From assembly GCA_011365055.1 (NCBI GenBank), contig RDOG01000007.1, positions 151,581 through 215,580 of the forward strand: a DNA stretch of 64,000 nucleotides, read 5' to 3'. Both the position numbers and the translations under genes were made by a program. Within the stretch, counting starts at the first letter, position 1. Every line of letters begins with the position of its first letter. This DNA comes from Promethearchaeota archaeon (GTDB taxonomy: Archaea; Asgardarchaeota; Lokiarchaeia; Helarchaeales; RDOG01). Shown in pieces: positions 1-64,000 of this stretch. The notes under the pieces are model-generated. The model searched no databases and was not told the origin of the DNA. It worked only from the letters and a program-made list of their open reading frames with translations.

Positions 1-3000
1 GCATAAACTGTTGTATAATTTTCTAACTCAATCGAAATATTGAGATAACAGTTACCCTCACCTAATCTACTAACATCAATCTCCGTTATAGTGTATTTAT
101 TATTAATAGGTCCAGTTAAATCGCCAAATTTAGTTTGTGATTGATTTATAGTTATATTATTTGAAAACAAAATTGGATAAGAATTTAGATCTAAATCTTT
201 ATATTGAATCACCAAAGAAATGTTCTGTCCTAATGGTACGGTACCGATAGGATCGTAGCTTAATTGAGCTTGTCTATCTCTTACGTTTATATTTATTATC
301 ATTGATTTATTTTGATATTTATTAATTGGATCTGTTCCCGTCCAATTAACTTTTATCTCTATTGTATAGGTACCTGCTTGATCCCAATAATCAGTATCAA
401 TTGATAATTCATAAGTTTCATCTCCTGGGTTTCCTACCCAACTAAAATGCGTAGATGAGATGTTGATACTAATAGAAATATCCTCTGGAGCATAAATATT
501 AACTGAGTGGAATGTATCCTTATAAGTTAGGGCAAATGTTACATTTTCACTAATTGGAGTGATTGCAGGTGCTTCGTACAAGATTTGGGTATCAATAGGT
601 CTAATTCTGAAGTAAAATGTTTGTGATACAAGGTCATATGAAGGATGAGTAACATTTACTTCAGTAAGATAGTATCCAATTGCGGGATTAGGCACTGGCT
701 TACCCGAAGTATTGATGGTGATCTTATAATTCCCATCTTCATAATCGTAAACTGAATAGTGTGAAGAAGGCCAATCGACCGTAACATTTGCGTTTGAAAT
801 ATATTGCCCATCAATAGTCGTGTAAGTAATGTTAAAGGTGACATTTTCTCCCCAAACAGTGCTTTCTGGAGGTAACAAACCGAGTATGGGGATATTCAAA
901 GACAGCTTCACAGAAACTCGCAGCTCTTGCGATTCATAATACTGTTTAGATGCATTAATGCTTAGATTATAAATTTGATTGGAACCAAAAGTAGAAATAA
1001 ATGTAGAAGTATTGATTTGAATTACCCAATATGTATTAATGCCTGAACCAACTTGATAAAAAGTAGAATTATCTTGCATTGAGGTATGGTCCCAGGACCA
1101 ATCCATGTTTACATGGTAAGTCTCACTAGTTTCATTAGAAATTCCAACACTTGCTTCTCTATCTTCATAATAAATAGTTATATTTACCAATCCTTCAGGC
1201 AGAATCGAACTTGGTGCATATGGAGATCTCAATCGAGTAAAAGTATCTCGAAGTGTTAGATTAAGTTTTGAAATTGATCTAGAAACATAATTGGTTTTAC
1301 TCACGTTAATTTGAAATGTATAAATTAGATTGGTTGATAAATTTTCCATAGTTATTGAAATTTTATAAGTACCTGTTGATATATTTGAATAAGTCCAATT
1401 ATTATTATATATAAAATGCAAACTTCCGGGTGAACCTCCATCAATATATTTTAGGGTGAGATTAATGGTCGCTGCATCAATCCCTGAACCAAATTCATCT
1501 TCATAAGTAATTGTAAAGGTTGCATTTTCTGTAGCGCTATATGGTGTAATACCTGGTGGTTCATAAGTTAAAAACGTGGAAATATTTCTTATTGTAACAG
1601 AAATATAAGCTGTTGCATTATCATAATCTTCAGAATTATTAGTAACAGTAACTTTGATCACATAGGTTCCCAATGAAAGAGAATAGGTTGAAACCTGATT
1701 GATGATATATGAACCATCAGGTTGTCTGATGGCATTGTTATATGTAAAATTCATTACTAGCGTGCTAGTACTATTCATTGTCATTTCTGGATATTCATCA
1801 TCATCAATATCATGATATTGAATTGTTAAGGAAACGTTTTTCCCCCATGGAACTTGACCCGGTGGTGTATATAGCAATTCTGTATTATGTCTTCTAATTG
1901 TAATTGGGATAATTCGTTCAGTAGGTTCATAATTTGTTTTTACAACAGTGATATTCAAATCATGAGTACCAATTGTCCAGGTATCAGTATCGATGTTATT
2001 TAAGTAATATGAATTAGTGGTTGCTTCATAAGTAATTGAACTATTTGGAAATACAACATTATTTAAATAAACTGTCGTATCAGCGGTTTTTATATCCGGA
2101 TAAGTATTGTCATCTGTATCATGATATTGAATTTTTAGTGAGGTTATGTTATGACCCCATGCAATCTGCCCTGGTGGTTCATAAAGAATTTCTGTTGAAA
2201 TATTCCTAATTATTAAATTAAATGATAAAGTATTGTTTTTATAATAAGGTGTCCCACTCCAGTTTACAAAAACCTGAATTGGATAAGTTCCCGCACTATT
2301 CCAATGAGAAGTATTTATTTTAATTAGATAATTACCACTAGAAAAATCATTCATAACTGAATAATAGCCTGTTTCGAACCCATTCCCAACATTATTATCT
2401 AGATCAACAGAAATGTTGAGTTGATTCCACAAAGTTTCATTAATTTTAACATTATGAGCAGTATCTTGATAAAACAATATTAAAGTCGTGTTTGCTCCAA
2501 TTTGAACAATAGAAGGTGGTGTATATAAGATTTGAGTATCTATTGGACGAATAAATATTCTAACTTCGATAGATTGCGTGGCATAAGTTCCACTGGTATC
2601 TTCAATTGTAATGTTAATCCTGTGATAACCTATATCGATATCTGGTAAAGGAATGACGCTAGTATTAAAAGTTATTTTAACTTCATTTCCATTTGATAAA
2701 TCTGGAATGCTATTTCCATATTCTTGTACCCAACTTCCTGTTCCTTCAGAAACTGGCTCCCACATGCTTGAACTATTCCACCAATATAAATAAATATTAG
2801 TTGCTGGACCAAATTGTGAGTTCCCTGATTCATCTGTATAAGAAACATAAAATTCAACGCTATCATTAAATACTGTTGGAAAAGGAGTAGTTGCTCCTAT
2901 TCTAGAATCTGATTTTCTTAATGAAATAGTAACATTTTCAAATGAAGTTTGGTAATTCTGTTTACTTGCGTTTATTGCTATCAAATAAATTAAACTTGTA

Positions 3001-6000
3001 TTGAACCCTGTTGTGTTAATATTCAATCTCCATGTATTATTTATACCACTTACTGAATCTTGATAAATTCTTGAATTTAATTGTAAAGTTGAATTATATA
3101 CCCAATCAGTAAAACCAGGATATTTGCTGTAACAAGTATAATTAATAAAGACAGGTGCGCTACCCGTCAAATTAGAGATCTTTAAAGTGTTTTCAATATC
3201 CCAATATTCCATTGTAATGTTATATTGTCCAAGAACAATTAATTTACTTAAACTACCTTCGATATCTAGATCTGCATAAGTAGATCTTGCAGTTAAATTA
3301 ACATTTTTTATACTTGCTGTCTTATATGAAGCTAAAGAAGCTTCAAAATCAAATGAATATATTTCATCAAGAGTCATGTTATCCATTTCAATTTCAACTA
3401 AATATGTACCGTCTCCATTATCTGTATATGTCCAATTTTGATTAAATACAAATATATCTCCTGGATTATTGGTGACTTCAGTCAGATAAATATCAGCACC
3501 AGGAATTCCAATTCCACGATCTAAATCTTGAAACGTTAACGTCATTGTGGCATTAATTTGATCTGTCCAAGGAAGAATTCCTGGAGGTGTATATGTAAGA
3601 GAGGTTGTCACATTTCTAATATTCAAAGGAATGGTTAAAGAATGATTATAATGATATGATTTATTCACAAATACTTTAATTTGATATAAGCCTACCGGCC
3701 ATCGAGTAGAATTTGATGTATTTATTGTAATATTGTATGTACCTATAGGATTTTCAATACAATTAAAATCAAGTACATTAATAGGATTGAATGGATTTGT
3801 TACATTTTGAATATAGATTGTTGCTCCTTCTAATGGACCTGATGTATATTCTCCAGTATCCGTTAAATTTTCAGCAAAAATCACTATTGAAGTATTTTCT
3901 TTGAATGGAATGACTGGAGTCTCAGCATACCAAATTAAAGTATCTTCCCATGTTACTTTAATCGTAACATTAAATTGAATTGTTTCAAAGAGAATTTGTT
4001 CGTTAAAATAAATTGTAACATTAAAATAAAGATAATCTCTTCCCTGTGATTGTGCATAAGTAGCAGGGATGGTCACGTAATAATTATTACCTGTAGCATC
4101 AGAAGGATTTTTATTGAAATACATCAAAAATTCGGGATTATTATAATCCCTGATAATGATCTTTAATTTTCCACTAGAATTAGTATACGGTGCAAGATTT
4201 TCATAGACATTTCTTAATCTCAGTGAAATATTATAGTCATCTTTATAAAATAATTCAGTAAATCGAGCTCCTTGACGGACATCTAAAGGAGCTAGAACAT
4301 CACAAACCATATCAATGGCTTGTGTTATTTGATGTGTAACAATAATTGTCTCAAAATATTTTTTCTGTAAAATTAATTGTACTTCTTGAGTTCCATTTTT
4401 TAAATTAAGCGTGCTAAAGTCAATTGAATAATTTCCTGTGCCATATTCATTAAATAACGTATAATTTGCAGCATTATTAGCAGGTGTTGTGTAATTTAAG
4501 TACATGGTTCCCTCACTAATTTTTTGATCCTCATCCGTTAATGCAGTACTCCAATTCGCTATGAATTTCAGAAATTGAGGTTGAAGATAAATGTCTCCTG
4601 GAAGAACTAAACTACTATCAATAGCGTAAAAATCGGTATCTGCTTGAGAATGTGCGTAAAATAAAACTGTCTGGTTATTACATCCAACTTTTGATAGAGG
4701 AAATCCTGTATCTGAGTTATTCCAGGTTGTATCAATTCTGAATTTTCCAATATAATTCAATATAGTGGTGTTTGGTATGGTCCATTCAAGAGAAAAATTG
4801 CCTGAATTTGTTCCAGTTTGATTGTTTAAGGATTCTAATACTGCCTCATCATTACTATCTTGAATGCGCCATGTTTTTACCATATATCTTCCATTTAAAT
4901 TCAAAGTTAAATTAATATCAAAATGAGTCAAATCACCCAGATAATAAATCAATTGGGATGGATTAACCGTGTCAACATAATTTGGTGAATGATAAAATAT
5001 TGACCATGTTCCATTCTTACCATCAGAAAATGATTCATAAAATTGAACCGTGCTGTTTGATAAACCTGAATATTCTACATAAATATTATTAGTAATATTT
5101 TTAAGTTGATATGTTTCTGGAATTATTGCTGGCCTTAAAACTTTAATAGGTTCCCAATCCTCTGGTGTTGTTATATTAAATTGATAATCTGAAATATCAT
5201 TTAAATCAGTTGAAGTTACAGTATGATCAACCCACCAACCGACTTTTGATGAATCTACTAGGGAAGGTGCAGTAAAATTGTAAGAAGCAAGATATAATTT
5301 ATTAACATTCATCATAATTTCAGCGTTTAAAGAAACATCAAAAACTTCAATAGAAGTATTAAATCCAAAATCAAAAGTATTTCCACTAGAATATGTTGAC
5401 AGGATAGGATTAACTAACGTACCCGTTCCAAATGTGCCATTCATAAAATCTGCGGTCAATCCGTTAGAATGATCAAGCAATTTCAAATTAATTGCAGCAT
5501 CACCCGGATCTAAATCAGCCACCAGAGTCAAGTTTAAATCATCAAAATAGTAAGTATAATTTGAATCTAACGAAATATCTGTAGTTTCTAATGAAAGTCC
5601 TATTCTAAATACAAACGGCCCATTTTCACTAGATTCAGAACGTGCATTAAACCATGCTTTTATATCGCTTGAGTGTGCTTCCAATTTATACCAATTTAAA
5701 CCATCATTTACAATAGATGAATCTAAAGAGACTGTCTGACTAGCATATCTTAAATACATTTTTTGGGAAGGATTTTGTGAATTTTCATCAAAAAATTGAA
5801 TGTATGGATAATAAGTTGTTGCACCAGAGAGGCGATCCCCTCTATAATAAACTGAAAAAAATGCATCTGTTATATCTCTACCTTGAAAACCTGAACTAAA
5901 TTCTGAAGTTTGGTTTAAAGCTAAAATCGCATTCGTTTCAATTCTTAATTTATAATATATTCTACAAGTTAATTTATAAAGCCATCCCATTTGTCTTGTT

Positions 6001-7049
6001 TGCTGTGGACCTCCTGCACCTGCAATAATTTCAAATCCACCACTAACATAAGCCTCTGGAAGTCCATCAATTTCTGTTCCCTCAATATAAATAGTGTCAT
6101 TTAACATACCCGTATCATCTAATTCAACTGAGAAGTTAGCAATCGCTTTTTTAAAAAAGCGAAGAGTTCCTGGCGATGCTGAACCAAAATGTATCATACC
6201 TCTAATTTCACTTGCATAAGTTCCACCTGGACTCAGACGCCATGCATATAATCTCATTGAATAATCAATTTCTACATAATCAATTTCATAATCTAGAGGA
6301 TTAACGCCTTGATATAAATCGATAGATTGTGAAATGGATGCTGATCCAACTGATGTATTTCCTTTAGTATATTCATTTACATACATTGCATCTTCATAAG
6401 CAAATTGATCAATTCCTTCAACGGTCTCTGTCCAATTATAAAAATCTGGAAACCAACTAGTGCCACTATATTGGTTAATTTCTCCATTTCTTTGATCAAT
6501 ACGAATATCATTTGATAATTCTCCAGATTCTCCGATCAAAACTATTTCTCTTGAACCAGTTCCATCAGCCGTATGAGACATCGTACTATTATGTTCATTT
6601 ACAAAATCATCACCAACATGGACTCCTTGAACTTCATTATGCTCTATCCAATTCGAATCTCCATCAAAATTTTCATTTTGAATCCATTGACCGGTTTCCT
6701 GAAGCGAATTAATTGTTGCATTGACTGAAGTTCCATCCCAATTTTGATTATTTACGGTAATACTTAAATTATCAGTAGAATTTGCTTGTATATTAATTCT
6801 TGAATTAGATTGAATACCCTGCTCCATAATAGTAATTCCAGATCCTCCAGAACCTGTATATGGATCCATAATTTCACTCCCTGCTCCAGCTGGTATAATA
6901 AAAAAATCATCATTTGGTAATTTATCGCCATTATCTTTAGCAATTTCATTAGAATTATATGGGATATTTGGTATAAATGGCATGAATGAGACGAATAAAA
7001 CAAGTGAAATAAAAATTAAAGTAAATATTTTAAACTTATATAGTTTCAT
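1..7049 (-). CDS. Giant Ig-like repeat surface protein, N-terminal 2,349 residues (runs off left edge)
   Basis: This frame is open from an ATG at 7049 to base 1 without a stop. A GGTG ribosome binding site lies about eight bases before the ATG. Residues 1-30 form a secretion signal or anchor (KLYKFK, then a hydrophobic stretch and MPFIPNIP). Next comes an acidic Gly/Ser/Asn-rich N-terminal region of several hundred residues with beta-sandwich character. Tandem Ig-like units of about 100 residues follow, recognisable by lines such as YEPPGQIAWGHN, YTPPGQVPWGKN and ITIYYEDREASVG, with many N-x-S/T sequons. It is a clear paralogue of the 5,004-residue protein at 47166-62180. By analogy it should end, off the window, in one membrane segment and a cytoplasmic tail. 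A surface adhesin or S-layer-associated role is inference. Confidence 0.9.
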   Translation of the reverse strand, partial: MKLYKFKIFTLIFISLVLFVSFMPFIPNIPYNSNEIAKDNGDKLPNDDFFIIPAGAGSEIMDPYTGSGGSGITIMEQGIQSNSRINIQANSTDNLSITVNNQNWDGTSVNATINSLQETGQWIQNENFDGDSNWIEHNEVQGVHVGDDFVNEHNSTMSHTADGTGSREIVLIGESGELSNDIRIDQRNGEINQYSGTSWFPDFYNWTETVEGIDQFAYEDAMYVNEYTKGNTSVGSASISQSIDLYQGVNPLDYEIDYVEIDYSMRLYAWRLSPGGTYASEIRGMIHFGSASPGTLRFFKKAIANFSVELDDTGMLNDTIYIEGTEIDGLPEAYVSGGFEIIAGAGGPQQTRQMGWLYKLTCRIYYKLRIETNAILALNQTSEFSSGFQGRDITDAFFSVYYRGDRLSGATTYYPYIQFFDENSQNPSQKMYLRYASQTVSLDSSIVNDGLNWYKLEAHSSDIKAWFNARSESSENGPFVFRIGLSLETTDISLDSNYTYYFDDLNLTLVADLDPGDAAINLKLLDHSNGLTADFMNGTFGTGTLVNPILSTYSSGNTFDFGFNTSIEVFDVSLNAEIMMNVNKLYLASYNFTAPSLVDSSKVGWWVDHTVTSTDLNDISDYQFNITTPEDWEPIKVLRPAIIPETYQLKNITNNIYVEYSGLSNSTVQFYESFSDGKNGTWSIFYHSPNYVDTVNPSQLIYYLGDLTHFDINLTLNLNGRYMVKTWRIQDSNDEAVLESLNNQTGTNSGNFSLEWTIPNTTILNYIGKFRIDTTWNNSDTGFPLSKVGCNNQTVLFYAHSQADTDFYAIDSSLVLPGDIYLQPQFLKFIANWSTALTDEDQKISEGTMYLNYTTPANNAANYTLFNEYGTGNYSIDFSTLNLKNGTQEVQLILQKKYFETIIVTHQITQAIDMVCDVLAPLDVRQGARFTELFYKDDYNISLRLRNVYENLAPYTNSSGKLKIIIRDYNNPEFLMYFNKNPSDATGNNYYVTIPATYAQSQGRDYLYFNVTIYFNEQILFETIQFNVTIKVTWEDTLIWYAETPVIPFKENTSIVIFAENLTDTGEYTSGPLEGATIYIQNVTNPFNPINVLDFNCIENPIGTYNITINTSNSTRWPVGLYQIKVFVNKSYHYNHSLTIPLNIRNVTTSLTYTPPGILPWTDQINATMTLTFQDLDRGIGIPGADIYLTEVTNNPGDIFVFNQNWTYTDNGDGTYLVEIEMDNMTLDEIYSFDFEASLASYKTASIKNVNLTARSTYADLDIEGSLSKLIVLGQYNITMEYWDIENTLKISNLTGSAPVFINYTCYSKYPGFTDWVYNSTLQLNSRIYQDSVSGINNTWRLNINTTGFNTSLIYLIAINASKQNYQTSFENVTISLRKSDSRIGATTPFPTVFNDSVEFYVSYTDESGNSQFGPATNIYLYWWNSSSMWEPVSEGTGSWVQEYGNSIPDLSNGNEVKITFNTSVIPLPDIDIGYHRINITIEDTSGTYATQSIEVRIFIRPIDTQILYTPPSIVQIGANTTLILFYQDTAHNVKINETLWNQLNISVDLDNNVGNGFETGYYSVMNDFSSGNYLIKINTSHWNSAGTYPIQVFVNWSGTPYYKNNTLSFNLIIRNISTEILYEPPGQIAWGHNITSLKIQYHDTDDNTYPDIKTADTTVYLNNVVFPNSSITYEATTNSYYLNNIDTDTWTIGTHDLNITVVKTNYEPTERIIPITIRRHNTELLYTPPGQVPWGKNVSLTIQYHDIDDDEYPEMTMNSTSTLVMNFTYNNAIRQPDGSYIINQVSTYSLSLGTYVIKVTVTNNSEDYDNATAYISVTIRNISTFLTYEPPGITPYSATENATFTITYEDEFGSGIDAATINLTLKYIDGGSPGSLHFIYNNNWTYSNISTGTYKISITMENLSTNLIYTFQINVSKTNYVSRSISKLNLTLRDTFTRLRSPYAPSSILPEGLVNITIYYEDREASVGISNETSETYHVNMDWSWDHTSMQDNSTFYQVGSGINTYWVIQINTSTFISTFGSNQIYNLSINASKQYYESQELRVSVKLSLNIPILGLLPPESTVWGENVTFNITYTTIDGQYISNANVTVDWPSSHYSVYDYEDGNYKITINTSGKPVPNPAIGYYLTEVNVTHPSYDLVSQTFYFRIRPIDTQILYEAPAITPISENVTFALTYKDTFHSVNIYAPEDISISINISSTHFSWVGNPGDETYELSIDTDYWDQAGTYTIEIKVNWTGTDPINKYQNKSMIININVRDRQAQLSYDPIGTVPLGQNISLVIQYKDLDLNSYPILFSNNITINQSQTKFGDLTGPINNKYTITEIDVSRLGEGNCYLNISIELENYTTVY

Positions 7050-7614
7050 AATAACACCAAATTTTGATTTTTCTCAATTTCTTTATTATATTTATTATCA
7101 GAGGGAGTAATTTCATTTGAAAAACTCTTAAATAAATTTTTAGATTATTTTTTGTAATATTATGGAGCTATAATGTAAAATTGATCATAATTTTTAAAAT
7201 TTCGTAGAATCAAAAAAAATAACATTTTGTACATGTGAAAAAACATAATAAATGTTGAAAAAATGCATGAATTTATACTTTAGATCACATTTAACTACAA
7301 AAAAGAGAATTAAATATAATTCAGAATCTTCATAAAAACCAAAAAAGAATTAAAATATGAAATTTTAAACGAAATAATTATTTCATACTTTTATATGGTT
7401 AAATTATTTTTAAAAGGCAATATTATAAGACATTAGAAAAAATCGAATGTAATTAATAGGAAAAATAAGATTCCATTATTTCTTTTTTAAATAATTAAAT
7501 AAATCTAAAAATCTTGAAAATAAACCTAATTTAAGATCAGTAGAAGTCAAAAAAAAAAATCAAGTTCATAAAAAAAATTAATTTTAAACCTATTTTCTTT
7601 TAAAAAAATTTTGT
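7050..7614. other. Intergenic region upstream of the left giant gene
   Basis: This gene-free stretch is extremely A/T-rich and lies between two minus-strand genes. It should hold the promoter of the giant gene near its left end. I see no RNA gene and no small reading frame with a convincing ribosome binding site. The only distinct element is the poly-A run at 7549-7559, listed separately. Confidence 0.5.
7549..7559 (-). terminator. Poly-T terminator candidate for the 464-residue longin-like gene
   Basis: A run of 11 A on the plus strand is a T11 tract on the transcribed minus strand, about 55 bases after the stop codon of the gene at 7615-9009. Archaeal RNA polymerase terminates at oligo-T tracts. 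There is no obvious hairpin. Confidence 0.4.
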
Positions 7615-9009
7615 CTATCCGAATATTTTATCTTTTAAATTTATTGCTCGTTCAAATAGAGAAATGTCTCCATCAAAATCTTCGAGTTCCTTATTAAATT
7701 CGGAACAAAATTCTTTGACAAATTCTCTCAATTTATTAATTACTTTTTGAGTTGGTGGTCCCTTTAAAATAAGTGCACCTGTAATAGATTCTTGATCATC
7801 CAATATGATTTCAAAATCTTTATATTCTAATTTAGTAACAGATGTATCTCCTTGGGATATTTGCATTCCAAATGTTTTAATTGCAGTCAAAAATCCACTA
7901 ATTAAATTTGGTTCGATCATATTCGAAGAAAAATCGTGGGAATAAATAGTTACTCCCGAGACTTTCGTAATAACCATCAGATATTGTATAATTCTTGTGA
8001 AGTAGTTGGTTTCAATTTGTTTAAAAAGTGAATAAAAATCTTCAATGATTCCTTGTAAATCTTGAATTTGAGTCTCTGAATAAATATCTCGATATGTCTC
8101 ATAATCATATCGAACTATTTTATTTAATTCAACAATCCAAAATAATAAATAATATTCAAGAATGATACTTTTTTCTTCTACTAATTTCTTCTGTTTTTCA
8201 TTATACTCATCCAACTCATTGATCCACTTCTGAATTTCATTTATAAAACCAATTTCAGGATAAGAATATATAATTTTTGTTCTAAGTTCTATCAATTGAC
8301 TTAAAATGTCCTCAATTTTTCCCCCTTGTTCACAAGAATTAAAGATCTCAATTAATATGTTTTTTATTGCACTTATATCATGAATTTTTTGGTTTATTTT
8401 TGCAGTTTTCTCCTCAAATTTCGATGATGAATCAAATAAAATTTTTAATGAATTTTTTAAAAAGGTTAAAATTCCGAATGATTGATAGATTTCTTTAGTC
8501 CAAATTGTGAGATATGCCTTGAAGTCATGTATGGATAATTCAGCAACCATGTTATTATTTAAAATTGGCGCAAAACCTGAATAAATAGCATAATAATCAA
8601 TATTGTCTCCTTTAATTTCATTTAACTCAAAAGCTTTAAACTGATCAATAAAAATCTGAAATGCTTTTTTTTGATCTATACTAAACTCAATGATTCCTGA
8701 CCTTTTTTTTAAATATTTTTTTAACTTTTCAACATCAAATAATGTAATTTCTTTAATTTTATATTCCATTCCTGTTGATATTCGAGTATTATCATCACTC
8801 TCCAACCAAGAAATTGAAGGAATTGATGTATTAAACTGCATTTCATGTATTTTTGGGATTTGAACTGGATCAGGATATGATATTTTTGAAATAAAACTAA
8901 AGCATTTAAATTTTGCATCTTTATTAACTTTTAAATTTGTTATCGAACAGATACTTAAGGATTTTTCAAAATTTTGACAATTCTTACATTGTTGATTTTC
9001 ATCTTCCAA
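7615..9009 (-). CDS. Cys-rich N terminus plus longin/roadblock-like domain protein, 464 aa
   Basis: The function is unknown. The N terminus has four cysteines (C8, C11, C21, C36) in a possible metal-binding knuckle. Residues ~95-215 and ~345-450 are two alpha/beta domains that match, in the same order, residues ~357-470 and ~615-720 of the 739-residue protein at 26054-28273. Shared lines include SGFLTAIKTFG against GGFLTAIQSFG, YKDFEIILDD against YKDFQIEIED, and ALILKG against AIILKG. The last domain has the look of the longin/roadblock-like folds abundant in Asgard archaea. A helical linker of ~130 residues separates the two domains. The start is a TTG at 9009 with GGTAG just upstream. It sits upstream of, and in the same direction as, the left giant surface protein and divergent from an Arf-like GTPase, so a shared signalling role is plausible but inferred. 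Confidence 0.8.
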   Translation of the reverse strand: MEDENQQCKNCQNFEKSLSICSITNLKVNKDAKFKCFSFISKISYPDPVQIPKIHEMQFNTSIPSISWLESDDNTRISTGMEYKIKEITLFDVEKLKKYLKKRSGIIEFSIDQKKAFQIFIDQFKAFELNEIKGDNIDYYAIYSGFAPILNNNMVAELSIHDFKAYLTIWTKEIYQSFGILTFLKNSLKILFDSSSKFEEKTAKINQKIHDISAIKNILIEIFNSCEQGGKIEDILSQLIELRTKIIYSYPEIGFINEIQKWINELDEYNEKQKKLVEEKSIILEYYLLFWIVELNKIVRYDYETYRDIYSETQIQDLQGIIEDFYSLFKQIETNYFTRIIQYLMVITKVSGVTIYSHDFSSNMIEPNLISGFLTAIKTFGMQISQGDTSVTKLEYKDFEIILDDQESITGALILKGPPTQKVINKLREFVKEFCSEFNKELEDFDGDISLFERAINLKDKIFG

Positions 9010-9427
9010 TTAAATCTACCAGTTTCTTTTATAGCAAAGATTAAATTATCATTATTCTTTAATTTTTTAATTTAGATCATGTAATTTGTTATTTCTTTTA
9101 ATAATTATTAACCTCCGAATAATAAATTCTTAGCGTTTTTAATAATTATTAATCGTTTTATTGCATTAACGTTAAATTCCTAAATTATGGGTCAAGGAAA
9201 GTTAGATTTAAAATTAAATCTTAGAAGAGCAACTAATAAGCTTTAAATTTAACGAAAACTTATCTTAGGATAATATTATCGAAACAAACCTTTTACCTAC
9301 AAATCCATTTAAAAAAACAATTATATCCGCGAGTAGGTAGGATGGTTACCTCTAAAAAACAGATATTTATTCAAATTCCATATTAAACATCTTACAAATG
9401 AAATAATTAAAGAGATAAGAGCTGAAA
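9010..9427. promoter_or_regulatory. Divergent promoter region with two 14-bp palindromes
   Basis: This region separates the longin-like gene (minus) from the Arf-like GTPase (plus) and must contain both promoters. The perfect palindrome TTAATAATTATTAA occurs twice, at 9098-9111 and 9139-9152, 41 bp apart, or about four helical turns, so both copies face the same side of the DNA. That spacing is what a cooperative operator would show. Part of the effect could be chance, because the DNA is so A/T-rich. The 5' leader at 9400-9415 closely matches the leader of the second GTPase gene at 62690-62705. Confidence 0.45.
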
Positions 9428-10795
9428 ATGTTAAGAGAAATCATTATTTTAAGAGGACCCCAAATTATTTTTAATATGGAATATAGTTCTGGATTTAATT
9501 GGGATAATTTTGCTTCTCAATTATCTATGATAGGTATGTTGTATGATGCTGATGAAGAAGATAAAATGCATCAAACTTTCATTAACCGATATAAATTATC
9601 TCTAATTTTTTATAAAAAGATAAATCTTATCTTTATTTTCATAACTGATATGACAGATAAGGAAGATTTAATCGAATCACAGTTAAAAAAAGCAAAAAAC
9701 GAGTTTATTGATCTATTTCCAGAAGAATTAATAATTTCTTCTAATTCAAAGGATGATTTTAAAGCTTTTATTCCAATTACAGATGCAATTCACCGAGAAC
9801 TTCGCCCAAAAATTGCTATTTGTGGTTATAGTGGTGTGGGAAAAACAACAACAACGAAATTAATAAGAGCAGATGAAATTCCAACTGAACATGTACCAAC
9901 TATTTCGGGTGAAATATCAACTATAAAAATTGGGAAATTGCATTTTTATTTATGGGATTTTGCTGGACAAGAACAATTTTCATTTCTTTGGCCACAATTT
10001 CTCAAAGGTTCTGATGCGGTCTTACTTATTACAGATAGCACTTTGAAAAATATTGATAAATCAAAATACTTTTTAACATTAATAAAAGAGGAAGTTCCTA
10101 ATGCAAAATTTGCTGTGATAGCAAATAAACAAGATTTACCTAATGCATTAAGTCCTGAAGAGATTGCAAATCTTCTTGAGATTCCAAAAGCTTTTGGAAT
10201 GGTTGCCGTTGACTCAAATAATCGAGTTAAAATGTTATCTATTATTGCTGAGCTTTTAGAAATATCTGAATTAGTTTCTCCTTTGTTAGAACCATTGCTA
10301 GATAGAGATAAATTGATTCAAGAAGCTGAAAATGCTTTGACGATAGGTAATTTTAGGAAAGCAGCAAAAAATTTTGAATCTATTGCAAAATATTCTGTAG
10401 AATTAGGTGATGATAAAATAGCTCAAGATTTTTTTGAACGAGCAAAAATGATATGGAACATGATTGAAGAAGAAAAATTAATAACAACATCAAATAATTC
10501 TATCGAAAGCTCTCAAAATGACCTTGAATTAGAAGAAGAATTAATGGAATTAATAAATCAAGAATATTTGGAATTATCAAAAGAATCCGAATCAATAAGG
10601 AAGGGAATTGATGGATTAGAAAGATTATTTGATTCCATTCAAAATAAATTAGACCTTTTAAAAACAAATTTTGAAAAAAATATAATTCCTGAATCTGAAT
10701 ATAAAAGTCAAAGAGTTGAATTATTAAAAAAAAGTGCAGAAATTAAAGAAGCAATTACAAGATTAAGATTCAAATTAATTAATAAAAGAGTCTAA
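9428..10795 (+). CDS. Arf-like GTPase with N-terminal longin-like domain and C-terminal coiled coil, 455 aa
   Basis: A GTP-binding switch protein. Residues 1-~110 form a longin/roadblock-like alpha/beta domain (MLREIIILRG at its start). The GTPase core follows: P-loop GYSGVGKTT at ~133-141, switch I threonine in HVPTISGE at ~155-162, G3 WDFAGQEQF at ~176-184, and G4 NKQD at ~233-236. The WDxxGQ and NKQD wording is Arf/SR-beta-like rather than Rab-like. Residues ~300-350 are helical and ~370-455 form a charged coiled coil. There is no lipidation motif at either end. The start is ATG with only a weak ribosome binding site. It is divergent from the longin-like gene and the left giant surface protein, and it is paralogous over its visible length to the GTPase at 62716. 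The effector and the GAP are unknown. Confidence 0.93.
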   Translation: MLREIIILRGPQIIFNMEYSSGFNWDNFASQLSMIGMLYDADEEDKMHQTFINRYKLSLIFYKKINLIFIFITDMTDKEDLIESQLKKAKNEFIDLFPEELIISSNSKDDFKAFIPITDAIHRELRPKIAICGYSGVGKTTTTKLIRADEIPTEHVPTISGEISTIKIGKLHFYLWDFAGQEQFSFLWPQFLKGSDAVLLITDSTLKNIDKSKYFLTLIKEEVPNAKFAVIANKQDLPNALSPEEIANLLEIPKAFGMVAVDSNNRVKMLSIIAELLEISELVSPLLEPLLDRDKLIQEAENALTIGNFRKAAKNFESIAKYSVELGDDKIAQDFFERAKMIWNMIEEEKLITTSNNSIESSQNDLELEEELMELINQEYLELSKESESIRKGIDGLERLFDSIQNKLDLLKTNFEKNIIPESEYKSQRVELLKKSAEIKEAITRLRFKLINKRV

Positions 10796-10934
10796 AGCGA
10801 TGTAAAAAACTTAATTGTTAATTAAAATTAATATTTTTCAAATTTCTTTTCTTAAATGCTTTAAAGTATGAAAAAATTTTACATTTTAAATTAATCTTCA
10901 ATTATTTATTTTAAATATTGTAATAACTTTAAAT

Positions 10935-11318
10935 TTAATCTTTATCTTGTTTTTTTTTCTTATAGAGATATACAATTCTTGAAAATATGCTCGGAATTAA
11001 GTCCAAATATCGTTCTTTTGATAATTTATTTAATAATTGAATTCCAGCATAATCTAAAATATCCTCATAATCATCAGGATCATCTTCTGTATCTAGAATT
11101 AAAGAAATGTATAAATCCATCTCAGATCCTGTATACGTGCTAGCTATATTAAGTGAACCAACACTTAAAGAAAAGAATTTAACACTTTTATCATAAGCAT
11201 GTGCGGTATAGATTCGCATTAAAATGCTAGGATCAAGATCAAACTCTATGGGAAATTTTGTTTCAATATGCATTCCCCTTTTTTCATTAAAGGTAAAAAT
11301 CACAATTCCTTTGAGCAT
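10935..11318 (-). CDS. Stand-alone longin-like domain protein, 127 aa
   Basis: A single-domain protein that aligns end to end with the N-terminal ~125 residues of the 365-residue protein at 46069-47166. Both begin M-L-x-G-I, then share YT.H, SLNIAS.YTG against ELNVAS.YTG, a PDDYEDIL/PEDYEDIL line, and RY.DLIP/RY.DDLP. The pattern of strands and helices fits the longin/roadblock superfamily, whose members serve as platforms or GEF subunits for small GTPases in eukaryotes. The C terminus is lysine-rich. It is convergent with the Arf-like GTPase next to it, 139 bp apart, so the two are neighbours but not in one operon. The role as GTPase partner is inferred from family and context. Confidence 0.8.
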   Translation of the reverse strand: MLKGIVIFTFNEKRGMHIETKFPIEFDLDPSILMRIYTAHAYDKSVKFFSLSVGSLNIASTYTGSEMDLYISLILDTEDDPDDYEDILDYAGIQLLNKLSKERYLDLIPSIFSRIVYLYKKKKQDKD

Positions 11319-11596
11319 TTTTTTTCATTCTCTTTTGAATTTAATTTTCAATCCTGAACCTGAAATTTAAAGATCCAAAAAATAAAATTTATTGTTTAAT
11401 AGTTATTCATTTTATTTTAAGATGTTTATAAGTGAATGTCTATCAAAGTTTGATTTATTATTTAAATTAGTATTTATTTTCTTTTTATTAATTCATAATT
11501 TTTTTCTTATTAATTCAAATTATTAAAAAGTAATTTAAATTTAAGACTTTTTAGGATCTTCTCACCTAACAATTTATACAAAAAGAGAAATCATCT

Positions 11597-13009
11597 TTAA
11601 CGAAAGAAAATAATTTCTAAAAATAATGAGAAACAACTTAAAAAAACAACAATTGGCATAATAAGAAAACCATATCGTGCAAATTGAGTAAATGATATTT
11701 TAACACCTTTATCCTCAGTAATTTTTGACCACATAATTCCTGCAAGAGCTCCTATTAAGGTAAAATTAGCACCTAGATTACTTCCCATTATTAGAGCAAA
11801 GATCATACCGTCCCGCACTGATACATTCTTGATTGTTGTATTTTGTAGCATTCGTGTGAAAAAAATTGTCATTGGTTGATTATTCATTAAATTTGAAATA
11901 AATGCAGAACTATATCCCATTAATAAGATGGATGGAAAAAAACCCGTTATATTCCCAAAGAGTGAAAAACTTTCAGAAAGAATAGAAGTCCAACCTACAA
12001 TAGTAAGAATTTCCACTAAAATAAACATTCCTAAGATGAAAGGTACAATTTTCCAAGGCATTCGTGCATAAATTCTTTTAATAGTTTCAAATTTGCTAAT
12101 TATTGGCTTTGTATTTTTATTATTTTGTCTCTTCTGTAAAATCATTTGATTAATTATGTCCCGATTAAACATAATCAAAGCAAAAATTACGCTAATCAAC
12201 CACATATCTACTTTTAATAACGGTGATATACTTAAGAAGAATAAACAAGTACCTAAGATTACAACTCCAAAAATTGCACCGTTTTTATCTTTTAATTCCT
12301 TTTTAGGATTTATTTCAGGTAATATTATATTATTAGAAATATCTTTTTTAAATACTTGAAAAAGCAAGAAAAAACAAGAAAATCCTGCAACTAAAGTCGG
12401 TATAAACATCCAAATAGTGTATTCAAAAAATAATAATCCATATGCTTGTGCAACGATAATATTAGTGGGATTTCCTATATATAACATCATGCTCCAAATA
12501 TTTGCTGCAAAAAATTGGCTAATTAAAAAAGGGATTGGATTAATTTTTGCATGCTTGGCAAAATAACAAATGATCGGGGTAATTGTTAGAATTACAATAT
12601 CATTTGAGGTGAAAATAGTAAGAACACTACTAAGGAAAAAAAAATATAAAAACAATTTTTTTCCAGAACCCCCCGATTTCTTTGCTGCTTGTAGTGCTAA
12701 GTACGAAAATAATCCCGTCATATCAATTGAAATGCAAATATATGCAAGTGACATAAATAATATTAAAATTGCATAAGGTTGGATGTTGGAAGTTCCCAAG
12801 ATCCCATTGATAATCACTGAAGGATGAAAATTAAAAGAAAAAATCAAAATTAGAACGCCTATAAGAGGTGCAATTCCATAATCAATTTTTATTTCTTTGT
12901 TTATTCTGGGGATTTTAATGATTGGATGAATAATAACAAATAAAATGACAATAATAAAAACTATTATTGAAAAAATAAATGAAAAAAGCGTCATCTTGTT
13001 GTTTTTCAC
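11597..13009 (-). CDS. ArsB/NhaD-type ion transporter, 470 aa
   Basis: An integral membrane protein with about eleven or twelve hydrophobic segments, of the ion transporter superfamily that includes ArsB, NhaD and CitM. The family-defining re-entrant loops are visible in both halves: FTSNDIVILTITPI near residue 135 with IGNPTNIIVAQ near 180, and in the second half NLMNNQPMTIFF with GSNLGANFTLIGALAG. Length fits the family (about 420-480). Substrate cannot be assigned: arsenite, sodium/proton exchange or an organic anion are all possible, and no arsR or arsC is nearby. The first start is GTG at 13009; an in-frame ATG five codons later is equally good. It stands alone between two A/T-rich gaps. 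Confidence 0.82.
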   Translation of the reverse strand: MKNNKMTLFSFIFSIIVFIIVILFVIIHPIIKIPRINKEIKIDYGIAPLIGVLILIFSFNFHPSVIINGILGTSNIQPYAILILFMSLAYICISIDMTGLFSYLALQAAKKSGGSGKKLFLYFFFLSSVLTIFTSNDIVILTITPIICYFAKHAKINPIPFLISQFFAANIWSMMLYIGNPTNIIVAQAYGLLFFEYTIWMFIPTLVAGFSCFFLLFQVFKKDISNNIILPEINPKKELKDKNGAIFGVVILGTCLFFLSISPLLKVDMWLISVIFALIMFNRDIINQMILQKRQNNKNTKPIISKFETIKRIYARMPWKIVPFILGMFILVEILTIVGWTSILSESFSLFGNITGFFPSILLMGYSSAFISNLMNNQPMTIFFTRMLQNTTIKNVSVRDGMIFALIMGSNLGANFTLIGALAGIMWSKITEDKGVKISFTQFARYGFLIMPIVVFLSCFSLFLEIIFFR

Positions 13010-13385
13010 TTGATTTTTATGATTTTAAAAATAAAATTATAATTTTTCATAAAAGTGTTCTTGTTACTATCTTAAAAAGTTCTTTCGACCAAAGATATAC
13101 TATTTTCATTCTATTCAAGGACCTATTAATTTAGATATTTTTATTTTATCATAAAAAAAATTTGTTAGATCTTTAATTAGAAATGTTATGATGTGAAATC
13201 TAGAAATATTTTCAAAGTTGGTAAAAAATGGGGCGATAAAAAAGAAAAAAAGAGAAAAAGAAGTAATATTGATCATAAAAATGATGTATAGGATCCTTCA
13301 TATCATTAAAAATTAAAATATCTAAGATATATTTTAATATAAATAAAATAAATTTAAAAATACATACAATATTGGAGGCATTTTC
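13010..13385. other. Intergenic region before the methyltransferase gene, with an imperfect inverted repeat
   Basis: Divergent, A/T-rich gap carrying the promoters of the transporter (minus) and the methyltransferase (plus). Bases 13312-13339 form an imperfect inverted repeat (ATTAAAATATCT against AGATATATTTTAAT) about 50 bases before the methyltransferase, and GGAGG at 13374-13378 is its ribosome binding site. Nothing else was seen. Confidence 0.4.
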
Positions 13386-15248
13386 ACGGATAAGGATTTA
13401 GGAATCGTCTATACTCCAGAATTCATTACAAATGATATTTGTAAAAACTCCATATATCCTTACATTTTAGAGAGAATTAATGAAAAGTTCAACACCAAAT
13501 TTACGAATATAAAAGAAATTTTTGAATATTTGAATAATAATCAATTATTATTTGTTCTCGATATTATTAAAAATTTAAAAATTTTAGATCCTTCAGTGGG
13601 TGATGGACAATTTTTAGTAAAAGCTTTTACATTATTGAAAGAAATTTACGAAATGTTTCGAGAAATGGGAATAATAAAATGGAAAGATTATGAAATTAAT
13701 AAGCATTTGGTCTCCTGTACTTTATATGGTGTTGATATTGATGAAAATGCAGTGAAGAATTGTAGAAATAGATTACTAATGAATTTTAAATGTCCTGAAA
13801 ATATTAATCCTTGTATTAAAAAAGGGAATTCTCTTGATGATTTTGATTGGGAGAAAGAATTTCCTGAAGTTTTTGAAGAAGGAGGTTATGATATCATCAT
13901 TGGAAATCCTCCTTACGTTAGACAGGAAAAAATAAAAGAATTTAAACCAATATTTTCAAAAAAATTTCAGACTTTTGTAGGAACGGCTGATTTATATGTT
14001 TATTTCATTGAAAAAAGCATCTTATTGTTAAAGCAAGGAGGATATTTGGCTAATATAGTTTCAAACAAATTCATAAAGACACGATATGGAAAAAAAATAC
14101 GAAAATTTATCTTAGAAAATTGTAAAATCATTCAATATAAAGATGAATTTAAATCTAATGTGTTTCAAACTGCTTCAGTTGATCCTTGTATCATTATAAT
14201 TAAAAAAGATACGAATAATATCGATAATAAAATTTTAATTAATGAACGATATTATTCAAATCAATCGAATTTAGATGAAAATGCTTGGAATTTTTTGAGT
14301 GATGATTTATTCATTTTGAAAAATGCCATTGAGAATAAATGTATTCTTTTAAAGGATTATTGTGGTGAACCCTATTCTGGGATAAAAACTGGTTTGTCTG
14401 ATGTTTTAATAGTAAATTCGCATCAAATAAATAAAATTGTTGGTCAGAATGTAAATGAGAGGGAATTATTCATTCCATTTATAAGAGGAAAGGATATTTC
14501 GAGATGGAAATATGAATTTCAACATCAATATCTCATTTATACGGAAGATATTGATATAAATTGCTTTCCCAATATAAAAAAATATTTTGAAATGCATCGA
14601 AAGCGACTTTCGAATAGAACTGATATTAAAAATACGAGTAAGGAGTGGTTTCAATTACGACCATGTGCATATTACAAAGAATTTAAAAAACCAAAAATAA
14701 TTTATCCTGATATTTCAAGAAATTGCAGATTTGCATTTGATACTAATGGTGTTTTTGTAAACAATACTGCTTATATCATTCCAAAGGATGATAAATTCCT
14801 TTTAGGAGTGTTAAATTCACGGTTAATAGAATTTTATTTTCAATTCCTCAGTGTAAAATTAGGGAAGAATGGCTTTAGATTCATTCAACAATATGTAAAT
14901 TTAATTCCTATTCGTGAGCCTCAGAAAAAACAAAAAGAAGTAATCATTTCAATAGTGAATTTAATATTAAATTTATATCATAATCAAAAATCAGATAAAA
15001 CAAAGCATTATATTATGTTTTTTGAAAATTATTTATTAAACTGTTTAATATATGAACTTTATTTAGAAGATTTTGTTGATTGTAATAAAAATTTATACGA
15101 AATGATTTTTCCAATTTTGCCAGAATTAAATACACAAAATAATTATCATGTTTTTGAAATGTTAATAAAACAAAAATATATTCAAAAAGTAATTGAAAAA
15201 ATCAAACAAAATAAATGGGTAAAAAAAATCGAGGAAAATTACATTTGA
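13386..15248 (+). CDS. Eco57I/TaqI-type adenine-specific DNA methyltransferase, 620 aa, apparent ACG start
   Basis: N6-adenine DNA methyltransferase. Motif I is ILDPSVGDGQF (residues ~66-76), the acidic motif II is VDIDENAV, and the catalytic motif IV is NPPY (~174-177) within IIGNPPYVRQ. The C-terminal half has the TaqI-like specificity region, with GIKTGLSDVLIV, FIRGKDISRW and a late FQFLSVKLG stretch. The frame is open well upstream of the first conventional start (TTG 13530) and encodes GIVYTPEFITNDI, the typical N-terminal line of Eco57I-class enzymes, so translation must begin earlier. The codon seven bases after GGAGG (13374-13378) is ACG at 13386; an ATG there would give MDKDLGIVYTPEF. 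It is either a non-canonical start or a start-codon mutation. No restriction gene is adjacent; whether the enzyme itself cuts is not evident. Confidence 0.85.
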   Translation, partial: TDKDLGIVYTPEFITNDICKNSIYPYILERINEKFNTKFTNIKEIFEYLNNNQLLFVLDIIKNLKILDPSVGDGQFLVKAFTLLKEIYEMFREMGIIKWKDYEINKHLVSCTLYGVDIDENAVKNCRNRLLMNFKCPENINPCIKKGNSLDDFDWEKEFPEVFEEGGYDIIIGNPPYVRQEKIKEFKPIFSKKFQTFVGTADLYVYFIEKSILLLKQGGYLANIVSNKFIKTRYGKKIRKFILENCKIIQYKDEFKSNVFQTASVDPCIIIIKKDTNNIDNKILINERYYSNQSNLDENAWNFLSDDLFILKNAIENKCILLKDYCGEPYSGIKTGLSDVLIVNSHQINKIVGQNVNERELFIPFIRGKDISRWKYEFQHQYLIYTEDIDINCFPNIKKYFEMHRKRLSNRTDIKNTSKEWFQLRPCAYYKEFKKPKIIYPDISRNCRFAFDTNGVFVNNTAYIIPKDDKFLLGVLNSRLIEFYFQFLSVKLGKNGFRFIQQYVNLIPIREPQKKQKEVIISIVNLILNLYHNQKSDKTKHYIMFFENYLLNCLIYELYLEDFVDCNKNLYEMIFPILPELNTQNNYHVFEMLIKQKYIQKVIEKIKQNKWVKKIEENYI

Positions 15249-15400
15249 TTTTTTAAGGATTTCCAATATTTTCTCATTATCTTAATCTTTTCGTGTAAAT
15301 CTTTTAATACAATCATTTTATCTTCAAAATTTAATTCTTTATTATCATCCAAAATCCTCAACTCAATATGATATTTATTTATCTTCACTAGAAAGATCAT
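15239..15400 (-). CDS. Possible small charged protein, 53 aa
   Basis: An ATG-initiated frame on the minus strand, overlapping the last ten bases of the methyltransferase gene tail to tail. It encodes a lysine/isoleucine/leucine-rich, probably helical peptide (start MIFLVKINKY, end SLKNQM). The composition looks like protein rather than random A/T-rich translation, but no ribosome binding site is clear and I do not recognise it. It may be a real small gene or a chance frame. Confidence 0.35.
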   Translation of the reverse strand: MIFLVKINKYHIELRILDDNKELNFEDKMIVLKDLHEKIKIMRKYWKSLKNQM

Positions 15401-15451
15401 ACGTTACTAGTATTTAATAAAAAGAGACCCCTATGGAAAAGTAAAGAAGAT

Positions 15452-16081
15452 TTATTTAATTTGAAGTACGACTTTTTCCATAATTGTATCAACATGAATT
15501 AAATTTTGATTTAATAATTCTTCTTCGATTTTTTTAAAAGCTGAGTTAATATCTAATGTATCAAATAAATGTTCATATGTTCTAAATAGCTCCATTTCAT
15601 GGATGAAATCCTTGAAATAATTTTTTAAATTTTCTTCAGTAGTTCCCACAAATTTACATGCGTCTTCGAAATTAACAAATTCCTGCATTTTTTTTCTAAT
15701 TAAACAATCTCGTTCTTCAATGAATAGGATTAATGAATTGTTCGATTTATAAATATCTTGATCGTACCAGACTGGAAAAACTCTACAGATAATCGGCCTT
15801 ATTTGAGAAATCGTGCACCCATTATCAGTACAAAAATAACAACTTCCTTTTAAACATCTTTTCATTGCAAGAGCTTTACCATTAGGTAACAAGTCCTTGA
15901 ATGCATCTTCATATTGTACAATTCCAAGATTTACAAAAGCTACGAATTCAGAATAATTTAATCCAGTTTCTTTATGCATTTTTATTGCTTCATTTATGCT
16001 AATTATTATTTGATGAGGTGTATTGCAGCAATCAATCCCCGATGAACTGCAGATATAGCAATAATTAAATGATTCAACCAA
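15452..16081 (-). CDS. YkgJ-family cysteine-rich Fe/Zn-cluster protein, 209 aa
   Basis: A member of the YkgJ family (CxxCxxxCC, putative zinc- or iron-chelating proteins). Cysteines C8, C11, C18 and C19 open the protein. The family's second signature is in the middle: CLKGSCYFCTDNGCTISQIR, then P and CRVFP. The C-terminal third is helical and not diagnostic. Reaction and partner are unknown for the family. Translation starts at a TTG preceded by AAGGAG at good spacing. It is probably independent of the methyltransferase, which is convergent, and 62 bp or more downstream of the small gene at 16144. Confidence 0.8.
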   Translation of the reverse strand: MVESFNYCYICSSSGIDCCNTPHQIIISINEAIKMHKETGLNYSEFVAFVNLGIVQYEDAFKDLLPNGKALAMKRCLKGSCYFCTDNGCTISQIRPIICRVFPVWYDQDIYKSNNSLILFIEERDCLIRKKMQEFVNFEDACKFVGTTEENLKNYFKDFIHEMELFRTYEHLFDTLDINSAFKKIEEELLNQNLIHVDTIMEKVVLQIK

Positions 16082-16143
16082 ATTTTTTCTCCTTCATTCC
16101 TCAGTAAATTACAATCTCAAAAATTATTTTTATTAATGTGTGA

Positions 16144-16392
16144 TTATTTTTTGAAAGTTGCTTCAATATAATTTATTTCACTAAGTGGATAAATTTGTGA
16201 AATAGATTCATTTTGAAAAATAATACAATCATCTAAAAAAAAACTATCAAATTTGTCTAAATCGTACTCTTCAAAACGTTTTTTTGGTAGAAAAGTGTTT
16301 TCTTCGAAATATATTGTAACTTTTTTAATGTTAGGTTTTACTGCTTTTAAATATTGACTGATATTTCTTACGTTAATTATATTTTTAGTCAT
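16144..16392 (-). CDS. Small hypothetical protein, 82 aa
   Basis: Unrecognised small soluble protein with alternating short strands and helices (KKVTIYFEENTF, DSFFLDDCIIFQNE). The ATG at 16392 is preferred; an in-frame TTG at 16410 would add six residues, and neither has a well-spaced ribosome binding site. It lies in the same direction and just upstream of the YkgJ-family gene, so the two may be cotranscribed. Confidence 0.6.
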   Translation of the reverse strand: MTKNIINVRNISQYLKAVKPNIKKVTIYFEENTFLPKKRFEEYDLDKFDSFFLDDCIIFQNESISQIYPLSEINYIEATFKK

Positions 16393-16681
16393 TTTATAAA
16401 TTACTTCCAAATTTAATGTTTTTTATTCCAATTAATTGTATTTTTTGAATTCAATAGAAAATCGATTAAAATTTAAAGATTATTAGTTCAATTTTGCTTT
16501 ACAATTTCTATAATTAATATTAATCACTAGAATTTTCCCATAAGATGATCGAATAAAAATGTAAAATTAGAAAATGAATTTACTATTTTATAAATTAAAA
16601 TTAACAAGTAAATTTAATCTTATATTGGAACTTAAAAATCTTCTATTATATATTAAATTATAACAAACAATTATAGGTTTT

Positions 16682-17494
16682 CTAATATTCTAATGGATAC
16701 CAACCAATACGTAAATCTTGATTTAATAAATCTAGTTTTTGCATGTCTGCAATTGAAATATTAAAATCAAATACTTCTGCATTCTGTTCTATTCGTTTAT
16801 TGTTAGAAGATCTAGGGATAGTTATGATATCGTGCTGTAATCCCCATCGGATTAAGATTTGCGCAGAAGATTTTGAATATTTTTTAGCAATTTCCATTAA
16901 TTTAGGATCTTTTAATTTCCTTGCTTGAGTCAAAGGGCTATATGCTTCTATTAAAATTTTATTTTTAAGACAATAATTCATTAATTCTTTTTGATAAAGA
17001 AATGGGTGGAATTCAACTTGGTTAACCACAGGTTTGATGGTTGATTCTTTTAACAACTTCTCCAAATGTTCAATTTTAAAATTACTGACACCGATCGCTT
17101 TACATAACCCATCATTGTATAATTTTTCTAAAGCTTTCCAAGTATCCAAAATCGCTTTGCCTGCTGGCCAATGAATAAGATATAGGTCAATATAATCTAC
17201 TGCTAATGCTTTTAGACTCTTTTTAAATTCTTTTAATGTTGAATCATATCCATGATTTGAGTACCATACCTTTGATGTAATGAAAACATCTTCACGCGTT
17301 AAGTTACTTTTTCTTATTGCATTACCTACCTCATTTTCGTTTCCATACATTCTCGCTGTATCCAGAAGTCTATAACCAATTTTCAAGGCATGAGAAATTG
17401 CAATTTCTGGAATTGAATAAGTTCCTAAACCTAATCTTGGTATTTTTATTCCATTATTAAGTTCAATAGTACTATTAATCGTGAGATGCAACAT
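16682..17494 (-). CDS. Aldo/keto reductase, 270 aa
   Basis: NAD(P)H-dependent carbonyl reductase of the AKR superfamily, closest in wording to the 2,5-diketo-gluconate reductase group. The catalytic tetrad is visible: Asp and Tyr in LLDTARMYGNE, Lys in FITSKVW, and His in YLIHWP. Further family lines are IGVSNF, VVNQVEFHPF, EAYSPL and the cofactor-binding IPRSSN near the C terminus. Length is normal for the family (270-280). Start is ATG with AAGGA upstream. The natural substrate cannot be told from sequence. Confidence 0.92.
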   Translation of the reverse strand: MLHLTINSTIELNNGIKIPRLGLGTYSIPEIAISHALKIGYRLLDTARMYGNENEVGNAIRKSNLTREDVFITSKVWYSNHGYDSTLKEFKKSLKALAVDYIDLYLIHWPAGKAILDTWKALEKLYNDGLCKAIGVSNFKIEHLEKLLKESTIKPVVNQVEFHPFLYQKELMNYCLKNKILIEAYSPLTQARKLKDPKLMEIAKKYSKSSAQILIRWGLQHDIITIPRSSNNKRIEQNAEVFDFNISIADMQKLDLLNQDLRIGWYPLEY

Positions 17495-17558
17495 ATTAGA
17501 TTATTCCTTTTGATACAACGTTTAAAATTATTAGGTTAATCATTCCTTAAATAAATAA

Positions 17559-18323
17559 TTATTTATTAATTATTTCATAACGTCTAGTAAATCCTTTTCC
17601 AAGTTCAAATTTCAACAATCCATCATTAAATTCACGATTAAACCACCAATAACTAATGAAAACTGTTTCTCCCCAACGAAATATGTTATTTATTCGTAAA
17701 TAAGATCCGAAAATAGATACATGAATATTTTCTTTTATATGTTCTTGAGTCGAATTATATACAATTTGACCTTCTGGGTTCAAAACAACGAGATTTTGAT
17801 CAACTACAATATAAAAATAATCATTAAGTTCAATAACCGCAGAAGCATGCCCAGGAAGTTCAATGGGTACTTGTTGTTGAGATATTTTTTGAACATAACC
17901 TCTTGCACCCTCATAAAATAATGTCACGCTATCTGATTTTATGAGAGTTTTATATTGACCTTGATTACCATAATTAGAGAAACCATTTATCAAGTCAGGT
18001 TCACAATATTTTTTTTTTAAAGTTTCATCAAGGGAGATTGCTTCTAAAAACTCTAATCGTTGTTTAATTTCTTTTTTTTGCATTAAAAATGGAGGATAAA
18101 TAGAAGCTTTTTTAACTGCTCTTAGAGCTTCTTTTAAAACTGCTTCTCCAAACCGTTCTAAAATTAAATTTTGAAATCTTCCTTCTAAAAATTCTTTATG
18201 ACTACATGAACCTGCAATATCTGACATCCCACCCCCGTAATGATGTCCTACAACAACCTCAGTTCTCGTTACATCCAAGTAATTAATTTTTTTTCCTTCT
18301 CTTTTTTCCCAACTCGTTTTCAT
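17559..18323 (-). CDS. Hypothetical protein, 254 aa, beta-rich C-terminal half
   Basis: Not recognised. The N-terminal part holds a conserved-looking HHYGGGMSDIAGSCSHKEF segment followed by charged helices; the C-terminal ~130 residues read as successive beta strands (YFYIVVDQNLVVLNPEGQIV, TVFISYWWF), reminiscent of a small propeller or sandwich. The frame extends to a GTG at 18335, but GTGAGG there is better read as the ribosome binding site for the ATG at 18323, which I take as the start. It follows the YhhN-like membrane protein closely, so one transcript is likely. Confidence 0.75.
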   Translation of the reverse strand: MKTSWEKREGKKINYLDVTRTEVVVGHHYGGGMSDIAGSCSHKEFLEGRFQNLILERFGEAVLKEALRAVKKASIYPPFLMQKKEIKQRLEFLEAISLDETLKKKYCEPDLINGFSNYGNQGQYKTLIKSDSVTLFYEGARGYVQKISQQQVPIELPGHASAVIELNDYFYIVVDQNLVVLNPEGQIVYNSTQEHIKENIHVSIFGSYLRINNIFRWGETVFISYWWFNREFNDGLLKFELGKGFTRRYEIINK

Positions 18324-18350
18324 ATTAATCCTCACGTATAGAAACCATTC

Positions 18351-19199
18351 TTAGATTTTAAGAATACTGATTTCATTTTGATCTCGTAAGCTCAACACTG
18401 CAAATTGAAGTAGAAAAATTGCAATAATATAGGTAGGATAGATTAACATTGTTAAAAGGTAAGATTGACCGATTATAATTGATAATCCAATCATCGTATC
18501 GCTGAATACAAAGAAACTCATACCCATAGATAATTTAATGCGAAAATTCAATGTTCGATTAAAATATATCAATCCATAAAAAGTTAAAACCGTCGTTAAG
18601 GTTAAAATTATAACGTACGGAAGTAAAAAATATGATATAACTATTTTTAAAGTTGCAGATATAGGTCCAAAGAAATTATTATAATCTGGTATTGATAATA
18701 TCAAAAATATATAAATTAATGATGCAATTACAGCCCAAAAAATTGTCGAAATTATTGCAAATTTTTTACCTGTTCTTCTGAAAATATACTTAGGATGCAA
18801 ATGTATGATCCCTGAAAATGCGATAATGTGAAATATATGTGCAATAAAAAACAAAATTACACCAGATGGTGGGAAAATATGAATACCAAAATCTGCCAAT
18901 GTGCAAAAAAGCATTCCGATTGACATGTAACGGTAAAAATAAATTGGTTTTAATTCTTTTATATTTTGAAAATCTTTAATCTTGATGTCTGTTGTTTTTA
19001 TCACCTTTTTTAACTTTTCAGGATCGATAACAAAAAAACGGATGAGAATAGAAGAAATTAAAATAAAAATGCTAGCAATCCATAAAATTGGAACTATTAG
19101 AACTTGAATAATTACAAAAATTAACAAATAAATAAAAGTTAGTATAAATGAAACTACTGCTAAAACATTAACTAGATTATTAGTATTCTTTTCTATCAA
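18351..19199 (-). CDS. YhhN/TMEM86-like multi-pass membrane protein, 282 aa
   Basis: Eight or so predicted membrane segments. The lines GMLFCTLADFGIHI, FFIAHIFHIIAFSG, MSFFVFSDTMIGL and YPTYIIAIFLLQFAVL follow the YhhN/TMEM86 pattern, with the conserved Asp after each SD/AD and a late aromatic-helix pair. Vertebrate TMEM86 enzymes hydrolyse the vinyl-ether bond of lysoplasmalogens; that activity in an archaeon with ether lipids would be interesting but is only an analogy. Translation appears to start at a TTG. The adjacent downstream gene is the 254-residue hypothetical protein, probably cotranscribed. Confidence 0.65.
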   Translation of the reverse strand: MIEKNTNNLVNVLAVVSFILTFIYLLIFVIIQVLIVPILWIASIFILISSILIRFFVIDPEKLKKVIKTTDIKIKDFQNIKELKPIYFYRYMSIGMLFCTLADFGIHIFPPSGVILFFIAHIFHIIAFSGIIHLHPKYIFRRTGKKFAIISTIFWAVIASLIYIFLILSIPDYNNFFGPISATLKIVISYFLLPYVIILTLTTVLTFYGLIYFNRTLNFRIKLSMGMSFFVFSDTMIGLSIIIGQSYLLTMLIYPTYIIAIFLLQFAVLSLRDQNEISILKI

Positions 19200-19591
19200 T
19201 GAGCTTGCCTTTTTTAAAAATCAAATAAAATTTTGCAATTATATATGTATATTTATACATTATAAAAATAAATCGTAACTTTTTAAATAAGAAATATAAT
19301 TGGGACTAAAAAATTATTAAAGAAATTAAAAATATATGGGGTGAAAAGTCTACTTTATTTTAAAAACTTCCTCTACTTCTTTAATATATTATGAAATTTC
19401 CCTGAATTGCAGTTTATCTTCATACACTTCCATTATGTTATTAATATTAAAGTTTCTTTATATTCAAATATCGAGGCTCAAATAAAAAACTTCATTATGA
19501 CTATCACAAAGAACCTACCAATTTTTCTTTTATAGGATTTTGATAAATCGTAGTTTAAGGAAATCAAATAAATATTTCTCGTGAGATCAAT
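19200..19591. promoter_or_regulatory. Divergent intergenic region with TATA-like sequence
   Basis: This gap separates the YhhN-like gene (minus) from the 2,080-residue surface protein (plus). The stretch around 19238-19275 is rich in TATATA/TTATAAAA elements and is placed to be the promoter of the minus-strand gene. GTGAG at 19581-19585 is the ribosome binding site of the surface protein. No small gene or RNA was recognised. Confidence 0.4.
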
Positions 19592-22500
19592 TTGATAAGA
19601 TATAGAAAGAAATTCAATCTTTATAAAAGAATTTTAATGTTTTTAATAATTGGTATAATGATCAGTTCAATATTTCTTTCATTAGGGATTTACAATTTAA
19701 GTTCAATAATAAATGATAATACCTCTAATACTCCAAATCCCTTTCCTGATGCCCCCTTAATTTCTATGGCATCTGGAGAAGTTAATATCTATCTTGTTGA
19801 AAATGCAGGACTTGAACGAATAAATGAACCTTTTACTTACGAGTTTACATCTTTAGCTTCTGGAGTAGCACATCATGATTCTATTAGAGTTTATGATGGT
19901 TCAATCGAAATTCCATCACAAACTTGGAATATGATTAATCATGCAAACCAAACCTTTGAAAATTGTACAGATTGGAGTGATCCAACAGGCTGGTTATTAA
20001 GAGAACCTGAAAATACCAGTATTGAAATCATTCCTAATTATTATGGATGGGGTAAAGTTGCTTATTGCACTGATGAAAATAGTAGTGATTATTTTCAATT
20101 TTCTTATGACAATCCAACTTCAGCCGTCTCTGGCAATTACACTTTTTTAATAATGCCTGAACAAACCGATAAAGAAATACGAATTGGAATCACTGGAGAT
20201 CCCTCAGAGACTACAAAGGCAACTATAGAGTTCGGAACAGATGGTCATTTCAAAGTAGGTGTTCCTACATATCAAAATCTGGATACTGATACGACTTATG
20301 AGGCATTTAAATGGTATTTAATAAGTCTTGAATTTAATTGTACTAGCGATATAATGACTGTATATATTAATGGGACTCAAAAAAGTGAAAATTCATTTTC
20401 AAATACAGCAGATAATATCTATCAATTTTACATTAGCTCTTTTCCTGATACGCAGACCAATTGCGGGGTATATCTTGCTTGGATGGACTATTCATGGGCC
20501 TCTGATTATAGTCCTCAAAGGTATAATTACTTGAAATCTTGTAATGTAACTTTTTTGGCAAACGTGAGTGCAAGCTCATATAACACTTATAACATCTCCT
20601 ATAATTCAACAAGTTTAGGAGATTCAAATTATCCAGTAATGATTACCGGAATAAGTTCAGTAACAGATTCACACGGAACGGTTTGGGGTTTGGCCACGAC
20701 TGGAAATAATTATATTGGTAATGGTGTGACAGGCCCAGAAGGCGTGATCCTATCTGATGCTTGGAGCGGTATTTACGCTGATGGACAAAATATACCAGAA
20801 TTTGTAGAAAAAGGACCAATATTTTGTACTGTATTTCAAAATGGAACAAATTTTTACAAATTTTTACAAATTTATGATAACGGATATGTAAATGTTAAGT
20901 TGAAAGATGATAATTCGGGTGCAGATTTCGTTTATGCATGTACTGCAGGTGCAGGTGCTGATGAGATGCATTATTCTGTTTCATCTTCTTGGCTTGTAAG
21001 GGATCCTTGTTATATAGGTGGCGGAAGCTCAGATTATATAGATGTATTATCATATGATGGTACATATAATGGAAAATATTTCTTAAATAGGGATGCTCAG
21101 TCATGGATTTTTGCTCAAGTTATCGATACAAGTCAACCTGAAGCAAATGATTTTACAGTTAGAGCTCGAGTTACTGATAATACCGCATTGCCAATATTGG
21201 GAAGGTCATCTGGTTCAAACAATCTAAATGCAAATGTCGAATATGAATTTTGGTATGTATGTCTTGATGGCGGAAGCACCGATTTAGAACAACAAACCAC
21301 GGTTGATAATTTACATACGAAATTAATAAGGTCTCCCATATCAGAAATAGGAATGCCAAGAATCTACAATAAATCAGTAATATTAAATGAAACTGTAGGA
21401 TTAGATCGGATTAATGAACCAGTAACAATTACACTCTCATCAGCTTCAGATAGTATTAAGGAACTGGGAAATTATGATGGAATGATTACCTTTTATGATG
21501 ATGAAGTGGGTTCAGATCCTGCTGGTTGGAACATAACAAATGATGGAACTTATGGAACAATTCAAGTAATTTCCGAACATGATGACCATAAAAAAGTATT
21601 GGAGCTATATGACACTTCGATTTTGGGGGGAATTTTTGCAGATTTAAATATTGATGCATCCGGATCAACTGGTGTCATAGAGTTTCATTATGCAATAAGT
21701 TCGTTACCAGATTATGCATATTATAACATTTATTTCTTGGACTCATCAAATAATGAATTATTCGGATTTCTGAATCCAGGACGCGAAACTCCAGGGGAAC
21801 AACACAAATTTGGATTAACCACCGGAACCTTTTACGATGAAGTATATGATTCTAATGGGAATAACATTTACTTGGATAATTCTACGTTCTTTAAATGTAA
21901 ATTTACCTTTGACTTTACTGCAAATACCCTCACCTTTCAATATGCATTGCCTAATGGAGAATATCAATACGCTTATGAAGACACGAGTGGATTAGATTAC
22001 ACGTTTCCATTATCTACTGCTCAAACAACGGTCGATAAGGTTGAGGCTAGCACGGGATATACCGCGACTAATTATTACATGTGGATTGATTCGCTTGATT
22101 TTTCCTGGAGTGATGGGTATTATCCAGAACGAATTAATGATTTAATTTATAAAAATATTTATTCTGATTCCATTCGGGCATATGATGGATTAACTGAAAT
22201 TCCATCACAAGTTTGGGATGGTGTATATGATACTTTTGATATGGATCACAATTTCGAGAGCAGCACGGATTGGGCTGATCCTGTTGGATGGACAAAAAAT
22301 GAGGAAGGTCCGGGAACCGATATTAGAGTCATACCAAATTATTATGGACACTCGAAAGTATGCGAATTATATGATTACAATGATTCAGATATTTGCGGAA
22401 TGTATGATACGTTTAGCGGTCAAGTTACTGGAGCGGCGGAATTTTGGCTTCGTGTGGACTCTGATTCTGATTATACATGGGTAGCTCTTGCTAATGGAAT

Positions 22501-25500
22501 ACCTACTAATTGGATAGCATGGCTCGTTCATAGATCTGGTGAACCGGGTCTTGCAATGACGTGGGGAGGATCTGATAAACCGCTTGTAAACGCTAGTTTA
22601 GATCCCATTCCCTTTGAACCTGATACGTGGTATCACATGAAGTGGGAGTTTAATTGTTCAACTGATTCTAGCAAGTTCTATATTGATGGAAATAAAGTAT
22701 TTTGGAATAATAGTAACTCCGTTGATGAAGATTTCCTATTTTACGCTACAAGTGATCAAATAACCAATTTATATTTTGGAACATCAACTGATCATGAAAA
22801 TTTTTCTGTATACGTTGATGCTGTGGATTATTCCTGGGAATCTGGGTATTTTGATGGTCGAAATAAATATCTGACTAGTTGTGAGGTATCATTTCTAGCA
22901 AATATGAGTGCTCATTCAATTAAGACATATGGATTAAATTTTAGTTCAATAAGTCAAGGGGATCCAGGATATCCAACTATGGAAACTGGAACGGATTACA
23001 TTGATGATGGACTCGGTGGTCGATGGTACTTAGAAACAACTACAAACATACAAGTAATGGGAAGCACGAGCGATCCAAACGGTAATTTTGTGAGTGCTCA
23101 AGGGACAGGTGCAGGAATTTTACAATTATGTGGAGATAATGCTACAGGTACAAGATTCATGGATAAAGGTCCAATATTTTGTCAAGCATATCGAACTCAA
23201 ACAGGGGGATATGCAATAGTTGATGTTTATGCTAGCGGCATTGCTCGAGCACGTGTAAAGGACGATTCTGATTATTGTGTAGGAACATGGGGATTGAGAG
23301 ATGGTGTTGGTACAGAAGAACATCACTATAAAATAGATGAGAGCTGGAGTGTAAGGGATCCAATTACGGATGGTGCTGAAAATGATTGGACATGGGGAAT
23401 TGTAACTAGTAATAATTATGATGGTCGTTCTTTATTTAATAACGATGGAGAAAGTTGGATTCTAGCAACTTTAGTAGATGTTAATCAAGCTGGAACAACT
23501 GATTTCTGCATATCTGCTTATACGGCCTATAGTGGTGGGCATATCTTTTACATTGGTGATGATAATACTGGTCCTTCACTTCCAGCAAACACGGAAACTG
23601 AAATATTTTGGGTAATGATAAATTCCACTGCTGATAATGATATACAACAAAGAAACGACGTAGATAATTTATATGTAAAGTTAATCAGTAATCCATTATT
23701 TAATTGTTCTACTAGTAGTGAGATAATTGACGTAAATATTGAAGCTCCAATTAATATACAAGTAGATCCATCAACTTGGACAAATGATAAAACATTTAAT
23801 GTGAGTTGGACAAATCCTAGCGATCCCTCAGGTATTATTGGAGCATATTATAAAATTGATAATCCACCTACCAGCGATACAAATGGTAATTATGTGTCAT
23901 GTACAAATATTGAAAATATTTCTGATATTTACGTTAATGACGGTAATCATACAATATACATATGGCTAAAAGATGGTGCTGGAAACGTTGAATATACAAA
24001 TTATAGTATGACTTTTCTTTTGAATGATTCTTCAGTACCACAACCAATTGGATTAATTGTAGAACCATCATCTTGGTCTAATATATCATCTTTTAACCTG
24101 AGTTGGACAAATGGATACGACCCTTCGGGTATTGTGGGTGCATTTTATAAAATCGGATCATCTCCTGATAGTTCGACAGATGGAACTTATGTTGCTGGTG
24201 CAGATATTGAACGAATAGAAAATATTGTTATAGGTTCTGAAGGATCTCATTTAATATATGTCTGGTTAAACGATAGCTTAGGGAATAATAGGCTAAATTG
24301 GAGTGTAACAAATCTTTTAAGTGACTTTTCAATAGCTGCACCTAATAATTTAACAGCGAATCCGAGTACTTGGACTAACCATGCTTCATTTTCTGTTAGT
24401 TGGAATAATTCTTATGACAGCTCTGGTATTATTGGTGCTTTTTACAAATTATATAGTGCTCCTACTACCAATTATGATGGCTATTATATCTCAAGTCCTG
24501 ATATTGAACAAATTAATGGAATAACAACGGATAGTGACGGAGCTCATACGATTTATGTCTGGTTACAGGATAATGCAGGAAATATATATTTTGAAAATAG
24601 AAGTTCAACCATTCTTTATAACGATTCATCTATTTCTGCACCGATTGGTTTAACTGCACAACCTTCAGGTAGATCAAATATAAATTCTTTCAATCTAACT
24701 TGGACAAATCCCTCAGATTTCTCTGGCATTGCAGGCGTATATTATAAACTCTATTCCGCTCCAACATCTGATACAGACGGTTTTAATATTTCGGGTTCAA
24801 ATATTCAATCATTAAACGGAATTTTCGTTATTGGAAACGGTTCACATGTTATATATATATGGTTATGGGATAATGTTGGAAATATTCATTTTACCAATTA
24901 TAGCATTACTTATCTTAATTTAGACATTATTCCTCCAAATCCTCCATCTATAACCTATGCGCAAGCAGGAGGGACAAGCGCCACACTATATTGGAATTTA
25001 ATTTTTGATGGCAATGTTGATCATTATAATATTTATAGAAGTAGTTCTCCCATTGGTGATATTAGTGGTTTGACTCCAATTGCATCAGTAGATAATATGA
25101 CTGGAACATTCACAGATACAGGTTTAGAAGATGGCACATATTATTATATTGTAACAGCAGTTGACGATTTAGGACAAGAAAGTCTTGTATCGAATAATGT
25201 GATGGTTGAAATTAATTTCTATAAATGGATAATCATAATTGTCATTATTGTTTTTGGAATAACGGGCGGAACTGGGGCAACCTCATATGTGATCTATCGA
25301 CGGAAAAAGTATCCTTCAGAAAAAGGTTATAAACCTAAGGAATATGATTACAAGGGACCATTAGTAATTGATGTGGAAAAAGAAAAAGCCAAAAAAGGTC
25401 CTATGAAATACACTAAACAATTAGATCCTGATCTGATTGAATTATATAAACAAAGATACTCTAATAAATCATATATTATGATAAAAGATCAGAGTGTTAA

Positions 25501-25834
25501 TTTAGATGCTGAAGAATTTTTCAGAGAAGCAGATTTTTCAGATCGTGAACAAAAAGAATTTATTGGTGAATTGTCTTCCATAACAGCTGTTGAAAGAAGA
25601 GATCTTCTTAATTCAATAAAAATTACAGAGAATATGGAAAGACTTGAATTAATGAAGATAGCAACAATTCAAAATATAGAAATTTTTGAAGAGAACAAAA
25701 ATTATAAATATTTAAAGGAAGAATACTACAAATTATTATCAATTGCAGAAAAACTTGGTGACGACGAATTATTTTCCACCACATTAGAAAAAATAGAAGA
25801 ACTTAAAATATTATTGGATTCACAAGAATTTTAA
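19592..25834 (+). CDS. Modular surface protein: lectin-like, Ig-like and FN3 modules, one C-terminal membrane pass, cytoplasmic tail, 2,080 aa
   Basis: Starts at TTG with GTGAG six bases upstream. Residues ~10-38 are a hydrophobic signal or anchor. Three ConA/LamG-like modules follow, each closing with a D-(Y/F)-S-W line (near residues 298, 832 and 1076). Two beta-sandwich units begin SCNVTFLANVSA (~314) and SCEVSFLANMSA (~1094), and EIPSQ.W occurs near 105 and 869, so a block of ~770 residues is duplicated. Four Ig-like repeats of ~98-100 residues start near 1384, 1483, 1581 and 1682, with the signature PS.W(S/T)N...FN(L/V)SWTN. A fibronectin type III domain (~1778-1870), a membrane helix (~1878-1905) and a helical cytoplasmic tail (~1906-2080) end the protein. 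Carbohydrate binding or adhesion is inferred. The longin-like gene downstream runs in the same direction. Confidence 0.9.
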   Translation: MIRYRKKFNLYKRILMFLIIGIMISSIFLSLGIYNLSSIINDNTSNTPNPFPDAPLISMASGEVNIYLVENAGLERINEPFTYEFTSLASGVAHHDSIRVYDGSIEIPSQTWNMINHANQTFENCTDWSDPTGWLLREPENTSIEIIPNYYGWGKVAYCTDENSSDYFQFSYDNPTSAVSGNYTFLIMPEQTDKEIRIGITGDPSETTKATIEFGTDGHFKVGVPTYQNLDTDTTYEAFKWYLISLEFNCTSDIMTVYINGTQKSENSFSNTADNIYQFYISSFPDTQTNCGVYLAWMDYSWASDYSPQRYNYLKSCNVTFLANVSASSYNTYNISYNSTSLGDSNYPVMITGISSVTDSHGTVWGLATTGNNYIGNGVTGPEGVILSDAWSGIYADGQNIPEFVEKGPIFCTVFQNGTNFYKFLQIYDNGYVNVKLKDDNSGADFVYACTAGAGADEMHYSVSSSWLVRDPCYIGGGSSDYIDVLSYDGTYNGKYFLNRDAQSWIFAQVIDTSQPEANDFTVRARVTDNTALPILGRSSGSNNLNANVEYEFWYVCLDGGSTDLEQQTTVDNLHTKLIRSPISEIGMPRIYNKSVILNETVGLDRINEPVTITLSSASDSIKELGNYDGMITFYDDEVGSDPAGWNITNDGTYGTIQVISEHDDHKKVLELYDTSILGGIFADLNIDASGSTGVIEFHYAISSLPDYAYYNIYFLDSSNNELFGFLNPGRETPGEQHKFGLTTGTFYDEVYDSNGNNIYLDNSTFFKCKFTFDFTANTLTFQYALPNGEYQYAYEDTSGLDYTFPLSTAQTTVDKVEASTGYTATNYYMWIDSLDFSWSDGYYPERINDLIYKNIYSDSIRAYDGLTEIPSQVWDGVYDTFDMDHNFESSTDWADPVGWTKNEEGPGTDIRVIPNYYGHSKVCELYDYNDSDICGMYDTFSGQVTGAAEFWLRVDSDSDYTWVALANGIPTNWIAWLVHRSGEPGLAMTWGGSDKPLVNASLDPIPFEPDTWYHMKWEFNCSTDSSKFYIDGNKVFWNNSNSVDEDFLFYATSDQITNLYFGTSTDHENFSVYVDAVDYSWESGYFDGRNKYLTSCEVSFLANMSAHSIKTYGLNFSSISQGDPGYPTMETGTDYIDDGLGGRWYLETTTNIQVMGSTSDPNGNFVSAQGTGAGILQLCGDNATGTRFMDKGPIFCQAYRTQTGGYAIVDVYASGIARARVKDDSDYCVGTWGLRDGVGTEEHHYKIDESWSVRDPITDGAENDWTWGIVTSNNYDGRSLFNNDGESWILATLVDVNQAGTTDFCISAYTAYSGGHIFYIGDDNTGPSLPANTETEIFWVMINSTADNDIQQRNDVDNLYVKLISNPLFNCSTSSEIIDVNIEAPINIQVDPSTWTNDKTFNVSWTNPSDPSGIIGAYYKIDNPPTSDTNGNYVSCTNIENISDIYVNDGNHTIYIWLKDGAGNVEYTNYSMTFLLNDSSVPQPIGLIVEPSSWSNISSFNLSWTNGYDPSGIVGAFYKIGSSPDSSTDGTYVAGADIERIENIVIGSEGSHLIYVWLNDSLGNNRLNWSVTNLLSDFSIAAPNNLTANPSTWTNHASFSVSWNNSYDSSGIIGAFYKLYSAPTTNYDGYYISSPDIEQINGITTDSDGAHTIYVWLQDNAGNIYFENRSSTILYNDSSISAPIGLTAQPSGRSNINSFNLTWTNPSDFSGIAGVYYKLYSAPTSDTDGFNISGSNIQSLNGIFVIGNGSHVIYIWLWDNVGNIHFTNYSITYLNLDIIPPNPPSITYAQAGGTSATLYWNLIFDGNVDHYNIYRSSSPIGDISGLTPIASVDNMTGTFTDTGLEDGTYYYIVTAVDDLGQESLVSNNVMVEINFYKWIIIIVIIVFGITGGTGATSYVIYRRKKYPSEKGYKPKEYDYKGPLVIDVEKEKAKKGPMKYTKQLDPDLIELYKQRYSNKSYIMIKDQSVNLDAEEFFREADFSDREQKEFIGELSSITAVERRDLLNSIKITENMERLELMKIATIQNIEIFEENKNYKYLKEEYYKLLSIAEKLGDDELFSTTLEKIEELKILLDSQEF

Positions 25835-25845
25835 TTCATTTTCAA

Positions 25846-25860
25846 TTTTTTTTTTTTTTT
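25846..25860 (+). terminator. Poly-T terminator after the 2,080-residue surface protein gene
   Basis: A run of 15 T begins 11 bases after the stop codon, on the coding strand. This is the form of an archaeal intrinsic terminator. It suggests that the longin-like gene at 26054 has its own promoter, unless read-through occurs. Confidence 0.65.
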
Positions 25861-26053
25861 AATGCAAAGACCATAAAATATAAATTTTTTTGAAAAGATG
25901 TAATTCATCAATTAAATTTAAGAAGACGGACTATTTAGGGTAAAATGCAGTAGATTTTATCCAGAAAATCTTAAAGTATCATATATATTTCCAAGGTGAA
26001 GCCAAATAAAATTAGAAAACCACGATAATAAACTAAATGAAAAAATATATAGT

Positions 26054-28273
26054 GTGATCAGATTATTATATGAAAAAAAACGCATCTTCACCTTTGAGGA
26101 ATTTTATGAGATCTGTTCAAAAAAAATGGCTTTATCTGATTCTGAAATTTTTAGCGGTTTTCACGAAATAGTCGGGAAGAAACTCGTAATTGAGGGATCA
26201 CGTCTTATAAGAGATGAAATACTTAATCATAAAAAAAGAAGTAAGATTTTTGAATATATAAATAAAAATCCTGGTTTTCATTTTACACATATTATTTCAA
26301 AGATGGGAATTGGACCTCATGCTGGCCGTTGGCATCTTAAAATATTAGAAAAATTTGATTTTATTAAGAGTAGGAAATTTGATCGTTACAAAGTTTATTT
26401 TAATGATAACTTTCCAGAATCGAGAGAAGAAATGGTATTTTTGTTGAGGAAGAAAAATGCTTTAGAAATTTTTAAAATTATTGTATCCAATTCCGAAATA
26501 AATGCGAATGAAATAGATAAGGTGCTTGATCTTCATTATAATACCATTCAGTATTACGTAAAACAATTAATAAATTCAAATCTAATCGAATCTAATTCCA
26601 GAAACAACGTAAATGTATTAATGCCTGTTCAAGGTCATTTAGAATTTTTATCAATGTTTTTTGATATAAAACCAATTGAAGTTGCAATAAAACCTGTAAT
26701 TTCATCTATTCCCTCATACTCAAAAGAACAACCAATTGAATTAATTAAAACTGTTCCTCTTGTTGAAAAACCTCAAGATCAAGAGGTTAAGGTTATTCGC
26801 GAATATGATTATGTGGGTGGAGATGTAAGGTTTAAAGTAGCTGTACAAAATCATAGCGAATTTATTATATCTAAAATTAACGTTATGATTACGTCAACTG
26901 CTCAATATTTGGTAGATGATAAAGTAAAATCTATTGATTTATTAAGTCCTGGTGAATCGAGGGGTATCGATTTTTTATTAACTCCTTTAACTTGTGGTAA
27001 ATCCACGATTTATGCAACAATTTCATATTCTGATTATAAGGGCAAGCCTCAATCTCTTGTTATCAATCCAAAAGAAATATGGATTAAATGTCCATTGGTA
27101 ACCCCAAAACACGCTTCGATTGAAGAAATCTTGAGTTGGAAAAAACAGTTATTAAACGGATCGAGTTCGATTGAATATCATAACGTTCCTGACTCTCAAG
27201 CTTTTAAAATTGCTCTTGATCAAATAAGTGCTTTGGATTTATCAGAAATTGATATGGATGAGTCAAAAAAATCCGCAACTTTTTCTGGAATTGCTAAAGT
27301 TACAAATGACAAGATGATAATAGAATTAAAATTACACAGTCAAAAAATTAATCTTAATGTATGGACAAGTGATTTAAAACAAGCTACTGGTTTTTTAGCA
27401 TATATTAAAAATTTAATAAACATCTCGATCGAAAATGCAAAACGTTTTCAGATAAAAGCTGAAAAAGTTGGAGAAAAAATTTTGGATTGTTTCGAATTAA
27501 GCGATAGAGTTAAAGAATTGAACGTTGAATGCGAGAATCGAGCAAGTGTAAGCGATATTCTTTTACTCATAAATGAGATAGGTGTTCGCTTAAATCGCAG
27601 TTTTCCTGATGTAACGATTGTAGATTCTGTTGGTAATTGGAAGGAAAATTTGGAGACTAATTTTCGACCTGGTGAATTCATTAATGAATCAAATGCAATA
27701 AAATTACAATTTGAAATATTAAATTGGTTTCAAAAAATTATTGATTTAACGAAAAATAACTTGCAAGTAATTGAAAGTACGTTTGAAGAGTCCGATATTC
27801 CTCTGGATGAGATTAAAGACAAAATATCTGAGTTAAATAAAGCAAGGTTAGATCAAGAAAAAAATTATTTACATGATATTCTAAAATATTTAATGATAAT
27901 CCACAAAGATACGGGTCTTACATTATTTGAAAAAGGATTTTTTGGATTTAAATTAGATCCAGACCTAGTTGGAGGATTTTTAACAGCTATTCAAAGTTTT
28001 GGATCTGAAATATCTTCAACAGAAACTTCAATGAAAAAATTAGTGTATAAGGATTTTCAAATAGAAATAGAAGACGGAGATTATGTAAGAGCTGCTATAA
28101 TATTAAAAGGTGAATCCACAATATATTTAATTAAGAAGTTATTAGATTACGTAAAATATTTTGAGAAAAAATATGAAAATCAACTGCCTGAATGGTCAGG
28201 TAACCTACAAATTTTTAAAGATGAAGATAAAGACCTAGAAAATTTCTTTTTCAATTCAATTAAAAAGAATTGA
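26054..28273 (+). CDS. Winged-helix, beta-sandwich and longin-like domain protein, 739 aa
   Basis: Multi-domain cytoplasmic protein with no membrane segment. Two winged-helix domains are visible at ~59-120 (KRSKIFEYINKNPGFHFTHI, typical of archaeal ArsR/MarR-like wHTH) and ~137-195 (LHYNTIQYYVKQL). Residues ~250-345 are a CARDB-like beta sandwich (NHSEFIISKINVMITS, then SPGESRGIDF). Residues ~357-470 and ~615-720 match the two domains of the 464-residue protein at 7615-9009; the last is longin/roadblock-like. The assigned start is a GTG without a good ribosome binding site; the frame is open up to 26000, and AAGGTGA at 25993-25999 lies before codons that are not normal starts, so the N terminus is uncertain. 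The context, directly after a surface protein with a cytoplasmic tail, suggests reception of its signal and perhaps DNA binding, by inference only. Confidence 0.82.
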   Translation: MIRLLYEKKRIFTFEEFYEICSKKMALSDSEIFSGFHEIVGKKLVIEGSRLIRDEILNHKKRSKIFEYINKNPGFHFTHIISKMGIGPHAGRWHLKILEKFDFIKSRKFDRYKVYFNDNFPESREEMVFLLRKKNALEIFKIIVSNSEINANEIDKVLDLHYNTIQYYVKQLINSNLIESNSRNNVNVLMPVQGHLEFLSMFFDIKPIEVAIKPVISSIPSYSKEQPIELIKTVPLVEKPQDQEVKVIREYDYVGGDVRFKVAVQNHSEFIISKINVMITSTAQYLVDDKVKSIDLLSPGESRGIDFLLTPLTCGKSTIYATISYSDYKGKPQSLVINPKEIWIKCPLVTPKHASIEEILSWKKQLLNGSSSIEYHNVPDSQAFKIALDQISALDLSEIDMDESKKSATFSGIAKVTNDKMIIELKLHSQKINLNVWTSDLKQATGFLAYIKNLINISIENAKRFQIKAEKVGEKILDCFELSDRVKELNVECENRASVSDILLLINEIGVRLNRSFPDVTIVDSVGNWKENLETNFRPGEFINESNAIKLQFEILNWFQKIIDLTKNNLQVIESTFEESDIPLDEIKDKISELNKARLDQEKNYLHDILKYLMIIHKDTGLTLFEKGFFGFKLDPDLVGGFLTAIQSFGSEISSTETSMKKLVYKDFQIEIEDGDYVRAAIILKGESTIYLIKKLLDYVKYFEKKYENQLPEWSGNLQIFKDEDKDLENFFFNSIKKN

Positions 28274-28274
28274 T

Positions 28275-29204
28275 TCAATTTATCCTAGAATAAACTTCTT
28301 TTACAACTTCTTTATTAACTAAGAATTCTTTGGGTCGTGAATTTGGAACAAGTTCAATCCATTGTTTCTTCAATAATACCTTTAATTTCCTATTAGCTGA
28401 TCGCCAATCGTGATCTGAAGGACGAATTGGATTGTTTTTAGAATAAAAAATTTTAGTAAAATCTTTATTCATAAATTTCACGTATTTTGTTAGCCAAGTC
28501 AAAATTTCTTTATCTTTTTTTGTTATTTTAGATGTATAATCTTCAATAAATTCCTTAAGCACATATCTTGTATTTTTTCCCGCAGCAGCAGTTGGTAATA
28601 TTATTCTCTCTCTCTCCATTTCCTCTTTAGCAGATTCCACTAATTCCCTGTCAATTAAAATCTTCCATTGATCTTGCATTCGTTTCAAAAAATTATCTAT
28701 CCTAAAAGTTCTATGATTTCGACCAGAAGGTAATCTGTCTCCAGGCATTTTGCCTCTAATAAATTTTTTTATAAAAGATTTCACTTCATTTATTTCAATT
28801 ATATTCTTGTATTCGACTGTTTGTATCTTCAAGGAATTAAAATTCTTTTCAAGGATGTCTGCTATAAACTCAATATTAATAGATTCCTTCTCTGAAGATT
28901 TCTTTTCTAAAGAAATTGCGATTTTTTGTAATAATTCGATTTGTTTTTTTTCAATTTCAATCAACTCTTTATACTCTTCAGAAAATACAGGTTGTTTTGA
29001 TTGTTTTTTTCTTTTTTCAGCTTCCTCCTCCTTTATTATGCTATGGCATTGCTGACAATAATTTTTTTTCCTAAACTGGATTATATAATCTTTTGGAAAT
29101 TCCCCCGAACATCTAGAACAAGTCAAGATAGAAGTGTTCTGTACTTCTCCACCTTTTCTTTGAGTCTTCTTTAATTCCTCCAGCTTCTTGAACATCTCGC
29201 TCAT
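28275..29204 (-). CDS. Zinc-ribbon protein with coiled coil, 309 aa, unknown function
   Basis: Not recognised as a known family. CxxC pairs at C29/C32 and C50/C53 form a zinc ribbon (LTCSRCSGEF and YCQQC). Residues ~55-110 are a charged coiled coil; the rest is helical and lysine-rich, with a late region (RSANRKLKVLLKKQWIELV) that reads like a winged-helix element. The gene starts one base after the stop of the upstream gene, and its GGAGG ribosome binding site lies inside the last codons of that gene, so the two are translationally coupled. The stop is convergent with the 739-residue gene, only one base apart. Confidence 0.75.
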   Translation of the reverse strand: MSEMFKKLEELKKTQRKGGEVQNTSILTCSRCSGEFPKDYIIQFRKKNYCQQCHSIIKEEEAEKRKKQSKQPVFSEEYKELIEIEKKQIELLQKIAISLEKKSSEKESINIEFIADILEKNFNSLKIQTVEYKNIIEINEVKSFIKKFIRGKMPGDRLPSGRNHRTFRIDNFLKRMQDQWKILIDRELVESAKEEMERERIILPTAAAGKNTRYVLKEFIEDYTSKITKKDKEILTWLTKYVKFMNKDFTKIFYSKNNPIRPSDHDWRSANRKLKVLLKKQWIELVPNSRPKEFLVNKEVVKEVYSRIN

Positions 29205-29205
29205 T

Positions 29206-29637
29206 TTATTCCTCCATTGATATGCTTGTCGCTTTGATTATTAATTGTTTTTCTTTTTCAATTTTTTCAAATTCTTTAAGAATCGTGTCAATAGAAGGAT
29301 CTTCTAACAAATTTAAATAAACCTTGTAAAATAAATTAAATGACTTTTTTAAAATTTCAAATTTTTTCATTATATCCTCTTTGATTTCTATTTTCTTTGA
29401 GTTTTCTTCAATTAATTTTTTCAAAGAATTAGGTAATTCTTTATATTCTGTAATGTTTAGACCTATATCAAATTCAGATGTTAATTTCTTTATCTTTTCT
29501 AAAATTTCTTCCCGATCAACAAGATACTGTCCTCTTCTTATTTTAAAGTTGCCTAAACGTCCAAATCTAGTACTGAAATTGGATTTTTTCTTCGTTTCAA
29601 GTGTTCTGGGATAGGTTAATTCAATAATGTAATCCAT
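29206..29637 (-). CDS. Helical hypothetical protein, 143 aa, coupled to the zinc-ribbon gene
   Basis: Unknown family. The N-terminal ~45 residues are basic with an RFGRLGNFKIRRGQY segment that could contact nucleic acid; the remainder is long helices rich in Lys, Glu and Leu. The frame reaches back to a TTG at 29652, but GTGAT five bases before the ATG at 29637 marks that as the likelier start. First gene of a two-gene operon with the 309-residue zinc-ribbon protein. A TATA-like promoter lies just upstream. Confidence 0.7.
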   Translation of the reverse strand: MDYIIELTYPRTLETKKKSNFSTRFGRLGNFKIRRGQYLVDREEILEKIKKLTSEFDIGLNITEYKELPNSLKKLIEENSKKIEIKEDIMKKFEILKKSFNLFYKVYLNLLEDPSIDTILKEFEKIEKEKQLIIKATSISMEE

Positions 29638-29682
29638 ATTTATCACAAACAATTTAATAACTGTTAATAATTGATGATAAAA

Positions 29683-29693
29683 GCATATAAATG
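29683..29693 (-). promoter_or_regulatory. TATA-box candidate for the 143/309-residue gene pair
   Basis: On the minus strand the sequence CATTTATATGC lies about 46-56 bases before the preferred ATG at 29637. A start site 25 bases further on would leave a short leader carrying the GTGAT ribosome binding site. Confidence 0.35.
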
Positions 29694-29836
29694 TTTATAT
29701 TTGTTGAACTAAAATTAGAAAATTAATAATTTTTTTTTGTAACTCGTCAATTTTTACGAGTACAAAAAAATATTCAAGAAAATAAGATATCAGAATAAGT
29801 AATACACGTGTAATATGCAGATAATATAATAATTTT

Positions 29837-30244
29837 TTAATTATTTATAAAAAAATAAAGATTTAAAAATAAAATTAGATTGAAATTAGATATAATTTCC
29901 GAAAATTCGATACGATTCATACCATTAAAGGGTACCATCTTTGATAATTTCTTCTGATGATTATCTAAGATATAATAATTTCTATTAATTTTTTTAATAA
30001 GAAATGTTACATGTTTCTCAGGCCAAATTATTAATTTCTTCTCTAAAATTTGATAATATTTATTTTCAAATTTGAAGAGTCTTTCATTTTTAATTAATTT
30101 TTTTTCGATTATCCACTCTTTATCCCAAATTTTTAACCTATATTCATTAAATTTTGGCTTTAGATGACCTACTTTTTCCCCATGCCATTGTATGAAAGTA
30201 ATATCATTAATTGAAAAAATAAAATATTTTTGAGATAGTTTCAT
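29837..30244 (-). CDS. Hypothetical protein, 135 aa, downstream of the MuiA-like gene
   Basis: Unrecognised. Aromatic- and lysine-rich with repeated short strands (YFIFSINDITFIQWHG, YYILDNHQKKL), so probably a small beta-rich domain; the last ~20 residues are hydrophobic (FNLILFLNLYFFINN) and could be a membrane-associating tail. The start ATG has GAGG at good spacing and lies 19 bases after the MuiA-like stop codon, so the two genes are very likely one operon. Confidence 0.65.
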   Translation of the reverse strand: MKLSQKYFIFSINDITFIQWHGEKVGHLKPKFNEYRLKIWDKEWIIEKKLIKNERLFKFENKYYQILEKKLIIWPEKHVTFLIKKINRNYYILDNHQKKLSKMVPFNGMNRIEFSEIISNFNLILFLNLYFFINN

Positions 30245-30263
30245 TGAATTTCCTCTTAAAATT

Positions 30264-31919
30264 CTATGGAAGCGATGGTGTTATTGTTGTATCTTTCCCA
30301 TATTTGACAGCGTATTTGTATTTAATTTTCAATTCTTCCTCTGGTTTTAGTTCTAAATCCCAAGTAGCAATATTTAATTTAAATTTATTCGGTTTAGGGA
30401 AAAAATATTCTTCAAGATGTTTTTCATCCGGTTCAACCTCAATATCAGCACTAGCGCTATGTGGTATTCGATCTATTATGGTTATCCTACTAGCTTCCTT
30501 TCGATAATTATTAATCTTTATCTCATATTCGTAATCGTTTTCTCTCTTGCCTTTCGTGATACCTTTTTTATCTACATCACGTTTTACTAATTTTTTATCC
30601 ACTTTCATTTCAAATGATAGCCTTGTTCCTAATTTAAATTCTTCACTTGGGGAGATTGCTTTAATGTTGGTTTCTCCTACAAAGTCTCCATCAACATAGC
30701 ATTTAACAGTACCAGGTAAAAGCGTTAACTCTCCATTTCTTATTTTTTCTTGAGCAATCAACTGTTGATCAATAGAATTCCAATAGAATAATCTTGAAGA
30801 ATTAACTTCGAATTCTTGTAACATGACAGGATGTGGATTTTCATCAGCAGCAATGCTCATTTTCTTAGATATTGTGAATTTTTGGACACCAAATGTAGTT
30901 TCTGAAAATTTTGCGCTTTCAACTTCCATGTCGGTTATAATGGGCTCTTCTTCTTCTTCTTCTAGAAGTTCATCCATTGAAACTTCCTTTTCCCTTGGAG
31001 CGGGACTCGCAGGTGCAAAATCCCTTTTTATTCCCTTCATTTTTTTATCCATTAATGATGTACCCATTGACGAGGTTCGGGCATATGGTTGATAAACTGA
31101 AATATACCATGGTTCCGGATCAGTTATTCTTACAGGTTTAAAAGTTGCAGTTGAAATTTCAAGATTTACTCCATCCCAATCTTCTAAGGTCTTATTGATG
31201 ATATTAGCCATGTAATTCATGCTAGTTTTTTCTTCAGTTATCAAAATGTCATAAAATGGAACCCAAAATGCATTTTGAATTTGATACATGATAGAATAAT
31301 CAAAAATTCCATCACCATCACTTTCAATTGAAATAATTATATCATAATTTTCTTCAATCTGGGTTTGTCCCCCACCAAGCTTTTGTAATTCTTTTTGTGT
31401 TTCTAAAATTTTGGTGGATAAATCTTCAAGCTTTGAATCTAAATCTCGTATTTTCTTTTGTACTTCCATTTTTGATTGATCAGAATAATCTTGTAAACTT
31501 TTTAAATTTTCAATACTTGATTCTCCTGCAGCAAAAAATTTTGGAAACTCTATTGTAAAATTTTCAAAAATCTGAGTTAGATTTTTCTTATTATTTATGA
31601 GGTTTTCTTTATCCTCAATTAAAGCATTTTTTTCTTTTTCCATTGTTTTAAGTTTTTTTCGTAATTTATCTATTTCAATATGACCAGTTATTTCCTTATA
31701 ATTATGATTGGTTTCAACATCAATTAATTTTGCTTTAATATTTTTTCCAGAACCCTTTACCCTAACACTATTACTATCCAAATATTTAGAAATCTTCTCT
31801 AACTTTAGTTCATTTATTCCTTTTTTTAGTTTTGCTTCTCCAGTACGGGTTACTCTTGCACCATCTAAAAAAACAACAACATCAGTTAATGTAGATTCTA
31901 TTATTTTAATATCATTCAT
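30264..31919 (-). CDS. MuiA-like protein with DUF4140 and DUF4139 domains, 551 aa
   Basis: Resembles the mucoidy-inhibitor A-like family found across bacteria and some archaea. The N-terminal domain (DUF4140) is clear: VVVFLDGARVTRTGEAKLKKG and then DSNSVRVKGSGKNI within residues ~10-65. A coiled coil occupies ~75-185. The C-terminal DUF4139 beta domain begins near 195 with YQIQNAFWVPFYDILI and LEDWDGVNLEISTATFKP. A Ser/Pro- and Glu-rich linker (around 290-325, with a run of acidic residues) interrupts it. Family length is about 500-600, so the protein is complete. Biochemical role is unknown. It leads an operon with the 135-residue gene. Confidence 0.82.
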   Translation of the reverse strand: MNDIKIIESTLTDVVVFLDGARVTRTGEAKLKKGINELKLEKISKYLDSNSVRVKGSGKNIKAKLIDVETNHNYKEITGHIEIDKLRKKLKTMEKEKNALIEDKENLINNKKNLTQIFENFTIEFPKFFAAGESSIENLKSLQDYSDQSKMEVQKKIRDLDSKLEDLSTKILETQKELQKLGGGQTQIEENYDIIISIESDGDGIFDYSIMYQIQNAFWVPFYDILITEEKTSMNYMANIINKTLEDWDGVNLEISTATFKPVRITDPEPWYISVYQPYARTSSMGTSLMDKKMKGIKRDFAPASPAPREKEVSMDELLEEEEEEPIITDMEVESAKFSETTFGVQKFTISKKMSIAADENPHPVMLQEFEVNSSRLFYWNSIDQQLIAQEKIRNGELTLLPGTVKCYVDGDFVGETNIKAISPSEEFKLGTRLSFEMKVDKKLVKRDVDKKGITKGKRENDYEYEIKINNYRKEASRITIIDRIPHSASADIEVEPDEKHLEEYFFPKPNKFKLNIATWDLELKPEEELKIKYKYAVKYGKDTTITPSLP

Positions 31920-32507
31920 GTAATTAACTTCCTAAATTATTTTCTTTAAAGAATACTTCTTAAAATATTAATCTTCATTAATATATTCATTTTTAGAAGA
32001 TAAACAAATGGAATCAAGATAATAAATTAGTTATTAACATTCAACATTTATCAAAAAATAATTTGGTTTGGATAAATAGATCGAATAAAATTGTCAAATT
32101 ATATGGAATATTTTTTATTAATTTTTTCTTAAACTAATTAAAACCTTTTTTTATCTTCATGGACTTTAAATTTTCTTATCTATTTCAACAATTATTTATT
32201 TTCTTATTTATTATTGACCATTTATTGTTTATAGAAAAAAAAGATGAAATAATATTTTAATGTTTTTAGAAATTTAATACAACAATTAAAAAATTTTTAG
32301 ATTTTTGTCGGTACCTTTTTTTAGCTTGTTAAATTCATCGGATGAATAAAAATTCGTTGCATATTGCTTAAATAGGTTAAAGCTCAAATATTAACTAAAG
32401 TACAAATTAATCATGTTAAATTCAATAAGTTTTATAAATCTTCTCAGATTTGGAGTAGTATTACTTTAAGACCAATTAGGCTAAAAAATTAAAATACAAG
32501 GATTAAA
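31920..32507. other. Divergent intergenic region of 588 bp
   Basis: The longest gap apart from the giant-gene flanks, between the MuiA-like gene (minus) and the 66-residue gene (plus). It is A/T-rich throughout. TTTTATAAATC near 32430 is a TATA-box candidate for the plus-strand gene, about 75 bases before its ATG. I found no tRNA-like or GC-rich RNA block and no small frame with a ribosome binding site. Confidence 0.4.
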
Positions 32508-32708
32508 ATGGATTTAGAAGTTATTATTAGCAGAAATCGTTCTATAATGCCTTTTTTGATGCATTGTATGAATCTCTTATGTCAGAGGCATCCAGAATTT
32601 AAAAATAGTGATAAAGTTGAAGCTTTTTTTACTCAATTCATAAAAAATGAGACTGCTTCTTTAGAAGAAATGATAATAAAAACCGCAAAAGAGTATTTAT
32701 CAGAATGA
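32508..32708 (+). CDS. Small helical hypothetical protein, 66 aa
   Basis: ATG start with AAGGATTAAA directly upstream, so probably a real gene. The predicted protein is mostly helical and soluble, with two cysteines (HCMNLLCQRH) in the first half and an acidic C terminus. I do not recognise a family. A membrane protein gene follows in the same direction 90 bases later. Confidence 0.6.
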   Translation: MDLEVIISRNRSIMPFLMHCMNLLCQRHPEFKNSDKVEAFFTQFIKNETASLEEMIIKTAKEYLSE

Positions 32709-32798
32709 ATTTGAAAAAAATTATTTTATAAATTATTTTTTCTATAAATAATCATCTTTAAAGAACCTTTTAAAAAAATAAGATATGAGGTTCAAAAA

Positions 32799-33974
32799 TT
32801 GGCTCAAAGTTGGAAGACTAGAGTAATAATTTTAATAATAGTCGGATTTGTTGCCGCTGGATCTGCTTTGATTAATGCTCTTGCAATTGAAGTGGAAGTA
32901 CCAGGATTGGATACAAACGTGAAAGAAGCTTATTTTTTTCAAGATAACTATTACATGACATTTAAATTCGAGAATGGAACTTTAGGTTCAGTTTCCACGG
33001 TTCAAGTAAGAGGTATCGTAAAAAATGGAACTCATACAAACGTTACCGTTACAAAAAATGGAGTTGTTTTAGGCTCTTTTTTTGTACATCCAAATGGAAC
33101 CGTATATGAAGGTGACTCTTGCGATAATAATTACAGTATTTGGTGGATTTATGTTCCAAATCCAATGCTATCAATGGGTCAAGGACTAATAGTAGGTACT
33201 CAATATAATTTAATCGATCCAACTGGTTTTTTAGGTATTCAAAATCAATCATATTCTTTAATAGTTGATCAAAAACTTGTCTATTGGCCAGTCAATCCAG
33301 AAGTATGGATGGTTTTAGGTGCCCAAGCTAGCTTTGAAGTCTCAATTTATAATAAAACAAATAGTGTAAAAATAGCAACTGCAACTTCAGATTTAACGTG
33401 TGGTGTAATTTTTCTTTGGGATGGTGGTCAAGGAAATAGAATAAAATTAACACTTGTTGATACTAATTTTCCCATCTCCCGTAATAGAATTAATATGTTT
33501 CCTTGGGTTTTCATTCTAGGTGCCATAATCACGGTAGCTATGTATTTTTTGATGCGAAAAAGGTGGGAAAAGAAATATTTTGATGCTCTCAATGTGGAAC
33601 CCGAATCACGGAATGAAATAACTTTATTATTAATAGCTGGAATTGGAGCTGTTGCAGTTGAATTCGTTGATATTTGGTTTTATTTGCCTCTAGGGTTAGG
33701 AGGAAATTTGTTATTGCATTTAGGTTATCTAATAGGATTAGGCGTGATTTGCTATAAAGAGAAATATGGATTTCGATGGTTAATTCCTGGATTTCTCGAA
33801 ATTGCATTTGTTGCAGCCATTACTTTTGCTACTGGTGAACCCTACGTTCCCTCATTAACTGCATTTATGGGATCCTTGATTAGTTGGTTATGTATTTTAT
33901 ATATCAGCGGTTATGAACGAAATTTTGACGAAGGAAATAATGTTTTAGATAAAATAATTTCAAAATTTACTTAA
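32799..33974 (+). CDS. Membrane protein with extracellular beta domain and C-terminal membrane bundle, 391 aa
   Basis: Unknown family. An N-terminal membrane or signal helix (~9-30, IILIIVGFVAAGSALINALA) is followed by ~200 residues of beta-rich extracellular sequence with several N-x-T sequons (NGT repeated). Five further hydrophobic segments occupy ~232-375. Start is TTG with GAGGT about eight bases upstream. Its last four bases overlap the stop of the convergent SDR gene. Possible transport or envelope role; nothing diagnostic was seen. Confidence 0.75.
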   Translation: MAQSWKTRVIILIIVGFVAAGSALINALAIEVEVPGLDTNVKEAYFFQDNYYMTFKFENGTLGSVSTVQVRGIVKNGTHTNVTVTKNGVVLGSFFVHPNGTVYEGDSCDNNYSIWWIYVPNPMLSMGQGLIVGTQYNLIDPTGFLGIQNQSYSLIVDQKLVYWPVNPEVWMVLGAQASFEVSIYNKTNSVKIATATSDLTCGVIFLWDGGQGNRIKLTLVDTNFPISRNRINMFPWVFILGAIITVAMYFLMRKRWEKKYFDALNVEPESRNEITLLLIAGIGAVAVEFVDIWFYLPLGLGGNLLLHLGYLIGLGVICYKEKYGFRWLIPGFLEIAFVAAITFATGEPYVPSLTAFMGSLISWLCILYISGYERNFDEGNNVLDKIISKFT

Positions 33975-34957
33975 TTTTTTTTCTTTTTTTCTTTAAGTAA
34001 TTCAATTTTATACCAATTAAACATATTTTTGAAAATTCTTTTTGTAGGAGTTGGTTTCCACCCTAATTCTTTTGTAGCTTTTTTTGAATGCCCTGTAACT
34101 GAAACTGCACTAAGAATTGGGAGAATTTCCAATCCAAAAAACCGTGGTAATGAGGTAATTAAATCTATCAACTTGCAAAACCACTTAACCATTAATTTTG
34201 GTATGTAAATGGGCTCTTTTCTTTTTAATATGATCGCAAAATTCTGCACGAAATCTTTGAATGTAATATTAAATGAAGAAAGAATATATGCGTCACCAAA
34301 TTTCTTTTTCTCAAGTGCATAAAGAACTGCTGAAATTAAATCCTTAATGTAGACATAACTTATTAAAAAACCATCATCAATCATTACTGGGAGATTTTTC
34401 GTTAATAATGCTTTAATAACTCCATCAAAATGCGAAATATTTTCCCCTATCACGATACCAGGATGGAAAATAATAGTAGGGATCTCGTGCATATATTTTT
34501 TTACTAATTTCGTAGCAAGATATTTGGTCTCTTCATAAAAAGAAAAAAATTTTCTCTTTCTTGGTGGTTCACAAGATTCATCAATAATTTTACCTTTAGT
34601 ACTACCAAAGTAAGCAATTGAGCTAAAATATACTAAACCTCCAACTTTATACTTTTTAATGAGATCTAAAATTATTTTCGTTCCCATAACATTTACTCGA
34701 ATCATTTCATCTCTGCGATTATTCGTGAACCCAACAATAGCTGCTAAATGGAAGAATAAATCAATACCCTCTAATTCATTTTCGTAAGTTATAGGTTCTA
34801 ATAAATTACCTTTTATTATCTTAACTCCTTTTATTGGGAAATTTTCAATGTTTTCTTGGGGTAAAACTAAACAGGATATAGAATGTCCTTTTTTAATTAA
34901 TGCTTCGATCAAGTTTTTTCCAATTGCTCCAGTCCCTCCAGTAAAAAATATGTTCAA
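33971..34957 (-). CDS. NAD(P)-dependent epimerase/dehydratase (extended SDR), 328 aa
   Basis: Rossmann-fold enzyme of the extended short-chain dehydrogenase family. The cofactor loop TGGTGAIGKNL is at residues ~6-16, with the HLAA line near 70, the catalytic serine in VYFSSIAYFG and the YxxxK pair in FYEETKY. Substrate-domain lines (HPGIVIGENISH, VYIKDLISAV) are as in NAD-dependent sugar or steroid epimerases. Length is typical. A TTG start with GGGTG upstream is used. No sugar-nucleotide pathway genes are adjacent, so the substrate is open. Confidence 0.9.
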   Translation of the reverse strand: MNIFFTGGTGAIGKNLIEALIKKGHSISCLVLPQENIENFPIKGVKIIKGNLLEPITYENELEGIDLFFHLAAIVGFTNNRRDEMIRVNVMGTKIILDLIKKYKVGGLVYFSSIAYFGSTKGKIIDESCEPPRKRKFFSFYEETKYLATKLVKKYMHEIPTIIFHPGIVIGENISHFDGVIKALLTKNLPVMIDDGFLISYVYIKDLISAVLYALEKKKFGDAYILSSFNITFKDFVQNFAIILKRKEPIYIPKLMVKWFCKLIDLITSLPRFFGLEILPILSAVSVTGHSKKATKELGWKPTPTKRIFKNMFNWYKIELLKEKKKKN

Positions 34958-35160
34958 TTTAACACCCGTTTATTAAAATCAATTTTTTAAAATAATTATA
35001 CTATTCTAATGTTCTTTGAAAATTTTTTTAGCTAATTTTTTAATATCTGAATATTGTATTTGTTAAGGTTTTTTCATAAATTCCATCAAATATTCGATGG
35101 CAACACTATCTATATGATTTATATTTTTTATTTGTTATTTAATCCTTCCAGAGTTTTTAA

Positions 35161-35910
35161 TTATTTTTTTTGATTTCGCATGAGATTTGCTAAGATTTTT
35201 CTGTTTTTGAGAAAAAATTTATGAAAATAATAAAAATAATATGGAATACCTAACCACACGTTTTCAACTTTATTCTTATTGTTTTTTAAAGCTTTAAAAA
35301 TGCCTTCTATATCCGGTTCTGATTTCAAATAATTCCTAACTAATCCAAATTGCCAATAGAAATGAGCATCTGTACCTCCAATTCTAAATAGTTTTGGAAA
35401 ATTTTTTGCTAAAGCACAGCTCCTCTCATTAAGAAAAGGTGGAAATCCGAAATTCCAAATTTCAATTCCATCCAATTTGTAATTTTGTAAAATTTTAACA
35501 TTTTTTTTATAATATAAGGGAGGTCTAAATGGATGAGCTAACGCAATTAATCCTCCTTGTTCATGAATTTTATCTATCGTTTCCTCAAGTGATAAATTAG
35601 GTTTAATTTGTTCATTGATAAAATATGCAAGAATTTCAATATTTCCTTTTACACGAATCTCTTCAGCGGGTATTAAAATCAAATTTTTTCCATATTTCTT
35701 ATTACAAGTTTTAAGAAATTTCATTGCAGGTTTAATAGCTCCCATTGTATCATGATCTGTAATTGCAATAACATCGATGTTTAATTTCACTGCTGCTTTA
35801 AGCATAATTTTATAATCCATTCCATCTGAAAAATTTGTATGCACGTGAGGCTCAAGTTTTAGGATGCTATCATTCATTATAAACATCAATTTTATTGCTT
35901 CTAATTTCAT
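35161..35910 (-). CDS. PHP-domain metal-dependent phosphoesterase, 249 aa
   Basis: Metal-dependent phosphoesterase of the PHP family, related to the nucleoside 3',5'-bisphosphate and histidinol phosphatase-like group. Metal ligands are visible: LEPHVHTNFSDG near residue 20, AITDHDTMGA, PAEEI, IALAHPFRP and GGTDAHF. The ATG at 35910 lacks a ribosome binding site; an ATG at 35877 giving MNDSILKLEPHVHT is at least as likely and would suit a leaderless transcript. Substrate is unknown. Confidence 0.88.
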   Translation of the reverse strand: MKLEAIKLMFIMNDSILKLEPHVHTNFSDGMDYKIMLKAAVKLNIDVIAITDHDTMGAIKPAMKFLKTCNKKYGKNLILIPAEEIRVKGNIEILAYFINEQIKPNLSLEETIDKIHEQGGLIALAHPFRPPLYYKKNVKILQNYKLDGIEIWNFGFPPFLNERSCALAKNFPKLFRIGGTDAHFYWQFGLVRNYLKSEPDIEGIFKALKNNKNKVENVWLGIPYYFYYFHKFFLKNRKILANLMRNQKK

Positions 35911-36047
35911 AAAATGTATAATAAAATTGTTTTAATATAGAAAATTTCTTTTTTTAACAAATTGTATTAAATTCCAAACAACTAAAAAAATTGAAAAATT
36001 TAAAACAAAAGCATTCTTGATTGTTCTTAACCTATAAATAATGAATA

Positions 36048-36701
36048 ATGAGTCTCCAAAAAAAAAAAAGGTCCGTGTTAAAGTTTTCACAAAAAATTGA
36101 TGCCTTAGCTGAAATAGGAAATATCGGATCTGCACATGCTGCAAATGCATTAGCAAAAATGATAAATGAGCGGGTGGATATCGAAACTCCTGATGTTGAG
36201 ATGTTAAATGTTAATGAATTTGCTTTTCAAATGTCAAAATATGCAGAAAAATTATTCATATGTTGGAATAATGTTGAAGGAATTGTAAATGCAAGTATTC
36301 TTACTATTTTTAGGGCAAACGATGTCATCAAATTAATCTCCTTAATTCCTAAAAAAGAGTTCCAAATAAATATTGACGAATTTAAGAATTTTGATGATCT
36401 TTCTGAACCATATAAAAATGTATTAATTGAAATCGGTGATAATCTTGCTCGTAATTATGTAAATTCTTTGGGGGATTTATTAGGTCAAGAAATAACACCT
36501 CAACCACCTAGAATAAAAATGGAATTAGGAAGCGAGCTTACAACTATATTAAAAGAAGAACTTGGATTAGATGAATCATTATCGCTCATTATAAAAACTC
36601 GTTTTATGATCCAAAAATTTAATATTGAAGGTTCTATTTGTTTCATCCCAGATCATAAAAAATTGAAAGATTTATTGCGAGCATTATCTGAGTACATGTA
36701 A
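36048..36701 (+). CDS. CheC-family protein, 217 aa
   Basis: CheC family (CheY-P phosphatase / CheD partner). The first active-site signature D-x3-E-x2-N-x22-P is exact: D18, E22, N25 and P48. The second copy, in the half starting LIEIGDNLARN, has N in the first position and D in place of the catalytic N, so it is degenerate. The gene begins with a run of 12 A (36058-36069). TATAAATA at 36031-36038 is too close to the ATG, so a GTG at 36075 behind AGGTCC may be the true start. No cheA, cheY, cheD or receptor gene is nearby. It is divergent from the PHP gene. Confidence 0.82.
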   Translation: MSLQKKKRSVLKFSQKIDALAEIGNIGSAHAANALAKMINERVDIETPDVEMLNVNEFAFQMSKYAEKLFICWNNVEGIVNASILTIFRANDVIKLISLIPKKEFQINIDEFKNFDDLSEPYKNVLIEIGDNLARNYVNSLGDLLGQEITPQPPRIKMELGSELTTILKEELGLDESLSLIIKTRFMIQKFNIEGSICFIPDHKKLKDLLRALSEYM

Positions 36702-36853
36702 AATTAAATTAAAAAATGATATTTTTATTTCTTTTCTTTTCATTTTATCTTTAAAATCTAAAAATGATTAGCTTATTACCATTTCATGAAATTTGGAAGT
36801 ATGTTTTTAATTAAATTTTTCTAAAATACAATTATAACAATTTTGATGGACGT

Positions 36854-37402
36854 GTGTTTTTGGAAATACCAGGGCATTTAAAAAATACTATATCTGTTGG
36901 TGAGGACGTTTTAAGTATTTTTACCGGTGATTATTCAAGAAAAGGGAAAAAAGGTATTTCAATTAATAATGGTTTGCTCATTATAACAACCGAAAAGCTT
37001 ATCATTGAAGGTAAAAAAGATATTGAAAAAATTTTCCTCTCAAATATTTTAAATGTAGATTTATCCAAAAATAAAATTAAAATGAATAATTTCTTAAGAG
37101 ATGGATCTGAAGAAGAAAAGATTGAAATTATTATTAAAAGAAATAAGGATGAGGCTAAAAATGATTTTTCAGAACGTTGCGTTAAAATTCAATCTCATCT
37201 CGAAAGATATTTAGATGAAGCTGCGTCCACTGTAGCTGAAGATGATCAAAACAGTTTAGTTGCAAAATTATCAGCTAAAATAGAACAAAAAGTCATAATT
37301 CCAAAACCTATTGCAAGTGAAAAAGTATTTTGTTGGAATTGTGGTGAAATGCTTCCCCCAGGAGGCTCATTTTGTGCTAAATGTGGTACAAAAATAAAAT
37401 AA
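36854..37402 (+). CDS. PH-like domain protein with C-terminal zinc ribbon, 182 aa
   Basis: Residues ~1-110 show the strand pattern of a bacterial-type PH-like domain (GLLIITTEKLIIEGKKDIEK, the usual 'turn-on' strand pair, followed by a closing helix). After a helical linker, the last 25 residues are a zinc ribbon, CWNC ... CAKC. Such proteins are common in archaea and may tether to membranes or other proteins. Start is GTG. Only nine bases separate it from the SIS gene, whose GAGG ribosome binding site follows its stop codon, so they form an operon. Confidence 0.72.
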   Translation: MFLEIPGHLKNTISVGEDVLSIFTGDYSRKGKKGISINNGLLIITTEKLIIEGKKDIEKIFLSNILNVDLSKNKIKMNNFLRDGSEEEKIEIIIKRNKDEAKNDFSERCVKIQSHLERYLDEAASTVAEDDQNSLVAKLSAKIEQKVIIPKPIASEKVFCWNCGEMLPPGGSFCAKCGTKIK

Positions 37403-37411
37403 GAGGTAACA

Positions 37412-38674
37412 ATGATGTATTATAGTAAAGTTCCAGTTAGAATTGAAGAATTAGATCAAAGTTTTGAAATTTTTAATAACACTTGGATGTATCTATTAGA
37501 TCAAGTTAAATTAAACTTAGATTACGTATTTGAGAATCAAAATTCTCAATTATCTTCCTACCTTGAATTTATGACAATTAATTGGTTTGAAAAGCAAAGT
37601 AGTGGTAATAAAATTGCTTTTGCTGCAACAGGTCGCTCGCTATTTATGGGTGCAAAGATTCTAGCACATCGCTTAGCTCAAATGGGATATAATGTGGATT
37701 ATCCTCATTCTGAAAAGGAAATATCTGGTCCCCCTTTTTCTAAAATTAATAAAGATGATTGTTTAATTGCAATTTCAACTTCAGGTACAACTGCTTCAGT
37801 AGTTCAGAAAGTTGAATTTTGTAGGGAAGTCAATTGTGATATCATAATAAACACTTCAAATCCAAAATCCAAAATAACTCAAGGTGTAAGTAAATTAATT
37901 TTGGATGTACCTGAGAAGCATGAATTGGATTTTTTAACGGATAAATATAAGGGCAAATTTTTTGCTCCATTAGGGACTGCTTCTGAAATAACTCATTTTA
38001 TATTTGCAGAGACTATTAGTCGAGGCATTTATGAAGTAAAAAATGATTCAAAGACTATAGATTCTGCAATTAATATAATGAAAGAAACATATAATAAGAT
38101 GATAGAAAATGCAAGGGGTCATATAACAAAATGTATTCAATCTTCCGAAGAAGATTTGAAGAATTTTCTTACGAATTTGATACTTAAATATTTTTCACAA
38201 CATACAGTTCATCTTTTAGGAAGAGGAAAAATATATGATGTTCAAATTGCTCCATTTGAAATGAGATTACGTCAAATGCCTCATGGTTACGTTACAAGCA
38301 TAATTGGATACAGTCCTAAAAACAGACCTGTCCGTCCTGGACAGATTGCACTTCTTAGCACAGGTTCTGGAGCTTTAAGTATGACTGCAAAAAGAGTAAA
38401 GGACTTTGGTGCACTACTTATAGGAATTACCTCTCAGAAACAAAGTGAATTTTTTGATGAATTGGACATTAAAATATTATTACCTGGTAGAATAACTAAA
38501 AAACCATATGATTGGGAAAAACGGCAATATGAAGGTGGACATGCAGAGTTTGCGCCAGATGGTTCTCAATATGAGTTTAATGGGTCTTTATTGCTAGAAT
38601 CAATTTTTGCAGGTCTTTGTAATTATATTGGAATTACAGAAAGTGACTTGAAATTTGGGCATGCAAATCTTTAA
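37412..38674 (+). CDS. Double SIS-domain sugar-phosphate-binding protein, 420 aa
   Basis: Two SIS (sugar isomerase) lobes. The first has ATGRSLFMGAKILAHRLAQM and AISTSGTTASVVQKV (~70-145), resembling 6-phospho-3-hexuloisomerase; the second has LLGRGKIYDVQIAPFEMRLRQM and LLSTGSGALSMTAKRVKDFG (~270-345). SIS proteins bind phosphosugars as isomerases, aminotransferase lobes or regulators. No glutaminase domain is present, so this is not GlmS. Start is the first of two consecutive ATG codons, with GAGG upstream. It is cotranscribed with the PH-like/zinc-ribbon gene. Confidence 0.85.
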   Translation: MMYYSKVPVRIEELDQSFEIFNNTWMYLLDQVKLNLDYVFENQNSQLSSYLEFMTINWFEKQSSGNKIAFAATGRSLFMGAKILAHRLAQMGYNVDYPHSEKEISGPPFSKINKDDCLIAISTSGTTASVVQKVEFCREVNCDIIINTSNPKSKITQGVSKLILDVPEKHELDFLTDKYKGKFFAPLGTASEITHFIFAETISRGIYEVKNDSKTIDSAINIMKETYNKMIENARGHITKCIQSSEEDLKNFLTNLILKYFSQHTVHLLGRGKIYDVQIAPFEMRLRQMPHGYVTSIIGYSPKNRPVRPGQIALLSTGSGALSMTAKRVKDFGALLIGITSQKQSEFFDELDIKILLPGRITKKPYDWEKRQYEGGHAEFAPDGSQYEFNGSLLLESIFAGLCNYIGITESDLKFGHANL

Positions 38675-38767
38675 TTGAATTTAATCTTCAAATTTTTTAC
38701 TTTTTTCACTAATATCTTTTTTATTTCTTTTTAACTCATCTGATTGGTAATAAACTTGCATGTAACA

Positions 38768-38804
38768 CTTTATTTATATATGAACATGAAATTTTTTACA
38801 TGAA
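38768..38804 (+). promoter_or_regulatory. TATA-like element and ACATGAA direct repeat before the RHH gene
   Basis: CTTTATTTATATATG (38768-38782) is a TATA-box candidate. It is followed by two copies of ACATGAA, at 38784-38790 and 38798-38804, 14 bp apart, in the likely start-site region of the RHH regulator gene. Ribbon-helix-helix proteins usually bind tandem half-sites and repress their own promoter, so this is a candidate operator. Confidence 0.4.
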
Positions 38805-38831
38805 TAAATCACCTTTAATGATGGTGGCTAT

Positions 38832-38987
38832 ATGTTAAGAGAACGAGGATACAGACAAGTTTCTTTACCTATTGCGTTAGTTGAAAAAATCGAAGAGTAT
38901 TTAGTTAAACATCCTGAATTAGGGTTTACTAGCGTTCCAGAATTTATAAGACAAGCAATTAGAGAAAAGCTTAACCATGTAAAATAA
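38832..38987 (+). CDS. Ribbon-helix-helix DNA-binding protein, 51 aa
   Basis: A small gene reading MLRERGYRQVSLPIALVEKI at its N terminus, followed by EYLVKHPELGFTSVPEFI and RQAIREKL. This is the RHH fold: the strand residues RQVSLP contact DNA, then two helices joined by a Gly-Phe turn. Archaeal RHH regulators of 45-60 residues have just this form. ATG is preceded by GGTGG at good spacing. It probably represses its own promoter and may act on neighbours. No toxin gene is adjacent in the same transcript: the next gene, 134 bp on, is the PflX-like protein. Confidence 0.85.
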   Translation: MLRERGYRQVSLPIALVEKIEEYLVKHPELGFTSVPEFIRQAIREKLNHVK

Positions 38988-39120
38988 AAGCTTTTCTTTA
39001 TTACGTAAATTTATACTAAATTTTTTCAATTAACTAATATTATCTCTTTTATTACAGATATAATCAACTAATAATGATTATTTTTTGTTTATACAAATTA
39101 GTAGGTAATATAAACAAGTA

Positions 39121-40281
39121 GTGCTATTTATTACTCATAATAACGATCATTTTGAGATGGAAGTTTTGTGGAAATTAATGCGACCCGATTCAAGTTCAAT
39201 TTTAAACGATTCAGTAGCTCAAAATTATCTTAATCGTTATTATGAATTATTGAAAGAAAAAAAAATTGCTAATTATCTCATAATGAAGAAATTAGAAGTG
39301 GATCTTGGAAAGGATGATTCCTTTTCGAATTTATGGAACGTGCATAATCAAAAACAAGAAGAATTTAAAGCTCTAAGGAAAAATATTGACAAAAATAAGC
39401 AAAAATTTGAAGATCTTGAAGTTGCTGCGTATTCATTTCTTGATTTAAAAATTGACATAGCTAGGTTAATTCTTTCGAATTGTCATTTTTGTGAAAGAAA
39501 TTGTAATGTCAATAGGATAAGTGGAGAATTAGGATATTGTAGGATAGGTCCAAATCCTTATATCTCTTCGGCTCATTTACATTATGGTGAAGAATCTCCT
39601 TTGGTCCCCTCTGGGACAATTTTTTTTTCTGGATGTACTTTTTCTTGCGTCTTTTGTCAGAATTTTGATATTTCATCTGATCCAAGAAATGGTATAGAAA
39701 TTGATAGCATTAAATTAGCTCATTATGCTAATCATTTAAAAAGGGAAGAAAATGCAAGAAATATAAATTATGTTTCACCTTTAGCACATTCTGCTTCAAT
39801 TATTGAATCACTAAAATACCAAACTCAAAATGTGGCACAATTATGGAATTCAAATCATTATTGCTCTGTAGATACTATTAATTTGATCAATGATATTATA
39901 GATTTTTGGTTACCTGATTTTAAATATGGAAATGACAAATGTGCTTTAAAATATTCAAATGCAAAAGATTATTTCTCGATATTAACGCGGAATCTTAAAA
40001 TGAACTATGACCATTTCGATGCTCACCAGTCAAAAAACACCATTATACGGATTCTTATTTTACCTAATCATGTTGAATGTTGTGTAATTCCCATCTTAAA
40101 TTGGATAAAAAATAATACTCCAAAAGTGTTAATTAACATTATGGGACAGTATCGACCAACTTATAAGGTTCCCAAAAATGAATTGTATAAAGAAATAAGT
40201 CGTTATCCCTCTAGTGGCGAAATGGATCAAGTAAGAGAATATGCTGATGAATTAAAATTAGCATGGAGACAAGTTAGTTAA
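39121..40281 (+). CDS. PflX-like radical SAM protein with altered SAM-binding motif, 386 aa
   Basis: Matches the PflX/COG1313 group, radical SAM proteins related to pyruvate formate-lyase activating enzyme. The N-terminal cysteine cluster CHFCERNC ... GELGYCR is present, then the radical SAM cluster motif C-x3-C-x2-C in SGCTFSCVFCQN (near residue 180). Further family lines are WNSNHYCS, LPDFKYGNDKCA, LPNHVECCVIPIL and MGQYRPTYK. Where the family has a VGGDPTP-type line, this protein reads NINYVSPLAHSASI, so the Gly-Gly motif that positions SAM appears lost. GTG start with AGGTAA upstream. Activity is uncertain. Confidence 0.8.
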   Translation: MLFITHNNDHFEMEVLWKLMRPDSSSILNDSVAQNYLNRYYELLKEKKIANYLIMKKLEVDLGKDDSFSNLWNVHNQKQEEFKALRKNIDKNKQKFEDLEVAAYSFLDLKIDIARLILSNCHFCERNCNVNRISGELGYCRIGPNPYISSAHLHYGEESPLVPSGTIFFSGCTFSCVFCQNFDISSDPRNGIEIDSIKLAHYANHLKREENARNINYVSPLAHSASIIESLKYQTQNVAQLWNSNHYCSVDTINLINDIIDFWLPDFKYGNDKCALKYSNAKDYFSILTRNLKMNYDHFDAHQSKNTIIRILILPNHVECCVIPILNWIKNNTPKVLINIMGQYRPTYKVPKNELYKEISRYPSSGEMDQVREYADELKLAWRQVS

Positions 40282-40282
40282 G

Positions 40283-40798
40283 TTAAGTGTGTTTTTCTGT
40301 CAAATTATTAATAATATCATGAAATGCTTTATCTACATTATCTCCTGTTTTAGCAGATGTTTCTATATATGTCAATCCAAATTTACTTGCAAATTCTTTC
40401 GCTTCTTCTGTGGAAATTTCCCTAGTTAAATCATTTTTATTTCCAATTAATATTCTCTCTTTTATAAATTTTGCTTTTGTATTTAATTCATTAATCCAAT
40501 GTTTTAAATTTTCAAAACTTTCTCTCCTGCTTAAGTCGAAAACGATTAAAACGCCTTCAGAACCAGAAAAAAAATTTTTCCTTAATTGAGAAAAAAGGAT
40601 TTGCCCTGCAATGTCCCAAAACACTATTTTTACCTTGAAATTATCATGTTCAAGAAAGTGAATTAAAATATCAACGCCTAGAGTTGGTTTATAGGATTTT
40701 TCAAATTTTTCTTCCGTGAAAACGTGCAATAAGCTTGTTTTTCCTACAGCATAATCTCCAATAACAACAATTTTCCAAGAATATTCTTTTTCACTCAT
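40283..40798 (-). CDS. Rab/Ras-like small GTPase, 171 aa
   Basis: Eukaryote-like small GTPase typical of Asgard archaea. All five motifs are present: G1 GDYAVGKTS, G2 threonine in KPTLGVD, G3 DIAGQ, G4 NKND and G5 ETSAK. Length is that of a bare G domain. The C terminus (NNLTEKHT) has no cysteine, so it cannot be prenylated in the Rab manner. In G3 the residue following Q is Ile, so the glutamine is retained for hydrolysis. The frame extends to an ATG at 40810, but AGGAG overlaps that codon and is better spaced for the ATG at 40798. Divergent from the sirtuin gene. Confidence 0.95.
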   Translation of the reverse strand: MSEKEYSWKIVVIGDYAVGKTSLLHVFTEEKFEKSYKPTLGVDILIHFLEHDNFKVKIVFWDIAGQILFSQLRKNFFSGSEGVLIVFDLSRRESFENLKHWINELNTKAKFIKERILIGNKNDLTREISTEEAKEFASKFGLTYIETSAKTGDNVDKAFHDIINNLTEKHT

Positions 40799-40926
40799 TA
40801 GCTTGAACATCTCCTATTAATATTAATTGTTAGAAAAGATTAATTATAAAAATTTTTATTAAAAAAGCACTCCTAAATAAAATAAGTATAAAAATTATAG
40901 AATGCTTTATTTATTCAACGATTACA

Positions 40927-41778
40927 TTGGATATTTACCAAATTGAGTTGAAATGTTTGAGCACCGAGAAATATGAAAAAGAAATCAAAAAAATTGCAAA
41001 AATGATATTTGAATCTAAATTTGCAATTATTTTAAGTGGTGCTGGTATATCAACAGAATCTGGGATTCCTGATTTTCGTGGTCCCGATGGTCTTTGGACA
41101 AAATTAGGTGATGATCCCATGGATGTTGCATCGATAGCTTCTTTTAGAAGGATGTCTTTAATGGGTGCATCTGACGATATGATGAACATGATAACGAGTT
41201 TGGTACAAACCTTAATTACTGCTCGTCCCAATAAAGCTCATAAGGCTATCGGAAAATTATATAAAAAGGGCTATATAAAAGCTTGTATAACTCAAAATAT
41301 TGATGGTTTACACCAGCGGGGAGGATGTAAAGAAGTAGTTGAAGTGCATGGAACATATAAAACCGCAACTTGTCAAAATTGCTTTAAAAAATATACTTTT
41401 GAATTTTTGGTCCAAAAAGTGCTCGAAGATGGACAATTTCCTCCATCTTGCGATTGTCAAGGGATAATAAAACCCGATGCCATCTTTTTTGGAGAATCTT
41501 TACCAAAACATGCACTTTATCAAGCAATGTCATATTCAAATAAAACGGATTTAATGATCGTAGTAGGTAGTTCGTTAGTCGTTTATCCTATTGCTGAAGC
41601 ACCATCCATTGCTAAATCTAATAATGCAAAATTAGTCATTATAAATCTTGAACCAACACCTTATGATAGTCAAGCAGATGTTCTAATCCGTGGGAAATTA
41701 GGAGAAATTTTACCTAAAATACTTGAAGAAGTAGAAAATTTAGAGAAACAAGAAGCTGATATTAAAACTAAAACTTGA
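40927..41778 (+). CDS. Sir2-family NAD-dependent protein deacylase, 283 aa
   Basis: Sirtuin. NAD-binding GAGISTESGIPDFRGPDGLW (about residues 38-57), TQNIDGLHQRGG and the catalytic histidine in VEVHGTYK are intact. The zinc module is C-x2-C (CQNC) paired with C-x-C (CDC). VGSSLVVYP and late NLEPTPYD complete the Rossmann fold. Target could be a chromatin protein such as Alba or histone, as known for other archaeal Sir2. It starts with TTG and no ribosome binding site; AAGTATAAAA about 40 bases upstream suggests a leaderless or short-leader transcript. An extra loop (MSLMGASDDMMN) is longer than in the minimal family. Confidence 0.93.
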   Translation: MDIYQIELKCLSTEKYEKEIKKIAKMIFESKFAIILSGAGISTESGIPDFRGPDGLWTKLGDDPMDVASIASFRRMSLMGASDDMMNMITSLVQTLITARPNKAHKAIGKLYKKGYIKACITQNIDGLHQRGGCKEVVEVHGTYKTATCQNCFKKYTFEFLVQKVLEDGQFPPSCDCQGIIKPDAIFFGESLPKHALYQAMSYSNKTDLMIVVGSSLVVYPIAEAPSIAKSNNAKLVIINLEPTPYDSQADVLIRGKLGEILPKILEEVENLEKQEADIKTKT

Positions 41779-41792
41779 TAATTTACATTTTA

Positions 41793-42803
41793 TTAATTTT
41801 TATTACAAAAAGTTAAACCTGCAAATAGATCATTATAAAAAATACTTCCCATAATTCTACAACCCCCTTTACAAGTGTTAAAATGGCAACTTTTACAAGG
41901 TTCACCAATTTCATTATTTCTAAATCTTTTTATTATTTCAGAATTCTCAATAATTTTTTCGAAATCATTCTCAAATACATTTCCAATAGATACCATGTTA
42001 CTTATTTCTACACAAGGAAATAAGTTACCAAATGGATCAATCCCAAATTCGTATCGACCTGCCGGGCATCCCGCTAATTCTTTGAATTTAGAGGGTTCTT
42101 TACTAGTAAAGGGTGCATAACAACAGTCAAAAGTCAAATCTCCCCAATTTTCTTGGATGATTTTATCCAAAATTTTTTCTTGTTTTGCTTTTAATCTAAG
42201 TTTCAATATTTTTTTTGCACCTCCAGAAACGATCATTTGGGATAGAATTAAAGGTGGTATATCCCAATCCTGCTTCATTTTTAATTCTTTGGAATGTGCT
42301 AAAAATTTTTGAACCTCCTCAAAATTATTTCGATGAACTACCATTGAAATTGAATAATTCATTTGATTTTTTTCAATTAATTTGATAATATCCATTACTT
42401 TTGAATGATTTGGACCTCTCATAAGGTCGTGTACTTCAGAATTTTGTAAAGAGTCGAGACTAATTAAAAAACCTAATTTTGGAATTTTTAATGATTTAAT
42501 TTCTTTAAGACGTTCTCCATTTAATAATAATCCATTAGTTGCAATTGTTAAATTATCAATATTTAATATTTTCGTACTTTTCAAAATGTCTATAAATGTT
42601 TTCCATTGTACCGTGGGTTCTCCTCCCGTAAGCCCCAATATTTTAATTTTATATTTAACAAATTGATTAATTATTTTCTGAAATTCATTTTTTGTCATAT
42701 ATTTTTTTTTAGTTTTATGTATATCTTTTAGATAACAATATTCACACTGTAAATTACAAAAATTTGTCAAATAAATTCCTAAGAGTGAAATTTTTCTTTC
42801 CAT
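41793..42803 (-). CDS. Radical SAM/SPASM-domain protein, 336 aa
   Basis: Radical SAM enzyme with C-terminal SPASM domain. The 4Fe-4S motif is CNLQCEYC near residue 15, with the SAM motif GLTGGEPT following. The auxiliary-cluster cysteines are in CPAGRYEFGIDPFG, LFPCVEI, and CKSCHFNTCKGGCR. Relatives modify peptides or serve heme d1/PQQ-type pathways; no precursor peptide gene is seen next to it, so the substrate is open. The frame continues to a TTG at 42824, but the ATG at 42803 gives a family-like N terminus. It follows the Orc1/Cdc6 gene in the same direction, so cotranscription is likely. Confidence 0.87.
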   Translation of the reverse strand: MERKISLLGIYLTNFCNLQCEYCYLKDIHKTKKKYMTKNEFQKIINQFVKYKIKILGLTGGEPTVQWKTFIDILKSTKILNIDNLTIATNGLLLNGERLKEIKSLKIPKLGFLISLDSLQNSEVHDLMRGPNHSKVMDIIKLIEKNQMNYSISMVVHRNNFEEVQKFLAHSKELKMKQDWDIPPLILSQMIVSGGAKKILKLRLKAKQEKILDKIIQENWGDLTFDCCYAPFTSKEPSKFKELAGCPAGRYEFGIDPFGNLFPCVEISNMVSIGNVFENDFEKIIENSEIIKRFRNNEIGEPCKSCHFNTCKGGCRIMGSIFYNDLFAGLTFCNKN

Positions 42804-42848
42804 TAAAAGGATTTTGTGGAACAACCTATTAAAAAGTAGTGAATGACT

Positions 42849-44012
42849 TCAATCTAGAATATTAAGTATTTTATTTTCAAGTTCGTTTGTAGAAGATTCT
42901 ATTATTGAATAACCTATACGATCATTAGAGCTTTTTGATTTTAATTTTAACTTATCTAAGAATCCTAGTTTAACTAAATGTTCAATTTTATTTCTATATG
43001 TAGAGATAGCAAAATATTTTTCTTTATACTCCTCACAAATAATTTGATATTGTGAATATGCTTTCCTCACAGGCACTATAGGTTCTTCTTCATGTTTTAA
43101 TCTTCTTACAATTGATAATAAAGCTAATAATTCATGTAAATCTAAAGATTCAAATATATTGTCCTCCATTTGAGGATATACTTGTTGTTTTGCTTTCCGA
43201 ACTGTTTCTATAGTAACCCTATTCTGGCCCTCTAAATCACATATTTTCCCTGCTTGATATAAAATTTCTATTGCGTGTCGAGCATTTCCATCTTTTTCTG
43301 CAATTTCTGAGATTAAATCAATTATACTTGGAGCTAATGGTTCTCTAAATCCTAGATCTGAACGCTGATTAATTATTTGAGATAATTGATTTTTAGTATA
43401 TGGTGGGATTTTTAAGAAATTATTAATTCTCCCGCCTAATAATTTATTAATTTCTCTATCGTGTTCTTCGCGTGAAATAAATATGACACTAATTAAGTTT
43501 TTGTCCTCATACATTTCTCCAATTTCTAAAATTCGTAATAAATCATCATTCAATATATGGACTTCATCTAAAATTAAAATTAAATTTAATTTCTTTTTTC
43601 TCAAAATCCCAATTAAGTTGGAAATAAGATATTCTGTTTCAAATCCACGACATGATTGGTTAAATTTTTCTGAAAGTAAATTATATATTATTGAATTGAC
43701 TTTCCTAAACATAAAACAGTTATAATAGAAAGATAAGATTTTAATTTGCGTTTTTTTTTGAATAATTTTTTCCAAATTTAATATAAAATATTTTGAAATT
43801 GTTGTTTTTCCCACTCCTGGTTTTCCAGAGATCCAGATATTTATGGGATGTGCTTGACTTAAGAATATTTTAAACGCCAAACTTAATTTTGTGATTACAT
43901 CGTCTCTACAAACAATGTTTTTTGGTATATAATCCCTAAAAAAAATACGTTCATCCTTAAAAATGCTATTCGTAAAAATATTTGTAAAAAACGTGTTAGT
44001 ATCTTCATTCAT
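42849..44012 (-). CDS. Orc1/Cdc6-type AAA+ replication initiator, 387 aa
   Basis: AAA+ ATPase of the archaeal Orc1/Cdc6 group, which binds replication origins and loads MCM. Walker A is GKPGVGKTT (~65), Walker B ILILDEVH, sensor 1 FISRE, and sensor 2 GNARHAIEIL. A C-terminal winged-helix region (about 300-385) supplies DNA contacts. The family length is 370-420. It lies between RadA and a radical SAM gene with short gaps (46 bp upstream), so the three read as one operon. No ORB-like repeats or large gap beside it suggest an adjacent origin. A general archaeal Cdc6-like role away from the origin is possible. Confidence 0.9.
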   Translation of the reverse strand: MNEDTNTFFTNIFTNSIFKDERIFFRDYIPKNIVCRDDVITKLSLAFKIFLSQAHPINIWISGKPGVGKTTISKYFILNLEKIIQKKTQIKILSFYYNCFMFRKVNSIIYNLLSEKFNQSCRGFETEYLISNLIGILRKKKLNLILILDEVHILNDDLLRILEIGEMYEDKNLISVIFISREEHDREINKLLGGRINNFLKIPPYTKNQLSQIINQRSDLGFREPLAPSIIDLISEIAEKDGNARHAIEILYQAGKICDLEGQNRVTIETVRKAKQQVYPQMEDNIFESLDLHELLALLSIVRRLKHEEEPIVPVRKAYSQYQIICEEYKEKYFAISTYRNKIEHLVKLGFLDKLKLKSKSSNDRIGYSIIESSTNELENKILNILD

Positions 44013-44058
44013 GGGTATTTCGCCGTTCTTTTTCCAATTTTAAAAAAGAAAAAATGAT

Positions 44059-45216
44059 TTAAGGATCGCTTATTCCATGCTCGTCAATGACGAATACACA
44101 TTCTCCTTCAGGTAAACAAGGGCTATCTACAAGTCTTGCAACACGTTTATTTGATTTACTTTTTCGTAAATACATTCGATAAGTGCTCGCGTGTGCAACA
44201 ACATGACCTCCTACGGGAGTGGTCGGATCACCAAAGAAAAGACCTGGTGCTGCCATGACTTGATTTGTAATGAAAACACATAAATCATGAGCTTCAGCTA
44301 ATTGTAGTAATTTATGCATGAATCTATTCAATTTTTGTTGCCTTTCGGAAAGTGTCCCTCTTCCGACGTATTCTGCTCTAAAATGACTAATTAATGAGTC
44401 TACAATCACAATTTTGATGTTTTTTTCTCTTACCATGCTTGGAAGCTTGTCAATAATTATGGTTTGATGATCTGAATTATAAGCTCGGGCATACATGACA
44501 TTATCCAATACCTCTTCTGGATTTAGTTCCGGGTATTTTTCTGCAATTTGAAGTAGTCTCTCAGGTCTAAAGGTCCCTTCTGCATCTATATAAATCGCTG
44601 CTGCATTTAAACCTCCCTTATCTTGAGGCAGCTGAACAGTGACACATATCTGATGTGCAATCTGTGTTTTACCAGTTCTAAATTCTCCATAAACTTCTAT
44701 AATGGCTCTAGTTTCACACCCTCCATTTAGAAGTCCATCAAGTTGTGTAGAGCCTGTAGTGAATACAGATCTATTTTTTCTTTTTTCTAATACATCTGCC
44801 GCACTTTCAAAACCAATGTTCATTTTTTCTCGGGCTGATTGAATTATCTTGGAACAAGTTGCTTCGCCAATAGCGGTTTCAGCGGCCATTTGATTTGGGC
44901 TTGCAACTGCAATTGCTTCGATGGAATTAAAACCAGATTCTGCCAATTTTTCTGCAATAGCAGGTCCAACCCCTGATAAATCTGTTAAGGTGATTTCTTC
45001 TGGTTCAGATTCAGTTTTTTCTTCTTTTTCATCGTCTTTTGATTTTTTAGATGTTTTTTTAGCCTTATTATTTTTCTTCTTTGTTTTTGATTCAACTTTT
45101 TCTATTAATTCATCGTCAAGTTCTTCTAATTCTTGGATCAATTCGATATCTAATTCTTCATTTTCTTCTAATTCTTCAATTTCTATATTTTTTGTACTTT
45201 TAGCCTTACTAGCCAA
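44059..45216 (-). CDS. radA: RadA recombinase, 385 aa, with charged N-terminal extension
   Basis: Archaeal RadA (RecA/Rad51 family) recombinase that forms filaments on single-stranded DNA for homologous recombination. A helix-hairpin-helix domain begins near residue 78 (LSGVGPAIAEKLAESGF). Walker A GEFRTGKTQ is near 174-182, and Walker B IKIVIVDSL and the late GGHVVAHASTYRMYLRK line follow. Before the HhH there is an unusual ~75-residue extension rich in Glu and Lys, starting from MASKAKSTKN; typical RadA starts almost at the HhH. TTG start with GGAGAG upstream. First gene of the operon with Orc1/Cdc6 and the SPASM protein. Confidence 0.97.
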   Translation of the reverse strand: MASKAKSTKNIEIEELEENEELDIELIQELEELDDELIEKVESKTKKKNNKAKKTSKKSKDDEKEEKTESEPEEITLTDLSGVGPAIAEKLAESGFNSIEAIAVASPNQMAAETAIGEATCSKIIQSAREKMNIGFESAADVLEKRKNRSVFTTGSTQLDGLLNGGCETRAIIEVYGEFRTGKTQIAHQICVTVQLPQDKGGLNAAAIYIDAEGTFRPERLLQIAEKYPELNPEEVLDNVMYARAYNSDHQTIIIDKLPSMVREKNIKIVIVDSLISHFRAEYVGRGTLSERQQKLNRFMHKLLQLAEAHDLCVFITNQVMAAPGLFFGDPTTPVGGHVVAHASTYRMYLRKSKSNKRVARLVDSPCLPEGECVFVIDEHGISDP

Positions 45217-45517
45217 TTTTAACTCTCCATTTGATCAATAATTATTTGTTCATATCTTCATTATCATGTTTATAAACCACAAAAGTGCGTAAAAAAAAAG
45301 TAAGATAAGTGAAAAAGTAATGGATCATTTGCGCATTCGATAAAATTTATAAATTTAAAAAGAAGTCAAAATATTTATTCATAAATAACTTTATTGGTGA
45401 TTTTGTAAAATACATGGTTATGAACACGTGTTAAATTAATAAATTACCTTTAAAACTTCTTTAAAGTGATCAAAATCTTATTATAATTTAAAATTAAAGT
45501 AAAATTTAAGTAAAAAT
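45217..45517. promoter_or_regulatory. radA promoter region
   Basis: The palindromic GTTTATAAAC at 45268-45277 lies about 52-61 bases before the radA TTG on the minus strand and is a plausible TATA box. A run of nine A at 45291-45299 (T9 on the minus strand) may terminate the transcript of the small zinc-ribbon gene upstream. Nothing else was recognised in this gap. Confidence 0.45.
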
Positions 45518-45781
45518 TTATTCTTCTTTTTTTCCAACTGCTTTTGCTATTAAATCGTCTAATCTTTTTACTTTTTTATCAAATGAAACTGATTTAATAT
45601 CTGATTTTTTCGTTGTGTCTTTATTTTCTGAATTTTTCTTTTTCATTTCATAATTACAAAAATGACACAAAATCTCATTAGTTTCTTGATCAAACAAAAA
45701 CATATCTCCCTCAGCTATAAATTTTTCACATCTTCCGCATTTTAAATTCTCTTTGGCTCGAGTACTTTCATATGGTACCAA
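45518..45781 (-). CDS. Small zinc-ribbon protein, 87 aa
   Basis: Two CxxC pairs, C15/C18 (CGRC) and C39/C42 (CHFC), form a zinc ribbon; the C-terminal half is a lysine-rich tail with several Ser and Thr. Function unknown; ribbons of this kind occur in many archaeal transcription and RNA proteins. Start is TTG with AGAGG upstream. It is upstream of radA, in the same direction, but 301 bases away, so it probably has its own promoter. Confidence 0.72.
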   Translation of the reverse strand: MVPYESTRAKENLKCGRCEKFIAEGDMFLFDQETNEILCHFCNYEMKKKNSENKDTTKKSDIKSVSFDKKVKRLDDLIAKAVGKKEE

Positions 45782-45937
45782 ATTTTTAACCTCTTATTGT
45801 TTCTTATTTTAAACCAAATTAATAACAATATAAAAGGGTTATTATTAACTTAGATGTAACAATTAAATGAAAAATGTTTTTTAAATTTGTGTTTTTCAAA
45901 AAATTAATGAAATTTATTGATTTATTTGGTGAATTTA

Positions 45938-46072
45938 TTGAGAAGTGAAAAAGAAATAAAAGAAAGAATAAAAATTTGTGAAAATACAAAACAATTTATT
46001 TCAAAAGATGAGCAAAAAAAGATTGAAGGGGAAATTAAAGCTTTGAGATGGGTTTTGGGTGAAGATTCTTAA
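45938..46072 (+). CDS. Small coiled-coil protein, 44 aa
   Basis: TTG start with GGTGA five bases upstream. The sequence begins MRSEKEIKERIKICENTKQ and ends EIKALRWVLGEDS. Short archaeal proteins with this pattern, a charged coiled coil ending in a hydrophobic ALRWVLGE, are widespread and of unknown function. It ends in a 4-base tail-to-tail overlap with the 365-residue gene. Its size puts it below the usual gene-calling cutoff. Confidence 0.7.
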   Translation: MRSEKEIKERIKICENTKQFISKDEQKKIEGEIKALRWVLGEDS

Positions 46073-47166
46073 CGACCTTTCTTGTAATCATAATATCTAT
46101 CTTGAAGAATACGCAGATATTCGATTAAAATGTTTTCGGCTTTACTTCCTTCATAATAGACTGACCTAATCTTATTAACAAGATATTCTGGAAATACGTA
46201 TCTGACTGCAATATCGGATCTTAAAAATAAATGCTCTTCACCTTTTTTATCTTTTAATACTGAAATGACTTGTGCTTCCCATAATCTCTTAAGGACATCA
46301 TTAAAATTCTTCATTTCTCCATAGACTTTCGCGTAAATCTTCGAATTTTGGCTCAATGGAGCGGTTCTTAACCGAGTAATGATTTGATAACAATCCATAT
46401 CCGTAATCATGCGTAAGATTTCATCTTGATCTTCTGGATTTGGACTATAATTCTCAAAAAAAGTTCTTACATCATCATAATAATTTTTTATTATTTTAGG
46501 TTCTAATGAAGCCATTCCTTTTACAAATATTAGTGATGCTTTCGGGGGTATTCTTGAAACTAATATGTCACCAATTAAAAATAATGTCGAAGAAGTCATT
46601 TCTTCTAAAGTTTCTTCTCTTAAAATTTTCGCTCTTAATAAACTATTGATTATTGAATCCAAGTCGAAGTAATCGCCGCCAAATTTGTCTTTCAACCATG
46701 CAGATAACTCTGATTTGGTCAATGTACCGTCTTCTATCAACCTATCGATTATCATTTTTTTAATGGGATCTAAAAGAATTAATGCTTGTTTTTGTTCTCG
46801 AGTCATGTTTGGGAACGTTTCAACGGCTTTAAAATAAAATGGTAAATCATCCCGATATCTTCGCCCTTTAATATTTGACATTATTAGTCTAGTAGTATCA
46901 ATCAAAATATCTTCATAATCTTCGGGGATTTCATCAATAGATAAAAGTGCAATTAAATAAAAATCGGAATTAGTACCTGTGTAATAACTTGCCACATTCA
47001 ATTCACTGATGGAAATAGAAAGAAATCCTGCTTCTTCTTCGAATTCATGGTTTGTATATACTTGTTTTAAAATTTGTTCGTCAATTTCAATGGATTCTGG
47101 ATATGAAGCTTCAACTCGAAGCCCATATTTCCTATCCCATTTTAATAATGCTATACCGTGTAACAT
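46069..47166 (-). CDS. Longin-like N terminus with winged-helix-like C-terminal region, 365 aa, coupled to the giant gene
   Basis: Residues 1-~125 match the stand-alone longin-like protein at 10935-11318 (M-L-x-G-I start, NVASYYTG, IPEDYEDIL). The rest, ~135-365, is helical with two winged-helix-like stretches (IIDRLIEDGTLTKSELSAWL; VLKRLWEAQVISVLKDKK) as seen in archaeal regulators and Arf/Gtr-associated scaffolds. The gene starts inside the stop codon of the giant surface protein (TAATG), with the GGAGG ribosome binding site in the giant's last codons, so translation is coupled. This ties it functionally to the giant protein. A GTPase-platform role is inferred. Confidence 0.85.
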   Translation of the reverse strand: MLHGIALLKWDRKYGLRVEASYPESIEIDEQILKQVYTNHEFEEEAGFLSISISELNVASYYTGTNSDFYLIALLSIDEIPEDYEDILIDTTRLIMSNIKGRRYRDDLPFYFKAVETFPNMTREQKQALILLDPIKKMIIDRLIEDGTLTKSELSAWLKDKFGGDYFDLDSIINSLLRAKILREETLEEMTSSTLFLIGDILVSRIPPKASLIFVKGMASLEPKIIKNYYDDVRTFFENYSPNPEDQDEILRMITDMDCYQIITRLRTAPLSQNSKIYAKVYGEMKNFNDVLKRLWEAQVISVLKDKKGEEHLFLRSDIAVRYVFPEYLVNKIRSVYYEGSKAENILIEYLRILQDRYYDYKKGR

Positions 47167-50100
47167 TATTTATCGCCTCCTCTATCTTCTGATTTTTGAT
47201 CATTTACCTTTTCTTCATCCTTTTTTTCTAGATCACCAGTAGGTTTAATTTCTTCTTGTAATTTAGTTGATGCAAATTGGTTTTTCATCATTTCTAATGT
47301 AGCTTCTCTCTCTTCTGGAGGCAAAAGCATCAAGCTTTCCTTCATCATTTTTTTGTCCGAATCTGAAAGACTAGTTATTTCTTTTAATGCCATGTCTATA
47401 TCTTCTTCAGTAAGTCCTTTTCCAGCTTCAGCTTCTTCTTTTTCCTTCCTTTTTCTTTCTTCTTTTGCTAATTGTTTCTTTTTCAAGTCTCCTAAGTATT
47501 TTCTTTGTTGTTTTGGTGCCATTTTTAATATTCTTTCTAATTCTCTTTGTTTTTGTTCAACGGTTAATTCTGCATATCGTTTTAATTCTTTTTTAATATC
47601 TTTTTCGGATAATGGTTCTAATTCTTTCTTCATTTTCTTTCTTAATTTACCAACTGGCATGCCGATTGCTTGTAAGATTGTGATTCTATCAGTACTAGAA
47701 ATTAATAATTGATTCCACAATAAATCAGATGCTTCTTCAGGCTTCATTTTTATTAATTTTGAATATAATTCATCGCAGTATTCATAAGTATATGGCTTTT
47801 CTTTGATTTGAACTAAAAGTTCCATCATTTTAATAACTTCTGGTTTTTGTACTTCAATTATACCTCCTGCTTTCAATAATCTTCGTCTTGCTTCTGGTGG
47901 GATCATTAATACTTTTTCTAAGTGCGCATCTGCTTGTTCTAAAGTCATTGCTTTTAGCTCGTTTACTAAGCTTTTAGCCTCTGAAGTTGTGACTCTGCTT
48001 CTTTTTATGTTACTGAGTTCACTTGTAAATTGAATTATTTCCGATGAGACCATAGTAGGTGGTTTCAAGCTTAATTGTGCCCATTCTTCTGCAAATTCTT
48101 CCTTAAATAATTCTTTTCTATCTCTTACTACTTGTATTTCTTTAATATCCTTCTTTTTACTAACAACTTTTCGCGTTTTTATTATTTGTTTAACCGTATA
48201 TGGCGTTATAATCCATTTTACTTGCCTATAGGAAATAAAACCAATAATACCTGCAACGATAATTTCTAAAACTACCGATATGGGATGTAAAAAGATAGAT
48301 GTTACAACAACATTAGTCCATTTTGATTTTCCTTCGAAATTTACAGAACTCGGAGTTGCATTGATTGAGATGTTGAATAAACCAATTCCAGTCGTTAAAG
48401 TTGGTATTTGTGCGTAATAATTGCCATCACCTGCATTGATCAATACTCCTGAAGCAACAATTCCTCCATTTGAATACAAGACATATGAAATTGTTGCATC
48501 TGTTATTACTTGCCCAAATTGATCTTCATAATGAACTCTGACCACGATATTATCAATGAATTGATAAACTTCGGGTTTGTCTAATGTCATATTGAGATCT
48601 GTAAAAGCTTTTATAATAATTGCTTCCCAAGTTATTGATGTGTTTGCCCTAAAAGCAAGAGAATCCGATGCATTAATATTAAAGTAGTAAGTCCCTACAT
48701 TGAAATTCGGATTTGCATCAATAATCATCCGATACCATCCTCTATCTGTTGTTACCTCTTCTACTCTTCCCCAATCAAAGGTCCAATTTGATGTAACAGA
48801 ACCAAATCGAATATATTCTTCACTACCCGTAATTGCAGCATCTAAATCAATGTATTTGAAGTATATTGTTCTTTCATGACGGTATCCAATCGATTCATTA
48901 TTGTAGGGAGTCTCAGGAACACCTACTCCAAAGGAATCAAAATAAGCAATTCTGGTATCATGTTTTCTAAAAGCAATTAACATTACAGCGCTTGCATTTT
49001 CATAATTTGGTTTTGCGATCCTAATTGTAATATTTACCTCTTTATATCCTGTCGCATTCCAAGGAATCCATACATCATTTAAAATCCATTCCGTATCGGT
49101 GAAGATACGAACCTTATATTGTCCCGTACCTTTATCAAAAAATATTGGAGTCCACTCAATAAGCGTACCATCAGGAATACCTGCAGTATAATTTTCAAAA
49201 TAAACAAATACCATTGAAGAAAAGACTCCAGTTGAGCTAATTAACGTTGAAGTATTTTTATTTGTAAAATTAAATTCTGTAAGGTAAAATAAAGAATCTG
49301 GATTCGTAGTTCCAAATGGTACTATACTTCCATTATTTGTTATAGTTAAAGGAAAACCTCCCATGGAGTAACTAATTACATTTATTTGCGTTTTGATAGG
49401 TAAAATCTTAATGGTTATATTTGCTATTGCTAGTTGATATTCAGGATCATATGCTTCACCTGTCAACCAGAACCTCACGGTTAAATTATACGTGCCATCG
49501 CCTAAAGGGCCACCATTAACTAAATCATAAAATTCATAATTTTGTAAAAAGAAACCAGTATCAAAGTTAATAACATATAAACCCTTATACGTGGCATTAT
49601 TTTTCACAATATACATATTATTCATTGTATAAGATCCTAAGAGATGAACCTCAGTATTTCCCCATATCGGATCTATTGTCGCTGTTAAATTATATGCACC
49701 AAATGAAATTCCAGTTTGATTTAAGGGTCCTGTAAGATCTAAGTCATACCAGAATAATGAAATATTTAATTCTTCTCCGTAAACAACAAGATTTGCTGCA
49801 CTTGTATTAATTGGTGTCCAAGCGGTATTCCATTCTGGTACTTGAGGCATTATATCCCTGTCATCAAAAGTTATATTAGACCTATGCGAGCGTAAACGTA
49901 ACGTAACCCAATAGTCAAGATTTAATGAAATCGACTTGTCTATTGTAGGACCACGAAGGTGTGTTCCATTTACTGCAATCTTCATTTGGTATGGACCATT
50001 TGTTGCCATATCATAATGGAATGTAAAATTAAATAAATAATAACCTCCACTTAAATAAATTACGGTGAAATTACCAAAATAATCTGTTTCGTTCCAACCT

Positions 50101-53100
50101 TTTTCTTGACCCCACATTGTATCGTTATATAAACCAGAAATTGTATCCCAATTCCAAAAAGTAATGTTTGCATATCTGCCTGTTGTGGTACCATAATCTT
50201 CAATTGGTAGTCCTGAATCAACATCAATATATCTGTAAGTTGCATTAAAGCTAATCATACCTTCTTCATAACGATCTGTGTATACAACTGATGTTCCATT
50301 AATAAAATCAAGCCTAGAACGGATTTCCCTAATAAATACGGATGTTTCTTGCCATGCATCCGTAACATACAAAGCCGTTGCATCTATACGGAAATATACT
50401 CTTGGTATGGCACCTGGGAGCCAAGTATAATTTTCTGTCCACGTCGTATTCATTGTAATATTCCACCGGCCATCATCTAATTCTCTATTAACTGTTAATT
50501 GTATTTGGTCAACATCAACGTTTGTAGTATTTCCATCAATTCCTATTATTGTAATCATAAGATCTGCATAAGAATCACTCACCCCCGTAACTGTATCCGC
50601 TACAAAATAAAATACTTTTAAAGTCATATTCGTTCCCCAAGGTATATATACATCAGGTTCACATATAATTGAAATTCCAGTAAATGGTTTTTTAAATGTA
50701 ATAGCGAACTGGAATGATTGATTTCGGAACATATCGTCTGAATTAGTAGAATTGTAAATGGTCACGTTAAATATATAGGGCAAATCATTTTCAGGCGCGC
50801 TAGCATTTAATTCGATTCTAAATAATCCCGTCTCAGAATATTTTGTGAGGGTTATATTTTCCCATTGACCGTCACTTCTTAATCCCCAAAGAGTTAAATA
50901 CGTCCATAAGTCCGTATATGGTGCAGGTGCTTCCACATCAATATAAGAACCAGAAATATTCCTTTGGGATCCGTAGAAATAATAATAATAATCTATAGAT
51001 ATGTTTAAATCCGTACCCCAATTCCAACCAGAATAGGACTCAGTTGCTGTAGTATTGAAATAAGTATGGTGGTATGTATCAATCATTTTACAAATTATGC
51101 TAACATTAATGGATTGATTTACATAGAAAAATTTAATACCGCTAGGCCATGAGATTGTTAAATTTAAATTATGAACTTTATCTTTATTGATCGTTATGAA
51201 TTCTGAAGTGTTGATTACAATAGTATAATATGGACTTAAAGCATTATAGGATGCACTTAATCCTGACTGGACAAATGAAAGAGTAGCTCCTGAAATTTCT
51301 TCTTCAATATCTAATTCTCCACTGACATTGTCCATATCATAAAATCGTGCGTATAATGTTAAATTCTCACCATATACAGGTGATTGGAATGAATCAACGG
51401 TTAAATATGTATTTCTATATCTTGTTTGAATATACGTTGATGTTGAACAATTATCATAATAGCCACTTGAATGATTTGCTAGTATCGTAAAACTGTAACT
51501 ATCAATACCTGCTAAACAAGATGTATTTATATGGATTATATAACTTCCAATAGTAGTTCCATATTCCCACCATGCAGTTGTATTTAATTGATTTGAACCT
51601 GGTTGTGAAAAATTCTCCAACCAATTTTGCCCTTGATACATTAAACTTATATTAAATTGTCCATAGGTTGCATTAAAACCATTTTGCGTGCTTTCAATGT
51701 CGTTATCTGTCCATAATAAACTTATAGTTGCAAAATTGCCATATGCTACTATTCCTGCAGGAGTATTTATTGTTATACTAGTATATCTTGCTCTTATCGT
51801 AAGGTGAATCAACTTAGTTCTTAAACTATAACTGGAATTAGAAATAGTTAGTTCAAGATAGTGAGTTCCTATTGGTAAATCATCAAGTTTTACATCAGCA
51901 AGTTCGTAATAACCATAATTGTCATTCCCATAGAAAATAATAGAACTATAGCTTACATTTAAAGACAAATCTGAACTTAAATCAAGATTTGGATAGCTGT
52001 TATTATCTACATCTCTAAAATAGATTCTTAAAGAAGTATTTTCGTTCCATGCTACATTTCCAATTGGATCATATTCCAATTCTGAAGCATGAGCTCGAAT
52101 TGTGAAACTAATATTTCTTGTTGCAACAGAGTAGTTCGTGAGTTGAATAGTTAAATTGAGAATATATAATCCAATTGTAAGATTTTGATAGACGTTAATA
52201 TTTTTGATTGTATATTTATTTGTAAGAGGTCCAGAAAATTCTCCAAAATCTAAAATGCTACCATTCATTCTAATGGTCACGTTATTAGAAGTCAATATAG
52301 GATAACTTTCAAGATCTAAATCAAAATATGTAAATGAGAGTGATGCATTATTTCCCCATGGGATGCTTCCTATTGGCTCATAACTTAATTCTGCTATTCT
52401 ATTTCTTATATTAATATTTAATATTAATGAATTATTTTGATACTTGTTAACTGGATCAGAACCCGTCCAATTCATTGTAATTGTGATAGAATATGTTCCT
52501 GCAGCACTCCAGTAATCCGTGTCGATAGTCAAATCGAAGTCTTGATCTATTGGATTTGGAGTCCAACTATAATAAGAAGATGGAATATTAATTTGAATGC
52601 TCATATTCTCAGGAACATATACATCTACACTGTGGAAAATATCCCTATAAACAACTGAAAAGGTAACGTTTTTACTAATTGCAGTAATATCTGGAGCTTC
52701 ATATAATATTTGCGTGTCAATTGGTCTAACACGGAGATAAAATGTTTGAATTGTAGTACCAAACGATATTTGATAAGCGTGAACTTCAACAAGATGATAG
52801 CCAATACTTGGATCTGGAACTGGAAGACCTGTTGTATTTAAGGTTATTTGATAGGTTCCATTATCTGAAGGATACAGATCTTGTACATAATAATATCCAT
52901 TTGTCCAATTTAGTGTGATACTAGCTCCTGGGATGTAATTACCATCCAAGGTTGTGTATGTTACATTAAATGTAACATTTTCTCCCCAAACTGTACTTTC
53001 AGGCGGTAAGAATCCAAGTAATGGTTGATTCAATGTTATCTTTATAGAGATGAATAATTCTTGCCATTCATAATATTGCTTACTAGCATTTAATGTCAAA

Positions 53101-56100
53101 TTATATATTTGGTCTGCGCCAAAATTCTCTATAAATCCTGTTGTATTGATTCTAATAACCCAATAAGTGCTTGTTCCTGAACCCATTTGTAAGAATGTCG
53201 AATTTGCTTGTATTGATGCGTGGTCCCAGGACCAATTCATACTTACGTGGTATATCTCACCGGTTTCGTTGGAAATTCCAACACTTGCTTCTCTATCTTC
53301 ATAATAAATAAGTATATCAAACATCCCTTCTTGAAGGATTGCGCTAGGTGACTGAGGTGATCTTAAACGTGTATAAGTATCCCTCAAAGTAAGATTTACG
53401 CTAGATAAAGTTCTTGAAACATAATTTGACTTGTTGACATCAATTCTAAAGGTGTAAATAACATTTGTTGATAAATTCTCCATTGCGATTTGAATTCGAT
53501 ATATACCAGCTGATGGTTCAGAATAAGTCCAGTTTTCATTATACGCGAAATTCATGGCACCTGGAGAACCACCATCGATATAAATTAGAGACATGCTAAC
53601 CGTTGCACTATCAATTCCTCCACCAAACTCGTCTGTATACAGAATATTGAATGTTACATTTTCTGTTGCGCTATAAGGTGTAACTCCTGGAGGATCATAT
53701 TGTAGGAATGTTGAAATATTTCTGACAGTAATGGGTATGATTGTCATTGCTGTTTTAAACCACTCTGATTGATTATAAATCGTTAGATTTATTTGATAAT
53801 TGCCTAAAGCTCGGGTTTCCATTGAGACATTATAAATAATGTATTCATTTCCTTGTCTAACAGCATAATCATATGTTATTGTCTCTCCTAGAATTTCGAG
53901 TATTAGTACGTTTGTATCGTTTAATGCCATTTCTGGATAATTATTGTCATCAATATCATGGAATTGTAAAGTTAAGTTCTCATTAGTTCCCCATGGTATC
54001 TGTCCGGGCGGAGTATAAAGTATTTCAGTCGTATGTATTCTTATAGTTATAGTAATAATAGCTTCAGCTGTATCAAAGCCGGTTTTAACAATTGTAATAT
54101 TCAATGAATGAGTTCCAACTAACAAATCTTCCGTATCTATGTTATTTAGTCTATAAGAATCCATTTCTGGTGTTATATCAGTAAAAATAGCATCATTAAC
54201 ATAAACTGTAGTACCACTTGTAATGTCAGGATAAGTATCGTTATCGGTATCTCGGAATTGCACAGTCAAAGAAGTTAAATTATGTCCCCAAGGGATCGAA
54301 TCAGGAGGTGTATAAAGAAGTTCGGTTGTGTGATCTCTAATATTCGCGGTGATCATTCTTACTGTTGAGCTATAATTTTCTTTTACGATTGTTAAATTAA
54401 TATATTTTTTACCTACGGTCCAACTATCTGAATCAATATCGTTTAAAATCCAAGATTGGGTTGCTGGAATGAATGTTACATTCGTGAATATGCTTTCATT
54501 TACATATATTATTGTATCAGTTTCGTTAATGGTTGGATAAGTGTTTAAATCCAAATCGTGGTATTGAATTGTTAAAGAAATATTTTTACCCCAAGGTATG
54601 CTTCCAATGGGTTCATAATTCAATTCTGCAATTCTATTTCTAACATTTACACCTATGATAATGGTACTATTTTGGTATTTATTTGAAGGATCCGTGCCAA
54701 TCCACTCAATTGAGATTTCGATGGCATAAGTTCCAGGACTATCCCAATAATCCGTGTCAATAGTTACATCATAATTTTCATTTCCTGGATTTCCAATCCA
54801 ATTATAGTATGAAGAAGATATATTAACATTAATACTGACATTGTCAGTATCATAAATGTTTAAGTCATGATATGTATCTTTATAAGTTACACTAAATGAA
54901 ACATTTTCACTTATTGGCGTTATTTCTGGTACTTCATACAAAATTTGCGTGTCAATAGGTCTAATTCTTAAATTAAATGATTGATAAACATCTTCATAAG
55001 AAATTTGAGATATATTTACAAATAATTGATAAAAACCAGTAAGAATTGGTACTGGTCTTCCTGATGTGTTTATAGTCACATTGTAAATTACGGTTCCAAA
55101 ATCTTCAACGAAATAGTAAGCTTCTGGCCAATTTAATGTGAAATTTGCGTTTGGGATGTAATTTCCATCTGTTGTAGCATAATAAACACTAAAAGTTACA
55201 TTTTCACCCCAAACTGTTGGTCCTGGGGGCAAAAAAGCAAGGATTGGCACGTTTAAAGATATCCTTATCTGAATTTGGAGTTCCTGCCATTCGTAATATT
55301 GTTTACTTGCATTTAATGTTAAATTATATAATTGATTAGTTCCAAATTCATTGACAAATCCTGTTGTATTAATCCTGATAACCCAATAAGTGCTGCTTCC
55401 TGAACCCATCTGTAAAAAGGTTGAATTTGCTTGCATTGATGTATGATCCCACGACCAATTCATGCTCACGTGGTACGTCTCACTCGATTCGTTAGAAATT
55501 CCGATACTTGCTTCTCTATCTTCATAATAAATAAGTATATCGAACATCCCCTCTTGAAGGATTGCACTTGGAGCTTGAGGTGAAGTCAATCGTGTATATG
55601 CATCCCTTACTGTTAAATTAACACTAGAAATCGTTCTACTCACATAATTAGACTTATTAACATTAATACTAAACGTATAAATTATATTTGTTGATATGTT
55701 TTCCATTGCGATTCCTATTTGATAAGTACCACCAGAAATATATGTATAGGTCCAATTTTGATTTAAAATAAAAGACTGGGTTGGTGGATTTCCTCCCATG
55801 TAAATTAAACTCAAATTAACAGTTGCATCCTGAACTCCTTGATCAAATTCGTCTTTATAAGTGATTGTAAAGGTAGCATTTGTGGTTGAGCTGTATTTTA
55901 TAGTACCAGGTGGATCATATTCAAGGAAAGTTGACACGTTTCGTACAGTAATTGGAACATAAACCGTTGCAGTATCGTAGCGATGGGAACTATTAAAAAT
56001 TGTAACGTTTATCTTATAATTACCAAGAGGTAATGTTGACATATTTATATCATATATGATATAAGTTCCATCAGGTTGTCTAATTGCGTGACTATAGGTG

Positions 56101-59100
56101 AAATTTAACAATAAAACAGATGTATCGTTTAAATTCATTTCTGGATATGAATTAAAATCTATATCTCTGAAAGTTATTGCTAAGGTTGCATTAGTTCCCC
56201 ATGGAATTTGTCCGGGTGGTGTGTAAGTTAATTCCGTATCGTGAGCTCTGATATTGACATTAATCAGTCTTTTAACTGTAGAATAATTATCCTTGACAAT
56301 AGTTACATTTAGATAATTTAATCCAAGCTCCCAATCATCTGTATCAATTTCATTTAATATGTAAGATTGAGTACTCGTAATATAAGTTATATTTGTATAA
56401 GGTGTCTCATTGACGTAAACTATTGTATCTGGTGAAGTTATATTTGGATACGTAACTAAATCCAGATCTCTATATTGAATTGTCAATGATGTGTTCCTTC
56501 CCCAAGCAACACTTCCGATTGGTTCATAACTTAATTCTGCAATTCTATTTCTGACGTTTAAATTTAACGTTAACGTTTTATTTTGATATTTATTAACAGG
56601 ATCCGTGCCAGTCCAATTCATTGAAATAGTTATAGGATATGTCCCTGCAGAACTCCAGTAATCCGTGTCAATAGTCAAATCATAATTTTGATTACCTGCA
56701 TTACCTGTCCAACTATAGTAGGTTGATGGGATATTAATTTGAATAGTAACGTTGCTCGGATCATATATGATTAGATCATGAAAAGTATCAATGTAAGTTA
56801 TTGCAAACGATACATTTTCTCCTATAGGGGTAATTTCAGGAGCTTCGTATAATATTTGCGTGTCAATTGGTCTAACACGTAAATTAAAGGTTTGTGAAAC
56901 CTCATCGTATGATGTTTGTGTCACATTTATTTGAACTACATAATATCCTTTCTCAGGATTTGGGATTGGTAAACCTGTTGTATTAATTTCTATTTCATAT
57001 TTACCATTACCTGCAGCACCGAAATCGGTAATTGTATAATAACCATCTGTCCAGTTCAAATCTATAGATGCATCTTCAATATATTCCCCTCCAAGTGTCG
57101 TGTAAGTTATATTGAAGGTGACATTTTCACCCCATACTGTGCCTTCTGGGGGTAATACTCCGAGAATTGGCATGTTTAATGAAATTTTTATTGCTATATT
57201 TAACTCTTGCCATTCATAATATTGCTTACTTGCATTAATCGTCAAATTATAAACTTGATCGGCTCCAAATTCATTGACAAAACTAGTTGTATTTATTTGG
57301 ATGACCCAATAGGTGCTTGTTCCAGTCCCCAATTGTATGAATGTTGAATTTTCTTGCATGGATGTGTGATCCCAAGACCAATTCATACTCACGTGGTACG
57401 ATTCAGCAGTTTCGTTGGAAATACCGACCCCTGCTTCTCTGTCTTCATAATAAATTGTAATGTTATACAATCCTTCTGGAAGGATTGCACTTGGAGCTTG
57501 AGGTGATCTTAAACGAGTATATGTATCTCTTAAAGTTAGATTTACGCTTGAAAGAGTTCTGGCAATATAATTAGCTTTACTTGCATTTACTTGAAAAGTA
57601 TAAATTAAATTAGTACTAAGATTCTCCATTGCAACTTGAATGCTATATTCTCCATTTCCAAGATACGAATAAGTCCAATTTTCATTGTATATGAAAAGCA
57701 TACTTCCAGGTGAACCTCCATCAATATATTTTAAATTAAGATTAATTGTTGCAGCATCTATACCTTCACTAAATTCATCCTCATAAGTAATTGTAAAAGT
57801 TGCATTTTCTGTAGCACTGTAAGGTGTTATACCTGGAGGATCATATTGTAGGAAAGTTGAAACGTTTCTGATTGTTAATGGAGGATATGCTATTGCTGTA
57901 TGATATTTATGTGAATTATTGTTTACTGTAATATTGAAATAGTAACTTCCAAGATTAAATGAATCTGTATTCAAGTTATATATTATATATGATCCATCTG
58001 GTTTTCGCACAGCAGATTCAAAAGTAACATTTGAAATTAATACTGTTGTACTATTCATTTCCATTTCGGGATAAGTATCATCATCTATATCGTGAAATTT
58101 AAATATTAATGTTGCATTTGTTCCCCAGGGGATTTGACCAGGCGGTGTATATAAAATTTCAGTATTATGAGGTCTTATTATAATTTTAATAAGACGTTCT
58201 GCAGGATCATAATGTTCTTTGACTATTGTGATGTTGAGATAATTAACTCCTAACTCCCAATCATCCGTATCAACATCATTTAGGATATAAGATTCAGTTG
58301 CAGCTTCATAAGTAATATCAGTGAAAGGAGTTTCATTTACATAAACAACGGTATCTGGTGCTGTAATATTTGGATAAGTATCCGTATCTGTATCGTGGAA
58401 TTGAATTTTTAATTCAGTAATATTATGACCCCAAGCTATTTGTCCTGGAGGTTCATATAAAATTTCAGTAGAGCCATTTCGTACCGTGAATATAATATTT
58501 ACTGAATTATTTTGATATTGATTTAACGGATCTATTCCCGTCCAATTCGCATATATTATAATTGGATAGCTACCAGCTGATCCCCAATAAGTAGTATTAA
58601 TCGAAATATAATATCTATCTCCAATTCTTGACGTATTATAATAACTATCGTCAATATTTACTGATATACTTACATTATCGCTGCTAATAGGTTGGTTATT
58701 ATGATAAGTATCAATAAATTGGATATAAAAAGTAGAATTATCACCATACTCTTCCACGGGTGGAGACTGATAAAAAATTTGTGTGTCTATAGGACGCACG
58801 TATAAATAAACATTTTGAGTCCTATCATTATAATTAGGAGCTGAACAATTTATTTGAAGACCCCATCTTCCCGAAGTTGGCACCCCTAGATTTAAATCCG
58901 TAACATTTAAAGTAACATTAAAATATGGGATGCTTTCAATAGTAGTTTCCGTATATGACCATAATGAAGAACTCCAATTTAACGTGATTGAAGAACCATC
59001 TGGCTGAATTCCCGATATATCTGTATAAGAGACGTAAAATGATACATTTTCTCCCCATACTGTTCGTTCAGGCGGAATTACTCCCATTGATGCCAAATTT

Positions 59101-62100
59101 TTTTGCAAACTTATTGTTATTTTGATCTCTTGGTGTTCGTAATGAGTTTTATTTATCGTTATTGTTGCATTATATTTTATATTAAGGTCATAACCTGTGG
59201 TATCAATTGATATATACCATGTATCCTTCATAGGATCTTCAATCAATGTATATTCACTATCAATGCTCGAATTATCCCAAGATATAGAAATATTCACTGG
59301 ATTATCTGTAGTATTCACTATTTTTTCTACGATTGATAAATCCCAATATTCTAATGTAATATTATATGGACCTTGTGGAATTAGCGCTGCTGGATATTCT
59401 GGACATTCTATTTTAGTTTCTGTTGGAACTATATTCATTATAACATTGCTCAAATATCGAGTATTATAGCTTGGTGCTGAAGCTGAAAAATTAAAAATAT
59501 ATTTTCCTTCATCAAGAGTCGACATATTTATATTAACAATGTATTCGCCATCAGTAACTCCCGGGTAAATATTTAAGGCTACACCGTTCGCTAATTCTGG
59601 ATAAGTAGATTCATTAGCCGTTGCGGTCATTTGTATGTTTGCATTGGGTATACCTTGTAATTCATGATCTGCATCTCTATAATTCAAATAAATGGTTGCA
59701 TTTTTTGTATCTGACCAACGTATATTGCCTGGTGGCGTGTAAATGAAATCTGATGTAATATCACGTATTGTTAATGGAACATTTAACGTTTTATTTAGAT
59801 GATATGTTTTATTAAATGAAATTATAAGTAAATATTGCCCTGCTGGAAATAAGTTTGTGTCACTAGTGTTGATTGTTAACTCATATTCTCCAGGTGTCGC
59901 AGTTTCTGTAAAATCTAATGGAACTAAGGTTCCATTAATTAAAATATCATCCACGTTTCTAAGTGGACCAGTGGAATTTTGAGCAGTGATTATCAATGTT
60001 GTGTTATCACTATAAGGTGTAACAGGAACAGTACTGAATGATAAGAACATTTCCTCAAGAATAAGAATTGTGAAAGCGCTTAGATTAGTTTGGGTGTCAT
60101 AATATTCTTTATCCGCATAAACATCAATAGTATGTGCTCCTAAATTTGAAATAGTAGTTGGAATGCTAATTAAATAGTTTCCACCTCCTGAAATCATTTC
60201 CGGATCACTCGGGTCAATAATTAAATCATTTCCAATTCCTGTCCAATCATGTATGACAAAAGTTACGTTTGCATCAGCAACCTTCCCAAATCCTGCATCT
60301 AAATCATCAAAAAATATTCCAAGCGATACATCATTTCCTAAGATAAATGTCTTATTTTTATTATAGGTTGAATTTATCAGTGTTGAATGATTGACCATAA
60401 ATGTAGTTTTACTAAATCCTGCTTCTTTTGGACTTAATGAATCATTATAAGTCGAAATTATTGTATAAGTTCCAGCTTTTGCTGTGGATAAAGGAATATT
60501 AAATATCATATATTGTCCACTAACGGTAGTCTCATTACCATAAAACAATTGATTATCAGGATCATAAATTTCTATGCGATTATATCCTGAGTAAGAACTA
60601 TCAGGTAAAGATCTAATTGTATTATTTACAATTAAAGTATCCGAAGGCCTGAAGTTATTTGGTTCCGAATTTCCTGATAATTGAGTATTAGTTATGTAAT
60701 TTGATGAATTAGCACTAATATACCAATATCCTGAACTTGTATAAGAAGAACTATTAATTTCTAATATTTTATCATTCCCAGATGTATAGATATTATATGA
60801 AATTGGATCACGATTTGGATCAAGAACTTCGTTTATAGTCCAATCTCCTGGAAAAGTAATATTGAATGCACGATTAGTATATTTTGGTGCTAAAGATGGA
60901 GATGGATTATAAAATTCCCATGAGACATTTCCTCCTGATGAAACAGAGAAGTCTACTCCTTCTTCATTCAAAATATCTTTAGTCCCATGAGTTTGATTGA
61001 TATACGCAGTAGTATTTGAACGTAAATAACTCGTGTTAGTGTTTGTATGTGTATAGGTTGATGTGACATCTGTGTTCCATAACCCCGTGTTGATTACGGT
61101 GGCATCAGAATAGCCTGACCCTGGAGTTACAGAAACAGCTGTGCCTCCATTTGTCGCCATTTGCAAGTTTATATCATCAGGATGTACACCAGCTTGAAGT
61201 TCCAATTCAAAATTATCAAATGACACTAACCATTCTTTCTTTGTTGCAGTAGTAAAAAGACCCGAAACACTTTGATAAAACTCAGCAATACATTCAAACC
61301 CTATCTCTACATCAACAGTACCTGTTGGGCTAGAAAACACGCTCGTGGGAATTGTAAAATCTGTAACTGAATCCCAAGCGTTATTAGTGAATTCATAAAG
61401 ATACTTATACCAAACAACCGTACCCTCGATTTCCACATAAATTCTTAAATTACCCATTGGTAAATAAGTCAATGAATCAGAGTCTTCTGTTCGTATCAAA
61501 AAGTCAAGCGATATTTTTGCATCATATACTTCTCCTCTAGGTATTGCATAACTTTTTGTAAACGTACCATAATCTCCTACCTCAACATATGTCGAAACTG
61601 TACCCAAAACTGCTGTTATTGAATGCAATTCCATTTCGAATCCATTTGTTCCATAAGTTAGAATATTTGCACCAGTAGAATCGTCATCTGAATTCTCATT
61701 CGCTGGAGGCTCGCTCACAAATTGTGTCCATCCTAATCCAGTGTCAGGAGAAGATGTATCTCCAAATCCTGCAATCCATTCTACACTATCAGAGGTTGCA
61801 TCAATTACTGAATAAATTTGTGTACATGACCAATCTGGTGGAATATCATTAAACACACTTCCTGAAATTCCTAAAAATCCGTCAGAAAAAGTATCAATAG
61901 TGCGATTAGTGGTTTGAGCGGTTTCATCAACTTGTAAAGAAGAACCTATGCCATTATATTCCGTTTGTGATGCATCTTTTGAAGATAAAATTGAATCTTC
62001 TTGATCATCTCTATCAATAATCTCCTCATTTGGTATTTCATCATTGTTTTGATCCTGATTAAAATTAGTTGTATTCAAATTAACTAGTGGATTAAAATAA

Positions 62101-62180
62101 GCTAATAATGGTATGAAAGGAGAAAAACTCATAACTAACAAAAAAACGATTGTAAACAATTTAAATCTTAATTTTTTCAT
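47166..62180 (-). CDS. Giant Ig-like repeat surface protein with one C-terminal membrane pass and cytoplasmic tail, 5,004 aa
   Basis: Signal or anchor at residues ~5-30; an N-terminal beta-sandwich region to ~450; then Ig-like units of about 100 residues, roughly forty by length, to ~4620. Repeats read PPG..(P/A)WG.N with acidic D-D-D segments. Larger cassettes recur: the line SPQAPSAIL lies near 1565, 2205 and 2946, with the order of neighbouring units conserved each time. Sequons are extremely dense. A membrane helix (~4630-4652) leads to ~350 cytoplasmic residues with four helical motifs ending in PPE.R..LL-like lines (MIPPEARRRLLKAG, KMAPKQQRKYLGDL, LLPPEEREATLEMM). ATG start behind GGTGAT. 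Stop overlaps the start of the longin-like gene. Surface adhesin, receptor or sheath protein; exact role unknown. Confidence 0.93.
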   Translation of the reverse strand: MKKLRFKLFTIVFLLVMSFSPFIPLLAYFNPLVNLNTTNFNQDQNNDEIPNEEIIDRDDQEDSILSSKDASQTEYNGIGSSLQVDETAQTTNRTIDTFSDGFLGISGSVFNDIPPDWSCTQIYSVIDATSDSVEWIAGFGDTSSPDTGLGWTQFVSEPPANENSDDDSTGANILTYGTNGFEMELHSITAVLGTVSTYVEVGDYGTFTKSYAIPRGEVYDAKISLDFLIRTEDSDSLTYLPMGNLRIYVEIEGTVVWYKYLYEFTNNAWDSVTDFTIPTSVFSSPTGTVDVEIGFECIAEFYQSVSGLFTTATKKEWLVSFDNFELELQAGVHPDDINLQMATNGGTAVSVTPGSGYSDATVINTGLWNTDVTSTYTHTNTNTSYLRSNTTAYINQTHGTKDILNEEGVDFSVSSGGNVSWEFYNPSPSLAPKYTNRAFNITFPGDWTINEVLDPNRDPISYNIYTSGNDKILEINSSSYTSSGYWYISANSSNYITNTQLSGNSEPNNFRPSDTLIVNNTIRSLPDSSYSGYNRIEIYDPDNQLFYGNETTVSGQYMIFNIPLSTAKAGTYTIISTYNDSLSPKEAGFSKTTFMVNHSTLINSTYNKNKTFILGNDVSLGIFFDDLDAGFGKVADANVTFVIHDWTGIGNDLIIDPSDPEMISGGGNYLISIPTTISNLGAHTIDVYADKEYYDTQTNLSAFTILILEEMFLSFSTVPVTPYSDNTTLIITAQNSTGPLRNVDDILINGTLVPLDFTETATPGEYELTINTSDTNLFPAGQYLLIISFNKTYHLNKTLNVPLTIRDITSDFIYTPPGNIRWSDTKNATIYLNYRDADHELQGIPNANIQMTATANESTYPELANGVALNIYPGVTDGEYIVNINMSTLDEGKYIFNFSASAPSYNTRYLSNVIMNIVPTETKIECPEYPAALIPQGPYNITLEYWDLSIVEKIVNTTDNPVNISISWDNSSIDSEYTLIEDPMKDTWYISIDTTGYDLNIKYNATITINKTHYEHQEIKITISLQKNLASMGVIPPERTVWGENVSFYVSYTDISGIQPDGSSITLNWSSSLWSYTETTIESIPYFNVTLNVTDLNLGVPTSGRWGLQINCSAPNYNDRTQNVYLYVRPIDTQIFYQSPPVEEYGDNSTFYIQFIDTYHNNQPISSDNVSISVNIDDSYYNTSRIGDRYYISINTTYWGSAGSYPIIIYANWTGIDPLNQYQNNSVNIIFTVRNGSTEILYEPPGQIAWGHNITELKIQFHDTDTDTYPNITAPDTVVYVNETPFTDITYEAATESYILNDVDTDDWELGVNYLNITIVKEHYDPAERLIKIIIRPHNTEILYTPPGQIPWGTNATLIFKFHDIDDDTYPEMEMNSTTVLISNVTFESAVRKPDGSYIIYNLNTDSFNLGSYYFNITVNNNSHKYHTAIAYPPLTIRNVSTFLQYDPPGITPYSATENATFTITYEDEFSEGIDAATINLNLKYIDGGSPGSMLFIYNENWTYSYLGNGEYSIQVAMENLSTNLIYTFQVNASKANYIARTLSSVNLTLRDTYTRLRSPQAPSAILPEGLYNITIYYEDREAGVGISNETAESYHVSMNWSWDHTSMQENSTFIQLGTGTSTYWVIQINTTSFVNEFGADQVYNLTINASKQYYEWQELNIAIKISLNMPILGVLPPEGTVWGENVTFNITYTTLGGEYIEDASIDLNWTDGYYTITDFGAAGNGKYEIEINTTGLPIPNPEKGYYVVQINVTQTSYDEVSQTFNLRVRPIDTQILYEAPEITPIGENVSFAITYIDTFHDLIIYDPSNVTIQINIPSTYYSWTGNAGNQNYDLTIDTDYWSSAGTYPITISMNWTGTDPVNKYQNKTLTLNLNVRNRIAELSYEPIGSVAWGRNTSLTIQYRDLDLVTYPNITSPDTIVYVNETPYTNITYITSTQSYILNEIDTDDWELGLNYLNVTIVKDNYSTVKRLINVNIRAHDTELTYTPPGQIPWGTNATLAITFRDIDFNSYPEMNLNDTSVLLLNFTYSHAIRQPDGTYIIYDINMSTLPLGNYKINVTIFNSSHRYDTATVYVPITVRNVSTFLEYDPPGTIKYSSTTNATFTITYKDEFDQGVQDATVNLSLIYMGGNPPTQSFILNQNWTYTYISGGTYQIGIAMENISTNIIYTFSINVNKSNYVSRTISSVNLTVRDAYTRLTSPQAPSAILQEGMFDILIYYEDREASIGISNESSETYHVSMNWSWDHTSMQANSTFLQMGSGSSTYWVIRINTTGFVNEFGTNQLYNLTLNASKQYYEWQELQIQIRISLNVPILAFLPPGPTVWGENVTFSVYYATTDGNYIPNANFTLNWPEAYYFVEDFGTVIYNVTINTSGRPVPILTGFYQLFVNISQISYEDVYQSFNLRIRPIDTQILYEVPEITPISENVSFSVTYKDTYHDLNIYDTDNVSINVNISSSYYNWIGNPGNENYDVTIDTDYWDSPGTYAIEISIEWIGTDPSNKYQNSTIIIGVNVRNRIAELNYEPIGSIPWGKNISLTIQYHDLDLNTYPTINETDTIIYVNESIFTNVTFIPATQSWILNDIDSDSWTVGKKYINLTIVKENYSSTVRMITANIRDHTTELLYTPPDSIPWGHNLTSLTVQFRDTDNDTYPDITSGTTVYVNDAIFTDITPEMDSYRLNNIDTEDLLVGTHSLNITIVKTGFDTAEAIITITIRIHTTEILYTPPGQIPWGTNENLTLQFHDIDDNNYPEMALNDTNVLILEILGETITYDYAVRQGNEYIIYNVSMETRALGNYQINLTIYNQSEWFKTAMTIIPITVRNISTFLQYDPPGVTPYSATENVTFNILYTDEFGGGIDSATVSMSLIYIDGGSPGAMNFAYNENWTYSEPSAGIYRIQIAMENLSTNVIYTFRIDVNKSNYVSRTLSSVNLTLRDTYTRLRSPQSPSAILQEGMFDILIYYEDREASVGISNETGEIYHVSMNWSWDHASIQANSTFLQMGSGTSTYWVIRINTTGFIENFGADQIYNLTLNASKQYYEWQELFISIKITLNQPLLGFLPPESTVWGENVTFNVTYTTLDGNYIPGASITLNWTNGYYYVQDLYPSDNGTYQITLNTTGLPVPDPSIGYHLVEVHAYQISFGTTIQTFYLRVRPIDTQILYEAPDITAISKNVTFSVVYRDIFHSVDVYVPENMSIQINIPSSYYSWTPNPIDQDFDLTIDTDYWSAAGTYSITITMNWTGSDPVNKYQNNSLILNINIRNRIAELSYEPIGSIPWGNNASLSFTYFDLDLESYPILTSNNVTIRMNGSILDFGEFSGPLTNKYTIKNINVYQNLTIGLYILNLTIQLTNYSVATRNISFTIRAHASELEYDPIGNVAWNENTSLRIYFRDVDNNSYPNLDLSSDLSLNVSYSSIIFYGNDNYGYYELADVKLDDLPIGTHYLELTISNSSYSLRTKLIHLTIRARYTSITINTPAGIVAYGNFATISLLWTDNDIESTQNGFNATYGQFNISLMYQGQNWLENFSQPGSNQLNTTAWWEYGTTIGSYIIHINTSCLAGIDSYSFTILANHSSGYYDNCSTSTYIQTRYRNTYLTVDSFQSPVYGENLTLYARFYDMDNVSGELDIEEEISGATLSFVQSGLSASYNALSPYYTIVINTSEFITINKDKVHNLNLTISWPSGIKFFYVNQSINVSIICKMIDTYHHTYFNTTATESYSGWNWGTDLNISIDYYYYFYGSQRNISGSYIDVEAPAPYTDLWTYLTLWGLRSDGQWENITLTKYSETGLFRIELNASAPENDLPYIFNVTIYNSTNSDDMFRNQSFQFAITFKKPFTGISIICEPDVYIPWGTNMTLKVFYFVADTVTGVSDSYADLMITIIGIDGNTTNVDVDQIQLTVNRELDDGRWNITMNTTWTENYTWLPGAIPRVYFRIDATALYVTDAWQETSVFIREIRSRLDFINGTSVVYTDRYEEGMISFNATYRYIDVDSGLPIEDYGTTTGRYANITFWNWDTISGLYNDTMWGQEKGWNETDYFGNFTVIYLSGGYYLFNFTFHYDMATNGPYQMKIAVNGTHLRGPTIDKSISLNLDYWVTLRLRSHRSNITFDDRDIMPQVPEWNTAWTPINTSAANLVVYGEELNISLFWYDLDLTGPLNQTGISFGAYNLTATIDPIWGNTEVHLLGSYTMNNMYIVKNNATYKGLYVINFDTGFFLQNYEFYDLVNGGPLGDGTYNLTVRFWLTGEAYDPEYQLAIANITIKILPIKTQINVISYSMGGFPLTITNNGSIVPFGTTNPDSLFYLTEFNFTNKNTSTLISSTGVFSSMVFVYFENYTAGIPDGTLIEWTPIFFDKGTGQYKVRIFTDTEWILNDVWIPWNATGYKEVNITIRIAKPNYENASAVMLIAFRKHDTRIAYFDSFGVGVPETPYNNESIGYRHERTIYFKYIDLDAAITGSEEYIRFGSVTSNWTFDWGRVEEVTTDRGWYRMIIDANPNFNVGTYYFNINASDSLAFRANTSITWEAIIIKAFTDLNMTLDKPEVYQFIDNIVVRVHYEDQFGQVITDATISYVLYSNGGIVASGVLINAGDGNYYAQIPTLTTGIGLFNISINATPSSVNFEGKSKWTNVVVTSIFLHPISVVLEIIVAGIIGFISYRQVKWIITPYTVKQIIKTRKVVSKKKDIKEIQVVRDRKELFKEEFAEEWAQLSLKPPTMVSSEIIQFTSELSNIKRSRVTTSEAKSLVNELKAMTLEQADAHLEKVLMIPPEARRRLLKAGGIIEVQKPEVIKMMELLVQIKEKPYTYEYCDELYSKLIKMKPEEASDLLWNQLLISSTDRITILQAIGMPVGKLRKKMKKELEPLSEKDIKKELKRYAELTVEQKQRELERILKMAPKQQRKYLGDLKKKQLAKEERKRKEKEEAEAGKGLTEEDIDMALKEITSLSDSDKKMMKESLMLLPPEEREATLEMMKNQFASTKLQEEIKPTGDLEKKDEEKVNDQKSEDRGGDK
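53272..57530 (-). repeat. Three Ig-like super-repeat cassettes within the giant gene
   Basis: The line SPQ(A/S)PSAIL recurs near bases 57487, 55567 and 53341, spaced 1,920 and 2,226 bp (about 640 and 742 residues). Flanking units follow in the same order, for example YYEDREA.(V/I)GISNE, NWSWDH, and PP..TVWGENVTF. DNA is nearly identical in places, which points to fairly recent internal duplication. A 39-base identical stretch is shared between 53272-53310 and 1138-1176 in the other giant gene. Confidence 0.85.
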
Positions 62181-62715
62181 ATAATCACCAATACCAGAGG
62201 AGATTTTTTGAATGTATTGTTAATTTTATCTTCAAGAAGATGCATGTAACTCAAATATCTTTCTAAAAACATTTTATTTATTAATTTTAAGAATTTTAAA
62301 ATCCAAAATTCCCTATTTTCATAATAATATCCAGATTTTTTTAGAACTATTAAGTTAATGCATTTCTTTTTTATGAAGGTATTACATTATTTAGTCTTTA
62401 TTATAAATGCCTTTTGTGTAATTTTCCTTATTGAGTTGATGAACAAATCTGGAAAATAAATTAGAATATTATTCTAATATTACATCTATTTTCATGTATA
62501 ACTCATTTTAGATTATTAAAAAAAAAATCTAAATTGAAATCAATAAAGAAAATAAAAATATAAATCCATATATTTTTGATCTAAACTTAAATTTGAAGTG
62601 AAATCAAAATATTTTATAATTATGAAAAAAAAAAATAATCTAAACATGTTATTTTAAATAATTGTAAGTTATTGGTAATGTAGAAAAAAGAAATGATTAA
62701 GGAGACTATAAAACC
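62181..62715. promoter_or_regulatory. Divergent intergenic region between giant protein and Arf-like GTPase
   Basis: 535 bases, very A/T-rich, with promoters for both neighbours. GGTGAT just before the giant's ATG and AAGGAGA (62699-62705) before the GTPase are ribosome binding sites. The leader at 62690-62705 matches 14 of 16 bases of the leader at 9400-9415. I see no RNA gene or small frame. Confidence 0.5.
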
Positions 62716-64000
62716 TTGTTAAGGGAAATATTCATTTTAAAGGGAAAACAAAATATATATAAGCGCGCATATGGTGAAAGTATAAGTCTAGAAGCGTTAT
62801 CTCCAATTTTAGTATCGTTAATAGACTTTCTTAAAGATGCAAAAGAAGATACGATTGAATTTATGAATATCATTAATTTTAAAATTGCTTACGCAACAGA
62901 CATTACCCATAACTTGTTATTTATATATATAACCGATTTAACGGATGATAATCACAATATTGAAGAACAATTAGAAATCTATAAAGATGAATTTTTCTCT
63001 AGATTTGAAGCTATAATTGATGACAATGTGGATTTTAGTGTTTATGCCTCTTTTGATGATGTCTCCGATGAAATTTTTAAGGAATTAAGACCAAAAATCG
63101 CCTTAATTGGATTCAGTGGTGTTGGAAAAACTACTATAACAAGGCTTATTCGGGCTGAAGATATACCAATGAGGCATGTTCCTACAATTACTGGGGATGT
63201 TGCAACTATTAAAATAGGTCATGTTAATCTATATTTATGGGATTTTGCCGGACAAGAGAAATATAGTTTCGTTTGGAATAAATTTATTAAAGGCGCAGAT
63301 GCCGTTATTTTAATTCTTGATTCAACCTCAAAAAATGTAAAAGAATCTAAATTTTTTATAGAATTAATAAGAAAGGAAGAACCTCATGCAAAAATATCGA
63401 TCGTTGCTAATAAGCAAGATTTGCCTGATGCATTACCTCCCGATGAAATTGAAAAAGAATTAGGTTATAAAACCACAGGATTAATTGCAATTGATCCAGC
63501 ATCAAGAGAAAAAATGCTTTATGTTATCGCAGATTGTGTTAAAGTCCGATCATTAATTCAACCTTTTATTGAACCGTTATTACAGAGGGATAAATTAATT
63601 GCTGAAGCTGAGGCTGCTATAATTTCTGGTAATATTCAATTAGCGGCTGAAAAATTTGCAGCAATCGCTGAATTATCTGCAATATTAGAAGAGCCAGAAA
63701 TGTATGAGCATTTTAAAACTCAATCAGAACTTTTAAGAGCAAAATTAATGGAACTTCAAAAAGCTCTTTCATCCGGAGGTTCTGATTCCTCTACAATTTC
63801 TGAAGTGAAACCAAAACTTGACCATGATATTTCTATTCCAAAACCCTTTGAAGATGAAAAAACAACTAAAATGGATGAAATTGAAGAGATTGAAAAAAAG
63901 AAGAAAGAAGAAAGACTGAAGAAGGAAGAAGACAAGAAGAAAGAGGAAGACAAGAAGAAAGAGGAAGACAAGAAGAAAGAGGAAGACAAGAAGAAAGAGG
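62716..64000 (+). CDS. Arf-like GTPase with N-terminal longin-like domain (runs off right edge)
   Basis: First 428 residues of a paralogue of the GTPase at 9428-10795. Start is TTG with AAGGAGA upstream, at the place of the paralogue's ATG (LLREIFILKG against MLREIIILRG). Longin-like domain 1-~110; P-loop GFSGVGKTT (~133-141); switch I HVPTITGD; G3 WDFAGQEKY (~174-182); G4 NKQD (~232-235); after a helical region (~290-350) a linker and a Lys/Glu-rich tail. The tail ends in an 18-base tandem repeat that continues past the window edge. Divergent from the giant surface protein gene, as in the first locus. Confidence 0.92.
   Translation, partial: MLREIFILKGKQNIYKRAYGESISLEALSPILVSLIDFLKDAKEDTIEFMNIINFKIAYATDITHNLLFIYITDLTDDNHNIEEQLEIYKDEFFSRFEAIIDDNVDFSVYASFDDVSDEIFKELRPKIALIGFSGVGKTTITRLIRAEDIPMRHVPTITGDVATIKIGHVNLYLWDFAGQEKYSFVWNKFIKGADAVILILDSTSKNVKESKFFIELIRKEEPHAKISIVANKQDLPDALPPDEIEKELGYKTTGLIAIDPASREKMLYVIADCVKVRSLIQPFIEPLLQRDKLIAEAEAAIISGNIQLAAEKFAAIAELSAILEEPEMYEHFKTQSELLRAKLMELQKALSSGGSDSSTISEVKPKLDHDISIPKPFEDEKTTKMDEIEEIEKKKKEERLKKEEDKKKEEDKKKEEDKKKEEDKKKE
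63928..63999 (+). repeat. 18-bp minisatellite encoding EDKKKE, at least four copies
   Basis: The unit GAAGACAAGAAGAAAGAG is repeated four times without change (63928, 63946, 63964, 63982) and runs off the window. It is in frame, adding six residues per copy to a charged coiled coil. Perfect identity suggests recent or ongoing copy-number change. Confidence 0.9.

Follow-up and report, generated by a model that had tools for sequence, protein, structure and literature searches.

Giant surface proteins coupled to an NPRL2-like longin protein and longin-Arf GTPases in Asgard archaea: a candidate receptor-to-GTPase pathway

The stretch of DNA analysed here, 64,000 nucleotides in length (the window), is of Asgard origin, and its nearest relatives are mostly labelled Helarchaeota. 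Toward one end lies giant2 (47166..62180, minus strand), a surface protein of 5,004 amino acids with an N-terminal signal-like segment, a repeat ectodomain, one C-terminal transmembrane segment placed by hydropathy at residues ~4623-4641 (48258..48314) and a charged cytoplasmic tail, in which an HMM of Loki-type tails marks a juxtamembrane motif at residues 4648-4705 (48066..48239). The start codon of the next gene, MLxL (46069..47166, minus), overlaps the giant2 stop in the sequence TAATG, and a GGAGG lies upstream of it, still in the giant2 reading frame; the gene encodes a long M-L-x-G-I protein (MLHGI, 365 aa). Divergent from giant2 runs LonG2 (62716..63999, plus; G domain ~63085-63531), a longin-Arf GTPase cut by the window end. 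At the opposite end stand giant1 (3..7049, minus), whose C-terminus and downstream gene fall outside the window; lon1 (7615..9009, minus), with a C-terminal longin-like domain at ~7621-7989; LonG1 (9428..10795, plus; Pfam Arf E 2.7e-21), composed of a longin-like part (~9428-9787), a G domain (~9803-10189) and a C-terminal extension; and MLxS (10935..11318, minus), a short M-L-x-G-I protein (MLKGI, 127 aa) consisting of the longin part only. Between the two ends are surf3 (19592..25834, plus), a third surface protein of 2,080 aa with a sialidase-like CBM domain, a transmembrane segment at ~25196-25252 and a ~190-aa tail of a kind other than that of giant2, and, downstream of it, lon3 (26054..28273, plus), with winged helices at residues 60-184 (HTH_HVO_0163_N, E 1.5e-10), a possibly ear-like middle and a C-terminal longin-like domain at ~27881-28219.

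The initial annotation had described a giant, a GTPase and an M-L-x-G-I protein at both ends, all paralogous, and a third surface protein followed by a paralogue of the longin protein of the first locus. BLASTP bears this out for giant1 and giant2 (42% identity over 1,809 columns), LonG1 and LonG2 (41.7% identity, E 1e-100), MLxS and MLxL (34% identity, E 2.5e-25) and lon1 and lon3 (30%, E 3.6e-64). Three of its details require amendment. At the second locus, MLxL comes directly after giant2, as described above. The M-L-x-G-I proteins are paralogous but differ in architecture, since the MLxL-family profile matches MLxS (E 1.2e-38, over MLxS residues 1-121) only in the longin part. Likewise, the longin-like proteins do not form a single group: the longin of lon1 and lon3 is akin to the longin-like N-terminus of LonG (hhalign E 4.7e-7), whereas profile comparison detected no relation between the lon longins and that of the M-L-x-G-I proteins. 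The same type of comparison between the MLxL and LonG longins was not significant (E 0.11). MLxS was also considered as a constant member of the locus and rejected, as elsewhere it often lies apart from MLxL and one copy occurs in a control window; at three G001 loci, MLxL and a GTPase are found a few kb or less from it.

MLxL is predicted to have an NPRL2-like architecture, with a longin domain (residues 1-120; 46807..47166) followed by two winged helices, delineated by DSSP at residues 122-206 (46549..46803; SrnR/RosR matches) and 244-326 (46189..46437; HlyU/ArsR-type profile matches, best E 0.0068). In the AF2 model of the window protein alone (pTM 0.85), the N-terminus adopts the fold of the longin domain superfamily; longin matches include the clathrin-adaptor and COPI small subunits. 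The best Foldseek match spans 289 columns with poor superposition of the whole model (TM 0.21), so the structural claim is limited to the longin domain. Two winged helices are seen in the model and a third was not identified there; according to a passage of PMC3521125, Npr2 and Npr3 carry a triad of winged helices behind the longin. NPR2/NPR3 was absent both among the matches listed for 39 MLxL rows (25 of 77 Pfam families) and among the 40 PDB sequences matched by the MLxL profile at E ≤ 10.

In eukaryotes, GATOR1 (SEACIT), which contains NPRL2 and NPRL3 with DEPDC5, is the GTPase-activating complex of the Rag GTPases. Arg78 of NPRL2 sits in the loop preceding the fifth longin strand, and NPRL3-type partners may be without a catalytic arginine. 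That Arg78, in the N-lobe (longin lobe), is the catalytic arginine of NPRL2 is stated in a section of PMC9646525. A conserved arginine was not found in the MLxL longin, where no column exceeds 46% arginine in 39 diverse rows. We therefore rejected MLxL as an arginine-finger GAP of the NPRL2 type, and a role as a GEF, scaffold or co-regulator appears likelier.

The GTPases are of the Arf type. Both LonG1 and LonG2 have Arf as their top Pfam family, which matches 26/26 LonG rows, whereas Gtr1_RagA matches 19 of them more weakly; the best PDB match of the LonG profile is ARF1 (E 1.1e-28). LonG itself has the G1, G3 and G4 motifs of an Arf-type G domain, and among the 34 GTPases near MLxL these were found by pattern in 34, 32 and 31, respectively. 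Members of the Arf family have an N-terminal amphipathic helix and are myristoylated at glycine 2. Neither LonG1 nor LonG2 has glycine at position 2, and ~120 longin-like residues precede the G domain. A model of this N-terminus matches the start of 32 of the 34 GTPases near MLxL, although 23 of the 26 LonG rows, most of them among the 34 tested, went into building it, and it also matches 4 of 713 control ORFs. Matches to longin-type Pfam families are rare (Clat_adaptor_s and Fuz_longin_1 in 2/26 LonG rows each; Longin in 1/30 rows). Longin-Arf GTPases number 1,367 at E ≤ 1e-20, so most of them presumably lie away from receptor and MLxL loci.

Of 227 Asgard-phylum genomes, 160 encode relatives of MLxL; with at most eight candidates scored per genome, counts of MLxL paralogues are lower bounds. 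Of 93 MLxL genes, 61 either are fused to a large surface protein or have one no more than 1.5 kb away, compared with 10 of 361 control genes. A protein counted as a surface protein if it had 600 aa or more and a simple hydropathy scan showed a hydrophobic N-terminus together with one or two further hydrophobic segments inside, or if its frame was cut by the end of the stretch. An Arf-type GTPase like those of the window lies within 3 kb of 34/93 MLxL genes and 2/361 controls. The MLxL windows were chosen from the strongest matches, five of them for an open frame >2,000 aa, and the 40 control windows were taken from long contigs belonging to 15 of the same genomes. Kinship among genomes inflates such neighbourhood counts. 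When the genes are collapsed at 60% identity into 31 clusters, a receptor is found with 17 and a GTPase with 13 (Fisher P 6e-15 and 3e-14), so that the recurrence proposed in the initial annotation as its check, which extends over the phylum, is enriched over controls and persists after clustering. Both partners were near only 15 of the 93 MLxL genes, and neither, as defined, near 13, of which eight have a stretch end no more than 5 kb away. The 52 split receptor-MLxL pairs are all on the same strand, with a gap of at most 5 nt in 43 (the partner frame is cut by the stretch end in 11 of the 52). MLxL and Arf-type GTPase genes are adjacent in other Asgard genomes, with a 4-nt overlap in two. 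A scan of genome contigs yielded three loci only.

In Loki-type genomes, MLxL also occurs as the C-terminal cytoplasmic domain of receptors of 2,100-2,700 residues, in the order ectodomain, transmembrane segment, tail, MLxL; nine such fusions were found in the MLxL windows, a number that is not a frequency given how these windows were selected. A query of tail plus MLxL is covered to at least 66% in 108 of 120 proteins among the matches listed. Split receptors, fused receptors and giant2 share a basic juxtamembrane tail, a conserved module of ~60-90 residues: an HMM of 45 Loki-type tails, with the window left out, matches the giant2 tail at E 1.3e-6, compared with 0.14 for the top-scoring one among 713 control ORFs. 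Of the 28 tail matches in ten whole genomes, 27 adjoin MLxL or are in frame with it, both tail profiles having been built from receptors that adjoin MLxL; one tail-bearing receptor has no adjacent MLxL. MLxL paralogues weaker than E 1e-100 had no tail match at E ≤ 1e-4 in this ten-genome search, and one of them matches the other tail model weakly (E 3.7e-5). In the AF2 model of a fused tail and MLxL (pTM 0.85), the tail blocks at residues 11-70 have pLDDT 83-97 and residues 72-86 <50. A possible tail-to-longin interface is thus supported indirectly, by the co-occurrence of tail and MLxL and by the confidently folded tail in the fused-protein model.

Surf3 and lon3 represent a second receptor class, with split and fused forms, as lon3 relatives adjoin or are fused to transmembrane surface proteins. 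This class would be built on the plan of giant and MLxL, with a different longin adaptor.

Gene coupling, fusion and a shared tail strongly support a receptor-MLxL unit. The earlier reading of the locus as a surface-to-cytoplasm module gains support from the recurrence and from the natural fusions, in which the M-L-x-G-I module lies on the receptor's cytoplasmic side. We consider it reasonably probable that these are longin-coupled giant receptors, in which the tail holds the NPRL2-like MLxL and the latter recruits or regulates the longin-Arf GTPase. The giant would act as a single-pass surface protein whose ectodomain meets a putative ligand outside the cell, while its basic juxtamembrane tail would hold the acidic MLxL (mean net charge of the longin domain, -9.6) against the inner membrane face; in the window MLxL would be a co-translated partner, whereas in the Loki-type relatives it is the C-terminal domain of the same chain. 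MLxL could then recruit or regulate the neighbouring Arf-type GTPase, itself with a longin-like domain, most simply through a longin-longin or longin-G-domain contact, and engagement outside would change the state of the GTPase inside. Ligand sensing, tail docking, GTPase recruitment and the direction of regulation are steps that we infer.

Three other readings were weighed. First, the tail could be a sorting signal and MLxL and lon3 adaptor-like proteins, recruited by the GTPase to place, cluster or remove giant adhesins, with no outside-in signal. We regard this trafficking role as rather unlikely, despite the adaptor-type longin matches, the Arf matches of every LonG row, the weak ear-type matches of lon3 relatives (GAE_BBS1 in 6/11, best E 0.0094) and the description in 2024 of Asgard proteins that combine Vps28-C, an adaptin appendage and a longin domain (PMC10936438, in part). 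The tail, however, is a conserved module of some length, not a short peptide. Moreover, lasting fusion of an adaptor to its cargo is unusual for a coat. Second, membrane-tethered DNA-binding regulators are known in proteins of the ToxR/CadC type, and the winged helices of MLxL and lon3, with weak to clear matches to regulators, could bind DNA, so that the receptor would control a gene and the GTPase would be incidental. This seems improbable, as the two MLxL winged helices are net acidic, with mean charges of -1.3 and -2.9 (their recognition helices average -1.1 and -0.6) and some basic members in the spread, as Npr2 and Npr3, too, have tandem winged helices following a longin (PMC3521125, as excerpted), and as the association with the GTPase is left unexplained. 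Finally, the giants could be structural adhesins and the neighbouring small genes bystanders that are co-expressed in regions prone to duplication, as tandem duplication at L058/L059, L064 and L065 and the kinship among genomes might suggest. This is very improbable in view of the natural fusions, the common tail and the persistence after clustering.

For longin-coupled giant receptors, a bolder and distinctly tentative extension is a phylum-wide prokaryotic form of transmembrane signalling, from giant receptors through NPRL2-like modules to longin-GTPases of the Arf family, in which two or more adaptor families, among them MLxL and lon3, would work in parallel. If true, such signalling would be an Asgard precursor of the way in which eukaryotes use longins and GTPases on endomembranes (GATOR-Rag, coat-Arf), one whose wiring still leads to the cell surface. 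Internal membrane compartments have hardly been seen in Asgard cells, as noted in part of PMC9834061, and reading or organising the cell surface is a role that we propose for their eukaryote-like GTPase machinery.

A description of the receptor-MLxL-GTPase locus, or of the receptor-to-GTPase pathway that it suggests, was not found in the open-licence literature. Several known systems resemble parts of it. Plexins and similar single-pass eukaryotic receptors carry cytoplasmic GTPase-regulating domains, and the fused receptors are like them in bearing a GTPase regulator-like domain inside, although the domains are unrelated. MglA-MglB, a Ras-like GTPase with a roadblock regulator, pairs a prokaryotic GTPase with a longin/roadblock-type partner, but, as far as its description goes, without the receptor and winged helices of the MLxL loci. 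Lon3 resembles the Asgard Vps28-C/adaptin-ear/longin proteins, as partly described in PMC10936438, in its HTH, its possibly ear-like middle (sub-threshold) and its longin-like domain, but has no Vps28 among the matches listed and is paired or fused with surface proteins. Asgard longin-GTPase fusions of the same kind as LonG1 and LonG2 are reported in a portion of PMC10933270, which presents it as difficult to assign regulators to Asgard GTPases, since in MK-D1 the small GTPase genes generally do not share operons with genes for longin, roadblock or TRAPPC3 proteins. At the loci analysed here, in contrast, the GTPase is linked with a definite longin partner and with a receptor. Genome structure allows receptor, longin regulator and GTPase to be assigned to one another, as natural fusion does for the first two, so the loci give directly testable partner sets. 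An "NPRL2-like longin domain" is named among the Asgard eukaryotic signature families in a figure legend of PMC9834061. Compared with NPRL2 and NPRL3, MLxL is without the conserved longin arginine, is coupled or fused to a surface receptor and is linked to a GTPase nearer Arf than Rag, a comparison that bears on the origin of GATOR- and coat-type longin systems in the microbes closest to the ancestors of eukaryotic cells.

The genes named in the initial annotation were found where it had placed them by ORF calling and translation, and the paralogy it had described in the window likewise holds for the two giant surface proteins at the ends (giant1 and giant2), the two GTPases, the M-L-x-G-I pair and another pair of longin-like proteins. 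The longer M-L-x-G-I protein (MLxL; 365 aa, with a longin domain and two winged helices in an NPRL2-like architecture) has its nearest named relatives mostly in Helarchaeota, with some labelled Lokiarchaeota or Hodarchaeota (29 proteins, E ≤ 1e-3), which places the host in the Asgard archaea and probably in Helarchaeales. In an alignment of 39 diverse MLxL rows (A4), the arginine at residue 205 (RxP), just after the first winged helix and outside the longin domain, is invariant (39/39). Between the two loci lies a Ras/Rab-like GTPase gene without a longin domain (40283-40810, minus strand), which adjoins a Sir2-like deacetylase gene (identification by eye). The product of 30264-31919 (minus strand) contains the Pfam domains DUF4139 (E 5e-34) and DUF4140 (E 7e-19).

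The MLxL profile is matched in 160 of the 227 genomes of the phylum (E ≤ 1e-5, partial matches counted). Stretches were fetched around strong profile matches; for control, 40 stretches drawn from 15 of these genomes provided 361 genes of 250-700 aa. A recurring neighborhood in related genomes, whose absence the initial annotation had named as a refutation, is seen: receptor and GTPase neighbors of MLxL recur well above control genes. A large surface protein is fused to MLxL in 9 of 93 genes and lies within 1.5 kb of 52 further ones, a GTPase resembling those of the window (E < 1e-20) lies within 3 kb in 34/93, and at least one of these partners accompanies 80/93; the corresponding control counts are 10/361 for the surface protein, 2/361 for the GTPase and 12/361 for either. 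Both partners are close to MLxL in 15/93. When genes were clustered at 60% identity, the majority of members had a surface protein in 17/31 clusters (Fisher P 6e-15) and a GTPase in 13/31 (P 3e-14), and at 50% identity the figures were 11/22 and 9/22, respectively. Among the 13 partnerless MLxL genes, 8 lie less than 5 kb from a stretch end, 3 are longer variants (574-619 aa) and 2 have a multi-TM large protein adjacent or one gene off, outside our definition of a surface protein.

Where receptor and MLxL are split, the pairs are always on the same strand (52/52) and the gap is at most 5 nt in 43/52. In the window, the TAA of the giant overlaps the ATG of MLxL, and GGAGG lies within the giant's final codons; a Gly-Gly of that kind terminates 12 of the 14 split-receptor tails taken to their ends in the tail alignment (A6). 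The stop/start overlap, short gaps and GGAGG suggest translational coupling. Fused receptors consist of an N-terminal hydrophobic segment, an ectodomain, one TM, about 100 residues and a complete C-terminal MLxL. They occur in genomes G111, G113, G122 and G127, and in G108, where four of about 2,650 residues each stand in tandem (L058-L059; one is cut by the fetched stretch, its complete frame being seen in the phylum scan). Stretches L064 and L065 carry triplets of split receptor and MLxL units with a GTPase gene interspersed. A protein search with the tail and MLxL of one fused receptor returned 125 proteins at E ≤ 1e-10; the 120 matches listed include 108 that align over 66% or more of the query, and their taxon labels, where displayed, read Asgard or "marine sediment metagenome." Many ectodomains of these matches contain LamG-like (PF13385) and DUF2341 (PF10102) domains, which suggests carbohydrate or surface binding.

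Split and fused receptors have in common a basic juxtamembrane module, IPxFVKKxRxMKKxI...W..LGLS. A profile of 45 Loki-type tails, built with the window excluded, finds it directly after the giant2 TM (E 1.3e-6), and two Helarchaeal receptors match as well (E 1.2e-13 and 2.1e-12); against the tails of other clades it gives a weak match or none (E 5e-5 to 1.6), and the best of 713 control ORFs scores 0.14. Ten whole genomes yielded 28 tail-profile matches (E ≤ 1e-4), 27 of which directly adjoin or share a frame with MLxL (hand count), and 27 of the 34 MLxL matches at E ≤ 1e-100 have such a tail. The sole exception is a 3,583-aa receptor (L203, 7488-18239), which may use an MLxL encoded elsewhere. 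Weaker MLxL paralogues had no tail match in the ten-genome search (E ≤ 1e-4); another tail model gave a weak match (E 3.7e-5) near such a paralogue in L206. There, two proteins (532 and 543 aa) that overlap at their ends (9277-12503), each with a near-C-terminal hydrophobic segment, lie beside the paralogue, and one bears the tail; they may be small receptors of the same type. A model of a fused tail and MLxL (455 aa, built from 37 rows) has pLDDT 83-97 in the tail blocks, less than 50 in residues 72-86 and a pTM of 0.85, and this predicted fold lends support to a putative docking of the tail on MLxL. The MLxL longin domain has a mean net charge of -9.6 (39 rows), which would fit a basic tail. 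Because of the fusion, the coupling and the tail, it is likely, and in our view strongly so, that outside contact would be relayed through the giant and its tail to MLxL.

The G domain of the GTPases is of the Arf type. Arf is the top Pfam family of both window GTPases and is matched by 26/26 GTPase rows, with ARF1 at E 1.1e-28; Gtr1_RagA is matched by 19/26 and is weaker than Arf in the window protein. By hhalign, their N-terminal domain shares homology with the C-terminal part of the longin-like paralogues lon1 and lon3 (E 4.7e-7), and a few GTPase rows reach longin-type Pfam models. A longin N-terminus model matches the start of 32 of the 34 GTPases near MLxL (E < 1e-5), most of which had gone into building it; by pattern, G3 is missing in 2/34 and G4 in 3/34. 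At receptor-less loci of many genomes, MLxL directly adjoins the GTPase (e.g., L138-L140, L145-L148, L151, L152), and the two genes overlap by 4 nt in L145 and L147. Longin proteins act as GTPase platforms and, together with the many-clade neighborhood, this makes a next link from MLxL to the GTPase reasonably probable. The main rival explanation, that an Arf-adaptor pair traffics the giants, appears rather unlikely. Within the preferred chain from receptor through MLxL to GTPase, MLxL could act in a few ways. Unlike an NPRL2-type GAP, its longin domain has no conserved arginine (39 diverse rows), and such a role would thus be less likely than that of a GEF, scaffold or co-regulator.

The third surface protein (surf3, 2,080 aa) and its longin-like partner lon3 look like a second receptor class of the same plan, since relatives of lon3 adjoin surface proteins (L189, L192 and twice in L194) or follow a TM within the same chain (L193, L195-L200). 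A hand count over 15 chosen windows, which excluded an HTH-only fragment and had no dedicated control set, places 11 of the 17 lon genes beside surface proteins or in fusion with them. In L193 (1929-9752), L196 (2241-11336), L197, L198 and L200, the lon-type longin-like domain lies right behind the TM of proteins of 1,500-3,000 residues, a second class of fused receptor, and L196, L198 and L200 also contain a Ras-like GTPase gene.

With its winged helices, and weak ear-like matches in its relatives, lon3 is reminiscent of the Asgard Vps28-C/adaptin-appendage/longin proteins described in PMC10936438; Vps28 itself is absent from the matches listed for lon3. Asgard longin-GTPase fusions are already known, and in MK-D1 small GTPase genes generally lie outside operons with longin genes, according to PMC10933270. 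In the open-licence papers searched, we found no description of a surface receptor that bears an NPRL2-like longin/winged-helix module, or is co-translated with one, and that has a link to a longin-Arf GTPase. The individual parts are all from known kinds of family. If only the link between receptor and MLxL holds, the novelty is lesser and the arrangement is a variant of something known; provided that the receptor-to-GTPase link is real, the assembly, rather than its parts, is new as a system.
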